DNA of 64,000 bases from Porphyra umbilicalis (Eukaryota; Rhodophyta; Bangiophyceae; Bangiales; Bangiaceae): positions 248,001 to 312,000 of the forward strand of contig KV918773.1 of NCBI GenBank assembly GCA_002049455.2, read 5' to 3'. Shown here piece after piece: positions 1-64,000 of this stretch. The position numbers were made by a program, and so were the translations under genes. Under the pieces are notes generated by a model, which saw nothing but the letters and a program-made list of their open reading frames with translations, did not search any database and was not told where the DNA came from. Positions within the stretch are counted from its first letter, which is position 1, and each line of letters starts with the position of its first letter.

Positions 1-1290
1 TGCCGCATTTGTGCCCCGGTAAAACTTGTCGCACTCTGCTGATCCCCACGCGAGATGCAGGAAGCCGACAAACATCGCCAGAGGCCTTCTGCTCATGCAA
101 GGAAGAAAGCCTTCTTACTGGGGGGATTTCTTTCTTCATCGGCACGATCCGCCGTCGCGCGTCATTTGAGTATGCGTTCTGCGTCCGCCTCTGGCAAATG
201 CGATCGTCATCTAGAATTCCTATGGCCTGTTCAGGAGGCAGAATCATATTTTTTTCGTGTACCGCCGCCATTTTCGCTGTATGCAATTGTGCCGGCCACT
301 CGTGGCCACAGAATCTGCGATCGGCCACTGCAGATCAATCTTGGGTCCGCCCCCGCCCCCGCCCTCGCCGCGCACGTCCCCACCCTCGCCGCCCCCACCC
401 CCGCCGTGGCCGACCCCGCCCCCGCCATGGCCGCCGGTACCCTTGCCGCCCTGGCCGTCGCCACCGCCGCGCCCGCCCTGGCCGCGCCCGCCCCCGCCCT
501 GGCCTCCCCCGCCCGCGCCGTGGCCGCCCTCTCCCACGCCCCCGCCCTCGCCGCCGCCACCTCCGCCGCCACCACGGCCGCACCCGCTTTCGCCGCCCCA
601 GCCCACGCCGCTGCCGCCACCGCCCCCGCCCACGCCGTTGCCGCCCTCGTACCCTCCACGCCCGCCTCCACCCTCACTTCCCCCGCCCTCACCCACGCCG
701 TTGCCGCCGCCTCCAGCGGCACCGCCGCCGCTCCCACGTTCTTCGCCCTCGCGGCCGCCGCCGCCGCCGCCGCCGCCCCTGCCACCACCGACGCGGAATG
801 CGCGCCGGTGCGGCGGCTCACCACCGTCGTCCCCGACGCGGCCGCCTCCCTCGCGTGCCACCTCGGCCCCGAGGTGGTGGCGGCCGTGTCGGTGCGGGCG
901 CCCTCGAATGCGCTCCTGGGAGACCTTGGGCGGGCTTGAGGGGCGTCAGCGGTGTCGGCGGCGACGGAGACGCGGACTGCAGCGGCGGGGGGAACGCAGA
1001 CGCAGAGGGGGCGCGGGGGGACGCCGACGCTGCCGAACTTGGGGAGAGCGCGCCCGCCGCCGCCGTGCGGGCGGGGGAGGCCGCCATCGGCGGCGCGGGA
1101 AACGAGGACGGCATCCCGGCGACGGGGGGCGGCCACCGCCCGGCCGCCGGCTCCATGGTGGGGGGCGCCGTCGCGGCGACGGCGGGGTCGCTGGCACCGG
1201 CAGCGGCGGCGCGGCGTTCGGCCGCCAGCAGCGCCTCGAGCGGCGGGCGCGCGGCGGCGACGGCGGGGTCTGGGCCATCTGCCGACGGTG
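1..1290. repeat. GC-rich low-complexity leader, no credible gene
   Basis: The first 340 bases are of ordinary composition and I recognise nothing in them. From about 340 to 1290 the sequence alternates short C-rich and G-rich words with a three-base rhythm. Several frames on both strands therefore stay open and give Ala/Pro-, Arg- or Gly-rich conceptual proteins of up to about 540 residues. None has a recognisable domain, and the frames are mutually exclusive. I treat the stretch as cryptic simple repeat, possibly the 5' flank or untranslated part of the phosphoesterase-like gene that follows. Confidence 0.5.
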
Positions 1291-1329
1291 ATGCCCCCAC
1301 ATCGCCGACGACGCCCCCCCCCCCTGCCC

Positions 1330-1990
1330 CCCCCGACCTCCCCATCGACCTCCTCTGCGCCACCGTCTTGGCCACCACCTTCGGCGCCATCCTCGGGGTG
1401 TCCCCCCCCCCCCCCCCCCCCAAGTCGCGGCGGCGACCGCCGCCCCCCCTCTTCCCATCGCCGCCGCCCTCGCGGCCGACGGGGTTTGGGGCCACACCCC
1501 CGGCGGCGTCACGACGCTCTTCAACCTCACCGACGCGCACGTGGATGGGGGCGGACGCGGCGACGGCGGCGAGTCGCGCGCGGCACTGCGCGCCGCCGAC
1601 GGCTTGCTGGTGCCGGCGCTCGCGCTCGACGCGGTGGTGGTGAGCGGTGACCTTTTGGCGGGGGGTGGGGGGCGAAATGGGGGGGGGGGACGACTTCGAG
1701 GCCGACTGGGGAGCCTACGCGTCGTTGGTGGCGCTTGCGGGGGGAGTGCATCCGGGAAGGGGGGTGGGGGGAGAAGAAGGCGCCACCCCGGTCGCGTGGG
1801 TCAACACGCGCGGCAACCACGTCGCGTATGGGATGGGGGGGGACAGCAGGCAGGGGGGGGGGGGAGGGGCGGGTACTACCGCGGCTATGGCGTCGGCGGG
1901 GGGGACCTGGGCGGCCGCCTGTCGGTCACCACGGTCGGCGGCGGCGCGGCGGCGGCGCCGCCGCCGTCGCGTCGACCGCCCCGTCTGGCG
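1330..1990 (+). pseudogene. TMEM62-like calcineurin-type metallophosphoesterase fragment, frame-broken
   Basis: Three neighbouring frames together read like the start of a TMEM62-type membrane metallophosphoesterase. A hydrophobic segment (IDLLCATVLATTFGAILGV, about 1342-1400) could be the N-terminal signal anchor. It is followed by LFNLTDAHVDGG (about 1520-1555), by ALDAVVVSGDLLAGG (about 1625-1665, the GD metal-ligand motif), by EADWGAYASLV, by VAWVNTRGNHVAYG (about 1795-1835, the GNH motif) and by YYRGYGV (about 1875). The order and spacing match the family. The frame changes twice, at G runs near 1680 and 1855, and once at a C run near 1405. That may reflect homopolymer sequencing error, short introns or true decay. 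The usual Asp after GNH is Val here. About 70 bp past the last motif the gene is cut by the LTR of element A, with a GGCGC target duplication. The family assignment rests on motif reading only; activity cannot be inferred. Confidence 0.5.
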
Positions 1991-2062
1991 GTGGGGCGGC
2001 TCGCGTCGGGGGCTTGACGCCGCCGCAACCGCCGCCGCCAGTGCCGGTGGGCGCGTCGGCGC

Positions 2063-2791
2063 TGTGACGGTCCGTCACATGGCCCCCCACACTCCGGGAA
2101 CCAGATTCCCGGGAAATATGCCCCACTAACGCATATTTCAAATTGTTCCGTTGGCGACCCACTTGTGATCATTTCGTGGCTCGCCAACCACAACCGCAAT
2201 CCCAATACTTCCCTGGGATTCGTAACCCCCCCGAGCATGCCCCGACTTAAGAGCCTAATTTTGTGTAAACCCGACTTGGATTATCGACTTATGTTACTTT
2301 GCGCCCCTGACCCCGGGGCGCCGCGAGGATGTCACGTAGCACCCTTCCCCCGCCTCTACTCAAGGCGGTATTCGAAGCTTCGGCCGTCCTTCGGGTTATG
2401 GGCCCAGTGGGCCCTGAGGAGAGGGCCTTTCGTTGGTCCTTTGAGGGTGCCTGAGGAGGGGTTTCCGAGGGTCCTTTGAGGGAGTCTGGGGAGGGTTTTC
2501 AGAGGGTCCTTTGAGGGTGTCTGAGGAGGGTTTTCCGAGGGTCCGAGGGGAACGGATGGGATAAGAGGGTGAGGCGTGAGTGTCGCCTCGGAGCCTTCGA
2601 CGCGGGCAAGTAAACTTCCGGTCACACAGTTCGTGTTTGTCGCTCGGGGCGCCTTCCCCCGGTCGACGCCGTGCGTGTGTGCTCTTCGGGGTTTCCTTCC
2701 GGGGCGGGTATTCCCCGACAGGACTACCCGGCGACACGGTTTGGCTCGCCCTCCCCCCAACTGGGTGATGTGGGCTGAGCGTGTTGTCACA
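2063..2791 (+). repeat. 5' LTR of element A
   Basis: Starts TGTGACGG and ends GTTGTCACA, matching 29782-30510 base for base in length. It contains an internal short tandem array near 2435-2545 built on GGGTCCTTTGAGGG-like words. The left target-site copy GGCGC lies at 2058-2062. Confidence 0.93.
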
Positions 2792-2793
2792 TT

Positions 2794-2810
2794 TGGTGGA
2801 GCAGCAGGGG
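2794..2810 (+). promoter_or_regulatory. Putative primer-binding site of element A
   Basis: TGGTGGAGCAGC begins three bases after the 5' LTR. TGG is what the CCA end of a priming tRNA would pair with. Element B has TGG at the same offset. I cannot name the tRNA without a tRNA set. Confidence 0.45.
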
Positions 2811-3106
2811 AGGAAGGCAACTCAACCTTCCTCGGGGTGGTGGCGATGCGCCAACCCGCCTCGTGGGGGACCTAGTTGGCCCTCCTCCCCTTGGTGCCTA
2901 GCGCTGCGGGCGGTGCCCCGCAACGCCAGGTTTGGCTGAGTCCGGCCGGGTTGATGGCCGATGGGGGGGGGGATGGAGACCCCCCTGGTGTCGAGGTGCC
3001 TGGTGCCGGGGCGGATGACATTACCCCCCCCGGAGGCGGATAGTCGGTTGACGATCGCCACACCAGTGCAGGCACCACGGATGCGGGTGCCCGCGGGGCG
3101 CGGACT

Positions 3107-5209
3107 TTGTTCCAACCCTTGCCCCCGGGCCTCGATCCGACTGGGACTCGCCCCCCGGCAGGCGCCCCCTCGGGTAGTACTCACCCCGAGGCGGTCCTGT
3201 GGGGTGCTGGCACTCATTTCGGCGTAGGGCAGCTGCCCAACGTTACCACGTGTGGCGGTGGGTCTGTGCCACCACCGGCACGGGAACCTGCGGGTGGGAG
3301 CTCTTGTCGTGCTCCCCCAGGTTCACGGAGTGCCAAGAGTGCCCCGGCGCTTGAGCGCGGCGCCGGGACCCACGGTATCGGTCCCCCGGCCCTCGGGCCC
3401 GGTGGGAGATCCCCTCTCGGTGCTTGGGAGGGGGGGGCGATGCCAGGATCGGCACGGGAGCCTGCAGGCGGGAGCTCTAGTCATGCTCCCCCAGGCTCAC
3501 GGGGTGCCAGGGATGGCCAAGGTCTCGAGTGGCGAGACGCCGTGGCCGAGGTCGTTCGGTCCGAAGTTACCCGATCGCTAGTTACGATGTTGAGGGGCTC
3601 TACGCCCAGGCCCGCTGAGCGGCGGGGCCGAGCCCGACGCTCTGCTCGTCGGCGCCGACGCGACAACTCGTCGTCGTCGTCGACCACTGACGTCTCCCGC
3701 TCGGGGGACGAGTCAGCTGTTGCAGCCCTACTTGGTGCGTTCCGTGCTACCCCCCCGCCGTCGACGGTGAGGGAGGGCACTCGGGGTATTGACCCGAGGG
3801 CCCAACCGACTCCTAACTCGGCGGAGGGTGAGCAAGGCGGGGGCGCGGCGCGAGGGTTACCCCGGCGTATTGACCCGTGGCTCCCGACGCATCTCTCCTC
3901 CGCGACCGATCCAGAGGCTGGGGGGTTGCCTACTCAACCCACCCCGACACCCCCAACTCGGGTGGTGCCGCCCAAGATTGTGGTGAACCACCCGTATTAC
4001 CGGGTGATGTTCGATTGTGAGACCTATGCGCTAGACAACAAGTCGGTTGCCTACGCGCGGCGCCAGGCCCGTTCTCTGGACCGGCGCAAGAAAGAGGTGG
4101 CTCAGTCCTTCGGGGTGAACGACGAGTGGGATGGTTCCCCCCCGGCCAAGGTCTTCCAGTTCTTGCACAAGTTTTCCAAGGCCTGTGACGACAACAACAT
4201 CTCCGAAGGCGAAGCCTTCTATATCCTTCAAGACTTCACGAAGGAACCTCTTAAGTCAGAGGTGATGATGGTTATGCCAACTCGCCGGGCGGGTAACCCC
4301 GGCGAGGTCACTTCATACTTGGAGCTCATCAACTGGATGATCCGGCGTCACGTCGACGAGGCCTCGGTGGCTACTCTAGTCGAGACCCTGAACGTCGCGG
4401 TCCAACGGAATGACGAGGACGAGTTGTCCTTCGCCGAGCGCCTCCGCCGCCTCAACACCGAGTGCGGGTTCATGTACGGGGAGGGCGCCCTCAAGGGGCG
4501 CTTCGTGGAAGGTGTCCACCGCGCGGCGCGCGCCACTGTGCGCGAGCGCAACACCCCCGGCATGATTATGGCGGAGCTGGCTCGCGTCGCCCAGACTAAG
4601 GGCGACGAACACCGCTGGCTACGACTTGAGCAGCACAAGGAGCGGACTAAGGAGCGAGAAGCGCTCGCGGAGGAGGCCCGTCTCCGGCGGCAAGCTCGTG
4701 CGGCCGCCCTTCCCCGGATCACTGGGTGGGCGTGGGGATACCAACCGCGGGACGCCCCTGTCCGGACCGTCGGGGCCGTGCGTGCCCCCACTCCAGGCCC
4801 CCGGTACGATGGGTCCCGACCCAAGACTCCGGGCGGCTCGACTCCCGGGGGCAACGACAACCCGCGCTACCGCTCCCGACCGAGCGATGGGCCTTCCCGA
4901 CCCAAATCCCGGTCGGAAGAGTACCCTTGCTGGCAGTGTGGCAAGGTGGGCCATTGGGCCGAGGTGTGCCCCGACTTGGACGCACGCCTACGCGACCGAT
5001 TGGCCATAGCCAGTCGGTGGTCCTCTCTCGGGACGTCCTCGGGCTCCCGCGATACCCCGCGAGCGGGCCGGCGAGTAGCCGTTGCCACTCCCCACGAGGA
5101 CTCCAGCTCAAGCGGCGAGGAGTCGACGCCGCTTGAGAAGGGGGAACCGCAGAGCGGGCCCGAGTGCGGAGCCACCACCTCCTCCGAGTCCGAGGAGGGA
5201 AATGAGTAA
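3107..5209 (+). CDS. gag: Gag of element A
   Basis: A Gag polyprotein of up to about 700 residues. The N-terminal third is Pro/Gly/Arg-rich with an internal duplication (REPAGGSS...APPGSR occurs twice). The retrotransposon Gag/capsid domain lies at roughly 4000-4600 (HPYYRVMFDCETYALD through VEGVHRAARATVRE). A charged coiled segment follows, then one CCHC zinc knuckle, CWQCGKVGHWAEVC, at about 4930-4971. The capsid region resembles that of element B in spacing and in several motifs. No ATG is available at the left edge of this frame, so the true start is unknown and may lie before a G run near 2965 that shifts the frame. The frame ends with GAG TAA just after a slippery heptamer, and pol is in the -1 frame. 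There are no internal stops. Confidence 0.85.
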   Translation: MFQPLPPGLDPTGTRPPAGAPSGSTHPEAVLWGAGTHFGVGQLPNVTTCGGGSVPPPAREPAGGSSCRAPPGSRSAKSAPALERGAGTHGIGPPALGPGGRSPLGAWEGGAMPGSAREPAGGSSSHAPPGSRGARDGQGLEWRDAVAEVVRSEVTRSLVTMLRGSTPRPAERRGRARRSARRRRRDNSSSSSTTDVSRSGDESAVAALLGAFRATPPPSTVREGTRGIDPRAQPTPNSAEGEQGGGAARGLPRRIDPWLPTHLSSATDPEAGGLPTQPTPTPPTRVVPPKIVVNHPYYRVMFDCETYALDNKSVAYARRQARSLDRRKKEVAQSFGVNDEWDGSPPAKVFQFLHKFSKACDDNNISEGEAFYILQDFTKEPLKSEVMMVMPTRRAGNPGEVTSYLELINWMIRRHVDEASVATLVETLNVAVQRNDEDELSFAERLRRLNTECGFMYGEGALKGRFVEGVHRAARATVRERNTPGMIMAELARVAQTKGDEHRWLRLEQHKERTKEREALAEEARLRRQARAAALPRITGWAWGYQPRDAPVRTVGAVRAPTPGPRYDGSRPKTPGGSTPGGNDNPRYRSRPSDGPSRPKSRSEEYPCWQCGKVGHWAEVCPDLDARLRDRLAIASRWSSLGTSSGSRDTPRAGRRVAVATPHEDSSSSGEESTPLEKGEPQSGPECGATTSSESEEGNE

Positions 5210-5244
5210 TCACCGGTGTTGGGCCCTCCCCGCGGCAACCGGTG
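5197..5244 (+). promoter_or_regulatory. -1 ribosomal frameshift signal of element A, decayed
   Basis: In the gag frame the bases read G GGA AAT (5197-5203), followed by a 7-nt spacer (5204-5210, including the gag TAA) and a perfect 7-bp stem CACCGGT/ACCGGTG (5211-5217 with 5238-5244). A -1 slip on GGG AAA would be followed at once by TGA (5203-5205). If base 5203 were C, as in element B, the codon would be CGA and pol would be open. The signal therefore appears inactivated by a C-to-T change. Confidence 0.7.
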
Positions 5245-6236
5245 GACCGAACTCGGGACGTGGATAAGATGCCAGTACGCATCCTATCCCGACCCAAGGG
5301 GATCCGCCCCCGGGACGCACCCCTCCCGAAGGGGGTAGGCGGCCAGAATGTGGTGGCCATCCTGACGGGGTCCAACTACCAGGTGGCCAGTCGCGTCTGG
5401 CTAGACGCGGGGCGTGAGCTAGCCCTCCGCGTCATAGTCGACACGGGGTCGTGTGTCTCCCTAGTACGGGAAGCGCTACTCCCCCCGGAGATGGAGGTGG
5501 CGCCCTTAGACGCGGCGACCGCCCAATTGTTTGACGTGAATGGGGGACTCCTTCCCATCACGGGCACCGTGACTCTTACGGTGCGAGTCGGAACTTACTC
5601 CACCCCAGTCATATGTGGGGTAGTGACGGGCATGTCGGTCCCCCTACTCCTAGGGACCGACTACACTGACGTCCATGTCCCTAACATTTGCGGACCCAAG
5701 GGGTACATCCGGTTACTAAACGGATGTAGGGTCCCCATCCTCTGTCGGGGTAAGACAGTGTCGTATGCCCGGGCGGACCAACCCCAGTCGGGTGCCGCTA
5801 GTGAGGCGGACACCAAGGTGCGCCTAGCGCGCGAGGTGGTTATACCCCCGCGGTCCCGGGGATACGTCCCAGTACAGACGTCATTCCAAGGGAATGGGGT
5901 CATCACCCAGCGCCATCGAGTGTATGAGCGCCACCGCGTACATATTGCAACTGGCACCATGGACTGCACCGCCAACCAGACGTGGTGGGTGGAGGAAACC
6001 AATACGGGGAACACGAGTAAGCGACTCCCCAAGGGCATGGTCATGGGGCATATGTCGTCCTACTCCGGTACGGTAGCCGCCATATCCCAAGAGGACTGGG
6101 CTGCACTCAGCCCCAGTCCGACCACCGCGCCCGACGCAACGGACCCCGTGGAGGAGCCCCACGTTCATACTTCGAACGTGCCCGAGGGGCTGCGGCCTCA
6201 AGTGCTCGCCCTACTGGAGAAGCACCGCGCCCTCTG
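5206..6236 (+). pseudogene. pol: Pol of element A, part 1 (protease and linker to RT)
   Basis: First piece of Pol, in the -1 frame relative to gag. An aspartic protease is visible: VIVDTGSCVSLV at about 5430-5465, with the flap-side motif PLLLGTDYTD near 5640-5670. The piece ends ...KHRAL at 6234, plus two bases, where element B is inserted. With B and one CTCTG copy removed, the reading runs on at 20081 as W-S-G followed by LGSIKATEHRIEL. This matches the equivalent junction of element B's own pol (MWSGQALGAIKATRHHIEL). It is a pseudogene because of stops in the later parts and the inserts. Confidence 0.88.
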
Positions 6237-6824
6237 TGAAGCACCACCGGGATGGGGGTGGTGCTGGGAACCCCCGGCGGGGCCCGGGCGGGCGTGTCCT
6301 GCGCGTGGCAAGCAGCGGGGCGGGCGGCACGGCCGCCACGCCCCCGCGGGTGGCGCCCCGGCGCCGACTGGGCAGCTGTCGGGGGCGCGGGCACCCGGGC
6401 CACGCACGAACGGCCACCAGGGCGTCGCTGGGCGCGGCGGTTATGTGGCGCGCGCGCGCCACCGCGTGGCCACGCCAGAGGCCGCCACGTCAGGCGGTGG
6501 CACCCGGTCCCGATTCCCCCTCGTCTCTACTTACCGCATTGGGGGACTTGTCTTGCATTGTACTTAGTGGTATTGGTTGGTCGGCGGCGCGGACCAATTT
6601 CCATTAGGGGAATTGGGCCCACGCAACGGTTTCCGCCCTTTTTAGGACGAAGGGCGACGACGGTGGGAGGTGCCGTCGTCGCCGGCAAGTAAACCGTGCC
6701 TTTTGTCTTGTACCTTTGGCGGCCCCTCTTCCCGGATCGGGTGATCCTATAGGGGGCACGTTCTTGGGACGGCAGCGGTGGGATACTTCCCTCTTCGGGC
6801 CCGTGGCTACGGGGTTGTGCTACA
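6237..6824 (+). repeat. 5' LTR of element B
   Basis: Begins TGAAGCACCACC and ends GTGCTACA. It differs from the 3' LTR mainly by a 3-nt gap near its start and three point changes. An imperfect inverted repeat, AGCACCACC with GGTGGTGCT, lies at its left end. Confidence 0.93.
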
Positions 6825-6826
6825 TT

Positions 6827-6843
6827 TGGCGCTCCGTGTGAGA
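6827..6843 (+). promoter_or_regulatory. Putative primer-binding site of element B
   Basis: TGGCGCTCCGTG begins three bases after the LTR, at the same offset as in element A. The priming tRNA was not identified. Confidence 0.45.
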
Positions 6844-6945
6844 CCATTGGTCCACGCCCGGTCGCACGACCCCCGGCCCCGATCTCGAGGTTGTACCGGT
6901 TCGTTGGAGGATCACCTCACGGTACGCGTCGCGGCCCCCGGGGCC

Positions 6946-9363
6946 ATGGACCGCGTCGCTTCCTCTTCTTCTTCCTCTTCTGTCGCCGGGGGCGCTCCCC
7001 GGGCGGTCGTGAGCGACTGCGACGTCGGCGCGGCCACCGGGGCTCGGATGGACGGACGGGGCGGGCTGCCCTCCTTGCCAGACCTCATCGCCCTGGGGCG
7101 AGGGGGCCCGGCGGCGTCGACGGCGGGCGGTGGTTCGGTGGCGACGGTGCACGGCACGTCGCCCTTTGACCCCGACCACTCGCATCCCGCGGCGACCGAC
7201 CGAGCCGTCGCTTCAGATCAGGGGCTGACGGGGATGGCATCCCAACGGGGCCAGGGGGGGCCCGCGAACACCCCCCGGGACCTGGCGCGTCGGAGCGGCG
7301 TTTTCGCCCCGCCGCGGCGCCGGGACGCAGATGCGATCCGTCCTCCCCCGTTGTCTGCCGCGCGCCGATGGGTGGACGCAGATGCGACGGAGCTGGATAC
7401 GGCGGAGGCGGAGGAGACGTTCTCCGCGTGGGCGGCGGCGCGCACTGAGCGCCGTCGCGGGGCCTCGCCGCCAACGGACGGCAGCGCAGCCCAGATGGGG
7501 ACCCGACCGGGACGCCGTGGGCGCTCCGTGCGCGGGTCGCGGCGATCGGGCGGACGCCGCCCCGAGACGGTCGCCGACACGACAGAGTCGCAGCTGCTCA
7601 TGACCGAGATGCGACAGGAGCTGGGGGAGCTCCGCCGCCTGCGGGACCAGATCGTCGAGACGGCCTCCTCGGCAGCTGTGCCCGACGCGCTGCCCGGGCC
7701 GACTCGCGTGGCCCCGCGGGCGGGGCCGAGCGCGTCAACCCGGTCGGCGGCGCCCGCGCCCGGCTGGGCCACGTCCCCGGCGGGCGGCGTCCATGCGGGG
7801 GCCCAGTCTTCCGACAGTGGGGCGGATTCGGAAGAGACGGCCGAGCCGGCGGCGTCGATGGCGGAATTCCGCGAGTCTATCGTGGGCGAGGCGGTCCGGC
7901 GCCTGCGGCGCGACCAGCGGTTGGAGCGGGTCACGGACCCCAGGTTTGTGCCCCTGTTCAAGACGGACTCATACCGCCTGTACGACCGCACGCCCGGGTT
8001 CTCGCGCACGCAGCGGGCGCAACAGCGGTATAACCGGCGGGACTTCAAGGAAATGATGCTCGCGGAGGACCGGCGTTGGGACGCCAAGGATCGCGTGAGC
8101 GTCGTCAACTTCCAGCGGAAGCTCAAGAACTCCTGCGACGCCCTCGGCGTGGCCGAGGGGGCCGCGGTGTACCTGCTTCAGTGGCTGGTCTCCGAGCCCG
8201 TCATGGTGGTCATCGGCCGCGTGGTGCCGATGGGCAGCGACACGGCGGCAGTGGCCGCCCAGCCCAAGTTCAAGCACATCATCCGTGAACTGCTGGAGGA
8301 GTACCTCGACGAGGACGTCCTCTCCGACCGCCTCCGCGAGCTGCAGTACGCCAAGCTGCACGCGTGGGAGACCGAGGGGCAGTTCGGGGACCGCATCGTG
8401 GCGTTGAACGCCGCCCTCGGGGCCCTCTTGGACGGCAAGGAGCTCAAGGCGGTGCTGGTGCAAGGGGTCTCCGAGTCCCTTCGGGCCGCCGCACGGCAGT
8501 ACAACACGGCCGGGCGGTCGTTCACGAAATTGAAGGCCTACCTCGATCGGGAAGGGAAGTCTTCCCGGGCCCTGCACAAGGTGAAGTTGGCACCGAAGCC
8601 ACCGGCACGGAACCGGCTGTCGTTGACCCCGCGGAGCAAGGCACTCGCGTCCAAGGCCCTCGGGGGCGCCTCCCAGGCCGATGGCGACGTGGCTACGGTC
8701 GATGCGACCGCCACACCTTGGGATTGGCAGGCGGCACAGGCCGCCCTGGCCGCCCCCGAGGGAGAGAGCTCCGTGGCCTTCGTCGCCGGCACCGGAAGCC
8801 CAGCCTCGTCGGGTTGGGGCCCGACCCAGGCTCCCCGAGCGGGGTACCGCCGCACGACGGAGTTCGCGTCACCGTTGACGCGGGGGCCAGGTCTTGCCGC
8901 TTCCGGAGCCGCCGGGTCCCGGCTGGGCGCAGCAGTCCCCTTTCCGGGACGCCCCAACGTGGCGTATAGCCATGCCGGGCGGGACCCCGCTCACCCGCGC
9001 GGGTACCCCGCTGGTGGCCCTACGCGCCGTCGGGGGGCTTGCGTCGTGTGCTACGACCAGGGACACTGGGCGGAGCAGTGCCCCATAATGACCTTGGAGC
9101 AGCACGAGCGGGCGCGTAACGCGCGGGAAGCGGTCCGGCGGGCGCGGTCGACGGGGGCTGCCGGCGCAGCCGCCCTGACTGCGCAGGCGGCCGCCACGGG
9201 GTTGCACGTCATCCACGAGGTGGAACGCAACCCGGGGTCCTACGAGACCGACGACGGGACGACGACGGAGGAGGAGTGGCGTCAGTTGACCCAAGACGGG
9301 TCGGAAGGTGAAGCCGACGAGGCGGCGGGTGCCGCCGATGACGAGGCCCAGGGAAACGCCTAA
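6946..9363 (+). CDS. gag: Gag of element B
   Basis: An 805-residue Gag polyprotein. I chose ATG 6946 (MDRVASSSS) as the first ATG after the LTR and primer site. The N-terminal part (about 1-280) is Ser/Ala/Arg-rich with a short coiled coil (MRQELGELRRLRDQIVE). The capsid-type Gag domain spans about residues 315-530 (DPRFVPLFKTDSYRLYD ... VLVQGVSESLRAAARQY). One zinc knuckle, CVVCYDQGHWAEQC, lies near residues 699-712 (about 9040-9081). The tail is acidic (YETDDGTTTEEE ... DDEAQGNA). Gag should assemble the cytoplasmic particle that packages the element's RNA. The stop TAA at 9361 lies four bases after a slippery heptamer, so a fraction of ribosomes could enter pol. No internal stop or frameshift is seen. 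Confidence 0.9.
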   Translation: MDRVASSSSSSSVAGGAPRAVVSDCDVGAATGARMDGRGGLPSLPDLIALGRGGPAASTAGGGSVATVHGTSPFDPDHSHPAATDRAVASDQGLTGMASQRGQGGPANTPRDLARRSGVFAPPRRRDADAIRPPPLSAARRWVDADATELDTAEAEETFSAWAAARTERRRGASPPTDGSAAQMGTRPGRRGRSVRGSRRSGGRRPETVADTTESQLLMTEMRQELGELRRLRDQIVETASSAAVPDALPGPTRVAPRAGPSASTRSAAPAPGWATSPAGGVHAGAQSSDSGADSEETAEPAASMAEFRESIVGEAVRRLRRDQRLERVTDPRFVPLFKTDSYRLYDRTPGFSRTQRAQQRYNRRDFKEMMLAEDRRWDAKDRVSVVNFQRKLKNSCDALGVAEGAAVYLLQWLVSEPVMVVIGRVVPMGSDTAAVAAQPKFKHIIRELLEEYLDEDVLSDRLRELQYAKLHAWETEGQFGDRIVALNAALGALLDGKELKAVLVQGVSESLRAAARQYNTAGRSFTKLKAYLDREGKSSRALHKVKLAPKPPARNRLSLTPRSKALASKALGGASQADGDVATVDATATPWDWQAAQAALAAPEGESSVAFVAGTGSPASSGWGPTQAPRAGYRRTTEFASPLTRGPGLAASGAAGSRLGAAVPFPGRPNVAYSHAGRDPAHPRGYPAGGPTRRRGACVVCYDQGHWAEQCPIMTLEQHERARNAREAVRRARSTGAAGAAALTAQAAATGLHVIHEVERNPGSYETDDGTTTEEEWRQLTQDGSEGEADEAAGAADDEAQGNA

Positions 9364-12300
9364 GGGGCAGCCTCTTACGTGGGCTGCCCACCGATGCCGT
9401 TCGCCTCAAACCCGCGCGCCGACCGGCCTACATCACGGCGGCCAGGCAGCGCGCCCTTTGGCGTTGTGGACGGGGCGTCCGGCCATTGCCGGCCTTTCGG
9501 CCCCGCATCCTGCCCCGCCCGACCGGTCCCGCAGCGGACAGTGACGCTGCGACCGTCGGCGTCGAGGGGCCAGCCCCGGTCACAGCGCCACCCGCCAAGC
9601 CGGCACCCGCGACCGACGACGCTGAGATCCTGCTCGGGACGCTGCACAACTACAAGATCACGGCATCCCTGGGACGCCGGGCGTCCAACATGATCGCGAC
9701 CTCCGTGGTCGTCGACACCGGAGCAGGCGCCAGCGTCATCCGACCGGAGGTCCTCCCCGACGGATGGGACGCGGCAATCACGCCGCACCCGCCCGGCGCC
9801 GGGCTCCGGCTGCGCGACGCAAACGGGAATCAGCTAGTGACCTCGGGAACGATTTCCCTGCTTTTCCGGGCGGGAGGTCTGTGCGTGCCATGCACCTTCC
9901 ATGTGGTCGCCAGCCTCTCCGTCCCCGTCCTGCTGGGATGCGACTTCCTGGACGCACAGGCCCATGCCATCCTGCCGTCGGACCAAGCGGTGCGGTGGCG
10001 GGATGGGACGGCGTCCGCGATCGTTCGGGGTCCCAATGACAAGATTGACCGCCGTGCCACGGCGTCCCGCGTCCTGCGGCTCGCATACAAGACGCAGTTG
10101 GCGCCACGGTCGGCGACGATCGCTTGGGTGCGCACCCCGTGGGGTGGCCTAGGGCAGGTCTTCGGGGCATCCCGGTTGATGACCATGTACCGGGCGACGG
10201 TCGCCAACGGGGTCCACGAGATTCTGCCCGACATCGCCTTCCCGGTCGTGATCTCGAACTTCGGGGACTGCGAGGTAACCCTCCGCCAAAAGACGGCCAT
10301 TGGCCGAGTCGAGGTGCTCACGACCGGCGTCATCGCCTTGCCCGCGCGCCCGTCGGCCGACGGGGGAGGTTCGGTGCGGGTCCACGTGCCGGCGCGCGAC
10401 CCATCCTTCTGTGCCCCCCGCCCGGCCGACGCGGGGGCCGCGGCAGAACTTGCCCCGACGGAGGCCGTGGACGGGGCCCTGCTGGTGGCGGAACCCACCA
10501 CAGGACGGGGCCGCCTTGAGGGGGACTCCCCCGAGGAGGCGCCCGAGCCTCCGGAACCGAACCCTCCGCGCGTGGCGGATGTCCCGCTGCCCGAGGCCCC
10601 GCCGCACCTCCACGAGCGGGTCCGGGCGGTGCTCCGCCGGCACGAGGCGATGTGGTCAGGCCAAGCCCTGGGCGCGATCAAGGCCACGAGGCATCACATC
10701 GAGCTCACCCTGGGGGCCAAGCCCGTGCGCGTCCCGCCCCGGCGGGCCGGGCCCAAGGCGCGAGAGGCGGAGGCTGCGGAAGTCGAACGCCAACTGGCGG
10801 CCGACGTGATCGAGCCGACGTCCTCCGAGTGGGGCATCCCCGTGGTCCTGGTCCCCAAGAAGGATGGGACACTCCGGTTCTGCGTGGATTACCGCTTGCT
10901 GAATGCGGTATCCAAGCGCGACTCCTACCCGCTGCCGTGCATGGATGAGTGCATCGACAGCCTCGGGGAGGCCAAGGTCTTCTCCACGCTGGACTGCAAC
11001 GCCGGGTACTGGCAAGTCCTGATCGCCGATGGCGATCGGGAGAAGACGTCCTTCGTCTGCCACAAGGGGGCCTACCACTACAAGCGGATGCCTTTCGGGC
11101 TGACGAACGCGCCCGCGACATTCCAGCGGGCGTTAGACATCATCCTGTCCGGCGTCAAGTGGCAAAGCTGCCTGGTATACCTCGACGACGTCATCGTCTA
11201 CTCCAAAACGCAGGAGGCGCATGTCAAGCACTTAGACGAGGTCCTGGGGCTCCTACGGGCCGCGGGGGTCACCCTCAAGCTGCCCAAGTGCCGCTTCTTT
11301 CGGACGACGGTAGAGAACCTCGGCCACGAGATCACTCCCGGCCGCCTCGGCGTGTTGCAGGCCCACACCAAGGCCCTCCCGGAGGCGGCGTTCCCAACGA
11401 CGCGCACTCAGGTGCGGAGCTTCATCGGCATGTGCAATGTCTTCCGACGGTTCGTCCCGAACTTCGCGCGGATTGCCACCCCCCTGACGGACCTCATGGG
11501 CTCGACCGCCCCGGTCACGGTGCCGCCACCGACGCCGGAGCAGCTGGTCGCCCTCGAGGAGCTGAAGCGCCGGCTGACGCAGCCTCCTGTTCTCGCCCTC
11601 CCACGCGCCGGTCACAAGTACGTGTTGGACGAAGACGCGTGCGGGACGCAAGTAGGCGCAGCCCTGCTGCAGGAGCAGCAGGAAGGCGGGCTCCGCCCCG
11701 TCGCCTACATCAGCCGCGTCCTCGAAGGCGCAGAACGCCACTTCGGCGTAACCGAGAAGGAGTGCCTCGCCGTCGTGTCGGCCTCCCTCAAGTTGAGAGC
11801 CTACCTGGAGGGCGACCGGTTCTTGTTCCGGACGGACCACGACTGCCTGAGGTGGCTCCTCAACATCGACGGGACGGCACACGGGCGCCTCGCTCGCTGG
11901 CGCATGCGCCTTAATGAGCTCGCCTTCGACATCGCGTACAAGCCCGGCCAAACCCATTGGCTCGCCGACGGGATGTCCCGGCTGGTCACGTCGGGCACCG
12001 ACAACTCGGCTGACGACACGGACCTCCCCGTCTTCGCCGTGACCCGGGCAGAGACAGCCCGGGGCCTGGAGACCGCCAACTACGTATCCGGGCCGACCAC
12101 GCGCGCCATTGATAAGGGCGAGGTGGCCACGGCACAAGGGGAGGATCCCCTGTGTCGCAAGGTCGTGGAGGCGCTTAACGCTGGTCGGGCTGTGCCGTTC
12201 TTCGAGGAGAGTGATGGCCTCGTGTGCCGGCGTGCCACCCACGACGGGGTGGCCCAGATTGTCGTACCGGTGCCCCTGCGGGAGCGTGTTCTGCGGTTGG

Positions 12301-13724
12301 AACACGAGACCACGTTGGCGGGACACCCGGGGGAGTCCCGAATGTATGCGGCCATGCGGCGGTATTACTACTGGCCCGGGATGGCGGCGGACGTCGTCCT
12401 CCACGTCCGCAACTGCGCAAGCTGTGCCCGCGGCCGCGTTCGGCCGCTTCGGGCGGCAGCCGCCTTGCAGCTCTTCCCAGCCACGCTGCCCTTCCAGGAC
12501 ATCGCCACGGACCTGTTCGGGCCGCTGGCCAAGACGGCCGCCGGCAACGAGTACATCATGGTCATCACTGACCGGTTCTCCAAGCTGGTACGCGCCATCC
12601 CGATGGGTCAGATACGCGCGGTGGACTGCGCCTCCGTCCTCCTGGACTATTGGATCGGGGCCTACGGTCCCCCTGACCGGGTCCTGTCGGACGGCGGCCC
12701 CCAGTTCACCGCGCAGTTTTGGCACCAGGTGTGCAACCTATTGTCCGTCGAGGCCAAGGTGACCACACCGTCGCGACCGCAGACGAACGGGCAAGCTGAG
12801 CGGTTCAACCGCACGATGGGCCACATCCTCGACCACTACGTCGCCGAGCACCCCACTACGGGGGATCAGCTCCTCCCGGCGCTCACGTTGGCGTACAACA
12901 CGCAGCCGCATGCGGCGACCAAGGTCGCTCCGTTCGAGCTCGTCAACCCACTGGGCGTAGCCAGCTGGTCCATCAAGGACCTGACGCGGAGGAGCCGGTA
13001 CCCGGCGACGGCGCAACGGGGCACCCACGCCGATAAGAAGGAGCAGGCTGCCTTCCTGACGCGCTTGGTGCGCCTGATCCCGCGGATCCGGGAGGCCCTA
13101 GCGGCAGCGCAGCAGCGGTACAAGCGCAACCACGATGCACGCATCCGACCCCAACCGACTGGGCTGGAAGTCGGCGGGTTCGCCTTCAAACGGCATCATG
13201 ACTACAAGGGGAGTAAGCTTGGCCACCGGGCCCAAGGCCCCTTTCGCGTCGTCCGCATCGAGGGGCCCACCGCCGTGCTCGACATCAAAGGCGAGCACCG
13301 GCGGGAAAACATTGTGCACCTGGTGCGCGCCCCGTCAGGACCCCCGGCCGAGCGGGCCCTACACCCCTCGTTGGATGCCACGGTCCGGCCCCACGGGCCT
13401 AGCCCCGATGGGCACACGTATCACATCGACCAGATCCTGGACCATGCCGACGGCGAGGACGGCCGCCTCTTGGTCAAGGTGACGTGGACCGGATACGAAG
13501 AGGCCACGTGGGAGGACGCCTCCGTCGCACCCCACGAAACCCTGCGGCTGTACCTGCGCCGCGCGAGCCGCCGGGGCCTCCTCCACACGGCGGCGGACCG
13601 GCCCCCGGGCGTGACCGGGGACAATGACGCGGCCGCCGCGACGGGGACCGCGCTCGCACCCTCGGCCGCGGCGGCGCCCGGGGCCCCGGCGGGCCCCGAG
13701 CCGCCGGTCGGACCGCTTGCTTAG
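9342..13724 (+). CDS. pol: Pol of element B: protease, RT, RNase H, integrase, chromodomain
   Basis: An intact Pol polyprotein with no early ATG, so it is expected as a Gag-Pol frameshift product. Domains in order are: aspartic protease (VVDTGAGASVI, D at about 9714); reverse transcriptase (FCVDYRLLN near 10878 and the catalytic YLDD at 11178-11189); RNase H (VLDEDACGTQVGAALL near 11620); integrase zinc domain (His-His at about 12303-12327, Cys-Cys in NCASCARGR); integrase core (DIATDLFGPL, LSDGGPQF with Asp at 12690, and RPQTNGQAERFN with the Glu); and a chromodomain at about 13419-13560 (YHIDQILDHADGEDGRLLVKVTWTGYEEATWED, read in two parts). Domain order and chromodomain place it in the Ty3/gypsy chromoviruses. 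The chromodomain would steer integration to marked chromatin. The tail is Ala/Pro-rich. No stops or frameshifts are seen. Confidence 0.95.
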   Translation, partial: RGPGKRLRGSLLRGLPTDAVRLKPARRPAYITAARQRALWRCGRGVRPLPAFRPRILPRPTGPAADSDAATVGVEGPAPVTAPPAKPAPATDDAEILLGTLHNYKITASLGRRASNMIATSVVVDTGAGASVIRPEVLPDGWDAAITPHPPGAGLRLRDANGNQLVTSGTISLLFRAGGLCVPCTFHVVASLSVPVLLGCDFLDAQAHAILPSDQAVRWRDGTASAIVRGPNDKIDRRATASRVLRLAYKTQLAPRSATIAWVRTPWGGLGQVFGASRLMTMYRATVANGVHEILPDIAFPVVISNFGDCEVTLRQKTAIGRVEVLTTGVIALPARPSADGGGSVRVHVPARDPSFCAPRPADAGAAAELAPTEAVDGALLVAEPTTGRGRLEGDSPEEAPEPPEPNPPRVADVPLPEAPPHLHERVRAVLRRHEAMWSGQALGAIKATRHHIELTLGAKPVRVPPRRAGPKAREAEAAEVERQLAADVIEPTSSEWGIPVVLVPKKDGTLRFCVDYRLLNAVSKRDSYPLPCMDECIDSLGEAKVFSTLDCNAGYWQVLIADGDREKTSFVCHKGAYHYKRMPFGLTNAPATFQRALDIILSGVKWQSCLVYLDDVIVYSKTQEAHVKHLDEVLGLLRAAGVTLKLPKCRFFRTTVENLGHEITPGRLGVLQAHTKALPEAAFPTTRTQVRSFIGMCNVFRRFVPNFARIATPLTDLMGSTAPVTVPPPTPEQLVALEELKRRLTQPPVLALPRAGHKYVLDEDACGTQVGAALLQEQQEGGLRPVAYISRVLEGAERHFGVTEKECLAVVSASLKLRAYLEGDRFLFRTDHDCLRWLLNIDGTAHGRLARWRMRLNELAFDIAYKPGQTHWLADGMSRLVTSGTDNSADDTDLPVFAVTRAETARGLETANYVSGPTTRAIDKGEVATAQGEDPLCRKVVEALNAGRAVPFFEESDGLVCRRATHDGVAQIVVPVPLRERVLRLEHETTLAGHPGESRMYAAMRRYYYWPGMAADVVLHVRNCASCARGRVRPLRAAAALQLFPATLPFQDIATDLFGPLAKTAAGNEYIMVITDRFSKLVRAIPMGQIRAVDCASVLLDYWIGAYGPPDRVLSDGGPQFTAQFWHQVCNLLSVEAKVTTPSRPQTNGQAERFNRTMGHILDHYVAEHPTTGDQLLPALTLAYNTQPHAATKVAPFELVNPLGVASWSIKDLTRRSRYPATAQRGTHADKKEQAAFLTRLVRLIPRIREALAAAQQRYKRNHDARIRPQPTGLEVGGFAFKRHHDYKGSKLGHRAQGPFRVVRIEGPTAVLDIKGEHRRENIVHLVRAPSGPPAERALHPSLDATVRPHGPSPDGHTYHIDQILDHADGEDGRLLVKVTWTGYEEATWEDASVAPHETLRLYLRRASRRGLLHTAADRPPGVTGDNDAAAATGTALAPSAAAAPGAPAGPEPPVGPLA
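9351..9389 (+). promoter_or_regulatory. -1 programmed ribosomal frameshift signal, gag to pol, element B
   Basis: The heptamer G GGA AAC (9351-9357) is in the gag frame and has the canonical X XXY YYZ form. The spacer is 7 nt (9358-9364) and includes the gag stop. It is followed by a perfect 8-bp stem GGGCAGCC/GGCTGCCC (9365-9372 with 9382-9389) and a 9-nt loop. A -1 slip enters the pol frame, which is open from 9342 after a TGA at 9339. The gag and pol frames overlap by 22 nt. Confidence 0.88.
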
Positions 13725-13779
13725 CGGACGCGCCCCGGAGTCGGCCCGCGCCGGGCATGCGCACCCCAGCATCGGCACA

Positions 13780-15580
13780 CGGACGGTACGCACAACGGAC
13801 GTCCCGCCAGTGGGGCGGTGCCACGAGGTCGGCACACGCCGGGTGCGTACGGGGGGCGTAGCGCCAGTGGGGCGACACCCCGGGGTCCACGCTCGACAGG
13901 GACTCAGCTAAGGGCGTATGGCCAGTGGGGCGGCGCCCCCACGGCGTCGTGGCGCTCGTCGCGTCAAAGGGCGTGACGCTCGTGGGGCGACGCCCCGAAG
14001 CCGACGCGCGACGGGGACGCGGCGGGGGGGGCGTCTCGCCATCGGGACGGCGCCCCCACGGCGTCGTGGCGCCTGTCGTGACGACGGGCGTAGCGCCACT
14101 GGGGCGACGCCCCAAAGGCGGCGCGCGACGGGGACGCCGCGGCGGGCGTATCGCCACTTGGGCGGCGCCCCCACGGCGTCGTTGCGCCTCTCGTGACGGA
14201 GGGCGTGTCGCCATTGAGGCGGCGCCCCCACGGCGTCGTGGCGCCTGTCGTGACGGAGGGCGTAGCGCCATTGGGGCGGCGCCCCCACGGCGTCGTGGCG
14301 CCTGTCGTGACGGAGGGCGTGTCGCCATTGCGCGGCGCCCCCACGGCGTCGTGGCGCCTGTCGTGACGGAGGGCGTCGCGCCACTGGGGCGACGCCCCCA
14401 CGGCGTCATGGTGCCCGTCGTGCCGGAGGGCGTAGCGCCAGTGGGGCGACACCCCGAGGTCGACGCGCGACGGGGACGCGGCGGCGGGCGTATCGCCATT
14501 GGGGCGGCGGCCCCGCGGCGTCATGGCACCCGTCGTGACGGAGGGCGTCCACCACTGGAACGACGTCCCGAAGGCGACGCGCGACGGGGACGCCGCGCAG
14601 GGCGTATCGCCATTGGGGCGGCGCCCCCACGGCGTCGTGGCGCCTGTCGTGACGGAGGGCGTATCGTTACTGGGGCGACGCCCCGAAGGCGACGCGCGAC
14701 GGGGACGCCGCGGCGGGCGTATCGCCATTGGGGCGGCGCCCCCACGGCGTCGTGGCGCCCGTCGTAACGAAGGGCGGACCGCCATTGGGGCGGCGCCCCC
14801 ACGGCGTCGTGGCGCCCGTCGCGGCAAAGGGCGTATCGCCAGTGGGGCGGCGCCCCCACGGCGTCGTGGCGCTCGTCGCGACAAGGGTCGGAGCGCCAGT
14901 GGGGCGGCGCCCCGCAGTCGCCGCGCGACGGGGACGCAACGGAGGGCGTATCGCCATTGGGGCGGCGCCCCACGGCGTCGTGACGCCTATCGTGACGAAG
15001 GGCGTGTCGCCACTGGGGCGACGCCCCGAAGGCGACGCGCGACGGGGACGCCGCGGAGGGCGTATCGCCATTGGGGCGGCGCCCCCACGGCGTCGTGGCG
15101 CCCGTCGTAACGAAGGGCGGACCGCCGTTGGGGCGACGCCCCCGCGGCGTCGTGGCGCCCGTCGTGACGGAGGGCGTGACGCGCGTGGGGCGACGCCCCG
15201 AAGTCGACGCGCGACGGGGACGCGGCGGCGGGCGTACCGCCATTGGGACGGCGCCCCCACGGCGGCGTGGCGCCTGTCGTGACGAAGGACGTAGCGCCAC
15301 TGGGGCGACGCGCCGAAGTAGACGCGCGACGGGGACGCGGCGGCGGGCGTAGCGCCATTGGGACGGCGCCCCCACGGCGTCGTGGCACCTGTCGTGACGA
15401 AGGGCGTAGCGCCACTGGGGCGACGCCCCGAAGGCGACGCGTGACGGGGACGCCGCGGCGGGCGTATCGCCATTGGGGCCGCGCCCCCACGGCGTCGTGG
15501 CGCCCGTCGAGGCTAAGGGCGTGTCGCCAGTGGGGCGGCGCCCCCGGTTCGACACGCGCCGGGTGCGCCGCGGCGGGCCC
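13780..15580. repeat. Minisatellite between pol and antisense ORF of element B
   Basis: About 1.8 kb of head-to-tail units of 57-59 bp in two alternating flavours. One has a core like CGCCCCCACGGCGTCGTGGC, the other like CGCCCCGAAGGCGACGCGCG. Both are followed by GGGCGTATCGCCATTGGGGC-like words. Units differ by scattered substitutions. The array has almost no stop codons in several frames on both strands, so it gives long but meaningless conceptual proteins. It lies in the non-coding gap between the convergent pol and antisense genes. Confidence 0.85.
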
Positions 15581-15690
15581 CGCCAACGGTCCCACGGCCC
15601 CGCGGGCCCAACCGGATTTATTCCCGCAGTGGCGGGCCCCGCCGGCGGTCACACGGCCCCGCGGGCCCAACCGGATTTATTCCCTACGGC
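15575..15690. repeat. Two direct repeats of about 55 bp next to the minisatellite
   Basis: Two copies of a unit containing CGGCCCCGCGGGCCCAACCG followed by GATTTATTCCC, ending near 15630 and 15683. The AT-rich GATTTATTCCC stands out in this GC-rich DNA. It lies just past the ends of both convergent genes, so it could serve transcript ends. That role is a guess. Confidence 0.5.
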
Positions 15691-15705
15691 GCGCCTCGGC
15701 ACCAC

Positions 15706-18700
15706 CTACGGGTCGGCGTAGGCGGGGTCCACCACTGGGACCCCGCCCTTTCGCAGATGGGCGCGCACCGCCTGGTTCAGGCGCGCCGCGTGCCACGTTG
15801 GGCTCGCGGCCAGCGAGCCCTTCACCTGGCGCGCGGCCCGGCTGTACTCCAGCAGGGCCCACCCCACCATCGCGTCCGTCACCTGGCCCCAGTTCACCAC
15901 CGGGTCGTACCCCCACTCGGCCCACACGGCCCCGTGGACGTCGCCCGGTCGGGGCGGGCCCGCCTGCTTGGTGTGCGCCGCCCCCGTCAAGTAGTACGCC
16001 GACACGGTGGCGTCCTGCTCGCCGGGCCCCCGGCTCTCACGCTCCGCGGCCACGTCCCGCCCGCTGGTCCGCGCCGCGACGCGCCGCCCGGCCGGGTCGT
16101 CGTCCCGCCCCCGCCGTTGACCGACCGCCGGCGCCCCGTCCTCCTCGCCCGCGGCGTTGCCGCTCCCGCCGTCGGGGCCTCGCGGCGTCTCGGCCGGGGG
16201 GGGGGTTGTTCGGGGGCGGGTTGTTCGGGGGCGGCCCGCGACGGGGTACCGGAGGGAGGGTCCCCCGTCGCCGAAGCGTCCGGCGTGGCCCCAAGCGGCG
16301 CGGGGTCGGGCGGCCCCACCACTGCAACGGCGGACGCGGTAACCCGACGCGGGGGCGCTACGGCCGCCCCCGTGGCGGGGAGTCCCGCCGCGGCTCCTAG
16401 CGGCGCGGGCAGCAACGCCAAAGGCGGCGCGGAAGACGGCCGGGACGGCAGCGAGGGCCCCGCCCGTGGCATTGTCGGGTCGGGCGCGGCACCCCGCTCG
16501 GTGGCCACCGCCACAGCTCCCCGTGCCGGGGACGGCGGCGCCGCATCCGGCAAGGCCACGGGCGGTACGACCGGGGCCACGGCGGCAACAGCGGGTGCCA
16601 AGGAACGCCCGGGGACCGGCGGCACCGGCGGGGGCGTGGCGGGCGCGGGCGACCGACGGGGCGACATCGGCGGCGCCTCGCCCCCGCCACGGCGCGGCGA
16701 CGGGTGGGGGGACCAAGCGGGGGTAACCTCCCGACGCGGTGGTGTCGGCGGGCCCTCCCCACCGCCGCCGCGCGGGTAACCACGCCCGTCGTGGAGCGGC
16801 GCCGGCGGCGAGACCAACTTGCGGTCCCCACCGCCGCGGCCACCGCCATGCCCGTGACGGGGTGTACCATCCCGGCCCCCCTTGGGCCCGTAACCACCAG
16901 CCCCTCGGTCCCACACGCCGGCCTGGCCGCCCCCGCGGTAGGCACCGCCGGGGTAGTCGTCCCCGCGGTCGTCACCGCCGCGGTAGCCGCCGCCAGGGTA
17001 GTCATACCCGCGGCCGTCCCCGCCACGGTAGCTGCCACCGCGGTAGTCGTACCCGTGGTCATCACCGCCTCGGTACCCGCCGCCGTGGCGGTCGTACCCG
17101 CGGTCGTCGCGGTATCCGCCGCCGCGGTCCTCGCCCCCGACGCGGTTACCGCCGCGGCCGCCGCCGTCGCCGCGGTACTCGCCGCCGTAATCGCCACCGC
17201 GGTCGTCACCGCCGCGATGCCCGCCACTGCGGTGGTAGTCCCGACCGTGGTAGCCCCGGTCGTCGGACGGGCCGCCAGTACGGCGGTCCCCGCACGTCCA
17301 CTCACCGCGGTCGGCGGGAGCCGGGCCCCATCCGGCATCCGCACGGGGGTAGCCCCCGGCGCCCGACGACCAACCACCGCGGCCGCCGCCGCCCGGTTGC
17401 CAACCGCCGCCGGGGCGCTGGCCGCCGGCCCCTTGGTCGCCGTGACCGCCCGCGCCGCCGCCGGCCGGGTAGTCGCGGCCCCCGGGGTCCCCGGCGGGAG
17501 CTGGTGGACTCCACCCCGCCGCCACGTCGGCAGTGGTGGGGTACCATCGGCCCCCGCCCTGGTCGGCACCGCCACGACCGCCGGGCGACGCGGCGCCACC
17601 CGCATCCGACGGACCACCGGCGCTGCCCCCTTGGCCGGCACTGCCCCCTTGGGGCTCCGACCGAGGAGACCGCGGCGACCCGACCCCGTCCACCCCAAAG
17701 GGTTTGGCGGACGCTGCCGGGTGCGTGGCACCGTACCCATCCCCGCCGATATCCACGTAGGAGAACTGCGGGGGCAAGTCCGCCTCGAGGGCAGCCTCCG
17801 TACACCCCAACCCGGTGGACGAGGACGCGCAGGGCGTCACGCACACCCAGTGGCGCTCGGCGCTCATCATCGTGCCCCGGTGCGCGTAGAGGATGGTGGG
17901 GGGTTCCTTCCCCGGCGTCGAGTAGGGAAGGCGCTGGCGCACGAGACGCCACGGGACATGCGGCCACGCCGCCATGATGAGGCGCAGCGTCGTGGCCCGC
18001 CGGTTGTCCCCCTGAGCGAGGGTCACCGGCCCGAAGCGGGTGAGCGCCCACGTCGCCAAAGGCGGGGGCCGGAACAAGCGGCGGTCCCGCTCGTAGGCAG
18101 CGAGCACAGCGCTCACCATGGCGCACGCTGCCGCGAGCCGCGCCACGCCAAGGAGGGGGTCCCTCGTCGCCGTCGTGAGGCGGTGCGCAAGATGGGGGAA
18201 GACCCGCGGCAGGAACCAAGGGAGCAGCCGCGGCGCGGCGAACACGGTGTCCCAGTCGGACGGGGCCGAGGGGAGGAGAAACGTGCGGTCGGCGGACTCG
18301 CGCAGCGGCAGGCGCATCGCGCCATGGCCCGCGCGGGCCACCGGAGCGAGCCGCCCCATCATGCGGGCGTCCCGCTCGTTGGCGCAGTCGTCCCCGGGGA
18401 CCGGCACGGAGGTGAGGAGGGGCTCACGCCCCACCCAAAACTCCAACCCGACGCTCACGTCCCCACACGTCGTCGCCCGCAGCTTCGGCAGCTGGCGCTG
18501 CAGCGCCACCAATCACGCGAACCACGCCGCGCCGTCGACGCAAAACATCTCCGTGACGTCCGGCATGGGCTCCGGCAGAATCACGGCGACCTCGTTCACC
18601 CGCAGAAGGCGGCGGAAGTACTCGGCGGCGAGCGGGTGGTCGACGGCGGCCAACGACTTCAAGACGTTCGGCGCCGCGGACGCCGCCAGGTACCCGCCCG

Positions 18701-19450
18701 CCTCGCCGACGGCGAGCATGCGGGTCCACGCCGCGTCGATGGCCGCCGCGTCGTAGGGCCCCGGCATGGCGCCCCCGGACGAAACCCGCACCGTCGGCCA
18801 AGGGCCCTCGCCGTCGACGTCGCAGGCGTCCGCGACCTCGATCGGCAACCCGACGGGAAGCGGAGCCGGGGCCGCCGGCGGCGGTAGCACGACCGCCGTG
18901 GGGACCGGGTCCCGCAGTCCCGGGGGTAGCGTCCGCGGCGGCCACGGCGTCGGCCGCAGATGGTCCCGGTCGGGGACCCGGGCCCATGTGGCGGTCCGAA
19001 CGAGGTTCTTCGCAAGTGCCGAGCGCGACCGACCCCCGGACGTCGCCGACGGCGTGGCCGGCGCGGCCCGGCCCGCCGTCGCGGGGCCCCGCCCCGGCGG
19101 CCGGTCGCCTCCACGTCCGGCGGCCGCCGCCGCCACGGACGACGCCCCACCGCCGGCCGCTCCGCCGGGCGCCTCAGCCGCCGCGGCGCCCCCCGGCACG
19201 GGGGGGGTGACGGCGAGCGCGACAGCGACGGCGCCTCCTCCGTCGTCGAGCGGGGGCACGGCCCCGCCATGGTCGACGTCCGACGGGCCCCTGCACCTGC
19301 CGCCTCCACCGCCGCCGCGGCAGCCCCCACCACTGGGAGCCCGCCGGTGGCCGCGCCGGCCGATTCCGCCGGCGCCACGATCGTGGCTCGGGCGCGCCGC
19401 CCCGTCGTCGCCCGCGTCACGGGTCCGGCGGGTCGGACGGACCCCGCCAT
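15706..19450 (-). pseudogene. Antisense ORF of element B (unknown protein with RGG region), interrupted
   Basis: Reading leftward from ATG at 19450, 35 bp inside the 3' LTR, the strand opposite to gag-pol encodes about 1,240 residues if three blemishes are bridged. These are a frame change at the G/C run near 19200, a TGA at 18513-18515, and a frame change at the run near 16197-16206. The order is an Ala/Pro/Arg-rich N-terminus; a globular part at about 18800-17800 (MLAVGEAGGYLAA, EYFRRLLRVNEVAVILPEP, LPWFLPRVFPHLAHRL, WALTRFGPVTLAQGDNRR); a Gly/Arg/Tyr/Asp-rich stretch of many YRGGD-type repeats at about 17300-16850 that looks like an RGG-box RNA-binding region; a Pro/Ala linker; and a C-terminal domain (WAEWGYDPVVNWGQV ... 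RLNQAVRAHLRKGG). I recognise no family. Elements A and C carry an ORF in the same place and orientation. No membrane segment is seen, so it is not envelope-like. Confidence 0.6.
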
Positions 19451-19484
19451 TCACCGCCGGAAACGGCGGTCGCTCGGCAGGGGG

Positions 19485-20075
19485 TGAGGTAGCACCACCG
19501 GGATGGGGGTGGTGCTGGGAACCCCCGGCGGGGGCCGGGCGGGCGTGGCCTGCGCGTGGCAAGCAGCGGGGCGGGCGGCACGGCCGCCACGCCCCCGCGG
19601 GTGGCGCCCCGGCGCCGACTGGGCAGCTGTCGGGGGCGCGGGCACCCGGGCCACGCACGAACGGCCACCAGGGCGTCGCTGGGCGCGGCGGTTATGTGGC
19701 GCGCGCGCGCCACCGCGTGGCCACGCCAGAGGCCGCCACGTCAGGCGGTGGCACCCGGTCCCGATTTCCCCTCGTCTCTACTTACCGCATTGGGGGACTT
19801 GTCTTGCATTGTACTTAGTGGTATTGGTTGGTCGGCGGCGCGGACCAATTTCCATTAGGGGAATTGGGCCCACGCAACGGTTTCCGCCCTTTTTAGGACG
19901 AAGGGCGACGACGGTGGGAGGTGCCGTCGTCGCCGGCAAGTAAACCGTGCCTTTTGTCTTGTACCTTTGGCGGCCCCTCTTCCCGGATCGGGTGATCCTA
20001 TAGGGGGCACGTTCTTGGGACGGCAGCGGTGGGATACTTCCCTCTTCGGGCCCGTGGCTACGGGGTTGTGCTACA
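19485..20075 (+). repeat. 3' LTR of element B
   Basis: Begins TGAGGTAGCACC after a short purine run, CAGGGGG (19478-19484), that could be the polypurine tract. It ends GTGCTACA and is followed by the target duplication CTCTG at 20076-20080. Confidence 0.93.
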
Positions 20076-20080
20076 CTCTG

Positions 20081-22174
20081 GAGTGGGCACTTGGGCTCCA
20101 TCAAGGCCACGGAGCACCGGATCGAATTGAAGCCGGGCTCCAAGCCCGTCCGGCTCAATCCGTACCGGATGGGTCCCCGAACTAGGGAACTCATCAAGGC
20201 CCAAGTCGACCGAATGCTCAAGCTCGAAGTTATAGAGCCCAGCCAGAGTGAATGGGCTAGCCCGGTGGTACTCATCCCGAAGCCCGACGGGAGTCCCCGG
20301 TTCTGCATCGACTATCGGCAGTTGAACGAGCGCACAGTACGCGACTCGTATCCGCTACCCCGGATGGACGACTGCCTCGACTCCTGAGGGGATGCACGGT
20401 TCTTCTCCACATTGGACTGCAACGCGGCATACTGGCAGATCCCCCTAGCCGAGGAGGATAAGCCGAAGACGGCATTCACTTGCCACTGTGGGACGTACCA
20501 GTGTACGCGTCTTCCCTTTGGTCTGTGCAATGCCCCTGCCACTTTCCAGCGGGCTATTGACATGATCCTATCCAGAGTCAAGTGGCAGAATGTGCTCGTC
20601 TACTTAGACGACCTCATCATCTTCTCCGCCGATGCCGAGTCGCACCTGTTCCACTTGGACACGGTGCTCACCTTACTCGGGAAGCACGGGGTCACTCTCA
20701 AGGCACAGAAGTGCCACCTCTTTACTAATGAGGTGGAGTATCTTGGCCATGTAGTACGGCCAGGACGCTTGAGTGTGAACGAGAAGAACTTCAAGGCCAT
20801 CAAGAAGGCCAGCTTTCCCCAGACCCAAACCCAAGATATGAGTTTCCTGGGGATGTGCAATGTCTACCGTCGGTTCACGGTAGACTTCGCTAAGACCGCG
20901 AAGCCGCTGAACAACTTGAACAGCGTATAGCTTCCTAAGCGGTTGAGTCCCCCTACTCCGGAGGAACAGAACGCGCTCGACAAACTACACGAACAGCTAT
21001 GCCACCCGCCCATCGTTGCGATACCGCGCAAGGAGGGGAAGTACATCATCGATGTGGACGCTAGCTACGACCAGCTAGGGTGCTGCCTACTACAGCAGCA
21101 ACCCGATGGCAAGTACCTGCCCGTAGGCTACTTCAGTAGGGGCCTACTACCGGCGGAGAAGAACTACACAGTCACCGAAATTGAGGGACTAGGTGTGGTG
21201 TGAGCGGTCGGTTTACTACGACCGTACATCGAAGGCACCAAGTTCCTCATCCGGTGTGACCACAAGGCACTGAAGTGGATACTACTCACGACGGCCTGCA
21301 CCAACAATCGACTCAATCGTTGGCGCATCCTCCTTTCGGAGTTCGACTATGATGATGAGTACAAGCCCGGCCCCCAACATGCGGTGGCCGACGCTCTGTC
21401 CCGCATCCCGACTGAGGGGCTTAACACGGGACCCATCTCCCATGAGATCCCCACAGTCGGGGTGACCACTCGATCGGGGGCAATACTTGACCCCCGACTC
21501 CCCGAGAACAGGGAGACTGCCCGCATACCCCTGGGCGAACTAGTCCAGAAGCAGGCGACAGACGAGTTCTGTAAGGGGGTCAAGAAGTTACTTGACACCC
21601 CCACACCAACGCGCTTCTACGAGAACGCAGACGGGTTGTTGTGCCGTCGCGGACACCGCGAGGGGACCCAGCAGGTACTGGTCCCCCAATCCCTAGTCAA
21701 GGACGTATTACGGGCGGAGCACTCCTCCCCCTTGGCTGCGCATCCAGGGGGGACGCGCATGTACCAGACCTTGCGGGACCAATACTACTGGCCCTCGCTG
21801 GCGATGGACGTGTTCGGGTGGGTGGCAGCTTGCCCCCCCTGTGCCAAGAACCGGCTCATGGGTACGCAGAGTAAAGCGTTCATGAGGTTGTTCCCCGCGA
21901 CGGAACCCTTCGCAGCAGTGGCCATTGACTTACTTGGCCCCCTGCCCAGGACCCCCGAAGGATATGAGTATATCCTTGTTATTTGTGACCGATTTACTAA
22001 GGTCACTCGGGCGGTCCCGCTTCGAGACATCACCGCTCTGGATGTTCTCAGCGCGTTCCTCGACACGTGGGTTGCTAGCTATGGGATCCTCGATTCAGTT
22101 CTATCGGATAACGGACCCCAATTTGCTGCCGTACTCTGGCAAGGGGTGCTCAAGACCCTGAGTATTGACACTAA
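20081..22174 (+). pseudogene. pol: Pol of element A, part 2 (RT, RNase H, integrase N-half)
   Basis: Continuation of element A pol after element B, in one frame. Reverse transcriptase motifs are PVVLIPKPDGSPRFCIDYR (about 20262-20318) and YLDD in VLVYLDDLIIFS near 20600. RNase H shows IIDVDASYDQLGCCLL near 21050. The integrase zinc domain (about 21720-21860) has His-His and CPPCAKNR, and the core has AVAIDLLGPLP and LSDNGPQF near 22110. Three in-frame stops interrupt it: TGA 20385-20387, TAG 20928-20930 and TGA 21201-21203. Where B keeps sense codons, the A stops are consistent with C-to-T or G-to-A changes. The piece is cut at the TAA duplication by Harbinger element D1. Removal of D1 rejoins it to YATPYHPQTNGQ at 25864. 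Confidence 0.9.
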
Positions 22175-23274
22175 GAGCACACCCAACAACGTCGGTTGCG
22201 AACCGCTTTTGCGTATTATTCGTTAAACGTGGCATATTTGCCAGTTATGGGCAGAGGTATGGGAAAACCGGTCATCCCACCAACGTCGCGAACCAGATCT
22301 GCGAACCGAGCTACTGGTGGGCCAGATATAAGTCCAACCGGATAATATGGCGCTGGTTCGCATGAGGTTCGCATTTTTCCATCGGCCGACCATACCACTG
22401 GCGTTTGGGCAGACGTTTGTGCATTTCCGAACGTTTTGCGAACCGAATCTGTCTACAATTGTGTCTAAACGGGGGTCAAACACCCAAATCGGGACGATCG
22501 CAGACAAACACACGTTGCGTTGACGATCGCACAGGCGTCTCGAGATCTGATATTCATGAGCATGCCGTCGCGAGTGGCCGCAGATTCCGTTCGAGGCGCA
22601 GGCGGCGCTCATTGTCGGGCCCTGTGGGGGGGGGGGCCGGCGGGACACGGTTTTTTCCTGGTGGACATCCGCCGCCACGCGCGATTCTGGGTTGGCCCCC
22701 CACGGCTGAACGGTTTGATTAGGGGGGGGGGGCCGCCTAGAGGCACTGTCGCATGGGTTGGCGCGCGGCCCCAATGCGGTCGTGCAGCGGAATTCTTTGG
22801 CGGGGTGGCCCCCAGTTGACGCGCTGCTGGTGCCACCAACCTGCGCTGGGAGCCAATCGGGGGGGGTTCCGCGCAGCGCAACATTGTGTGGCCGGCATGT
22901 GACTGTCCGCGCGCAGCCGCACCGGCGGGAATGGGCCGTGCATGGGGGTTTTCAGGCAGCGCCGCGCAGACCACATTATTGGTCACGCGGCCGCCCTGGA
23001 CCTGCCAATTGCGCTTTCTGTGGGGGGGGGGCGCGGAGCGACAGATCGACGCGGTGCGCCCGCCACCAGCGGCGCGTCGATCACACCGTCGTCGTTGGGG
23101 GGAGCGCGATTGCGGCACCGCCATCGTCGGCGTCGTCCATCCCGTTTCCCCGTTCTGCCCGTCTCCTTCGCCGGCGCAGCGGCCGTGAGCGGCCGTGAGC
23201 GGCCGTATTGACGGCCGCATTTGCGGCCGCTTCTGCGGCCGCTCTAGCTCTCCTGACGTCGGCTGCACTTGTGG

Positions 23275-23898
23275 ATGGAGATGGACGCGTCCACTGATGA
23301 TGGGTCTGGGTCGTCGAGCGATGACGGCCGCGGGCAGTCGGAGGGCTCCGCGGACGAGCTGCTTGCGGCCGTCATCGGAGCGCGATCTCTGTTCCTGACG
23401 CGCCGCCATCGCAGGAATGCGGCGCAGGGAGCGCGCAGACGGCGTTTTTTCGGGTCTGTGGCCGGGCGGCGTGCCAACCGGCCACGTGATTTCGACCAGG
23501 GTATGCGCGGCATCATGCGGGATTATTTTGGTGTGGATGGGCAGCCGCCTGTGTATGGGGAAGAGACGTTTGAGCGTCGCTTCCGTGTGCCACGGTCTCT
23601 GTTTATGAGCGTTTACGAGGCCATTTGCGACAGGCCGTGTGGGCGGCAGAGCATCAATGCGACGAGGCGGCCACGAGCTCATGTTCTGCAGAAGCTGGTG
23701 GCCGCTTTCTGTGTGGCCGCGTACGGGGGGTCGTTTAATCGCGCGGATGAGTATGTTCGGCTGTCCAATTTCACAACTGACGTGGCGACAAAGAAGCTGG
23801 TTGAGTTTATCGCTGAGGAGGGGGAACCTGTGTACCGACGGCCTCCTATCGAGGAGGAGATCTCTTCGCGAAGACCTGGCAGCCCATATTTCCGCTGA
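23275..23898 (+). CDS. Truncated PIF/Harbinger transposase (N-terminal half), D1
   Basis: A 207-residue ORF from ATG 23275. After an acidic Ser/Asp start it has an Arg-rich stretch, then the conserved N-terminal portion of Harbinger-type plant transposon proteins: IMRDYFGVDG, VYGEETFERRFRVPRSLF, HVLQKLVAAFCVAAYGG, ADEYVRLSNFTTD and YRRPPIEEEI. In the family these helices precede the DDE nuclease core (the G-x-D-G-T motif onward). That core is absent here: the frame stops at 23896 just after the point where it should begin. A full transposase is usually about twice this length. The D2 copy is nearly identical apart from its last residues, so the truncation predates amplification. Such a product might bind DNA or interfere with a full enzyme, but this is speculation. 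Confidence 0.75.
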   Translation: MEMDASTDDGSGSSSDDGRGQSEGSADELLAAVIGARSLFLTRRHRRNAAQGARRRRFFGSVAGRRANRPRDFDQGMRGIMRDYFGVDGQPPVYGEETFERRFRVPRSLFMSVYEAICDRPCGRQSINATRRPRAHVLQKLVAAFCVAAYGGSFNRADEYVRLSNFTTDVATKKLVEFIAEEGEPVYRRPPIEEEISSRRPGSPYFR

Positions 23899-24389
23899 TC
23901 GCGGGTCCCTTGCGGAGCCGTATGTGTAGTCTTCAACGGTTGTTTTTTTCGCCGTCATGGCATTTTTTCCTCACATTTTTGCACGTTGGCCGCGGCCGCC
24001 ACGTCGACTTAGGATAGTTAAGACTCATGAGCGGCTTCCACTTCTCTGGAAAGACAGGCGAGGCCACCGCTCTGTCTGGCGTGGGCGGATGTCCGCGAGC
24101 TTCGTATAATATCATGCTGCAATGTAACTGATGCATAAGTGAAGGGATCGTGCCGTGCTGGCTTCTCGGACAGAGTCGGTGAGTTGGACAGAGTCAGAGA
24201 GTAGGAAAAAAAAACCCGGCAAAGGGAAAAAAAAACGTGTATTATTGTGGTACACTAGCCGAACACTCAACGCACAGAGAGGACTCCGTCTCGCCAATTA
24301 AAAGAGTCACAACTCAAGGCAAGTCACCATCAGCGACATCGCTGCCACTAGTGCCACAGGAAGCGTCCCACTCGTCGTCGCCCGAAGCG

Positions 24390-25250
24390 CCAGCGGCCGC
24401 ATTCTGCGGCCGCGGCGTCACGAAGCGACTTGGACCTGGGACGGAGTCCCCGCCCGCTGTGAAGGGGCATGCTTGGTCTGCAGCGAGTTCAAGCCGCGCG
24501 CCTTCCTCCGCTTGACAGATTAAACACCAGCCGAAGCCGCAGCGCGGCGGGCAACGGCCGCGCTGGCGACCGCAGCTGGTGATGCACAGGCACACGGCGA
24601 CGCATGGGAGCCGCCACTGGGAAAAGGTGCAGACGGAAGCCATGCGGCCGCACTCGCGGCCGCGCCGGACGCCGGGGACTCGACCGTACGGCCCGTGGTC
24701 GACGCCGACGCGGCCGCTTCGCGGCCGTTCACAGCCACGACGCCGGGCGTAGCGGGCGGTCCGCCAGACCCAGGAGACGCGGCCGCACCGGCACATGCAG
24801 AAGCCGCACATGCGGGCGATGCGGCCGCACCTGGAGCCCCACCTGCGGCCGCAGCCGCCGTCGCCTCAGCGGCCGCATTAGCGGCCGCAGAGGTGCCCAA
24901 TACAGACAGCGCCGTCGTTGTCAAGAGGGACGCGAGGCGTGACTACGCTGCTTTGGCCTTGCGCATTCTTGCTCTGGACAGCAGCAGGGTGTGTCCGGCT
25001 GGATGCATATGAACAGCGCGTCTGACCAATGAGCATGCGGATCGCTGACACGAAAATCGGATGTGGCCGCACGATTCTGCCGCTGCGCGACGGGCGCTAT
25101 CGTACGTGACCCCTGCCGGGTCTCGGCAGACTCGCAAGCCCGGCCACCCGACCGCCGCAGGCGGCCGCGTGGGAGCCCGCCCTGCGTCACGGTGACTGGC
25201 GGACACCACGCGGCCGCCTCAGAGGCAGACACCACGCGGCCGCCTCACAG
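24390..25250. repeat. GCGGCCGC-rich internal segment of D1
   Basis: The 8-bp palindrome GCGGCCGC recurs at least a dozen times here, and about 17 times over the whole element, often in pairs. Conceptual translations on both strands are Ala-rich and carry no domain I know. I find no Myb/SANT-like second Harbinger protein. Confidence 0.6.
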
Positions 25251-25862
25251 GCGCTTCAGAACAAGAATGCTCCAGTGTCCATCGAGGCGAAAGCGCCACC
25301 CGACTGTATGCACGCTGTACGTCTGCCGGCTGATCGGACCAATGAGAGACCTACAAATCACTGCTCTCGGTCGCGAGATGCGACAGCGCCGCAAGATGAT
25401 GCGAGATACTGCCAACGTGTCTCCGACATTTGTGCGTTTGACCACGTCGTGTCTACTCGATCGCAAGATTTTGCAACCATTTGAAGCCTATCGCGCTGCG
25501 TGTCTCACTTGACCGTCTTATTTGCTGACGATTGGGGTCCAGATCAGCGTGATCGCGAGGTCGATCGATGGCCTGTTTGCTTGAAATGTAGCACTGGACT
25601 GTCGGAATGTGGACATCTCACGGGAAAGCCGCTCGCAGGCACCAGTTCGCAGGTCGACAACCCAGCAACGTCACCTTCTCCGTTTCCCATACACTGCGAT
25701 CTGCCGACAGAAGAAAACAAGTACTCTGGATCCGAGCGGAGCGGGTTCGCAGAGCCTGCGCATATCGCTGCCGAAACGCTTTTGGCCACTCATAGGCGCA
25801 CACGTTGCGCTCTTAAACGGTTCGCAGATCGTTCGCAACCGACGTTGTTGGGTGTGCTCTAA

Positions 25863-26694
25863 CTATGCCACCCCTTACCACCCACAAACTAATGGGCAGG
25901 TCGAACGGTTTAATAAGACCTTAGTTAAGCAACTACGACACTACGTAAGTGACCACGTAGTTACGTGGTCCCGATACTTAAGCCTGGTAGTAACGGCTTA
26001 CAATTCACAAGTGCATAGTAGCACCGGGCAAATCCCCTTTGCGTTCGTAAGCCCCCGACGGCTTACCCCCGTGGCCCTCGAGCGACCTACAGCGGGTTCC
26101 AACCTCGGGGAGATAGTAACCCCCGGTCGAGCCAAGGAGAATTTCCTCCAGCGCCTTGACTCCCTTATCCCCCTAGTACGGGAGACCATGGAGAAGGCAC
26201 AGGCCCGGTATAAACGAGCCTTCGACAAGCGCGTGCAGACTCGCCGCGAGGCCCTCCAAGTTGGAGACTGGGTATTCGTGAAGTCCCACGAAAACCAGGA
26301 GGGTAAGCTCGTCTTCAAGACACTGGGACCCTACCAGATCTTGAGGACCGACGGGCGTCGGCTTACCATCGAAAGTGACGATGGTATCCGTACCATCAAT
26401 GGGAACCACGCCACCCGGGCCCCGGAACCACTCGAGGGGGACCCGGCGTGGGCGCGGGCACTGACCGCGTGGCGTGTCCCGTCCCTCCCCTCATCGGCCA
26501 GTTAACCGATTGAGGCTGTCTTCGACCGCTTTGTCGGACAGGGGTACGACGACCAGGAGCGACTCATGCTCAAGGTCAGGTGGTTCGGGTATGGACCCCG
26601 GGAGGACTCCTGGCACTATGTGGAGGACCTCCCGGCTGAGAAGGTCCGCCGGCACTGTGTGCGGCACCGGCTCACGATGAGAAGAAGGGTATAA
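25863..26694 (+). pseudogene. pol: Pol of element A, part 3 (integrase C-half, chromodomain)
   Basis: The last piece of element A Pol. It opens with YATPYHPQTNGQVERFNKTL, carrying the integrase catalytic Glu, followed by the integrase C-terminal domain (GDWVFVKSHENQEGKLVFKT near 26270-26330). After an in-frame TAA (26503-26505) the same frame continues into a chromodomain (VFDRFVGQGYDDQERLM, VRWFGYGPREDSWHYVEDL, about 26518-26640) and ends at TAA 26692-26694. The stop before the chromodomain and the earlier stops mark it as a pseudogene. The convergent antisense ORF ends 138 bp further on. Confidence 0.9.
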
Positions 26695-26831
26695 TACAAC
26701 TAACAACCCCCAGTACGGGGTACCCCTCGCACACACCCCCGACAGTAGATCCAACCGCACTAGGGACAAGCCCACCGGGGGCCGGGCTGCGCATCACTGA
26801 GCGCCCCGGCGCCCCACTCAAACCTGGGTAC

Positions 26832-29177
26832 CTACTCCCTACCCGGCGAGTGCGGGCGGTCGTCGCGAACGTTCCCACCAAACTGGTCGTAACCCGAGTG
26901 GTCCGGGTACTCCTGGGCCGACCCCCGGTCCGAGGGGCCCGGCCCCCTCGACGAGCGCGGCAACCTACTCGGTGCCGCCCCCGCCGCGGCGTACCCTCCA
27001 ACAGTGGAGGGGTAGCCGCCCCCATGGTAGGGCGCGGCCGAGCCAGCAGGCTCCCCGGCGTACGAAGCCCGACTGGGGCCCCCGCCCGCCGAAGCCCCCG
27101 CGGGCCCAGCCGCCACCCGCTGGCCGTGCCCCTCCAAGCGGGAGGCCATCTGGTACCCGATGGCCTCCGAAGTGGTGTCCACCAGGAACTGCGCGGCTGC
27201 GACAGACCGGGGGGACGAGGAGTCCCGCAGTACGGACCCCGCCCCCCGGGTGACCCACGCCAGGGTATCTACCAGGGAGGCAACTATCGCCTCCCCATGG
27301 GCAGCCCACAGCGCCCCCGCCGCACTTGGGTAGGTGGTCGCCAAGGCGTGGGCGCACCGCGGGGTGACGTACCCCCAGCTGAGGCTCTGCCCCGCCCCAA
27401 GGGGCGGGTAGTACGGCACCCCCGGCGGGGCAAACGTCGGACGGCCCGACCGCCCCGCGGGGGATGCCCCTGCCCGGGTGGTCCGCCGGACAGCGCCCCC
27501 ACGAGCAGGGGGGCGCTCGGCAGTACCTCGGGTACGCTGGCGCTGCTGGGGGACACTGGCCCCCGGCGCACCCCAACCCGAGTTGGGCGGGGGCGACGTC
27601 GCCGTTACCCCCGCCGAGTAGGGGTAGGCCAGGTCACCCAGGCCCTCACGGAGGCCTATGCGCCCGGCTACCAGGCATTTGTCACAGTGGACAAACGCCC
27701 GAGGCGCCTCGCCCTCCTCCCCGATCACTCGGCGGGCTAGGTAGGGCCCGGCCGCCTCCCAGTCCAAGGACTGGTGAAGGTCCAGCAACTCGCTGAGGTA
27801 CGCGTGCGCGTTCGGGCCGGCCCCCTCCGCCACGTTGGCGAGGCGGAGCCCCACCAGACGCCCCACTATTGCGGCTGGCAGGTGCCAGAGGTACTCCTTA
27901 CTCCGAGCGGCGGCATACCACACCCCCACTACCTCAAGCACCCACTGGGTAGCGAGGATGGCCGCCGCCGGGGTAGCCTCCCCCCGACGGAGCGCAGTGC
28001 CAAAGTAGGCCACTATGCGCGGCATCCGGGCCGGGAACCCGAAGGGGACCTCCATGGCCGACCACCAGGACGGCGTCGGGACGTAGTATGCCCGCCGCGT
28101 CGAGGTGTGGACCTGGGAGCTCTCCACTTGAGAGGCCCGCACCAGGATGCCCGACGCCTCCCGCACCCGGCGTTCGGTGCGGGCGTCCTGGTGGTGAAAG
28201 TGGGGGTCCGTCTCCCCCAAGTACGGGGGGGAGCAACACGCCCACTCCCACGCCACGACGGGCGGCACGTCGTCGGCGGTGGCCCCGTCCATAACATTGG
28301 ACAGGCGCGCGGCCACGCGCTCCACCCACGGCGCGTCCCCCGCCTCCTGTAGGGCGGGGAGGTCCGTCGCCACCCCGGCAGGCAGTTCGTACTACACGGG
28401 GTGGCGCGCCAGCCAGCGCTGACAAGCCAGGCCCTGCTTGGGCAGCGGGATCGCGGAGTAAAGCGTCCGCAAGGGGCACTCCCTCATCTAACTGCGGGCA
28501 GCCGGGGGGGTTCACTGAACCAACGCCCCCGGCCCCGCAAGACCCGCCTCCTCCACTGCCGGGAGGCGCCCCCGGCGCGGCACCGGCGGGGGGGACTCCT
28601 GCTCCATGGGATCATCCCCCGCCTCGCCCGGCGCCGCCTCCACCGTTGGGGGAGTGGCCGGCCGGCTGGGCGGCAGCAACACGCGCGCCGCCGCCGAGCG
28701 GGGCCCGGCCGCGTCCTCCCCAGCCGACCGCGTCGGCGCGCTCGACGCGCGGGAGGCCGACGCCGACCCCGCGGTCGACTTGGACCGGCGGGGGGGAGGC
28801 GGCGGTTGGGTTGCTTGACTCCCCGCCGCCGAGCACTCCCGGCTTGGGGGCGCGGCGTTGGCCTGGCGCGCCCGGCGGGCTGCCTTGCCCCGGGACGCCG
28901 CCACGGCCGCGCCACTTGACTTGGTGGTGCCGGCCGGCGTGGCAGGTGCCGACGCCGCCGCCCCACCAACCCGCGGGGTGGCCGCCGTCGAGCCCTTGGC
29001 CTTGGGGGCGCCCATACTTCCCGGCGCCCCGCCCACCCGCGGGGACCCCGCCGCAGGGCTGCCCGACTTGGCCGTAGCCGACGCCGGCGTCCCACTCGGC
29101 GCCGGCGTGGCGCGCCCCGCACTTGGGGAAGCCATTTCCTCGGTCGGCGCCACTGCCGTCGACCGCGAGGAGGCCAT
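26832..29177 (-). pseudogene. Antisense ORF of element A (unknown protein), three in-frame stops
   Basis: One continuous frame on the strand opposite to gag-pol, from ATG 29177 (MASSRSTAVAPTEEMASP) to 26832, about 780 codons. It is broken only by TGA at 28512, TAG shortly after (about 28500) and TAG near 28392. There are no frame changes. The first 220 residues are Ala/Ser/Pro/Arg-rich and disordered. A globular part follows (about 28480-27620: MRECPLRTLYSAIPLPKQG, WEWACCSPPYLGETDPHF, MEVPFGFPARMPRIVAYF, ATQWVLEVVGVWYAAARS, FVHCDKCLVAGRIGLREGLG). Then comes a Gly/Pro/Arg-rich tail with a second helical part (TYPSAAGALWAAHGEAIVAS). The motif at 28002-28052 matches, without gaps, a motif in the antisense ORF of element C. 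I know no family for it. Its position between pol and the 3' LTR is shared by B and C. Confidence 0.65.
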
Positions 29178-29765
29178 AGCCGCCGCGCCCGGGTAGGGGG
29201 AACAGCGAGGGGGAGGGGGGTGCCCCGCGCACAGAGGGACGAGGGGGAGGCTCTCAACTCGAGTAGCGGTGGAGGGGAGGACGGTGACGGTCGGTAGTGG
29301 ACGGCGTCCCCGTCTGTCCCCCGCCTACCCCCTTTTTATGAGCCCCTGTGTGGGGACAGGGGCCCTTACCCCGGGCCCCCTCAGACCCACCCCGCGGGCC
29401 ACTCCCCCTGGACGACTCCCCACTGGGGGGGGGGGGGCCGCACGACAGCCCCCCAGGTGGGGGGGCGGGGGGGATGCCATACTGGGCACCTGCCCCCCTG
29501 TTGGCCCACCGGGCACGGTTAGCGGGCCCGCCCCGGACGCGCGGCAACACCCCTGGCCCCCGCTGCCGTGCCGACCGTACGGCGACGGCGCGTACCCCCT
29601 TGCCCCGGCGGGGGCGCCTCCACGATCCGGGGCAGCCATCGCTGGCGAGGACCGGGGCAGCACCCGGGCCTCACACTGGGGAGCCCGGCCGCTAGCTGTC
29701 CTGGCCCGCCCGCCACACTCGGGCGGGCCCCCCCCCCTGGCCCTAGGCCGCCGGGACGGCGACCC

Positions 29766-29781
29766 CTTTAGAAGGGGGAAC
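29766..29781 (+). promoter_or_regulatory. Polypurine tract of element A
   Basis: TTTAGAAGGGGGAAC immediately precedes the 3' LTR, the expected place and composition for the plus-strand primer. Confidence 0.75.
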
Positions 29782-30510
29782 TGTGGCGGTCCGTCACATG
29801 GCCCCCCACACTCCGGGAACCAGATTCCCCGGAAATATGCCCCACTAACGCATATTTCAAATTGTTCCGTTGGCGACCCACTTGTGATCATTTCGTGGCT
29901 CGCCAACCACAACCGCAATCCCAATACTTCCCTGGGATTCGTAACGCCCACGAGCGGGCCCCTACTTAAGAGCCTAATTTTGTGTAAACCCGACTTGGAT
30001 TATCGACTTAGGTTACTTTGCGCCCCTGACCCCGGGGCGCCGCGAGGGTGTCACGTAGCACCCTTCCCCCGCCTCTACTCAAGGCGGTATTCGAAGCTTC
30101 GGCCGTCCTTTGGGTTATGGGCCCAGTGGGCCCTGAGGAGAGGGCCTTTCGTTGGTCCTTTGAGGGTGTCTGAGGAGGGGTTTCCGAGGGTCCTTTGAGG
30201 GAGTCTGGGGAGGGTTTTCAGAGGGTCCTTTGAGGGTGTCTGAGGAGGGTTTTCCGAGGGTCCGAGGGGAACGGATGGGATAAGAGGGTGAGGCGTGAGT
30301 GTCGCCTCGAGGCCTACGACGCGGGCAAGTAAACTTCTGGTCACACAACTCGTGTTTGTCGCTCGGGGCGCCTTCCCCCGGTCGACGCCGTGCATGTGTG
30401 CTCTTCGTGGTTTCCTTCCGGGGCGGGTATTCCCCGACAGGACAACACGGTGACACGGTTTGGCTGGCCCTCCCCCCAACTGCGCGGGGTGGGCTGAGCG
30501 TGTTGTCACG
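29782..30510 (+). repeat. 3' LTR of element A
   Basis: 729 bp, begins TGTGGCGG and ends GTTGTCACG. The final G replaces the A of the 5' copy. It is followed by the target duplication GGCGC at 30511-30515. Confidence 0.93.
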
Positions 30511-31130
30511 GGCGCCGCCGTCCGGCGGGGCTGTGGGGATCGCGAGCAGTCCCACCGCCGCATGCCCGTCGGCCGCCGCCTACGCCGTCGTCGGCGGCGT
30601 TTGACGACGGGTAGCCGCCGCCGTTGCGGTGGCGACGGCAGCAATTACAACACGCCGATGGGTGGCTCGACGGGGGCGGGGGCGGCGGCGACAACGGGGG
30701 CGGAGTAGGCGGCGACAACGGGGGCGGGGCGGCGGCGACAACGGGGGCGGGGGCGGCGATGACAACGGGGGCGGGGCAGCGACGACAACGGCGGCGGGGG
30801 CGGCATCGACAACGGGGGTGGGGGCGGGGCCGCCAAGAGAGGAAGCCACCAGGGCGGGGGCGAGGGCGGCGGCGGCGGGATCGGGGGCTGCCACCATGGT
30901 GGCGCTGGCCGCGGCGATTAGGGCGGCGGCGGCTGCGGCGGCGGGGGCGGCAGCGGAGGAAACGGGGGCAGCGAGCGTGGGGGCGACGACAGTGACATGA
31001 AGGGTGGCGACTGTGAGGGTGGCGACGGTGGGGGTGGCGACGGTGGGGGGGGCGACGGTGGGGGTAACGACGGTGGGGGAAACGACGGTGGGGGAAACGA
31101 CGGTGGGGTGGCCACGGTGGAGGTGGCAAT
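30511..31130. repeat. G-rich simple repeats at the right flank of element A
   Basis: The first 95 bp are the continuation of the DNA that element A split. From about 30660 the sequence becomes GGGGGCGG/GACAACGGGGGCGG tandem words. From about 31000 it is a 15-bp array based on GGTGGGGGTGGCGAC. These runs could form G-quadruplexes. No credible gene is seen; long frames here are Gly/Arg- or Pro-rich artefacts. Confidence 0.6.
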
Positions 31131-32429
31131 CCGCCACCCCTCTTTCCAGCTCATCAGCGGACTGCACGCCATTGGGCGTCTTCTTGAGATCTCTCGTGCG
31201 AAGCTCTGCAGGCACCACAGCCACACGCGGACAGCCCGTCGGCCATAACATTTGGCAGAAATATCTGTACAGTCGCAGATTATGTGTGTTCTGTGTTAGG
31301 TCGAGGAGTTGGACGATCGATGAGTTGCTCATCGAGTATCCTGCTGCGCCAGCTTGGAGGCGTTCTCTGTTCTGTGCCAAGTCCATTGGTGGGGTCTGTC
31401 GCCGACGGCCCATCCCACGACGTCTCGCTCGACTTTGCGCCGCTCGAGAAGGTGTGACGTGGGCTTTCGCAGTGTGCAGGTAGAGAGGGGTGCCTTGCAC
31501 AGTCGGGGAACGGAACGGGCGTCCACTGCTGAATATTCCAGGAGATCGACACTCGCGACGCCCACCACACAAGGCACACGACCAATGAAAAATCAATGCT
31601 GCCTTTCACAGTCCGCAGATCCGCGCACAGCTGCACGCCGCCGACGGATGGCCATATTTGCAAGCCGCACATTACCGATTGCACGTTCGATCGGCTGGCA
31701 CGATGTCCTGCACGATGTGCTTTTATCAGGCACAGAGGCCCGAAATTAGGAGCTATAACTGCGACGAAATCAGCCGACCCGCCTCCGCGGGTTCAGTTAG
31801 GGGCTTCCGATTAGCGCTGCACGAAGTGGACACTGTGCAGCTCGCACGATGTCCTGCACGATGTCGAAACCGGGAATCTTAATGGAAACAAGTAGCCGGA
31901 TATTAAGATCTGGCCCACTTGGCCAAGACAATGGGCCATCAGACCGCTCGTCCTCCTCGATTCCGCAATCCCGGCCACGTGATGGGGGAGAGATATCCTT
32001 GCATTCGAACTTGTGTTGAGCTTTTCTGTAAGACATCGTGCGCTCCGTCGACAACGTGCCGCCTCTCACGGTGCCTATGAGAGGGGTCATTGTGCGTACG
32101 ATCCGCGGGGTGTCCATGTTTTGGGGAAGTGCCATAGCGGCTCTCATCGTTTTTTCGAAGAAAAAACACCATTGCACATCACCCACGATGTTTTGTGTCC
32201 TTCCTGACCAGCTGCGAAGATAGAACTTTGCTGCCGGGTACGCTTTCTTCACGCGTTTCCTCACTCGTGCAGTCTTGCCCATATTTGAGATGCATCGAGC
32301 ACATCTGGGCCAAACATGAGTAAAACACAACTTTCTTGGAGAGGATGACTTTAGGGTTCCCGAAGGGCGCAGATCACGGCTATGTCGGTCTTTTCCTGCG
32401 AAAATGCTTGTTTCAAACCGTTTCTGCCC
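31131..32429. other. Unassigned DNA of ordinary composition
   Basis: No gene is recognised. A minus-strand frame at about 32330-31800 (GKTARVRKRVKKAYPAAKFY, then FFFEKTMRAAMALPQNMDT) is non-repetitive but matches nothing I know. A 21-bp direct repeat (GCACGATGTCCTGCACGATG plus T) occurs at 31698-31718 and 31844-31864. Confidence 0.4.
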
Positions 32430-34430
32430 TCTGAAGACAAAACAGTCACCAGGCGGCGGCGGCGGCATGCAGGCGCGGAGGCGGCACAGGGCGGCGGCGA
32501 TGGCGGCCGGGGGTGGCTGCTGTAACAGAAAAGGGCAGCAGTGGCAGCAGGCGGCGACGGTGGCCGCGGCGCGCGGCGGCGGCGACATTCAAGGGCGGCC
32601 GTGGTAAAGGTTGGCAGCGGCGGCCGCCGGGGGCGGCGGCAACGGCGGCCGGGGGTGCCGGCCGCGGCGGCCGGTACCAGCGAAGGCAGCGCGCGGTGGT
32701 AGTGGCGGCAGCAGCTGGGGACATCGGCGGCAGCGAGCGCCATTAGAGGCATGCAGGGGCGGTGGCTACATGGGGCGGCGGCGGCCGCCGCCGCGGCGGG
32801 CTGCTGGGGGCGGTGCGGCAGCCGCCACGGGCGGCGGCGGCAGCCGCTGGGGGCGTTGGTGGCATTCGCTGGGGGGGGCGGCGGCGGCGGATGGTGGTGG
32901 CGACAGCACGGGGCGGCGGCTGTCGCGGCAGAAGCCGGGGGCGGCTGCGCAAGCGGCTGGGGGTGGCGGCGGCGGTGGCCGGGTGGGCGGCGGCAGCGGC
33001 CCAGGGCGCCGGCGGCAGCGGCCGGGGGCGGCAGGAGCCGCCGGGAGCGGGGGCAGTGGCCGGGGGCGGCGGCGACAGCCGCCTGGGGCGGCGGCGGTAG
33101 CGGCTCAGGGCGGCGGTGGCAGCGGCCGGAGGCGAACTCGGCGGCGGCCGTTGGCGGTAAAGGCACGGGGCGGCGGCATTCATGGCAGCGGCTGGGGGCG
33201 GCGGCGGACGGGAGAGACGGCGGCGGCATGCAGGAGTGGCGGCGGACTGGGGCAGTGGCGGTGGCGGATGGGAGCGGCGGCGGCGGCATTCAAGGACTGT
33301 GGCTGCAGAGGGCGGCGTCGGCTGCCCTCGAGGACGGCGGTGGCAACAGCCCGGGGCGGCTACGTGAGCGGCCGACAACGACAGCGGCGGCGGCCGGAAG
33401 CGGCCGCGGCGGCGACAAGAGGCAGCGGCGGCGGCGGACGATGTCGAAGACGGCAGAGGGCAGCCGCGGTGGAGGCAGCAGCCGGGGCGGCGGCAGCGGC
33501 TAAGGGCTGCGGTTGCAGCCGCCAGGGGCGGCGGCAGAAGCCGCCGGGGGACGGGGCGACGGTGGTCGTGGGCAGCAGCCGTAGCGGCCCGGGGCGGCGG
33601 TGGCGGCTGGGGGCGGCAGTGGCGAGCAGAAGCGGTGGCAGCAAGAGGCATCGGCGGCGGCGGGATGCAGGGACGACGGCGGCAGGGGGCGGCCACGGCG
33701 GCCACGGCGGCCGGCGGTGGCGGCAGCCGGGGACGGCGACTGTGGCGGTCGGGGGCAGCGGCGGCTGCGGCCAGGGGCGGCGGCGGAAACAGCTGGGAGC
33801 AGTGTCGGCGGCGACCAGGAGGGCGGGCGGTGGTAGAAAGGGGCGGCGGCGGCAGCAGGCGGTGCCGACGGCGGCGGAGACTCGGGGTGGTGGCGGCGCC
33901 AGCCAGGGGCGGCGGCGGCGGCAACCCGGGGCGGCGGCGACGCCAGGCAGGGGCGGCGGCGGCTGGGGGCAGCAAGGGAAGAGGTTGTAGCCCGAGGTGG
34001 CGGCGGCGGTGGCCGGGGGCGGTGGTGGCGGCGATGAAATCCGGGGAGGGCGGCGCTGGCAGACAGGGGCGGCGGCGGCGGCCGCCAGGCACGGCGTCAG
34101 CCGGGGGCGGCAGCCCGCGGCGGCACCAGTTGGGGGTGGTGGCGGCCAGGGGCGGTGACAAGGGTAGCCAGAGGGGACGGCGGCGGCACCCGGCGCTGCC
34201 GAGAGCCGGGGGCGGGGGTGGCTGGGGGGGGCGGTGGTGGCTTTGAAATGCGGCTGTGGCAGCCGGGGGCGGCGGCGGCGGCAGCCTGGATCGGCCGCGT
34301 TGCGGGGGCGGCGGCAACCAGAGGAGCATGAATCGGGGGATGAAGGCAGCGGGGGATGGCGGCAACCGGTACGAGGGGGGCAGCGAGGTGCAGCGGCCGC
34401 CGCTGCGGGGGCGGCGGCAGGCATACACGC
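32430..34430. repeat. 2-kb GGC/GCC cryptic simple-repeat tract
   Basis: About two kilobases made almost wholly of GGCGGC, GGCAGC, GGGGCGGC and similar words, irregularly interrupted. Every frame is open for long distances on both strands (up to about 620 codons on the minus strand), giving Gly/Arg/Ala- or Pro/Pro/Leu-rich strings. I see no domain and call it repeat, not gene. Confidence 0.75.
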
Positions 34431-37400
34431 GCCTCGGGTAGCACCCGTACAGCGGGGGCGGCCGGCATTTTACCCAGCCGGTGGGACATGTGACACGGAA
34501 CTGAAAGCGCGTTCGCGAAAACTCCCGGGACTGGGCAGCGTGTCTAAAGTTCATTGAACGAAGCTCGACTGCCGGCAACAGCGCTGCGAAAGAAATATGG
34601 AAAGACACCAGTCAAACAGCACTGAGCACGCGCAGCGCCATCGGCAGTGATGTCGTACCGCACGGTGTACCGCTGCTTAACAACATCAAGCACCTCACGC
34701 ACACAGCGACCTGCCCCTCACCGGCGCCGCCCACGCCTGCGCCGGCACCCCGGCTTCCCACCACGGCCCTCCACAATATGTGCCGCACCACCACCTCTCC
34801 TCACTCGCCTCGGCATCCCCCCCATCCGCACCTTGGCTTGTGTAATGGCCTGCATCTCAGCACCCCGCCGTCCCTGCCCCTGTCCACGGCGGCCGAAAAT
34901 CACAGGTGCCGTCGACGCGCACAGGAGTAAAGAAGAGTATGGACGGCCGTGCGTCAGTCGCTGTAATGATCCACACACCGGTGTGCGGCACCCCGGCGCG
35001 TCTGCGCGCATCGAACGACCGTAAGAGGGGGAGAACAGCAGCCGACGGTGACACCGCGCGCCCTCCCACGAGTGACAAACCAGGGGGGTTGTGGAGCCCG
35101 CCGCGGGTGTATATCAAATCATCCCGCCGACGTCCCCTCAGCAGATACGCCCCTCCTCCCGACTCCTCCACCATCCCTCGTCGCCCACAGCCATCCGAGG
35201 CGAGCTGGCGCCGGCCTCGCGCCGGCGCACGCGCCCCCGCAGCACCCCGACACAACAGGTAATACAGCTCCGCCTCTCCTCGCTATGCGCTAGAGCTCCC
35301 CCATCCCTAGCGCGGATTGCGTCGTGGCCTGCATCTCACTGCCGTGCCGCCCCCTCTCCTTCACCCGACAAGCACCGCAGCGCTCCTCACGCACCTGTTT
35401 ACGATTGAATAAACACCCGTGTGTCGGTTGGCCGCGTCCCTCGCGCAGCGCGGGGCGCCTAGGCGCTACGTAGGGCGTCGCATAACGTTGCGCGCGGCGG
35501 GGTTCTGCGGCCGCGGCTCGCACCGGGCACTCCCCCATGCGTCACGTACGCAGGAACAGCTGCGTCTGATGAAGCAGCATGTCGAACTCGTCCTCTTGCG
35601 CGCGCTGTTTGATCTCTTCAACAAACAAGCCCCCCCCCCCCACAAAGTCCTCGCGGCAACGGTGCGAAGGCGCAGCCAACTATCGATGCGGGTTTCCCCT
35701 CTATGTCAGATAGTGGAGCGTGTACCGCAACCTCCTGAGAGCGTCTCCACCAATGTCTCCAACCGTACAAACAGCCAAACGTGGCACCGCTTGGCCGTTT
35801 GGACGGTTTAAGCACTGGTGGCTGGGATCCGCTCCAAAACTGGGGTGTGATGGGGCTGTGACGGCCCATTAATAGAACGTTTCACATTTTCTAATCCCTT
35901 CATACATGTCGTGGTGGCCTGGCGGGATCGCCCTTCTTTTGGAGCTTGAAAGGCAGCGCCACTCCTGTTTGGAGACGCCCCGAGTCGTTTGGCCAACCCC
36001 TGGTTCCCTGTTCGGACCACGAAAGCCAATAGAAAGCGTGACCCGTGGCTTGCAGACAGTTGCGAGACGATCTGGCAGTCATGGAGATTTTCTGTAGTGC
36101 ATCTATGGGATTACTGGAGTGCCACAAAAGAGGCCCACCGCCAGAGACGTCCAGACGAGCCCAATTTTGAGACGTGATCTGCTTAGTTTTGGCTCTGCGT
36201 TTGGGGAGCCAGTGACAGCACCACACGTTGTGCACACGTGGCCGTTGGGTTGGACGGTTGGCTCCATTGGTGGAGATGCTCTGAGAGTGGACCGACTGAC
36301 AGAATGCAAGGAAGAAGCCTTTCCGCGGCCGAGGACGCGCAGTGACTGGAGGAAGGCCAGTTCGGGTCACACAGACGCCGTCTGACACACCACAGTGCGT
36401 GACGACCCCCCCTCAACGCGGTCCGCCAAAGCAATTCGCTAAAGAACCGGCCTCCCCAGACAAAAACTCAAAAACATGCCCCTCAGAGCGCACAAACGCA
36501 TCTTTTTCGTAACTACGGTTTACTGCTTCGACCTAGTGCAGCTGAACTCGTCGTTTTCAGCCTGTACAACGCACTCGACCGCGTTCTTGACCCTATGGAG
36601 AGCGATTCGTAGCTAAAAATCATATAAGCGTCCCACACAGACGAGGTGGACACTTGCTCGAAAAACGAAACACATGGGCGACATTGCCCAAGGCTTGCGG
36701 ACATGTTCATATCAAGAACTTACAGCGCAACGTCCTGTGTCCTTCTCACCGTCCCGTTTTGAGTGCACAACATCCCATGATCAAGTTTTCCTGCAACGCG
36801 CACTGGCTTCAGAAAAAAATGAAAAGGGGCTCATGGGGTTGACAGTGGTCAGTGTTTGCTCATCTTCAGTACTACCCTGAACTTAAGTCCAGGGAAATGT
36901 GGTTTCAGCACTGTGAATGATGTGATGATGCCGAGCTCGCGGGAACGTTGTAACGATCTCAAGGTCGATTTCTCTCATTACAGTCGTTCCACAAAAACAC
37001 TCTCGAAAATCCGTTAAACGTGACCAATTCACGATTCCAGGAGACGCCCAGCGGTCCCGGGGGACCCTCTCGTGAGGGACTTGAGATTTCTGAAACAAAC
37101 TTTCTGGGACAGCCGACGCCGCGCCCGACTTCGGCTTTCGTGGCAGGTCCATTGCAGACATGGTCCCAGAATGTCGCCCGCGTTCACACGTGGTGGGCAC
37201 TATCGCGCAGGCCGGCCAAATTGTTGCCTCAATAGTTCCCACGGCTCGGCGCCCTCATTGGCGCGAGTGTCTAGGAGGCACTGCCCACTTTGTCGGTGAT
37301 CTGGTGCACCAATGAGAGAGCGCTAGAGCGTCTCTCTTGAGAAAGGGCCCTTCAATAGATACCCCACTTGTCACCGGCTCACGGACTGCGTGGAGGCAGG

Positions 37401-37470
37401 TCACGACTCACGCGGAATGGTGCCGTCGGAATCCTTCCCCTTTTTCGGGAATGGCCCCATCAGACGCGGG
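34431..37470. other. Unassigned intergenic DNA with a diverged direct repeat
   Basis: No protein is recognised. Two related stretches of about 65 bp (near 34815-34880 and 35290-35360) share GCATC/CCCCCATCC and TGGCCTGCATCTCA words, suggesting an old duplication. An AATAAA lies at about 35407. Short frames from 35400 to 37300 show no domain. Confidence 0.35.
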
Positions 37471-39045
37471 CTGCTCTGACACACGAGTCAGCACATGACA
37501 GCAATGAGCTCCCCATCGCTCTTTCTGGCCCCCAACGTCGTGAAGCCGGGCCCATCCGCCAATCTGGCTGGTCTCCCACTGGCGGGCGTGCCATGGGTCA
37601 CACGTCCCGTTTGATTGTTCAGAGCGCGGAGGCCGGCCCGTCGGCCAATCTTGGCTGACGGCCGAGTGCGAGGTGGACAGAGACCAGATGATCTCCTCCT
37701 GCGCGCTGTTTTGGGACGATGGCAAGTCCATTGCGAAATCATCGGGAATCGCAGCACATTTTGATCCTGCTCTGATCCCTGAACAATGGCCCGACGGTCG
37801 AGATCATGGGCCCGTTCTCGGTCGCTCAAAATCGCATTCGGAAATTTGTGACGAGCCGGGCGCATATGTCGACCGGACGACGGCGTCGCCGATCCAGTCG
37901 ACGCCGCGACCGCGAACTGCTACCCCACCCCCCCCCCCCCCCGCCCTCCTCCCCCCCCACCGCCGCCACCGCGATCCGCGCCCCCCCCCCCCCCCCCCCC
38001 CGCCCCCCCCCCTGCCCACCGCTGCCATCGCGATCCGCGCCCCCCCTCCCCACCGCCGCCGTCGAGGACGCCGTCGGCGCCGCGGCCTCCCCATTCTTCA
38101 AGCGCTCGTCACCGCTGTTGTTGCTCTCTTCTGGCGTCCTCTCTGTTTTGCTCGTTTTTTATTGTCCTCTGGCTTGTTCACGTGGCTGTTCATATGTCGC
38201 CTGAAGAAGTAAATTACTCTCGCTGTTTTTTCTTTGTTTGCCACCTCGTCTTGGAGCTTTTGCTATAGGACCCACAGCGGAGTCCCCGCAATTGAGTGCA
38301 TCGCACCTTTGTCGACAACGTTCCTCATGGCCCGTTCCAAAATGCACGTAACAATCTCGCTGAAAGCAACTGGGGGATGCGCCCTCGGACCAGTACGGAG
38401 AGGCCACAAACAATAACGCGAGCCCATTTAATCCCGAGACAACAACACAGCATACGAAAGGCAAAAGAGAACACCGACAAGGCAGCCACAGCGGTGATCG
38501 GCACAAATGGGCGAGGGCGGCAAAGCGGCGCGGGCTGCGGACCGGGCGACTGCGGTGTGCGGGGGGGGGGGGGCAGGGGGGGGGGGGGGGGGTAGCAGAT
38601 CGCGGTCGCGACGTCGACTGGATCGGCGACGCCGTCGTCCGGTCGACATATGCGCCCGGCTCGTCACAAATTTCCGAATGCGATTTTGAGCGACCGAGAA
38701 CGGGCCCATGATCTCGACCGTCGGGCCATTGTTCAGGGATCAGAGCAGGATCAAAATGTGCTGCGATTCCCGATGATTTCGCAATGGACTTGCCATCGTC
38801 CCAAAACAGCGCGCAGGAGGAGATCATCTGGTCTCTGTCCACCTCGCACTCGGCCGTCAGCCAAGATTGGCCGACGGGCCGGCCTCCGCGCTCTGAACAA
38901 TCAAACGGGACGTGTGACCCATGGCACGCCCGCCAGTGGGAGACCAGCCAGATTGGCGGATGGGCCCGGCTTCACGACGTTGGGGGCCAGAAAGAGCGAT
39001 GGAGGGCTCATTGCTGTCATGTGCTGCCTCGTGTGTCTGAGCACC
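37471..39045. mobile_element. Foldback element with inverted arms of about 460 bp
   Basis: The left arm (about 37471-37935) returns almost unchanged as the reverse complement at about 38570-39045. For example, CACGAGTCAGCACATGACAG on the left pairs with the right copy near 39010-39035, and CGTCGTCCGGTCGACATATG at 38633-38652 is the complement of 37862-37881. The arms end inward in a poly-C tract (about 37922-38020) and a poly-G tract (about 38558-38592). The 600-bp centre has no ORF. The long arms and lack of coding sequence suggest a non-autonomous foldback or Mutator-like element. I could not define the outer ends or a target duplication. Confidence 0.75.
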
Positions 39046-40086
39046 CGAAGTCGTTGAGCAGAAAAGCGCCTTTGAGAAATGTTCGTTGACACGTCACTGG
39101 TTCTCAGCCTCGTTTACTCGAAACGAGGAATATATGGGGGGTACTTTCGATCTCGGCTGAGTGCTAGGTTTATTGTGGATCGACTGTAAGGCGCATGAGC
39201 GCGACTCACATGGGCGCGCACAGAGCTCGGCAATGGAACGAGCATTGGCGCTCCGCATAGATGCATCCTGGAGCCTACTTCATCAGAAATTTTATGACAC
39301 ACTTTCAGGCGGCTGCGACCATACGCTCGAGAGATAGACGTGTTTCCATTCATCCCACCGTTGTCTTGAACGTCTTTTTGTCGATTAAATGGCCCGCTCA
39401 TAACGCTGCAGGCGGTAACTCGACATGGCTAGGCAACAAAATGCGTGTCATCGGTGCTGCGGGGAAGTCTGGACGACATGTGTTGCCGTTGGTCAACATG
39501 GGCGGTGGTGGTGGGGGGCAGGTGATGCTCGTCGCCGGCCGAGAGAAAGTGCATTTCCATGGGATGCCAGATCGGATCAATACGTGTCTTGCATCAGAAA
39601 TTTGTCAGAGCTTGTTCCGGATCGGCGGAGACCAAGAAAATGGCGCAATTCTGGAGGGACAGAGAAACACCCAGATGTATCTCAGCGCTACAAAATCTTT
39701 TAAGCGCCTAGTTTTTTTTTCCTTGAGTGCCCATGCCACGGAGATCAGGTCTGTTTACTTTTCGTGGTCGAAAAAAAATCTAGAACAGCAGGGAACTTCC
39801 TTTCCTCATGTGCCGAGAAGCACGGAATAGACCTTCAGTCGCCAGCCTCTGGTTGTCAATCCCTATTGTTCGAATTTCCATGCGGCCTTGCATTTAAATG
39901 CCGACCACATTCCATCCGGAACGGGCCGACCGCTGCTGTAAAAAACCCTCTCCAGCCGAGCGTTCAGTACTGAGGCGACCTGATTGTGATTTGCTTTGAA
40001 CTACAGTGCTCTGAGGCGCTGCAATCGGCCCACACGCCGATATTTCCTTACACAATCGATGGGGTTCCCTTCTGGATGGGATACTA
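39046..40086. other. Unassigned DNA
   Basis: I see no recognisable gene. A 189-codon plus-strand frame at 39261-39830 is non-repetitive but lacks any domain I know and is more likely chance than a gene. Confidence 0.35.
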
Positions 40087-40511
40087 TTGCTGATCCCCCA
40101 ATTTGTCCTCATCGGCCAAGACCGGGACTGCTATGTAAAACAGGCCAACCATTGGTCTAGAACAGCATCAAACAGCTGCTGAGTGCATATGTACGACGCG
40201 TCATTTGCTCTCCAACCGCCAGGTCCGTGCAGAAACGAGATTTTCTGTTTTCTTGAGATGTTGTTCCTTTCTCAGTCGTCTCATGTGGTAAAGTAGCTCA
40301 GAGCAGTTTGTTATCGAGATTTTCTTCGAGATTCTCAGATTATCCCAGAAAAACGAGTGCGCCGATTGTGCGTTTGCGGGCCGTACGGGCACATTTTGTA
40401 AAGATGGAACCCGACATGCATTGTTGCTTCTCTTGGCCAATCACAAAGGTCCCTGCATTGTAGTTGCACTTCCGTTCTCTGGCGATGAGGACAAAATTGG
40501 GGGATCAGCAA
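40087..40511. mobile_element. TA-flanked MITE, 425 bp
   Basis: Terminal inverted repeats of about 32 bp (outer TTGCTGATCCCCCAATTT, one-base length difference between arms) are flanked by TA on both sides (40085-40086 and 40512-40513). The TA duplication is typical of Tc1/mariner-pogo elements. No coding capacity is seen. Confidence 0.8.
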
Positions 40512-41600
40512 TACATGCTTCCGAAAGTTGTGGAGCAGCTGTCCCGTCAATGTCCAAACGAGTTTGCCTTTAGATCAATGGTGCTACACTTCATAAATAC
40601 CAGGGTTTCCCAAGCGGAAGTAGTCCAAGCGTATCTCGCGCGTAAGTTTCAAGCGAAACTCGCATTCGCTTGGAAATCGTGTGCCCACTCAAATACGCCA
40701 TTCGCTTAGTTTTGAAAGTCAGCACATACGCTATCCCACGTTCTTCAAGCGAGTTTCCGAATCTTGTCAGTAGTCCCCCTACCATGAAAACTACGTACCA
40801 ATTTAGGGGGTGCCACACTTTCGCAACAGCAGCGGTAGGCGGCGAGTGTGGCTTGGCAGGGCGACGCGGCGGGCGCCGAGGCGTGGCGGCGTGCTGCCGC
40901 TGCGGCTGCTCCACGTCAATGCAGCGCTCCGCGAGGCCGCACGCCCGCGCCAGTGTGGACCTCCCAGAGTATCCCAATCAATGGCAGTCAAAGAATCCTA
41001 CAGGCTGAGCATTTTCTACGTAGGATACCCGGCGAAAAGGGGACCGCAAAGGTCCCGAAGTGCCCCATGCCTACTGTCCCTGACGCAATTCTGGATCAGC
41101 GACGCAAAGCTGGATCACCGGAATCGTCGATTCCAGCTCATTTGCCCGTCTTTTTACTGCTTTTTCTCTCTTCTTCGGCGCTGCTACAAGAATGAAATAG
41201 CAGAGGGGGAGAAACATACCAACAGAAATCCTAGAGAAGGGCGCATCTTTTGCTGTCGAGGGCGCTCGTATGCTCGAAAAAAAACGGAGACGGTCGGGGT
41301 GGCGCGGAAGGAGGCCGTCCTTTTGGCGCTAAGTGCTCGTAACATTGCAGATCCGGCCGATCGATCGCGGTCGGGATCGCAAACCGGTGATCCGGAGCAG
41401 TGATCGGGGGCCCTCCGCACGGATGGCACTCATCCGCGAGCGCGCACTTTCTCGCCGTCGCGTGCAGTCGTTGCTGCCAAGTGCCAGCCCGCGCGCCCTT
41501 TCCGTCAACACCCCCTGTCTGTGCCCGGGACAGCGGCCTCTCAGTCCACAGGTGGGCCGTCAGTCGTGCCCGAGGGCCGTCTGGGGCGGTCTCCTCGCCT

Positions 41601-41607
41601 TATATAA
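41601..41607 (+). promoter_or_regulatory. TATA box of the pogo-like transposase
   Basis: TATATAA lies about 180 bp upstream of ATG 41784 and is followed by a C- and A-rich leader. This is the clearest core-promoter-like motif in the window. Confidence 0.5.
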
Positions 41608-41783
41608 CCGGTGGCAATAACGCTCGACGGCCACGACTCATCTGCAACCCACCACCTCACTACCACCGCATCAGGACCAGCCACCCCCGCCCCCCGCTCA
41701 CTTTTTCTTCCAACACCCCTTGCTTCACCCCCCCTTCCCCTCCCCTTTGTCACCCAGTCGCGGTGCCGTCCCAGTCGGGCGTC

Positions 41784-43490
41784 ATGACGCCAAGCACTCG
41801 GGCAACGCGGGCCAGCGCCCAGGCCGTCCGCGCAGCTGCCTTGGCGCAGGCGGTATGCCTCACCACGACAGCGACGCACACGCGTCGGGCAGCCCTTGCC
41901 ATCGTCAATGCCGGCCGCCCAGCCAACACTCACGTCACGTATGGCACCCTGGCGCGGGCGCTCAAGCTCGGCGTTCCCACCCAACCGGGGCGTCACAACA
42001 AGCTTCCAGCGGCTTGTGAGGCGGAGCTCGCGGCCGCCATCTCCGAGTTCCAGAGGAATGGCTTCAACATTACGAAGGGCCACCTGGTTGAAGCCGTGTC
42101 GGACATCATCAAGGACCTGCCGGTTGAGCAGCAGGCTCAGTGGAAGGACGGGCGCCCGTAGGAGCACTAGGTGCGCCTGTTTTGTCGCCGTAACAGCATA
42201 AAGCTCCGACGGGAGAACGTGCTTGAGTCCGTGCGCGCGAGGGCGATGACCAAAGAGAATTTTGCGTCGCACTTTGCCATGCTAGCGCACCTCATCGTCA
42301 AGCACGACATCACGCCCGAGCGGATGAGCAACTGGGACGAGACTGTGTTCTCGTTTGGCAAGCTCGGCGCTTCCAACGAGAAGGTGCTGTCGGACTCCGC
42401 CGTCGGCCAGTCCGTCACGCACGGCGTCAACGTGGGCGGGGACGCGGAGCACATCACGCTCGCGGCGTCCATCACGGCGGACGGACGTGCACTCGCTCCC
42501 CTCGTAGTGCTGCCGGGGGTGGAGGCCAAGTACCGGACGCTGGTGGACGGGGTGACCCAAACGCCAGTCGACTACCTGCCGCTGGACACGATTGTGTGCT
42601 AAAAGAACCCGTTGGGCGTGAACGGCTCCATCATGAACGTGTGGGTGGACAACTACCTTCTGCAAACCGCGGAGCTGCGGGCATCTGGCCAGAAATTGAT
42701 CATCTTCGACGGCTACTCGAGCCACCTGTCCATCAGTGTGCTGCGTAAGTGCTTCGACAACAATGTCATCGCCTACGCCTTGCCGTCGCACACCCCCCAT
42801 GTGACGCACCCGCTTGATGTTGCCGTGTTTGGCCCAATGAAGGCACACGCGCGGCAGCGCCTGAGCGCCTTTGCCAACAGCCCTGCCAACAAACACGCCA
42901 GCCTCAACGTGTAAGGGGCCTGTGAGATTATGACGCAGGCCTACTGTCTCTCCATGACCCCCGGCAGCATCAAGGCTGGTTTTCTTCGCACGGGCATCCA
43001 CCCTATCAACCCAAACTTCTTCACTGACGCTTCATTCGAGCTCAGCCGGACGTGCCAGACAGACGGCACCCCCGACGAGGCGTGGACGGACGTTGCGTCG
43101 AGGTTCTGTAAGGAGGGCCCTTCCCTGGCAGCAAGCGTCAAGGTTCTGAGGACCGGCACGGTGGACACTGGTGCGGGGTGCCACGTGACCACCGAGGCGG
43201 TTATGGCCGTACTGGAACAGCGCGCTGCGGCAAAAAGGGCGGAAGAAGCGTGCAAGTTGCAACTGGCCAAGGACCGCGAGGAGGGCAAGGAGCAGCGGGC
43301 GTTGGCGCGAGAGGGTAGAATGGCGGGGGCAGCAGCGCGGGTGGCCGCACATCTTGCGGCGAGCGAGGCGGCCGAAGAGCGCAGCCTGCGCTCTCTTGTC
43401 ACAGGCCGTCAGCGGCGCCAGGCTACAGCTCGGTCAATGGCTGCCCGTAGTGCGGTCGCCAAGATTCGGGGTGGTGGGTGCGCGTCTTGA
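41784..43490 (+). pseudogene. Pogo/Fot-type DDE transposase, four in-frame stops
   Basis: A single frame of 568 sense-length codons from ATG 41784, interrupted by TAG 42159, TAG 42168, TAA 42600 and TAA 42912, with no frame change. The N-terminal part (TYGTLARALKLGVPTQPGRH) resembles a CENP-B/pogo helix-turn-helix. The catalytic core is clear: NWDET with Asp at 42336, IIFDGYSSH with Asp at 42708, and PHVTHPLDVAVFG with Asp near 42816. There are 35 residues between the second and third Asp, the spacing of Fot-type pogo elements. A charged coiled tail follows. The enzyme would cut and paste DNA at TA dinucleotides, which agrees with the element's flanks. All four stops are explicable by C-to-T or G-to-A transitions. 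Confidence 0.88.
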
Positions 43491-44399
43491 TAAATCGGCA
43501 AGCGGTTGTGCTCTTGGTGCCAATTGGTCTCGTGTGGACAATGAAAATTATCTCGTATGTGGACGTGTCAAGTGTGTATTTGGTACGCTTATTGACTGTC
43601 AGCAGCTGCTTGCAGTGCGTCTTGTCCAATGCATTGCGTTCATTCAATGTAGAAATTCAAGAGATAAATTTGATGAGAGGCATAATCAACCAATGTATCC
43701 GTCCGGGTATTGGCAGATCCGCTGAACAGCGTCGTCGCCTGCCCGGCGCCGCGCCCATCTTTCTCGGCCATGACGCTCCGGCCGGCACGCGGCGTAACCG
43801 TGGTGTACCACCACGACGCCGCGCGGAGCTACATGCGAACAATGCGCACGTCTCCCCTGCCACCCACTCCCTCCTTTCCACGCGCCTCCCCACTCGACCT
43901 ACGCCAGTAGGGCCGCCTCAGACACCTCCCTCAATGCGACGGATGATTCGAGGCACACGGACGGCCGGCCGGTCTGTGGGTCTTTGGAATATCGCCACCC
44001 AGTCCCCTCTCTCCCTCCGTGCCCGGCAGTGTATGGTCATTCCCATTACCCTCGCCCCCACTCGAATAGCCCTCACAATCACAGCATGCGACATTGTAAC
44101 CAACGTCGCCTTCTGCTCTGCTCAGCCTCGCAGAGAAAACTATGGAAATACCACCCGCAGCCCCATCACCCCACAGCCAAACCCACGATCCCGCCGCACA
44201 CACCTGTCCGCCAGAGTTCCGCCGCCCCTACCCCCCCACAGAGATGCGTCGCGGGTCACCGCCCGCATTGCAGCATCCGCCCACATTCCGGGCGTCCTCA
44301 TATGTCGAGGCCACCGGGACTGCCAGGAAGCGCGGCAAACACGCTGCTTCCAAGAAGCACACGATCGTGGGCGCGGCGCACACAGCCGAAGATGCGGGG

Positions 44400-45340
44400 C
44401 AACTGGCAGGGTGGGGCGGCGCGGTCGCCGCGACGGCACCGACGACGCGCGCCAGTGTGGTGGCGCGGTGGGGCCAGGCGACTGCCACGACAAAACCGAG
44501 CGCCGCGCTGCGGCACGGTAGGGCGGCGCGGTCGCCTCGACGGCACCGACGAGGCGCGCCAGTGACGTGGCAGCGTGGGGTGGCGCGGCCGCCGCCACGG
44601 CGCGCGCCGGCGTGGTGGCGGGGTGGGGTGGCGCGGCGGCCCCGACGGCACCGACGACGCGTGCCAGCGAGATGGTAGGGTGGGGTGGCGCCGCCGCCGC
44701 GACGGCGCGCGCCGGCGTGGCGGCGGGGTTGGGCGGCGCGGCCGCCCCGACGGCACCGACGAGGCGCTCCAGAGAAGTGGTAGGGAGGGGTGGCGCCGCC
44801 GCCCTGACGGCGCGCGCCGGCGTGGCGGCAGGGTGGGGCGGCGCGGCCGCCCCGACGGCACTGAGGACGCGCACAAGTGAGTTGGTAGTGCCGGGTGGTG
44901 CGGCCGCCACGACGGCGCGCGCCGGAGTGGTGGCGGAGTGGGGCGGCGCGGCCGCCCCGACGGCACTGAGGACGCGCACCAGCGAGGTGGTGAGGTGCGG
45001 TGGTGCGGCCGCCGCGACGGCGCGCGCCGGCGTGGTGGCAGGGTGGGGCGGCACGGCTACCGCGACGGCACCGACGACGCGCGCAGGTGTTGTCGCACGG
45101 TGGGGCGGGGCGACCGCCACGACAATACCGAGCGCCGTGCTGTGGTATGGTAGTGCGGCGCGTCTGCCCCGACGGCACCGACGCGGCGTGCCAGCGTGGT
45201 AGCAGTGTGGGGTGGCGCGGCCGCCGCGACGGCGACGAAGAGGAGCGCCGGCGTGGTGGCAGGCTGGGGCGGCGCGGACGCCGCGAAGGAGCCACCGAGG
45301 CGCGCCAACCTGGCCGCAGGGAGGGGTGGGGCGGCTCGGG
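44400..45340. repeat. Tandem array of about 111-bp units in the pogo-like element
   Basis: About eight diverged units rich in GGCGCGGCCGCC, GACGGCACCGACGACGCG and GTGGTGGC words. The unit is a multiple of three, so plus-strand translation repeats GGAAAPTAPTTRAS-like blocks of about 37 residues and the minus strand is Pro/Ala/Thr-rich. I do not regard it as a gene. Confidence 0.7.
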
Positions 45341-46320
45341 TGATGGCGTAGTCCTGACGCGGAGGCAACGCGTCCTGTGTGCACAGGCATGGGGAGGCGA
45401 GCACGACCGACCAACGCATCGAACACGATCGCCTGCTCCAATTGACGATCGTCCACACTTGCCAAGTAGCCTACGAAATCAATCTGATTCGCCGTGATCC
45501 ATAGTTGCGTCGCCCGTGTCAAGGAAGGTCATCAATGAAACACAACTTCAAGCTACCAAAAGGACAAGAAGAACGAGAAAAAAGGCAGCACATGCCGTAG
45601 ACGAAAGAAAGTTCTCCTCAGTGCCTTCTCAGATCTGTCTTCAGATGTTTCCTTCGATGAGATGCAAAAACGCTATCCTTCAGAGCAGTATTCTTGATCC
45701 AGAATTGCGTCAGGGACAGTACGTTGCCCATGCGACTTGGCCAAGGCCGATGGAGGTCCTCTCTCATCGGACACCTCGGCCACGCTGCGTGTAAAACGTG
45801 GCTCTGAGAGAGCCACGTACTTTCCAGACGGCATCGAGGGATACGTGCCGCGGTGAGACAGCACCGCGTACCGACACCTTAGGCTTTGACAGCCCGTGCT
45901 GTGAGCACGATGCTCCTGCCCATTCAGAAGGCGCCAAGCTGTGGCGCGGCGTTGACAGGGAGTACTGTACGTCCGCACACCGCTTGGCTCTTGCCCACAC
46001 GAGACGGTCCGCTGTCAGGGGCCACATATGACCGACATCGCCAGCGTCACAGCAGGATCTTGCGATCTCGCTCTTTGAACAGGATCGAAAACGAGGGCTA
46101 CTAAGCGAGTGAGATACGCTGTTCATGCGCGAACGGCCATTTCGCTCGCCAGATTTCTGCAAGCGTAGATACGCTTAATCGATACGCTTGGCTGGCATTT
46201 TCGCGACACTCGCTTCGGGCCCAGTCGTCGCCGGGCAGATAAGCATTCGCTGACGAATTTCGGTGTCCAGAAATCATACGCTATTCAAAAATGATACGCT
46301 TGGGAACCTCTGATAAATAC

Positions 46321-47090
46321 CATAGACCCAACGCTTCGAACTTGTTTTCTTCGGGTCCGTGCTTTTGGTCTGTCATCGTGATGGTTTTAGACCAGATTGC
46401 CCCAGGGGCTGTAAGTTAGCACGTGGGCTACAAAGTGCGCTACCCTGTTCTATGAGAGCACAATGACTGTAAGAAAAAACTGTCCCGTTTTGTCGGGAGA
46501 TTGTGTCGTGGCCTGCAACCTGGAAATCAATCAGATCTCCTGCGGCCACACGCCGTCAGATTGGCCGGTGTTGATGGTCGCATACTCAGCTGTTGCAGGA
46601 TGGGCGGCGGATGCAGTCGCGCGGGTCATGGCCCAAAATGGGACCTTCGGCGCAGTGTTCGCCGCTCGCGCTCGACGGGGAAGCCGCCTCCTCGTTCTGG
46701 GAGACTCGGGGGTGTGGCAGTCTGGGCGGCGCTCTGGCACCAACCCCTCACAACGGGCTTATGGGTGGTGGGAGATCGGGCGCGAGTTCCCCTTCTCTCG
46801 TCTCAAACACCGCCTCACTCACGCACCCGTCGCCTGTCGAGTTTGCTGGGTGCGTCTTTCCCCGCCCTCATCTCCCCCTCTCCCCGTCACGCTGCTCCAT
46901 TTTCCTCCTGCGTCCTTCCTGCCTTCTTTGCCCTCTTGTAAATTATCCAGCCGCCCCTACCTCTGCCCCGTGCCGGAATCCACGTCTTCCGCCGGGTGCG
47001 CCCCCCGCACGGGTGCTCTGGCAGCCGCTCACCGCCGTGACGCATCCGGTTCGAGGCTGCTACATTCCCAAGCCCCCCGTCGTCGTCGTC
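46321..47090. other. Upstream region of the alanine-rich gene
   Basis: No separate gene is seen. From about 46800 it becomes pyrimidine-rich (CTCCCCCTCTCCCCGTCACG and similar), as expected of a 5' leader. A weak TAAATTATCC occurs near 46938. The alanine-rich frame is open upstream to 46593, but the extra sequence is Pro/Ser-rich and looks untranslated. Confidence 0.4.
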
Positions 47091-49196
47091 ATGGCGCCTC
47101 CCGTGGGCCTCGCTTTTGTCCCCATTGGCGCCCCGCGCCTGCTGATGACCCCCGCCCCCGTCACCACCACCAGCCCGATCGGTCGCCGCCAGTGGCAGCC
47201 GAAAACCGGTGTCATGGCGTCGTCTCTGGTGTGCGCCGGCGTGGGAGGCGCCCGCCGCCGCTCCGCCATGGCCCCCGCCATGTCGATGGACTACGCACGG
47301 GAGGCGGCGGAGCGCGCCCGTCGCCGGGAGGCCGCCGAGGCGGCGGCAGCAGCTGCCGCTGTCGCCGCCGCTGCCGCTGAAGCTGACGATCGGCGGCGCT
47401 CCGCTGCGGCCGTGTCAGCGGCTGTAGCCGCCGCCGCCGCTGCCGCGCCAATTGACCCGGAACGAGCGGCGATACTCGCCGCCGCCTCCGAGCGCGCGCG
47501 CCGCCGAGCGGAAGGCGAGGCGGCGGTGGTGGCCGCCACCGCCGCCGGAGTGGCCGCGGAGGTGGCCAACCGCAAGGCCGCTGCGGCGGCCTCCGCCAAG
47601 CAGGCAGCTGCTTTCTCCGCGAAGCTGGCTGCTGCTGCCGGTCGGCGGAAGTCTGTGGAGGACCAAGCGGCCGCCGCTGCAAAGGCCGAGCAAGCGGCGC
47701 TCGAGCTGCGCCAGGCAGCCTTTGAATGGGCGGCCGCCGAGGAGATCATGGCCAACCGCATCCGCCGAGCGTCTTCGTCGCGGTCTGCTTTGCCGCCGTC
47801 GCCAAAGCGCCGTGGCGTGTCTGCAGCCGCCCCCGTTCCCGCTAGCGTTGATGCAGCGACGGCGGAGCGGATGCGCCGCCGCGCGGCGCTCGACGCGGGC
47901 AAGTCGCCCGCCCAGCAGGCGGCGGTGCAGGCGGAAATGGAGGCCCGCCGCCGCTTGACTGCCCAGGCTATTGCGCGGGCGGCGGCCAACGCTGAGCGCG
48001 AGGCGGCTGAGCGGCATCAGATGGCCGATTCGGCGACGGCAGCGCGGAACAAGGCGGTGCTGAACGCCGAGCGCCGCGCGGCGCTGCGGACGGCAATGGA
48101 GGCCGAGGCAGAGATGGCTGCGCGCATCCGTGCCGCTGCCGCTGCTGCTACACGCGCGTCTTCGCCGCACACATCGCTGTCGCCGCCTTCCTCGATGGGG
48201 CGCACGGCGCCGTCGGCCTCGGGACCTGCTCCTGCAGCGTCAGTGCGGGCGCCTGCGCCGCCGCCGCCGCCTGCTGCACCGGCGGCACCGTCAGAACCTT
48301 CGGCGCGCAAAGGCGCGCTGGCTGCTGCCTCTGCCCTGACGGCGCCGGTGACGGACACCGGCCGCTCTTCGGTGGATGCCGCCTCTAGGCATGATCGCGA
48401 TGCCGCCGCCAAGCGTGAGAGCAAGGCCGTCACCAAGCGCGAGCTGCAGGCCGCCACCATTGCTGCTGAGGCCCGCAAGGCCGCAGGGGCGGCGGTGGGG
48501 AAGCAGGCCGCCGAAGCTGTGACGGTCGCAGGGCAGGATAATAGTGCGGCGGTCGCGGCGACGGCGATTGAGACGCCGGAGCAGAAAGCCGCGGCCGAGG
48601 TGGAGCGCCAGCGCCGCCTCAAGGTCGCCGAAGCCTTCGCCGAGGTGGAAGCCAAGGTCGCCGCCAAAGCGACGGAGCGGGCGTGCAGCCCGCCGCCCGA
48701 GTCGGCGCCCGTCGACTTGTCGCCCGAAGCCATTAAGGAGCGGGAGCAGCGGCTGCGCAAGGCAGTGGCGACCGCACGGACGGCAATGGAGGAGGCCGCC
48801 GCAACACGGCGCAAGAAGGTTGAATTGGCCGCGGCGGAGCGGCGGAAGATCACGGCGACGGCCATTGAGGCGGCGGCGGTGGCGGCCACCGCCGCTGAGA
48901 AGCGCCGTGCCGCGGCCGCTGCACAGGCGGAGCGGGACGCGATCCTGACGCCCGCCCAGGAGGCGGCCAAGACGGCGGAGGAGAAGGCCGAGGCTGAACG
49001 CCAGGCCGCTGCCGACGCCAAGACGGCCGAGAAAGAAGCCGCCGCGGCCGTGATCCGCAACGAGCGCGATGCGCGGCTGGCAGCTATTGTGCAAGCCGCG
49101 CGTGATACCACCGAGGCCGCCGCCCGCGCACGCCGGGCGGCTGATGGGTTGGGGGTGGCGGAGAATGGTGATTGGGAGGCGACGGAGCGCGTGTAG
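47091..49196 (+). CDS. Alanine-rich coiled-coil protein, function unknown
   Basis: An intact 701-residue ORF. I chose ATG 47091 because the protein becomes compositionally uniform from there and a pyrimidine-rich leader precedes it. After a short N-terminus (MAPPVGLAFVPIGAPRLLM) nearly the whole chain is Ala with regularly spaced Glu, Lys and Arg (EAAERARRREAAEAAAAAAAV and similar). This predicts long amphipathic or coiled-coil helices. A Pro/Ala/Ser break lies at about residues 360-410. The composition resembles TolA-like or filament-type helical proteins, but that is compositional only. Unlike the repeat tracts, only one frame is long with this codon pattern, there is no tandem repetition, and an AATAAA lies 400 bp downstream. 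It is the one uninterrupted gene here not obviously part of a transposon. The first residues could be an organelle transit peptide; this is untested. Confidence 0.65.
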   Translation: MAPPVGLAFVPIGAPRLLMTPAPVTTTSPIGRRQWQPKTGVMASSLVCAGVGGARRRSAMAPAMSMDYAREAAERARRREAAEAAAAAAAVAAAAAEADDRRRSAAAVSAAVAAAAAAAPIDPERAAILAAASERARRRAEGEAAVVAATAAGVAAEVANRKAAAAASAKQAAAFSAKLAAAAGRRKSVEDQAAAAAKAEQAALELRQAAFEWAAAEEIMANRIRRASSSRSALPPSPKRRGVSAAAPVPASVDAATAERMRRRAALDAGKSPAQQAAVQAEMEARRRLTAQAIARAAANAEREAAERHQMADSATAARNKAVLNAERRAALRTAMEAEAEMAARIRAAAAAATRASSPHTSLSPPSSMGRTAPSASGPAPAASVRAPAPPPPPAAPAAPSEPSARKGALAAASALTAPVTDTGRSSVDAASRHDRDAAAKRESKAVTKRELQAATIAAEARKAAGAAVGKQAAEAVTVAGQDNSAAVAATAIETPEQKAAAEVERQRRLKVAEAFAEVEAKVAAKATERACSPPPESAPVDLSPEAIKEREQRLRKAVATARTAMEEAAATRRKKVELAAAERRKITATAIEAAAVAATAAEKRRAAAAAQAERDAILTPAQEAAKTAEEKAEAERQAAADAKTAEKEAAAAVIRNERDARLAAIVQAARDTTEAAARARRAADGLGVAENGDWEATERV

Positions 49197-49589
49197 CGCG
49201 TGCGCGGCGCGCCTCGAAACGATCGAAGATGCTCTCGTGCTATACAAGGCGGGGTGGCGTGACCTCGTAGCTTTCTGAGATGTTCAATAGATCGGCGATA
49301 TACAGTCGTTCCACAGAAACCCAGCACTCCAAAATTTGCAACAGTGACACCACAAGTGACGCTTTCTTGTGACACGTGCGTCAACACTCGCACCGTGTCA
49401 TCCTCAAACCTAGTTTCTGTGGACTTCATGCGGACGTCCTGTTTCCAAGAGCATGCACGCCTCGCGTGACCTCCGTATTCAAGGGCCCTGCGCGGTAGGG
49501 TTGTGCAGCACGCCCGGGGCGTGCTAGTCTATTTGCTCCAATAACGGGCCACCCCCACAGCCGACGGCGTTCCCGAGGTCACATGAAAA

Positions 49590-49595
49590 AATAAA
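49590..49595 (+). terminator. Possible polyadenylation signal of the alanine-rich gene
   Basis: AATAAA within an A-rich run, about 395 bp after the stop codon. Position and sequence fit a polyadenylation signal; use is unproven. Confidence 0.35.
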
Positions 49596-49599
49596 CACA

Positions 49600-50837
49600 T
49601 CATGACAAAGCGCAGAGTGTGTTCATTCTGATGGTATGCTTTGTTCTGCTCTTCGACCAGTTTTCCTTCTGTAGGAGCGGCCGGCATATTGGCGTGCCAC
49701 GTTAATGTACCTAAAAGGGGCTAGCTCCCAAATGACCATTCCCGGCCGGTCTCGTGTGTATCCCGAATCCGGACGGCGCACCACCTCCGTGCGATCACTC
49801 CCGGTCGTCTAAGGCCCGTTCCGTGACATGGGTCCGTGTTTGTGACGGTGTTTGTGACAAGCGTTGTCGAACGCTGGTTGGCTGAATTCTGCCACGTGCT
49901 AAACTTGCCCATGCCGATCCCAGGCATGCCTGGCTTGCGCCACTCGGCCGGAGCCATGTGACGAGGCAGGCTGAATGGCCTGCCTGGAGAATTAGAATCG
50001 ATCACCGACGGAGTGACGCAAGAGTTTTCCGATGCATTGGCGAGGGAATGGTGTCGAGTGATCTCACCGCACGTCGGCCGAGGCCGCAGCCGCTGCGCTG
50101 CAGTTGCGCGGTTCACACCTCCTCCCACCGCACGCAGCAGCTCACACAGTCGGCTTTTTCGTATTCGTACGCGGCCACACCGCTTCCCGCCACAGCCTGT
50201 ACGTTCTTTACCTTTTTGCGCTGTGAGGGGACCGGTGACGGGGGCCATCCCGCGTCAGACGCCAACCGGAGGTGCAGCTCTGTGAGCTTACGCAGAGGGT
50301 GCCGCGGTGTGGGCACGCCCCTCTAGTCACTCTCTCCACCCGCGGTGGTGCGTGTCGCCACACGGTGCGCGCCGCAGCGCCCGTGCCGATCAGCAATGTT
50401 GCTACACACGTGCGCCAGCGGGTGGACAGAAAGCCGCGGACGATTGAGATTGGAGTGCAGATATTGAATTATCTTGTGTACTTACATTCATTGACATCAC
50501 ATACCCATATCCTGCCTGATGTCCCGGAATGCTCTGACCGGTGTGACGCCGGGTTTGTGGCGTAACAAACGGGCAACACAAACCCGGATCCAAGTCACGG
50601 AACGGGCCTAAGTCGGCGCAGTTCTGTGGGGCCTCCCGCCCTGCTGACTGGACGCCTGTCCGACCGTTCCGACGCCGGCAAGTGGGCGTGGCGTGGGTAT
50701 CGCAACAGCCCTGAAGCTGACCAGCGCGTCAAGTTGGCCCCATGGCGGGCCACGCCTGGTGCAGCCCGCAGTGCCGCGCAGCGCTCTGCGCAATTCTCCC
50801 CTGTACGGCGCTGCAGACATCTCTGGAGGGCCCTCAC
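49600..50837. other. Unassigned intergenic DNA
   Basis: Ordinary composition with short frames only. I recognise no domain, RNA gene or transposon ends in it. Confidence 0.35.
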
Positions 50838-50959
50838 TAGTGTCTATTCTACCATGAGTGCGACTCAGTTGAGCCATCCCTTTGACTCATTTGAGTCTCA
50901 ACAGAAATCGTCGATCCCAGCGTTCCTACATATGAGAATGGCCGATTTGGTGCCTATGA

Positions 50960-53900
50960 GAGCACACCCAACAACGTCGGTTGCGAACGATCTGCGAACC
51001 GTTTAAGAGCGCAACGTGTGCGCCTATGAGTGGCCAAAAGCGTTTCGGCAGCGATATGCGCAGGCTCTGCGAACCCGCTCCGCTCGGATCGAGAGTACTT
51101 GTTTTCTTCTGTCGGCAGATCGCAGTGTATGGGAAACGGAGAAGGTGACGTTGCTGGGTTGTCGACCTGCGAACTGGTGCCTGCGAGCGGCTTTCCCGTG
51201 AGATGTCCACATTCCGACAGTCCAGTGCTACATTTCAAGCAAACAGGCCATCGATCGACCTCGCGATCACGCTGATCTGGACCCCAATCGTCAGCAAATA
51301 AGACGGTCAAGTGAGACACGCAGCGCGATAGGCTTCAAATGGCTGCAAACTCTTGCGATCGAGTAGACACGACGTGGTCAAACGCACAAATGTCGGAGAC
51401 ACGTTGGCAGTATCTCGCATCATCTTGCGGCGCTGTCGCATCTCGCGACCGAGAGCAGTGATTTGTAGGTCTCTCATTGGTCCGTTCAGCCGGCAGACGT
51501 ACAGCGTGCATGCAATCTGGTGGCGCTTTCGCCTCGATGGACACTGGAGCATTCTTGTTCTGAAGCGCCTGTGAGGCGGCCGCGTGGTGTCTGCCTCTGA
51601 GGCGGCCGCGTGGTGTCCGCCAGTCACCGTGACGCAGGGCGGGCTCCCACGCGGCCGCCTGCGGCGGTCGGGTGGCCGGGCTTGCGAGTCTGCCGAGACC
51701 CGGCAGGGGTCACGTACGATAGCGCCCGTCGCGCAGCGGCAGAATCGTGCGGCCACATCCGATTTTCGTGTCAGCGATCCGCATGCTCATTGGTCAGACG
51801 CGCTGTTCATATGCATCCAGCCGGACACACCCTGCTGCTGTCCAGTGCAAGACTGCGCAAGGCCAAAGCAGCGTAGTCACGCCTCGCGTCCCTCTTGACA
51901 ACGACGGCGCTGTCTGTATTGGGCACCTCTGCGGCCGCTAATGCGGCCGCTGAGGCGACGGCGGCTGCGGCCGCAGGTGGGGCTCCAGGTGCGGCCGCAT
52001 CGCCCGTATGTGCGGCTTCTGCATGTGCCGGTGCGGCCGCGTCTCCTGGGTCTGGCGGACCGCCCGCTACGCCCGGCGTCGTGGCTGTGAACGGCCGCGA
52101 AGCGGCCGCGTCGGCGTCGACCACGGGCCGTACGGTCGAGTCCCCGGCGTCCGGCGCGGCCGCGAGTGCGGCCGCATGGCTTCCGTCTGCACCTTTTCCC
52201 AGTGGCGGCTCCCATGCGTCGCCGTGTGCCTGCGCATCACCAGCTGCGGTCGCCAGCGCGGCCGTTGCCCGCCGCGCTGCGGCTTCGGCTGGTGTTTAAT
52301 CTGTCAAGCGGAGGAAGGCGCGCGGCTTGAACTCGCTGCAGACCAAGCATGCCCCTTCACAGCTGGCGGGGACTCCGTCCCAGGTCCAAGTCGCTTCGTG
52401 ACGCCGCGGCCGCAGAATGCGGCCGCTGGCGCTTCGGGCGACGACGAGTGGGACGCTTCCTGTGGCACTAGTGGCAGCGATGTCGCGGATGGTGACTTGC
52501 CTTGAGTTGTGACTCTTTTAATTGGCGAGACGGAGTCCTCTCTGCGCGTTGAGTGTTCGGCTTGTGTACCACAATAATACACGTTTTTTTTTCCCTTTGC
52601 CGGTTTTTTTTTTCCTACTCTCTGACTCTGTCCGACTCACCGACTCTGTCCGAGAAGCCAGCACGGCACGATCCCTTCATTTATGCATCAGTTACATTGC
52701 AGCATGATATTATACGAAGCTCGCGGACATCCGCCCACGCCAGACAGAGCGGTGGCCTCGCCTGTCTTTCCAGAGAAGTGGAAGCCGCCCATGAGTCTTA
52801 ACTATCCTAAGTCGACGTGGCGGCCGCGGCCAACGTGCAAAAATGTGAGGAAAAAATGCCATGACGGCGAAAAAAACAACCGTTGAAGACTACACATACG
52901 GCTCCGCAAGGGACCCGCGATCAGAGGATATATGGGCTGCCAGGTCTTCGCGAAGAGATCTCCTCCTCGATAGGAGGCCGTCGGTACACAGGTTCCCCCT
53001 CCTCAGCGATGAACTCAACCAGCTTCTTTGTCGCCACGTCAGTTGTGAAATTGGACAGCCGAACATACTCATCCGCGCGATAAAACGACCCCCCGTACGC
53101 GGCCACACAGAAAGCGGCCACCAGCTTCTGCAGAACATGAGCTCGTGGCCGCCTCGTCGCATTGATGCTCTGCCGCCCACACGGCCTGTCGCAAATGGCC
53201 TCGTAAACGCTCATAAACAGAGACCGTGGCACACGGAAGCGACGCTCAAACGTCTCTTCTCCATACACAGGCGGCTGCCCATCCACACCAAAATAATCCC
53301 GCATGATGCCGCGCATACCCTGGTCGAAATCACGTGGCCGGTTGGCACGCCGCCCGGCCACAGACCCGACAAAACGCCGTCTGCGCGCTCCCTGCGCCGC
53401 ATTCCTGCGATGGCGGCGCGTCAGGAACAGAGATCGCGCTCCGATGACGGCCGCAAGCAGCTCGTCCGCGGAGCCCTCCGACTGCCCGCGGCCGTCATCG
53501 CTCGACGGCCCAGACCCATCATCAGTGGACGCGTCCATCTCCATCCACAAGTGCAGCCGACGTCAGGAGAGCTAGAGCGGCCGCAGAAGCGGCCGCAAAT
53601 GCGGCCGTCAATACGGCCGCTCACGGCCGCTCACGGCCGCTGCGCCGGCGAAGGAGACGGGCAGAACGGGGAAACGGGATGGACGACGCCGACGACGGCG
53701 GTGCCGCAATCGCGCTCCCCCCGACGACGACGGTGTGATCGACGCGCCGCTGGTGGCGGGCGCACCGCGTCGATCTGTCGCTCCGCCCCCCCCCCCCACA
53801 GAAAGCGCAATTGGCAGGTCCAGGGCGGCCGCGTGACCAATAATGTGGGCTGCGCGGCGCTGCCTGAAAACCCCCATGCACGGCCCATTCCCGCCGGTGC

Positions 53901-54645
53901 GGCTGCGCGCGGACAGTCACATGCCGGCCACACAATGTTGCGCTGCGCGGAACCCCCCCCGATTGGCTCCCAGCGCAGGTTGGTGGCACCAGCAGCGCGT
54001 CAACTGGGGGCCACCCCGCCAAAGAATTCCGCTGCACGACCGCATTGGGGCCGCGCGCCAACCCATGCGACAGTGCCTCTAGGCGCCCCCCCCCCCCTAA
54101 TCAAACAGTTCAGCCGTGGGGGGGCCGACCCAGAATCGCGCGTGGCGGCGGATGTCCACCAGGAAAAAACGGTGTCCCGCCGGCCCCCCCCCCCACAGGG
54201 CCCGGCAATGAGCGCCGCCTGCGCCTCGAACGGAATCTGCGGCCACTCGCGACGGCATGCTCATAAATATCAGATCTCGAGACGCCTGTGCGATCGTCAA
54301 CGCAACGTGTGTTTGTCTGCGATCGTCCCGATTTGGGTGTTTGACCCCCGTTTAGACACAATTGTAGACAGATTCAGTTCGCAAAACGTTCGGAAATGCA
54401 CAAACGTCTGCCCAAACGCCAGTGGTATGGTCGGCCGATGGAAAAATGCGAACCTCCTGCGAACCAGCGCCATATTATCCGGTTGGACTTATATCTGGCC
54501 CACCAGTAGCTCGGTTCGCAGATCTGGTTCGCGACGTTGGTGGGATGACCGGTTTTCCCATACCTCTGCCCATAACTGGCAAATATGCCACGTTTAACGA
54601 ATAATACGCAAAAGCGGTTCGCAACCGACGTTGTTGGGTGTGCTC
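50960..54645 (-). mobile_element. PIF/Harbinger element D2, inverted copy of D1
   Basis: A 3,686-bp copy of D1 in the opposite orientation. Its ends are GAGCACACCCAACAACG with the matching inverted end. It is flanked by a 3-bp duplication TGA (50957-50959 and 54646-54648), which differs from the TAA of D1. Sequence identity to D1 is very high over the stretches I compared, so both copies are recent. Confidence 0.93.
52921..53544 (-). CDS. Truncated PIF/Harbinger transposase (N-terminal half), D2
   Basis: The same 207-residue truncated transposase as in D1, read on the minus strand from ATG 53544. It differs by a few residues: a Ser-to-Pro near the start, Phe-to-Val in the Arg-rich stretch, Asn-to-Tyr before the ADEYVRLSN motif, and a different last two residues. 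The DDE core is again absent. Persistence of the open frame in two copies may reflect recent amplification and not selection. Confidence 0.72.
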   Translation of the reverse strand: MEMDASTDDGSGPSSDDGRGQSEGSADELLAAVIGARSLFLTRRHRRNAAQGARRRRFVGSVAGRRANRPRDFDQGMRGIMRDYFGVDGQPPVYGEETFERRFRVPRSLFMSVYEAICDRPCGRQSINATRRPRAHVLQKLVAAFCVAAYGGSFYRADEYVRLSNFTTDVATKKLVEFIAEEGEPVYRRPPIEEEISSRRPGSPYIL

Positions 54646-55590
54646 TGAACTGACGTCGATGCGCTTCCAGAGAAAACTAGGGGGTGCCAAATCACCGGCT
54701 CCAGCTCCACGGAAGGGCAACCCCCTCAGCCCGATGTCTACAGAAAGAAACAGTCTTGAACGCACCAGGAAAGCCTATTTTGATGGGTCCGACGTCGACC
54801 CTCCGCTCCCCCCCCCCACCAGATGGCGAGAAAACGGCGATTTCATCTTGCAAATGCCAGTGCACCGAGCCCTGTCGACCTCGCCGGTGACCCTTTGCTC
54901 TCGCTCCCTGCAGTGGATAATAGCCACCGCGGGCTTGGACGGCTGTTGGTACACCCTGCTGATACTCTGAACACTACAGGAACTGGCAGCACCTCGACCA
55001 GTGGTGGATTGAGTGGCCCTAAAACAGAGGGTGGTGGACGCCACAGGCCAGCCTTCGTCCCGCTCCGCCCCTCTCCCCTCACCGTAAATGACCTCCCCTT
55101 TTGTTCCCAATCTCTTGTCTCTGGGGCTCTCAGACCGCCCTCATGGTGTTGCTCGCCTTTTAGGACCACCTGTCCCCCCCTGCCTGCATTCGTGCTCGCT
55201 GCCCCTGGAAGGGAAACCACAACGTAGGAGGTTGAGAAGATGTGGGAAACAGGCTCATCTGTAGATGCTGCGTGGTCCGTGAGTCTGCCTGGAGTGTTTC
55301 CGAGCTTCAGGGACGGGGGCACAGCAGAAAGTGACGAACTGGAGACAGCCTGCTGCCCTCAAGGCGGACGCCCTGGACGCTGAAAAAGTTGACGCTTCCA
55401 TCCGTCCTGAGGAAAATTGACTGTGCGCTAAAGCTCGGGTGGTTCGCCCAAGACTAAACAGCCACCGCTGAGTCTATTTCCGTCGTCAGAAACGGCGTCT
55501 GACGAACTGTTCGTTCACGAGAGACCTCTCAAAATGCGACTCAATTGAGTCTTTGCGACCCAATTGAGCTATCTGGTAGAATAGACACTA

Positions 55591-57400
55591 GGACGGTTCA
55601 ATAGACGTCGAAACGGGCACGACGCGGCGGCGGGCGTTTCGAGGGCACACTTAATGCTTTCGAGGGGGGCTATCTCGCAACATTAACTACATGTCACTGT
55701 CGCATAGTTGTAACAAAATTATATGAGACGTCATGCTGCTGCAGTAGATCCGACTGTCTTGTGCCAACTAGGAACCAAAACGTAACCGGTTTCAGGGGGG
55801 ACGTGCTCGCTACAGGGGAGCGTTCAATAAGGTCGCTGCGCTGTGGTGGTTAAAGATAGGTCACACGCAAGCCCGATTTTGCTCGATTCTCAGGTCCGCA
55901 GCGACTGCGGGAGCATCCGCAAGCAAGTCCGTTTCGCAGAAATATGCGGTTGAAGCAGCAATGCGGCCGTGTTCGACCAAAGTGGATGGAGCCACGAAGT
56001 TAAAGCAAATGATATCTCCCAATCGAGCCGATGCTGATAGCTGCAGTCAGCCAATGAAAGAGTACCGACACAGGGTCTATCCGCCAATGAAGAGCTCCAA
56101 TTAAGACAAATCTGCGGTGACGAGTTTTGACATCCGACCGTTTTCTCTGGGTCTGCCAAGAGGCAGCACGAGCACGTCCGTCATTGACAACTATTGACAA
56201 CAGCCTCGGAGAGTGAAGTGGCCAGCGATGCCTGTACCGGGTGTGGAGAGCTGGGCGCTGATGGCGCCGACGTCGTGGCGGTTGACGGTTTGGGAGCCGA
56301 CGACAACGCCCACGTCACCAGTTGTGTGGGCGCTGGTGGCTGTACCAGGCGCAGAGGTGAGGGCGCTGATGGCGCCGACGTTGTGGCGGATGACGGCGTG
56401 GGTGCCAATAACGACGTGGACAGGCGTGAAGTTTGGCTCCCGTATCAGGGCGAGCACGGGGAGGACGTCGCAGTGAACAGCGGCACCTCCGCCGTGGGCG
56501 ACGACGTGCCCGTCGCATGTTGGGGCCTTTGCGTGGCAAAGTGAGTGGCGCACCACAGCCTGCAGCGGTGTGGCGGGGCGTAGTGGGGAAAGGCTCTGAT
56601 GTAGACCAGTAGTTACGGTTCTGGTGCTGTGGTCCTCGATGTGGCGTCGCGGGACTTGGCATCGTAGGGCACCAGGGAGTGTACCAGGGAGTGGACGGGC
56701 ATGGCGGGGCGTGGTTGGCAGTCAGCTTGTGTCTCCTCGGCGTCAAAGGTCACCGCCATCTTCTTCTCGGCTTAGTGTGATGGCACAAGGGGAGATTGCC
56801 TTACCCAGCCAGTTTGCACAGCCCCGGGCGATCAATTGTGGACAGCTGCCGCATGTCTCTGCGCAGGGAGGCGCGACAGACTTTTGCGCTTGCCTCGTGA
56901 AGCGCACAGTGGAGTGATTCCGCGCTCGCCATGCCCGAAGCTAATCGACTTGCATTCAGACGCTTCGGGAGATGTAAGGACAGTTATGACGGGTTCCAGA
57001 AAACACATAACGCAGCCATTTGAGGTTAAATAGGTCGAAAACGGTAGAGTATGGTGTCGTGCTGGGGGGGTCCGCAACATCTTGCGGTCAAAAATCGATG
57101 AATCCGCCGGTTGCGTGCGACCCCACTTTAAGCACCACAGCGCTGCGATACGGGGGTTCAGCGTGCGGTGACCGACTGCCTGCGCCAAAGCGGGGGTGAG
57201 CACGAGCAGCTCTGCTCACGAGACAACCGCACCTCAACAACCACCACGGCGCCGCCGCCCGTGTGAGGGACACACCGTCTGTGTCCTATCGCGCACCTCG
57301 CGTTGTTACTTCGTTGTCACGCGCAGCGCTCGACGCGAGCGTGCTTCTTGCACAGCTTCTAGCGTGCCGCTCTTGTGAATTTCTCGTTGCTCCACGCGCC
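55591..57400. other. Unassigned DNA with a two-unit tandem repeat
   Basis: No gene is recognised. At about 56225-56450 an approximately 112-bp unit containing GGCGCTGATGGCGCCGACG occurs twice. On the minus strand it would encode a repeated HNVGAISALTSAPGT / HDVGAISAQLSTPGT block. The rest holds short frames only. Confidence 0.45.
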
Positions 57401-57429
57401 GGGTGTGTGTGTCTGTGCTCTATCGAGCA

Positions 57430-58296
57430 ATGGTGTCTGCACGCCGAGAGGAGATTCGTCGCCTCCGGGCGCTTCTGAAGCGGGCGACCTTTGTAGTCGC
57501 GTTGCAGCACTCGGGCACAGTTTCACCGCGATGTGTCTTTGCTGAGTTGGGGATGCTGTTGGTTGCGGCGCGCACACACCAGCGCCTCACTCACCTGCTG
57601 GTGACTCGGTACATGCTCTCCCGTCGCAATCGCGTTCCCAATTCTGGGGACTGGAGAGATAGGGTGCTGCACGCACTGTCACCCTTGTACTTTCGCGCGC
57701 ATCTGCGTGTAGAGGCGAGCACGTTTGAGTACCTTGTGTCTTCTTTGGACTTGACGGCGTCTGATAGTTTTTTAAACGCAGTCCGGACGGCCGCAACTGT
57801 CCGTCCGTATACAGCTCGCAATTGCTCTGTTTCAGTTGGGCCACTATGGCAACGCGGCGTCTGGTTTAGTCGTGGCTCAGCGCTTCGCGGCTTCCCCAAG
57901 AGCTGTAGTCAATGCGACCAAGCGGGTTTTGTCGGCCATTGTGCGTTGGGAGGCCGACGATATCCGTTGGCCGACTGCTGCCGAGCGCCAAGCGCATGCG
58001 CGGCAGTCTGAGGAGAGGTTTGGGTTTAGGGGGTGCATTGGGGCGGTTGATGGCACTACCATTCCTTTTGCGTACGCCCCTAGCGTTGACCCGTAGTGTT
58101 TTTTCGACAGGCACAAGCGCTATAGCGTTAATGTACTGATCTCTTGTGATTGGGACCTACGAATCACGAGCGTGGTGCAAGGCTTTACGGGCGCGGTGCC
58201 TGACACGGTGGTGCAAGCAGCTGCCCCATGGCATATTTACTCAGATTGGTACTTCTCCCCTGGCCAGTACCCTCTGGGTGACAAGGGTATGCTGGG
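57430..58296 (+). pseudogene. Harbinger (HARBI1/DDE_Tnp_4-like) transposase, truncated by element C
   Basis: From ATG 57430 (MVSARREEIRRLRALL) the frame reads through AHLRVEASTFEYLVSSLDL. It shifts once near 57830 into LGHYGNAASGLVVAQRFAAS and then GFRGCIGAVDGTTIPFAY, which carries the first catalytic Asp near 58053. After TAG 58094-58096 the same frame continues as CFFDRHKRYSVNVLISCDWD and YPLGDKGM, with the second catalytic Asp near 58281. The last catalytic acidic residue is missing because the LTR of element C begins at 58297. The order and motifs are those of PIF/Harbinger nucleases. It belongs to a different Harbinger lineage from D1/D2, judging by its N-terminal half. Confidence 0.8.
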
Positions 58297-58662
58297 TGTG
58301 GCAACAAAGAAGGCGCGAACAAATACCCTAGAACCATACTGACAGTACAAAAGAGAAGGACCTAAAGGGTCAACCTACCGAGAGGACCTAGGCGGCGCAA
58401 AGGCGCTCAAAGGCTAGGACTCGAGAGGGACGCCAAGATTTAGATGGCGAGCAAGACGGGGCGGCGCGGGGCAAGGCCGGCGCCGTAATAACAAGACGAA
58501 AACAGACGAAAAGTAGAGACGTAAGAGTAGCCCCTGGCCCGAATAGGGGGGCTACTTAGGGAGGGACAGCCGTCCCACAGGCCGCAATCCGAAGTACGGA
58601 GAGACAGGCGCAAGTCCCGGCAGGGTCAGAAGTACTGGACTTAGCCCCTGCCGAATGCAACA
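58297..58662 (-). repeat. 3' LTR of element C
   Basis: Read on the minus strand it begins TGTTGCATTC directly after the purine tract GAGGGGGG (58663-58670) and ends TTGTTGCCACA, giving TGTTGC/GCCACA inverted ends and 366 bp. The left boundary coincides with the abrupt end of Harbinger transposase similarity. The second LTR is outside the window, so the limits are inferred. Confidence 0.6.
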
Positions 58663-58739
58663 CCCCCCTCGGGCCAAGACCTGGCGGTCACCCGCCAGCA
58701 AGGACAGATGCGGGGCCGCTCGGGCCGAGCAGCCGCGCG

Positions 58740-59110
58740 GAGGTCGCCAGCGCGAGGGCGCAGGGCGGGGCCACCGGGCGACGCAGGCCGCGTGGGGGCG
58801 CGCGCGCGGGCAGCACGCGGCGGCAAGCGGCGCCAGCGCGCGGGCGCAGGGCGGGGCCACCAGGCGACGCGGGCCGCGTGGGGGCGCGCGCGCGGGCAGC
58901 ACGCGGCGGCGAGCGGCGCCAGCGCGCGGGCGCAGGGCGGGGCCACTAGGCGACGCGGGCCGCGTGGGGGCCCGCGCGCGGGCAGCACGCGGCGGCGGAG
59001 GCGGCACGCGCGGACGCAGGGCGGGGCCACCAGGCGACGCGGGCCGCGTGGGGGCGCGCGCGCGGGCAGCACGCGGCGGCGAGAGGCGCCAGCGCGGACA
59101 TACCGCCGTG
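58740..59110. repeat. About 84-bp tandem repeat in element C
   Basis: Four to five units containing GCGCAGGGCGGGGCCACCAG, GCGACGCGGGCCGCGTGGGG and GCAGCACGCGGCGGCGAG. They lie between the LTR and the start of the antisense ORF. Open frames here are artefacts of composition. Confidence 0.75.
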
Positions 59111-59312
59111 CGGGGACCGGCGGGGGCAGCGTTGAAGAACGCGGGGTGCCGGCGGCGGGGGGCGGCACGCGCGGACGCCATCGGCGTGGGCGTGCTGCGG
59201 GTTTTCCGCTCGGGCGGACGTTGTTGCCGACGGAGGCGGACGACGCGGTCGGCGGCGGCGGAGGCGGCACACGCGGACGCCACCGGCGTGGGCGTGCTGC
59301 CGACTTGGTCGG

Positions 59313-61718
59313 ATGGCGTCGACCGGGAAAGCGGCGGCGATGGCCTACATCGCGCCTTCTTTGCGGGACGCGTTGAGGGCGGGGCTGCGGCGGTATGCCG
59401 AGTGCGTATTGGCGGACCACGACGAGGTGCCGGAGCGGGAGCGGGTGCCGGGGTCAGACCCGCGGAACCAGCCGGCGGTCGAGCGCATGCAGGCCGGCGT
59501 ACGCATGGCGTCCTGGCACGGCGGCATCCACGAGGTGCACTCGCAGCGGTGCGATGGCGAGTTGGCCGTCCGGTTCAGCCGCGAGGTGGCGCGCTTCGGG
59601 ACGGCGTTGCCGTCGTGGTTCGTCCGGACGGCGTACGCCTTCTTGAGGGTGAACGAGAACGAGACTGTCCTCCGCGAGTGGGTGCCGTGGGTGGCGCACT
59701 GCTGGGGCCGCCTGATGAGCCTCATGCCGGACGCGGTGACCCCACCGGCGGAGTACCTGACGGAGTTGTCGCTTCCGTATCTACGGACGTCGGCGGACTT
59801 CGGGTACGTGCAGGCCGCCGAAGCGCAGAGCCGGGAGGCGATGGACGCGGCGGCGTACTACTACGAAGAGGCGGCGGACAAGAACGCCCGTCGTGTGGAC
59901 GCGGGGGCGGCGCCACGGGCGGTCCTGCCGTACGAGTTCCCGGCCATCAGCTCCTGGCCGAAACCCGAGCGGGTTGGGCGGGATCTGACGCTCCATGTGG
60001 CGGAGGGCGACCGCGTGGCGGTAAACCAAGCGCGGAAGGAGGTGGACGTTCGGGCGCGCAAGGGCAACGACGTCCCGTACCTGATGACGGCCGGCCACCA
60101 TGCCAAGGGCTTGTACCGAGCCGGCTGGCGGCGCGTGCCGGAGGCGCTGGGCGAGTTGGAGCTGCCGCGGGGGCTGCAGGTGGCGTACCCCACCGTGCTG
60201 TCGTATTTTTACGACCGCATGATGGGGGACGACCGCAGCTGCCTGTGGGACATTTACGTGGTGGAGCGCGTGCAGCTCACCGCCATCGCGCTGCTGGCGG
60301 ACCTCGCCGGCGGGCGGGTCCACCGCATCTCCCCAGCCCTTCTCCACCGGCTGGAGCGTCTCCGGCTGGACGACATGGCGGCGGGGAGTGCGGACGAGCA
60401 CGCCCGGCTGCAGCGGCTGCTCCAAGGCATGGCGGTGCTGCTCCCCAAATGGGGAGACGTGGTGGCGGCTGCGGGTTTGCCGCTCGGGCAGACGCCGTTG
60501 CCGACGGAGGCGGACGACGCGGCGAACCCATACGGTTTTCGACTAGCGTTGGACGCTAGGGGCGTCGATTTCCCAAGTCGGGCCGAGCGCGCGACGTCGC
60601 AGAGCTCCACGGCACGGGGGCCGCCGGGGGCGTCCGGGGACGTGGGGGCGGGGCCCACCCGGGGCGGGGACAGCGACGCGGCCCGGGAGGACGCGGCGGC
60701 GGCAGGCTCGGGATCGCCGTCATGGCGGGCCGTGTCGCCGTCGCGGTCGTCGCCGAGGGGGCGTGCCCGGGACGACGCCCAGTGGGTGCCTTCGCGGTCC
60801 CCGTCGCGGTCGTCGCCGAGGGGGCGTGCCCGGGACGACGCCCAGTGGGTGCCGTCGCGGTCCCCGTCGGCGTCGGCGTCGGCAACGCGGACACGATCGC
60901 CCGTTCGGGGGTCGTCGCGTCGGGCGACGAAGTCGCGCCGGACACCGCCGCCGGGACGCGGGACGCCTCGCCCTCGGCGCGGGCCGACGCCGGGACGGGC
61001 AACGCCGCCGCCGGCGGCGTCGCAACGGAGTGGCGCGGCGGGGGAAGCCGCGGGAGGTAGCCGGCGGTCGTGGTCACCGCCAGCGGCGTCGACGCGCCGG
61101 CGGCAGCCGCCGGCGTCCGATGGAGCGTCAGGGCGGGCGGAGGGCGGCGCGGCGGCGCCCCGACCGGGCGACGCGCGGCGCGGCCGGTCGCCGGTCGGCG
61201 CCGATGGGGCGGCCCGGTCGACGGCGGGGGCAACCGGGTCGCGGCGGAGCGGGGGGACCACGCGGCGGAAACGCCCGAGGTCGTCCGAGGGGCAGGAGGT
61301 GGAGCCCCCCTACGCGGCGCACCACAAGTGGTACCGCGTGGGGTCCATTGCGCCTGAGCGCGACGCTCTCCGGGCGCACCTTTCGGCGGCGGCCGTGAAG
61401 CGCTCAGCCGCGGCGGGCGGCGCGCCGGCTGGCGCCGTGGGGCTGGCGATCAGCCGGGTGCTGCGTAGTGGCGTGGACCGGCTGCACGCGTCCCTGCGGA
61501 CGTCCAGCGACCGCACGATGGGGAAGGCGATGGACGGCGTCGTCAAGGTCGTCAAAGAACTCCGCCGCGCGTCGCACCTGGAGGACGACATTGGTCGTAT
61601 CCTGGACGAAGTGCGGGCGGCGGACCGCGTGGCCTCTGCTGACGAGCGGTTCGTCTATGACGACAGCGACGAGTCGGGGGGCGAGCGTCCCACGGGTCCT
61701 CGGCAGCGGCACCGCTAA
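59313..61718 (+). CDS. Antisense ORF of element C (unknown protein with RS-rich region)
   Basis: An intact 801-residue ORF from ATG 59313 (MASTGKAAAMAYIAPSL), on the strand opposite to element C pol. Residues about 1-400 look globular and helical (PSWFVRTAYAFLRVNENE, WVPWVAHCWGRLMSLMP, DVPYLMTAGHHAKGLYRAGW, LELPRGLQVAYPTVLSYF, LWDIYVVERVQLTAIALLAD). Residues about 420-650 are disordered and rich in Ser-Arg. They include a perfect 21-residue tandem duplication (63-nt unit near 60737-60862) that resembles an RS domain. The last 140 residues are again helical (LRAHLSAAAVKRSA, VDRLHASLRTSSDRTM, VVKVVKELRRASH), ending in an acidic tail. The motif near 60159-60210 matches element A's antisense ORF without gaps. 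The stop TAA overlaps the pol stop on the other strand. I know no family; an RNA-binding accessory role is a hypothesis. No membrane segment is seen. Confidence 0.7.
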   Translation: MASTGKAAAMAYIAPSLRDALRAGLRRYAECVLADHDEVPERERVPGSDPRNQPAVERMQAGVRMASWHGGIHEVHSQRCDGELAVRFSREVARFGTALPSWFVRTAYAFLRVNENETVLREWVPWVAHCWGRLMSLMPDAVTPPAEYLTELSLPYLRTSADFGYVQAAEAQSREAMDAAAYYYEEAADKNARRVDAGAAPRAVLPYEFPAISSWPKPERVGRDLTLHVAEGDRVAVNQARKEVDVRARKGNDVPYLMTAGHHAKGLYRAGWRRVPEALGELELPRGLQVAYPTVLSYFYDRMMGDDRSCLWDIYVVERVQLTAIALLADLAGGRVHRISPALLHRLERLRLDDMAAGSADEHARLQRLLQGMAVLLPKWGDVVAAAGLPLGQTPLPTEADDAANPYGFRLALDARGVDFPSRAERATSQSSTARGPPGASGDVGAGPTRGGDSDAAREDAAAAGSGSPSWRAVSPSRSSPRGRARDDAQWVPSRSPSRSSPRGRARDDAQWVPSRSPSASASATRTRSPVRGSSRRATKSRRTPPPGRGTPRPRRGPTPGRATPPPAASQRSGAAGEAAGGSRRSWSPPAASTRRRQPPASDGASGRAEGGAAAPRPGDARRGRSPVGADGAARSTAGATGSRRSGGTTRRKRPRSSEGQEVEPPYAAHHKWYRVGSIAPERDALRAHLSAAAVKRSAAAGGAPAGAVGLAISRVLRSGVDRLHASLRTSSDRTMGKAMDGVVKVVKELRRASHLEDDIGRILDEVRAADRVASADERFVYDDSDESGGERPTGPRQRHR

Positions 61719-63999
61719 GCGGTGGCGCACGCGTTGACCCGTGCGGTGTGGGCCTTCTCAAAGCGGAAGATCACGACGCGCCACACGGGCGGCGGGGAGG
61801 AGGCGGTGCGGCCTGCCACCGTGAACGTAGGATAGGGGGGGTTGGGTTGCACCCGAGCGGCGCAGTAGCGCGTCGCTAGCGTCCACCAGGACTGGTGTTG
61901 CCAGCGCGGGGCGACGAGGGTGATGTCACATGGATAGGAGGTGATGCGGGCGAGGACCTGCGGTAGGAAAGAAAAGGGGGGGTTGGCCCACCCGTTTTCG
62001 ACCGCCCAGTCGACCGAGAACGCCGCGGCGCAGCCGCGCGCGGCGTCCGCGGGGGACACGGGCAGGAACCGGGGTAGATGGGTGGCCGCGGCGGTGGTAA
62101 ACAGGTCGACCGTATGGGGGCCCCAGACCGCGTCGAGTTTCTCGAAGGCGGGGCGGCCCAATGCCCAGTGGGCAGCCGGCGGGTTGTCGGGAAACGCCGC
62201 GAGGAGGGAGGATGCCCAAAGGGCAGGGACGGTCTCCTCGTGGCTTTTCGCCGGGGACGCCCAGCGCACATCGACGAGCATGGCACCCGTCTCGTCGGTG
62301 TGCTGCTGGACCGCGACGCAGACCCACTTGGGTTGCCGCGGGGGCGGGGCGAGGACGACCGGCGTCGTCGGGAAGGCGTCGTCGGGGAGCGTAAACTTCT
62401 TCTGCTTCGCTAAGCGGATGACGAGATGTTTCGGTAAACCCGAAATGGGTTCCCACGAATCATCGCCCCGGCCATAAGTGGCCCACCGAACTTTCGCCAT
62501 GATGCCGTTATCGGTGTCGTGGCGAATAGCCAACAGCCGGTCGATTTCCCAGGTCGGATCCTCATCGGAGGAATTCACGTCGGGGAGCGGGGTCTGTGTA
62601 AGCCGATGCGGCTGGGCATCCGGTCCCGGCACCGGGCGCGGTGCCGGTGTGACGTCGTTACTGTTGACCCGTCCTTCGCCATCGCCTTGGTCGATTACGA
62701 AGTAGGTGCCGTCCGTATCGAGAATCTCGAACGGGCCAAGGGCCTTGGGCAGCAGCTTGTGCCCCCCGCGGTGGGAGCGGAGGTAGACGAAGTCACCGAT
62801 CACCAGGTCCTTGTTCTTCGGCAGTACCCGGCTGTTCCAGTCTCGCTTATAGCGAGCTTGGTACTTGTCAAGGGAAGCGCGCACCGTCGGGATGAGCTTT
62901 TTCAAGCCCTGGATGATGGCGCGCTTCACCATGAGCGGGGAGCCATCGGCGGATGCCAGCGGGGACGAGCCAGCGAGGCCCTCAACCGTGAGGTTGGGCA
63001 TACGGCGGGGATCAGGAGGTCGAACGGCGCCATACCGGTGGCCCTATGCGGGCAGGTGTTGTACGCCAGGCTCAGGGCGGGGAGTAGGCGATCCCACTGG
63101 CGAGGGTGCTCCTCACAGAAGGCCCGGATCTGGTTCAGCAGCGTACGGTTATACCGTTCCACCTGACCGTTGGTCTGCGGATGGTAAGGCGTCGTGTACT
63201 TGCACTTCGTGCCCAACATCTTCATGACGGCGCGGAAGAACGCGTTGGCCATCTGTCGACCCTGGTCCGATAGGACGCAGTCGGGGGGCCCGTAGGCCGC
63301 GACCCATGCGGTCAGGAACGCTGACGCGACCGTGACGGCGGTGATCCGTCGGAGCGCAACCGTACGGGTTAGCTTCGAGAAGCGGTCGGACATGACGAAC
63401 ACATACCGGTTGCCGTCAACCGTGTTGAGCAGCGGTCCGAGGATGTCAATGCCAACCTCGGTCAACGGTTCCTTTGGCGGGAACAGGGTCATGGGGGACG
63501 TATGCCGTCGCTCCTGCAGCCGGTTCTTCGCGCACGGCGGGCACTGCCGGACGAAGTCGTACAGGTCGACAATCATCGACTCCCAATAGAAGCAACGCTT
63601 CATGGCGGCGTACATCCGCTGCACCCCAGGGTGACCTTTGGTCGTCGGGTAGTGCTCGAGGCCCATCACGCGGGAGCGTAGGGCCTCGGGGATGTATACT
63701 CGCATAACGTCCGTCGTTGGCTGACGGCGCACGAGGCGGCCTTCCTCATCGAGGACGAACCGCGTCGGCTTTCTCGAGTCGATCACGGCGCGTAGCTGCT
63801 GGCATCGGCCATCCGCGCCTTGTGCGCGAAGGAGCTCCTCCGCTGTGATAGGGGGAGGCGGTAACGGCGCCGAGAAGTTGTTGGCGTCCGTGCCCCTTGC
63901 GGCCTGAGCCAGCAGGAAGCATGGGATGTCGTCTTCCAGCTCCTTCTTGTCCAGACCCGTCGTGGGTACGCGGGACAGGGCATCGGGGAGGTGGTGGTT
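61715..63999 (-). pseudogene. pol: Pol of element C: integrase, chromodomain and Dam/DIRS-like methyltransferase extension
   Basis: Enters at the window edge with the RNase H/connection end (DALSRVPTTGLDKKE). The integrase zinc domain follows (GHPGVQRMYAAMKRCFYWES with CPPCAKNR, about 63640-63510), then the core (VGIDILGPL, VLSDQGRQM, and YHPQTNGQVERYN near 63160). One frame change lies at about 63000-63015. The integrase C-terminus (GDFVYLRSHRGGHKL) and a chromodomain (WEIDRLLAIRHDTDNGIMA, VRWATYGRGDDSWEPI, about 62560-62400) follow. Beyond it are about 200 further residues: KWVCVAVQQHTDETGAM, then WGPHTVDLF (near 62125), ENGWANPPFSFLPQVLARI (NPPF at 61984-61973) and DITLVAPRWQHQSWW. This pattern is that of Dam-type N6-adenine methyltransferases as found in DIRS retrotransposons. 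Pol ends at TAG 61717-61715. The single frame break may be decay or sequencing error. Confidence 0.82.
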
Positions 64000-64000
64000 C

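Follow-up and report, generated by a model that had tools for sequence, protein, structure and literature searches.

Antisense genes of LTR retrotransposons have been described for elements of flowering plants and for one fungal element, in the sections consulted of two papers (PMC7264820, PMC11963269). The first of these lists antisense ORFs between pol and the 3' LTR in Grande, RIRE2, Retand, PvRetro13, and Boty; gene23 of maize Grande lies in this position, has its own upstream promoter, and encodes a nuclear product (PMC7264820). In Retand, TRP28 is present in 97% of clusters, and about half of the elements have tandem repeats between pol and the antisense ORF (PMC11963269). An antisense retroviral gene with a nuclear product is also reported for HTLV-1 (PMC11963269). 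Double-stranded RNA has been discussed as a role for the antisense transcripts of the plant ORFs (PMC7264820). The chromoviruses of algae form Chlamyvir, and the parts consulted of the open-access literature searched describe no antisense gene in Chlamyvir or other algal chromoviruses (PMC6317226, PMC3350952, PMC10675990).

The window considered here is the whole stretch of 64 kb that was analysed, which spans 248001-312000 of contig C13. It contains three Ty3 elements (A, B, and C), in each of which the stretch between pol and the 3' LTR holds a long antisense frame. One group of Ty3 elements of this genome, several of them with a chromodomain, carries a third protein gene that is antisense and convergent to pol. 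Genes of this kind are known, but none was found described for this lineage, and the protein family is without a known relative.

The three elements of the window

B is nested inside A, as the mapped LTR pairs show, and C is oriented on the minus strand. The antisense frames of A and B lie within these LTR pairs and that of C within its element end (Table 1). The first-pass annotation had reported a long antisense frame 3' of pol in all three elements; all three have one, but it is intact only in C, where its stop codon overlaps that of pol at 61715-61718. The window copies of A and B are decayed, A by in-frame stops and B by a stop and by a C-terminus that lies in another frame. Two other copies of A (L042 and L044) have an open frame of 781 aa that starts at an ATG equivalent to that of the window copy. 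In B, the start at 19450 proposed by the annotation belongs to a 263-aa ORF in a different frame; the supported frame runs from 19691 to 15987.

Table 1. Features of the three elements in the window, and related families read elsewhere in the genome
Feature	Position	Strand	Remarks
Element C antisense ORF	59313..61718	+	801 aa, intact; tail-to-tail with pol
Element C pol, 3' part with chromodomain	61715..63043	-	Chromo E = 3.4e-4, 20.9 bits (curated cut-off 25.1)
Element C pol, integrase part (H2C2, rve)	62926..63999	-	open at window edge
Element C 3' LTR, outer end	58297..58480		TG at 58297; at least 184 bp
Element A antisense frame	26832..29177	-	ATG at 29177; three in-frame stops within 28514-28392 in window copy
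Globular part of A antisense protein	27591..28391	-	query in genome searches
Element A pol, 3' end: C-terminal part of integrase, tail resembling a chromodomain	25585..26694	+	interrupted by stop at 26505; end 26694 counted by hand
Element A 3' LTR	29781..30509	+	pairs with 5' LTR 2062-2790, identity 96.3%
TATA-like CATAAAA, element A	29334..29340	-	163 bp upstream of antisense ATG; 441 bp inside LTR boundary
Element B antisense frame	15987..19691	-	one stop at 18513-18515; frame supported by relative L071
C-terminus of B antisense protein	15706..16914	-	another frame in window copy; matches L071
Element B pol	9342..13724	+	RT, RNase H, integrase; protease match below cut-off
Element B 3' LTR	19491..20075	+	pairs with 5' LTR 6240-6824, identity 99.5%
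Family A2	locus L070		antisense ORF facing pol 3' end; 44% identity to A
Family A3	locus L069		antisense ORF facing pol 3' end; 37% identity to A
B relative	loci L071/L072		antisense ORF facing pol 3' end; 36% identity to B
Family D	locus L073		antisense ORF facing pol 3' end, runs off fetched stretch; D pol 53-54% identical to C pol

Where does element C end? Of 30 loci read, 29 share a sequence at the outer end that starts with TGTGGC (27 exact) or differs from it there by one base, and the flanks beyond it look unrelated by eye in these loci; L011 is offset by a repeat of the end. A 184-bp query from this end finds two copies in each of 12 contig regions, as LTRs do, spaced 9.7-10.0 kb apart in 11 regions and 7.7 kb in one. 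In this search 40 candidates were scored, and the 5' partner of the window copy is not among the matches listed.

The window holds further repeats. A 3.7-kb repeat occurs at 22174-25860, inside element A, and at 50959-54646; the two copies are 99% identical and in opposite orientation, and their ORFs (22609-23958 and 52861-54597) have no Pfam match. A unit of 1157 bp (57141-58297) adjoins the end of element C. It matches 19 other places at 90-95% identity, almost always over the full length, and may be a solo LTR or a non-autonomous element. A foldback at 37469-39046 has arms of 502 bp that are 96% complementary, with 574 bp between them.

Position relative to pol and selection on the protein

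When the antisense proteins are used as queries, many relatives are found in the 84-Mb genome. The globular part of C has at least 52 matches and that of A at least 145, which by hand count comprise 100 at 55-100% identity, 15 at 39-44%, and 30 at 33-37%; in the last group, 22 of the 30 are free of internal stops. The B part has at least 117 matches, 43 at 63-100% identity and 74 at 28-37%, and the best 18 lack internal stops. The convergent layout was read directly in C and in the loci of A2, A3, the B relative, and D, each of these four being read at one locus. At least seven families in the genome therefore share the antisense layout; the layout described in the first-pass annotation is borne out, but its count of three elements was too low.

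How regular is this position? It was counted by coordinates for 45 C, 130 A-like, and 111 B-like ORF loci against 37, 101, and 89 pol loci, respectively, with same-strand fragments no more than 2,500 bases apart merged; 36 D-type matches (38-41% identity) from a listing of 128 and two C143 fragments from a listing of 137 were left out. A pol of the same group lies within 8 kb of 33 C, 78 A-like, and 66 B-like ORF loci, and in 176 of these 177 the two genes are convergent, with one divergent and none on the same strand. Whether homologues lie antisense and 3' of pol was a check proposed in the first-pass annotation, and at these 176 loci they do. For the other 109 of the 286 ORF loci the count gave no pol of the same group at that distance; possible reasons are fragments, contig ends, and pol copies under the scoring limit. 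Counted from pol, a convergent ORF lies within 8 kb at 33 of 37 C loci, 77 of 101 A-like loci, and 66 of 89 B-like loci, and one B pol has an ORF on the same strand.

The D elements were considered as a family without an antisense ORF, and this was rejected, as L073 carries one. Although just seven of the 98 D pol loci have an A, B, or C ORF at a distance of up to 8 kb (convergent in one, on the same strand in three, and divergent in three) and the other 91 have none, this count shows only that the A, B, and C queries miss the D ORF. The D family is large, with at least 98 pol loci (for example C204:119854-120630), most with an open frame and with nearly equal scores; it has apparently expanded recently.

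Which of these elements are chromoviruses? A chromodomain, the mark of that group, follows the integrase in A2, A3, C, and D. The match is over the cut-off in D (29.2 bits) and under it in C, A2, and A3 (E = 3.4e-4, 7.9e-5, and 6e-4, respectively). The pol of B has no Chromo match at E <= 1e-3, and that of A after its stop resembles the A2 chromodomain by eye only. The pol proteins of C (61715-62470, minus strand) and D (L073:705-1355) extend about 215-235 residues past the chromodomain. By eye the two extensions resemble each other, and Pfam gives no convincing match for them.

Is the antisense frame maintained as a protein? In disjoint pairs of copies, dN/dS of the A frame is 0.59 (9 pairs) and, for pairs of more than 6% divergence, 0.35 (10 pairs), and that of the C frame is 0.57 (13 pairs) and 0.55 (6 pairs). 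These values come from the globular part in 29 of 30 A loci (L064 is incomplete and was left out) and in 30 of 30 C loci, which are the best-scoring copies and not a random sample. The antisense frame has the lowest dN/dS of the six frames in every A and C test, and in the more divergent A pairs the changes at third positions number 365, against 159 and 162 at the other two. As a null, each change was moved to a random site with the same trinucleotide context, in 200 replicates per test; the means were 0.81-0.94, and in each of the four tests none of the 200 replicates was as low as the observed value. The prediction of a dN/dS below 1 thus holds in A and C, and in these two families the antisense gene is kept by purifying selection on its protein. 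The frames of A, B, and C in the window run against gag-pol and lie between pol and the 3' LTR, which places them in the positional class of the aORFs; presence in most copies is seen in the pol-locus counts, and conservation of the protein in dN/dS of A and C. Homologues, convergent position, and selection in A and C together support the proposal of a real accessory protein encoded by the element.

Protein families, architecture and putative promoter

Do the antisense genes encode one protein? A match between A and C noted in the first-pass annotation (MEVPFGFPARMPRIVAYF and LELPRGLQVAYPTVLSYF) is present, and profile-profile alignments blind to it recover the same register. The A-like and C profiles score 40.6, compared with a best of 31.3 in 100 column shuffles and 22.6 for the reversed profile; for the globular parts of A and C the score is 33.3 against 26.6 in 60 shuffles, but HHalign's own probability for A-C is low, at 9.5-28%. 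The C-D score is marginal (29.2 versus 27.5 in 50 shuffles). The A-B score (22.0 versus 23.2 shuffled) is not above shuffles, though the alignment is collinear, and neither are C-B (22.5 versus 24.4), A-D (19.2 versus 23.7), and B-D (21.8 versus 22.6). These profile comparisons support a single superfamily of A and C, of which D and B are possible members. A protein common to A, B, and C, as first suggested, is thus upheld for A and C but not for the pairings with B.

Searches of 5.8 billion proteins found at least 70 homologues of the A3 (L069) protein, at least 11 of C, and at least 68 with the A profile, although only candidates sharing most words were scored. Homologues exist both in the genome and in three protein searches; none of those found in protein databases is named or has a Pfam domain. 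Searches for a known family, of which the first-pass annotation named none, are similarly silent. Pfam searches of 73 members list stray matches only, the best at E 0.05 and each in one or two members; four antisense proteins have no NCBIfam match, PDB sequences give nothing better than E 0.4, and the D protein has no match among viral contigs. TRP28 (PF04195) is listed for none of the 73 members, nor for L071, window B, or L073, in a search whose HMMER filters drop most matches above E ~0.1. A PF04195 search of the genome gave no matches, with no plant among the search controls. Light-harvesting proteins (PF00504) have 10 matches in the 84-Mb host genome, all over the cut-off, which marks the host as a photosynthetic eukaryote. 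A relationship to the element's own gag was also considered and rejected: a comparison of the antisense family with the A gag candidate (hhalign, A6 alignment) gave 17 columns at E = 0.2, hence no relation, and no zf-CCHC knuckle is listed for the antisense proteins.

The plan first proposed for the protein was a globular part, a basic linker, and a helical C-terminus. The linker is borne out in A, A3, C, D, and mildly in A2, with net-charge peaks per 40 residues of +11, +7, +12, +10, and +5, respectively, but it is near neutral in the B relative (about 0); this charge is weak evidence, since high GC favours Arg. As for the helical parts, one C-terminal hairpin in the A3 protein (residues 481-540) reaches a block pLDDT of 71-81, but otherwise the models are of low confidence: two AF2 models have a mean pLDDT of 37 and 45. 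A Foldseek search with the second found nothing at E <= 0.001 in PDB or BFVD, which says little because the underlying model is poor.

The first-pass annotation had also placed a promoter near the 3' LTR. Upstream of the A frame, the TATA-like motif of Table 1 recurs: CATAAA is found within the upstream 1500 bases in 24 of 30 A loci, in 21 of these at 530-553 from the locus start, in L064 at 466 (this locus begins later), and in L047 and L066 elsewhere. In random gaps such a pattern arose in 14 of 2000. Compared with L044, the sequence on either side of the site diverges by about 10-13%, which exceeds the divergence of most of the ORF, and retention in 24 of 30 loci is modest evidence because this region is less conserved than the ORF. 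The pattern is absent from the searched stretches upstream of the B, C, and A3 ORFs, and a scan for bacterial promoters, a method not apt for a eukaryote, found none. Just upstream of the C antisense ORF lie 86-bp tandem repeats (58740-59096), part of which is missing in several copies.

Function, origin and likeness to known systems

What might the antisense protein do? Expression of the gene would start at a promoter of its own, located between the ORF and the 3' LTR. The accessory protein predicted from it would have a globular part made mostly of helices, a disordered linker that is usually rich in Arg, and a C-terminal helical hairpin, which may oligomerise. The protein would most likely bind nucleic acid and regulate the element's own transcription or RNA, perhaps in the manner of Grande gene23, retroviral antisense, or Rev-type factors, by analogy and with no relatedness implied. 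Position, charge, and Grande's nuclear product prompt the guess of a regulatory function, and the reading as a whole is put forward tentatively, as a real possibility short of probable.

A structural or packaging role is conceivable, albeit unlikely. The protein could be a second Gag-like component of the virus-like particle, and the order of its parts (a helical region, then a basic stretch for binding nucleic acid, then a tail for oligomerisation) would suit this, although that order comes mostly from low-confidence models. Element A, however, already encodes a candidate gag, whose zinc-knuckle match is weak (E = 0.0055, below the cut-off), and the antisense family has no similarity to this candidate.

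Alternatively, the gene might suppress host silencing, or it might be an antisense RNA system that tunes the element by double-stranded RNA with the protein secondary; this too seems rather improbable. The genes stand tail-to-tail, with overlapping stops in C, so that the 3' ends of their transcripts would overlap if these pass the stops, and a double-stranded RNA role is discussed for the plant transcripts (PMC7264820). Since selection acts on the codons of the antisense protein, RNA alone fails to explain the gene; this is no argument against a suppressor protein.

It is very unlikely that a captured host gene, or an unrelated nested element, sits antisense by chance: the absence of a known domain would allow it, but seven families, four of which were read at a single locus, have the gene in one and the same position with respect to pol. 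The possibility that the frames are an artefact of GC-rich DNA, inherited by copying, is practically negligible: GC is 0.66-0.76 in the five regions tested, where long spurious frames are common, yet none of 300 Markov-1 sequences reached the observed length in any region (by a thin margin in element C, 860 versus a random maximum of 842), 22 of 30 distant A matches lack internal stops, homologues occur elsewhere, codon-position bias speaks against it, and dN/dS under the context-preserving null refutes it for A and C.

Under the preferred reading of an accessory regulator, the many open copies make the role directly testable if the host can be grown. A broader proposal goes further, namely that the gene is the standard third gene of an entire algal chromovirus lineage, so old that the proteins of related families are nearly without similarity, and that it may share ancestry with the TRP28 gene of plant Retand elements at a depth that sequence comparison does not reach. 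This is quite unlikely; if the shared ancestry were true, a convergent antisense regulator would be an ancestral part of green-lineage Ty3 elements.

How, then, do these elements compare with known systems? Chlamyvir of green algae are likewise chromodomain Ty3 elements, a likeness by description, and the host here has light-harvesting proteins. The antisense gene of HTLV-1, HBZ, offers an analogy of position only. With Grande gene23 the likeness is that of an antisense position between pol and the 3' LTR, compared by description only. The same holds for the antisense ORF of Boty, which is a fungal element (Botrytis, Sclerotinia; PMC7264820). At the junction between B pol and the B antisense ORF lies an array of GC-rich tandem repeats of about 57/115 bp (13796-15578), and Retand often has arrays in that region (PMC11963269, in the part consulted). 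Retand elements, in turn, are non-chromoviruses of flowering plants that carry TRP28 (Transposase_28, PF04195), whereas TRP28 was not found here. A selected, many-copy antisense gene without TRP28 in chromodomain elements of a photosynthetic eukaryote suggests that this plan of a retrotransposon has either several origins or a very great age.
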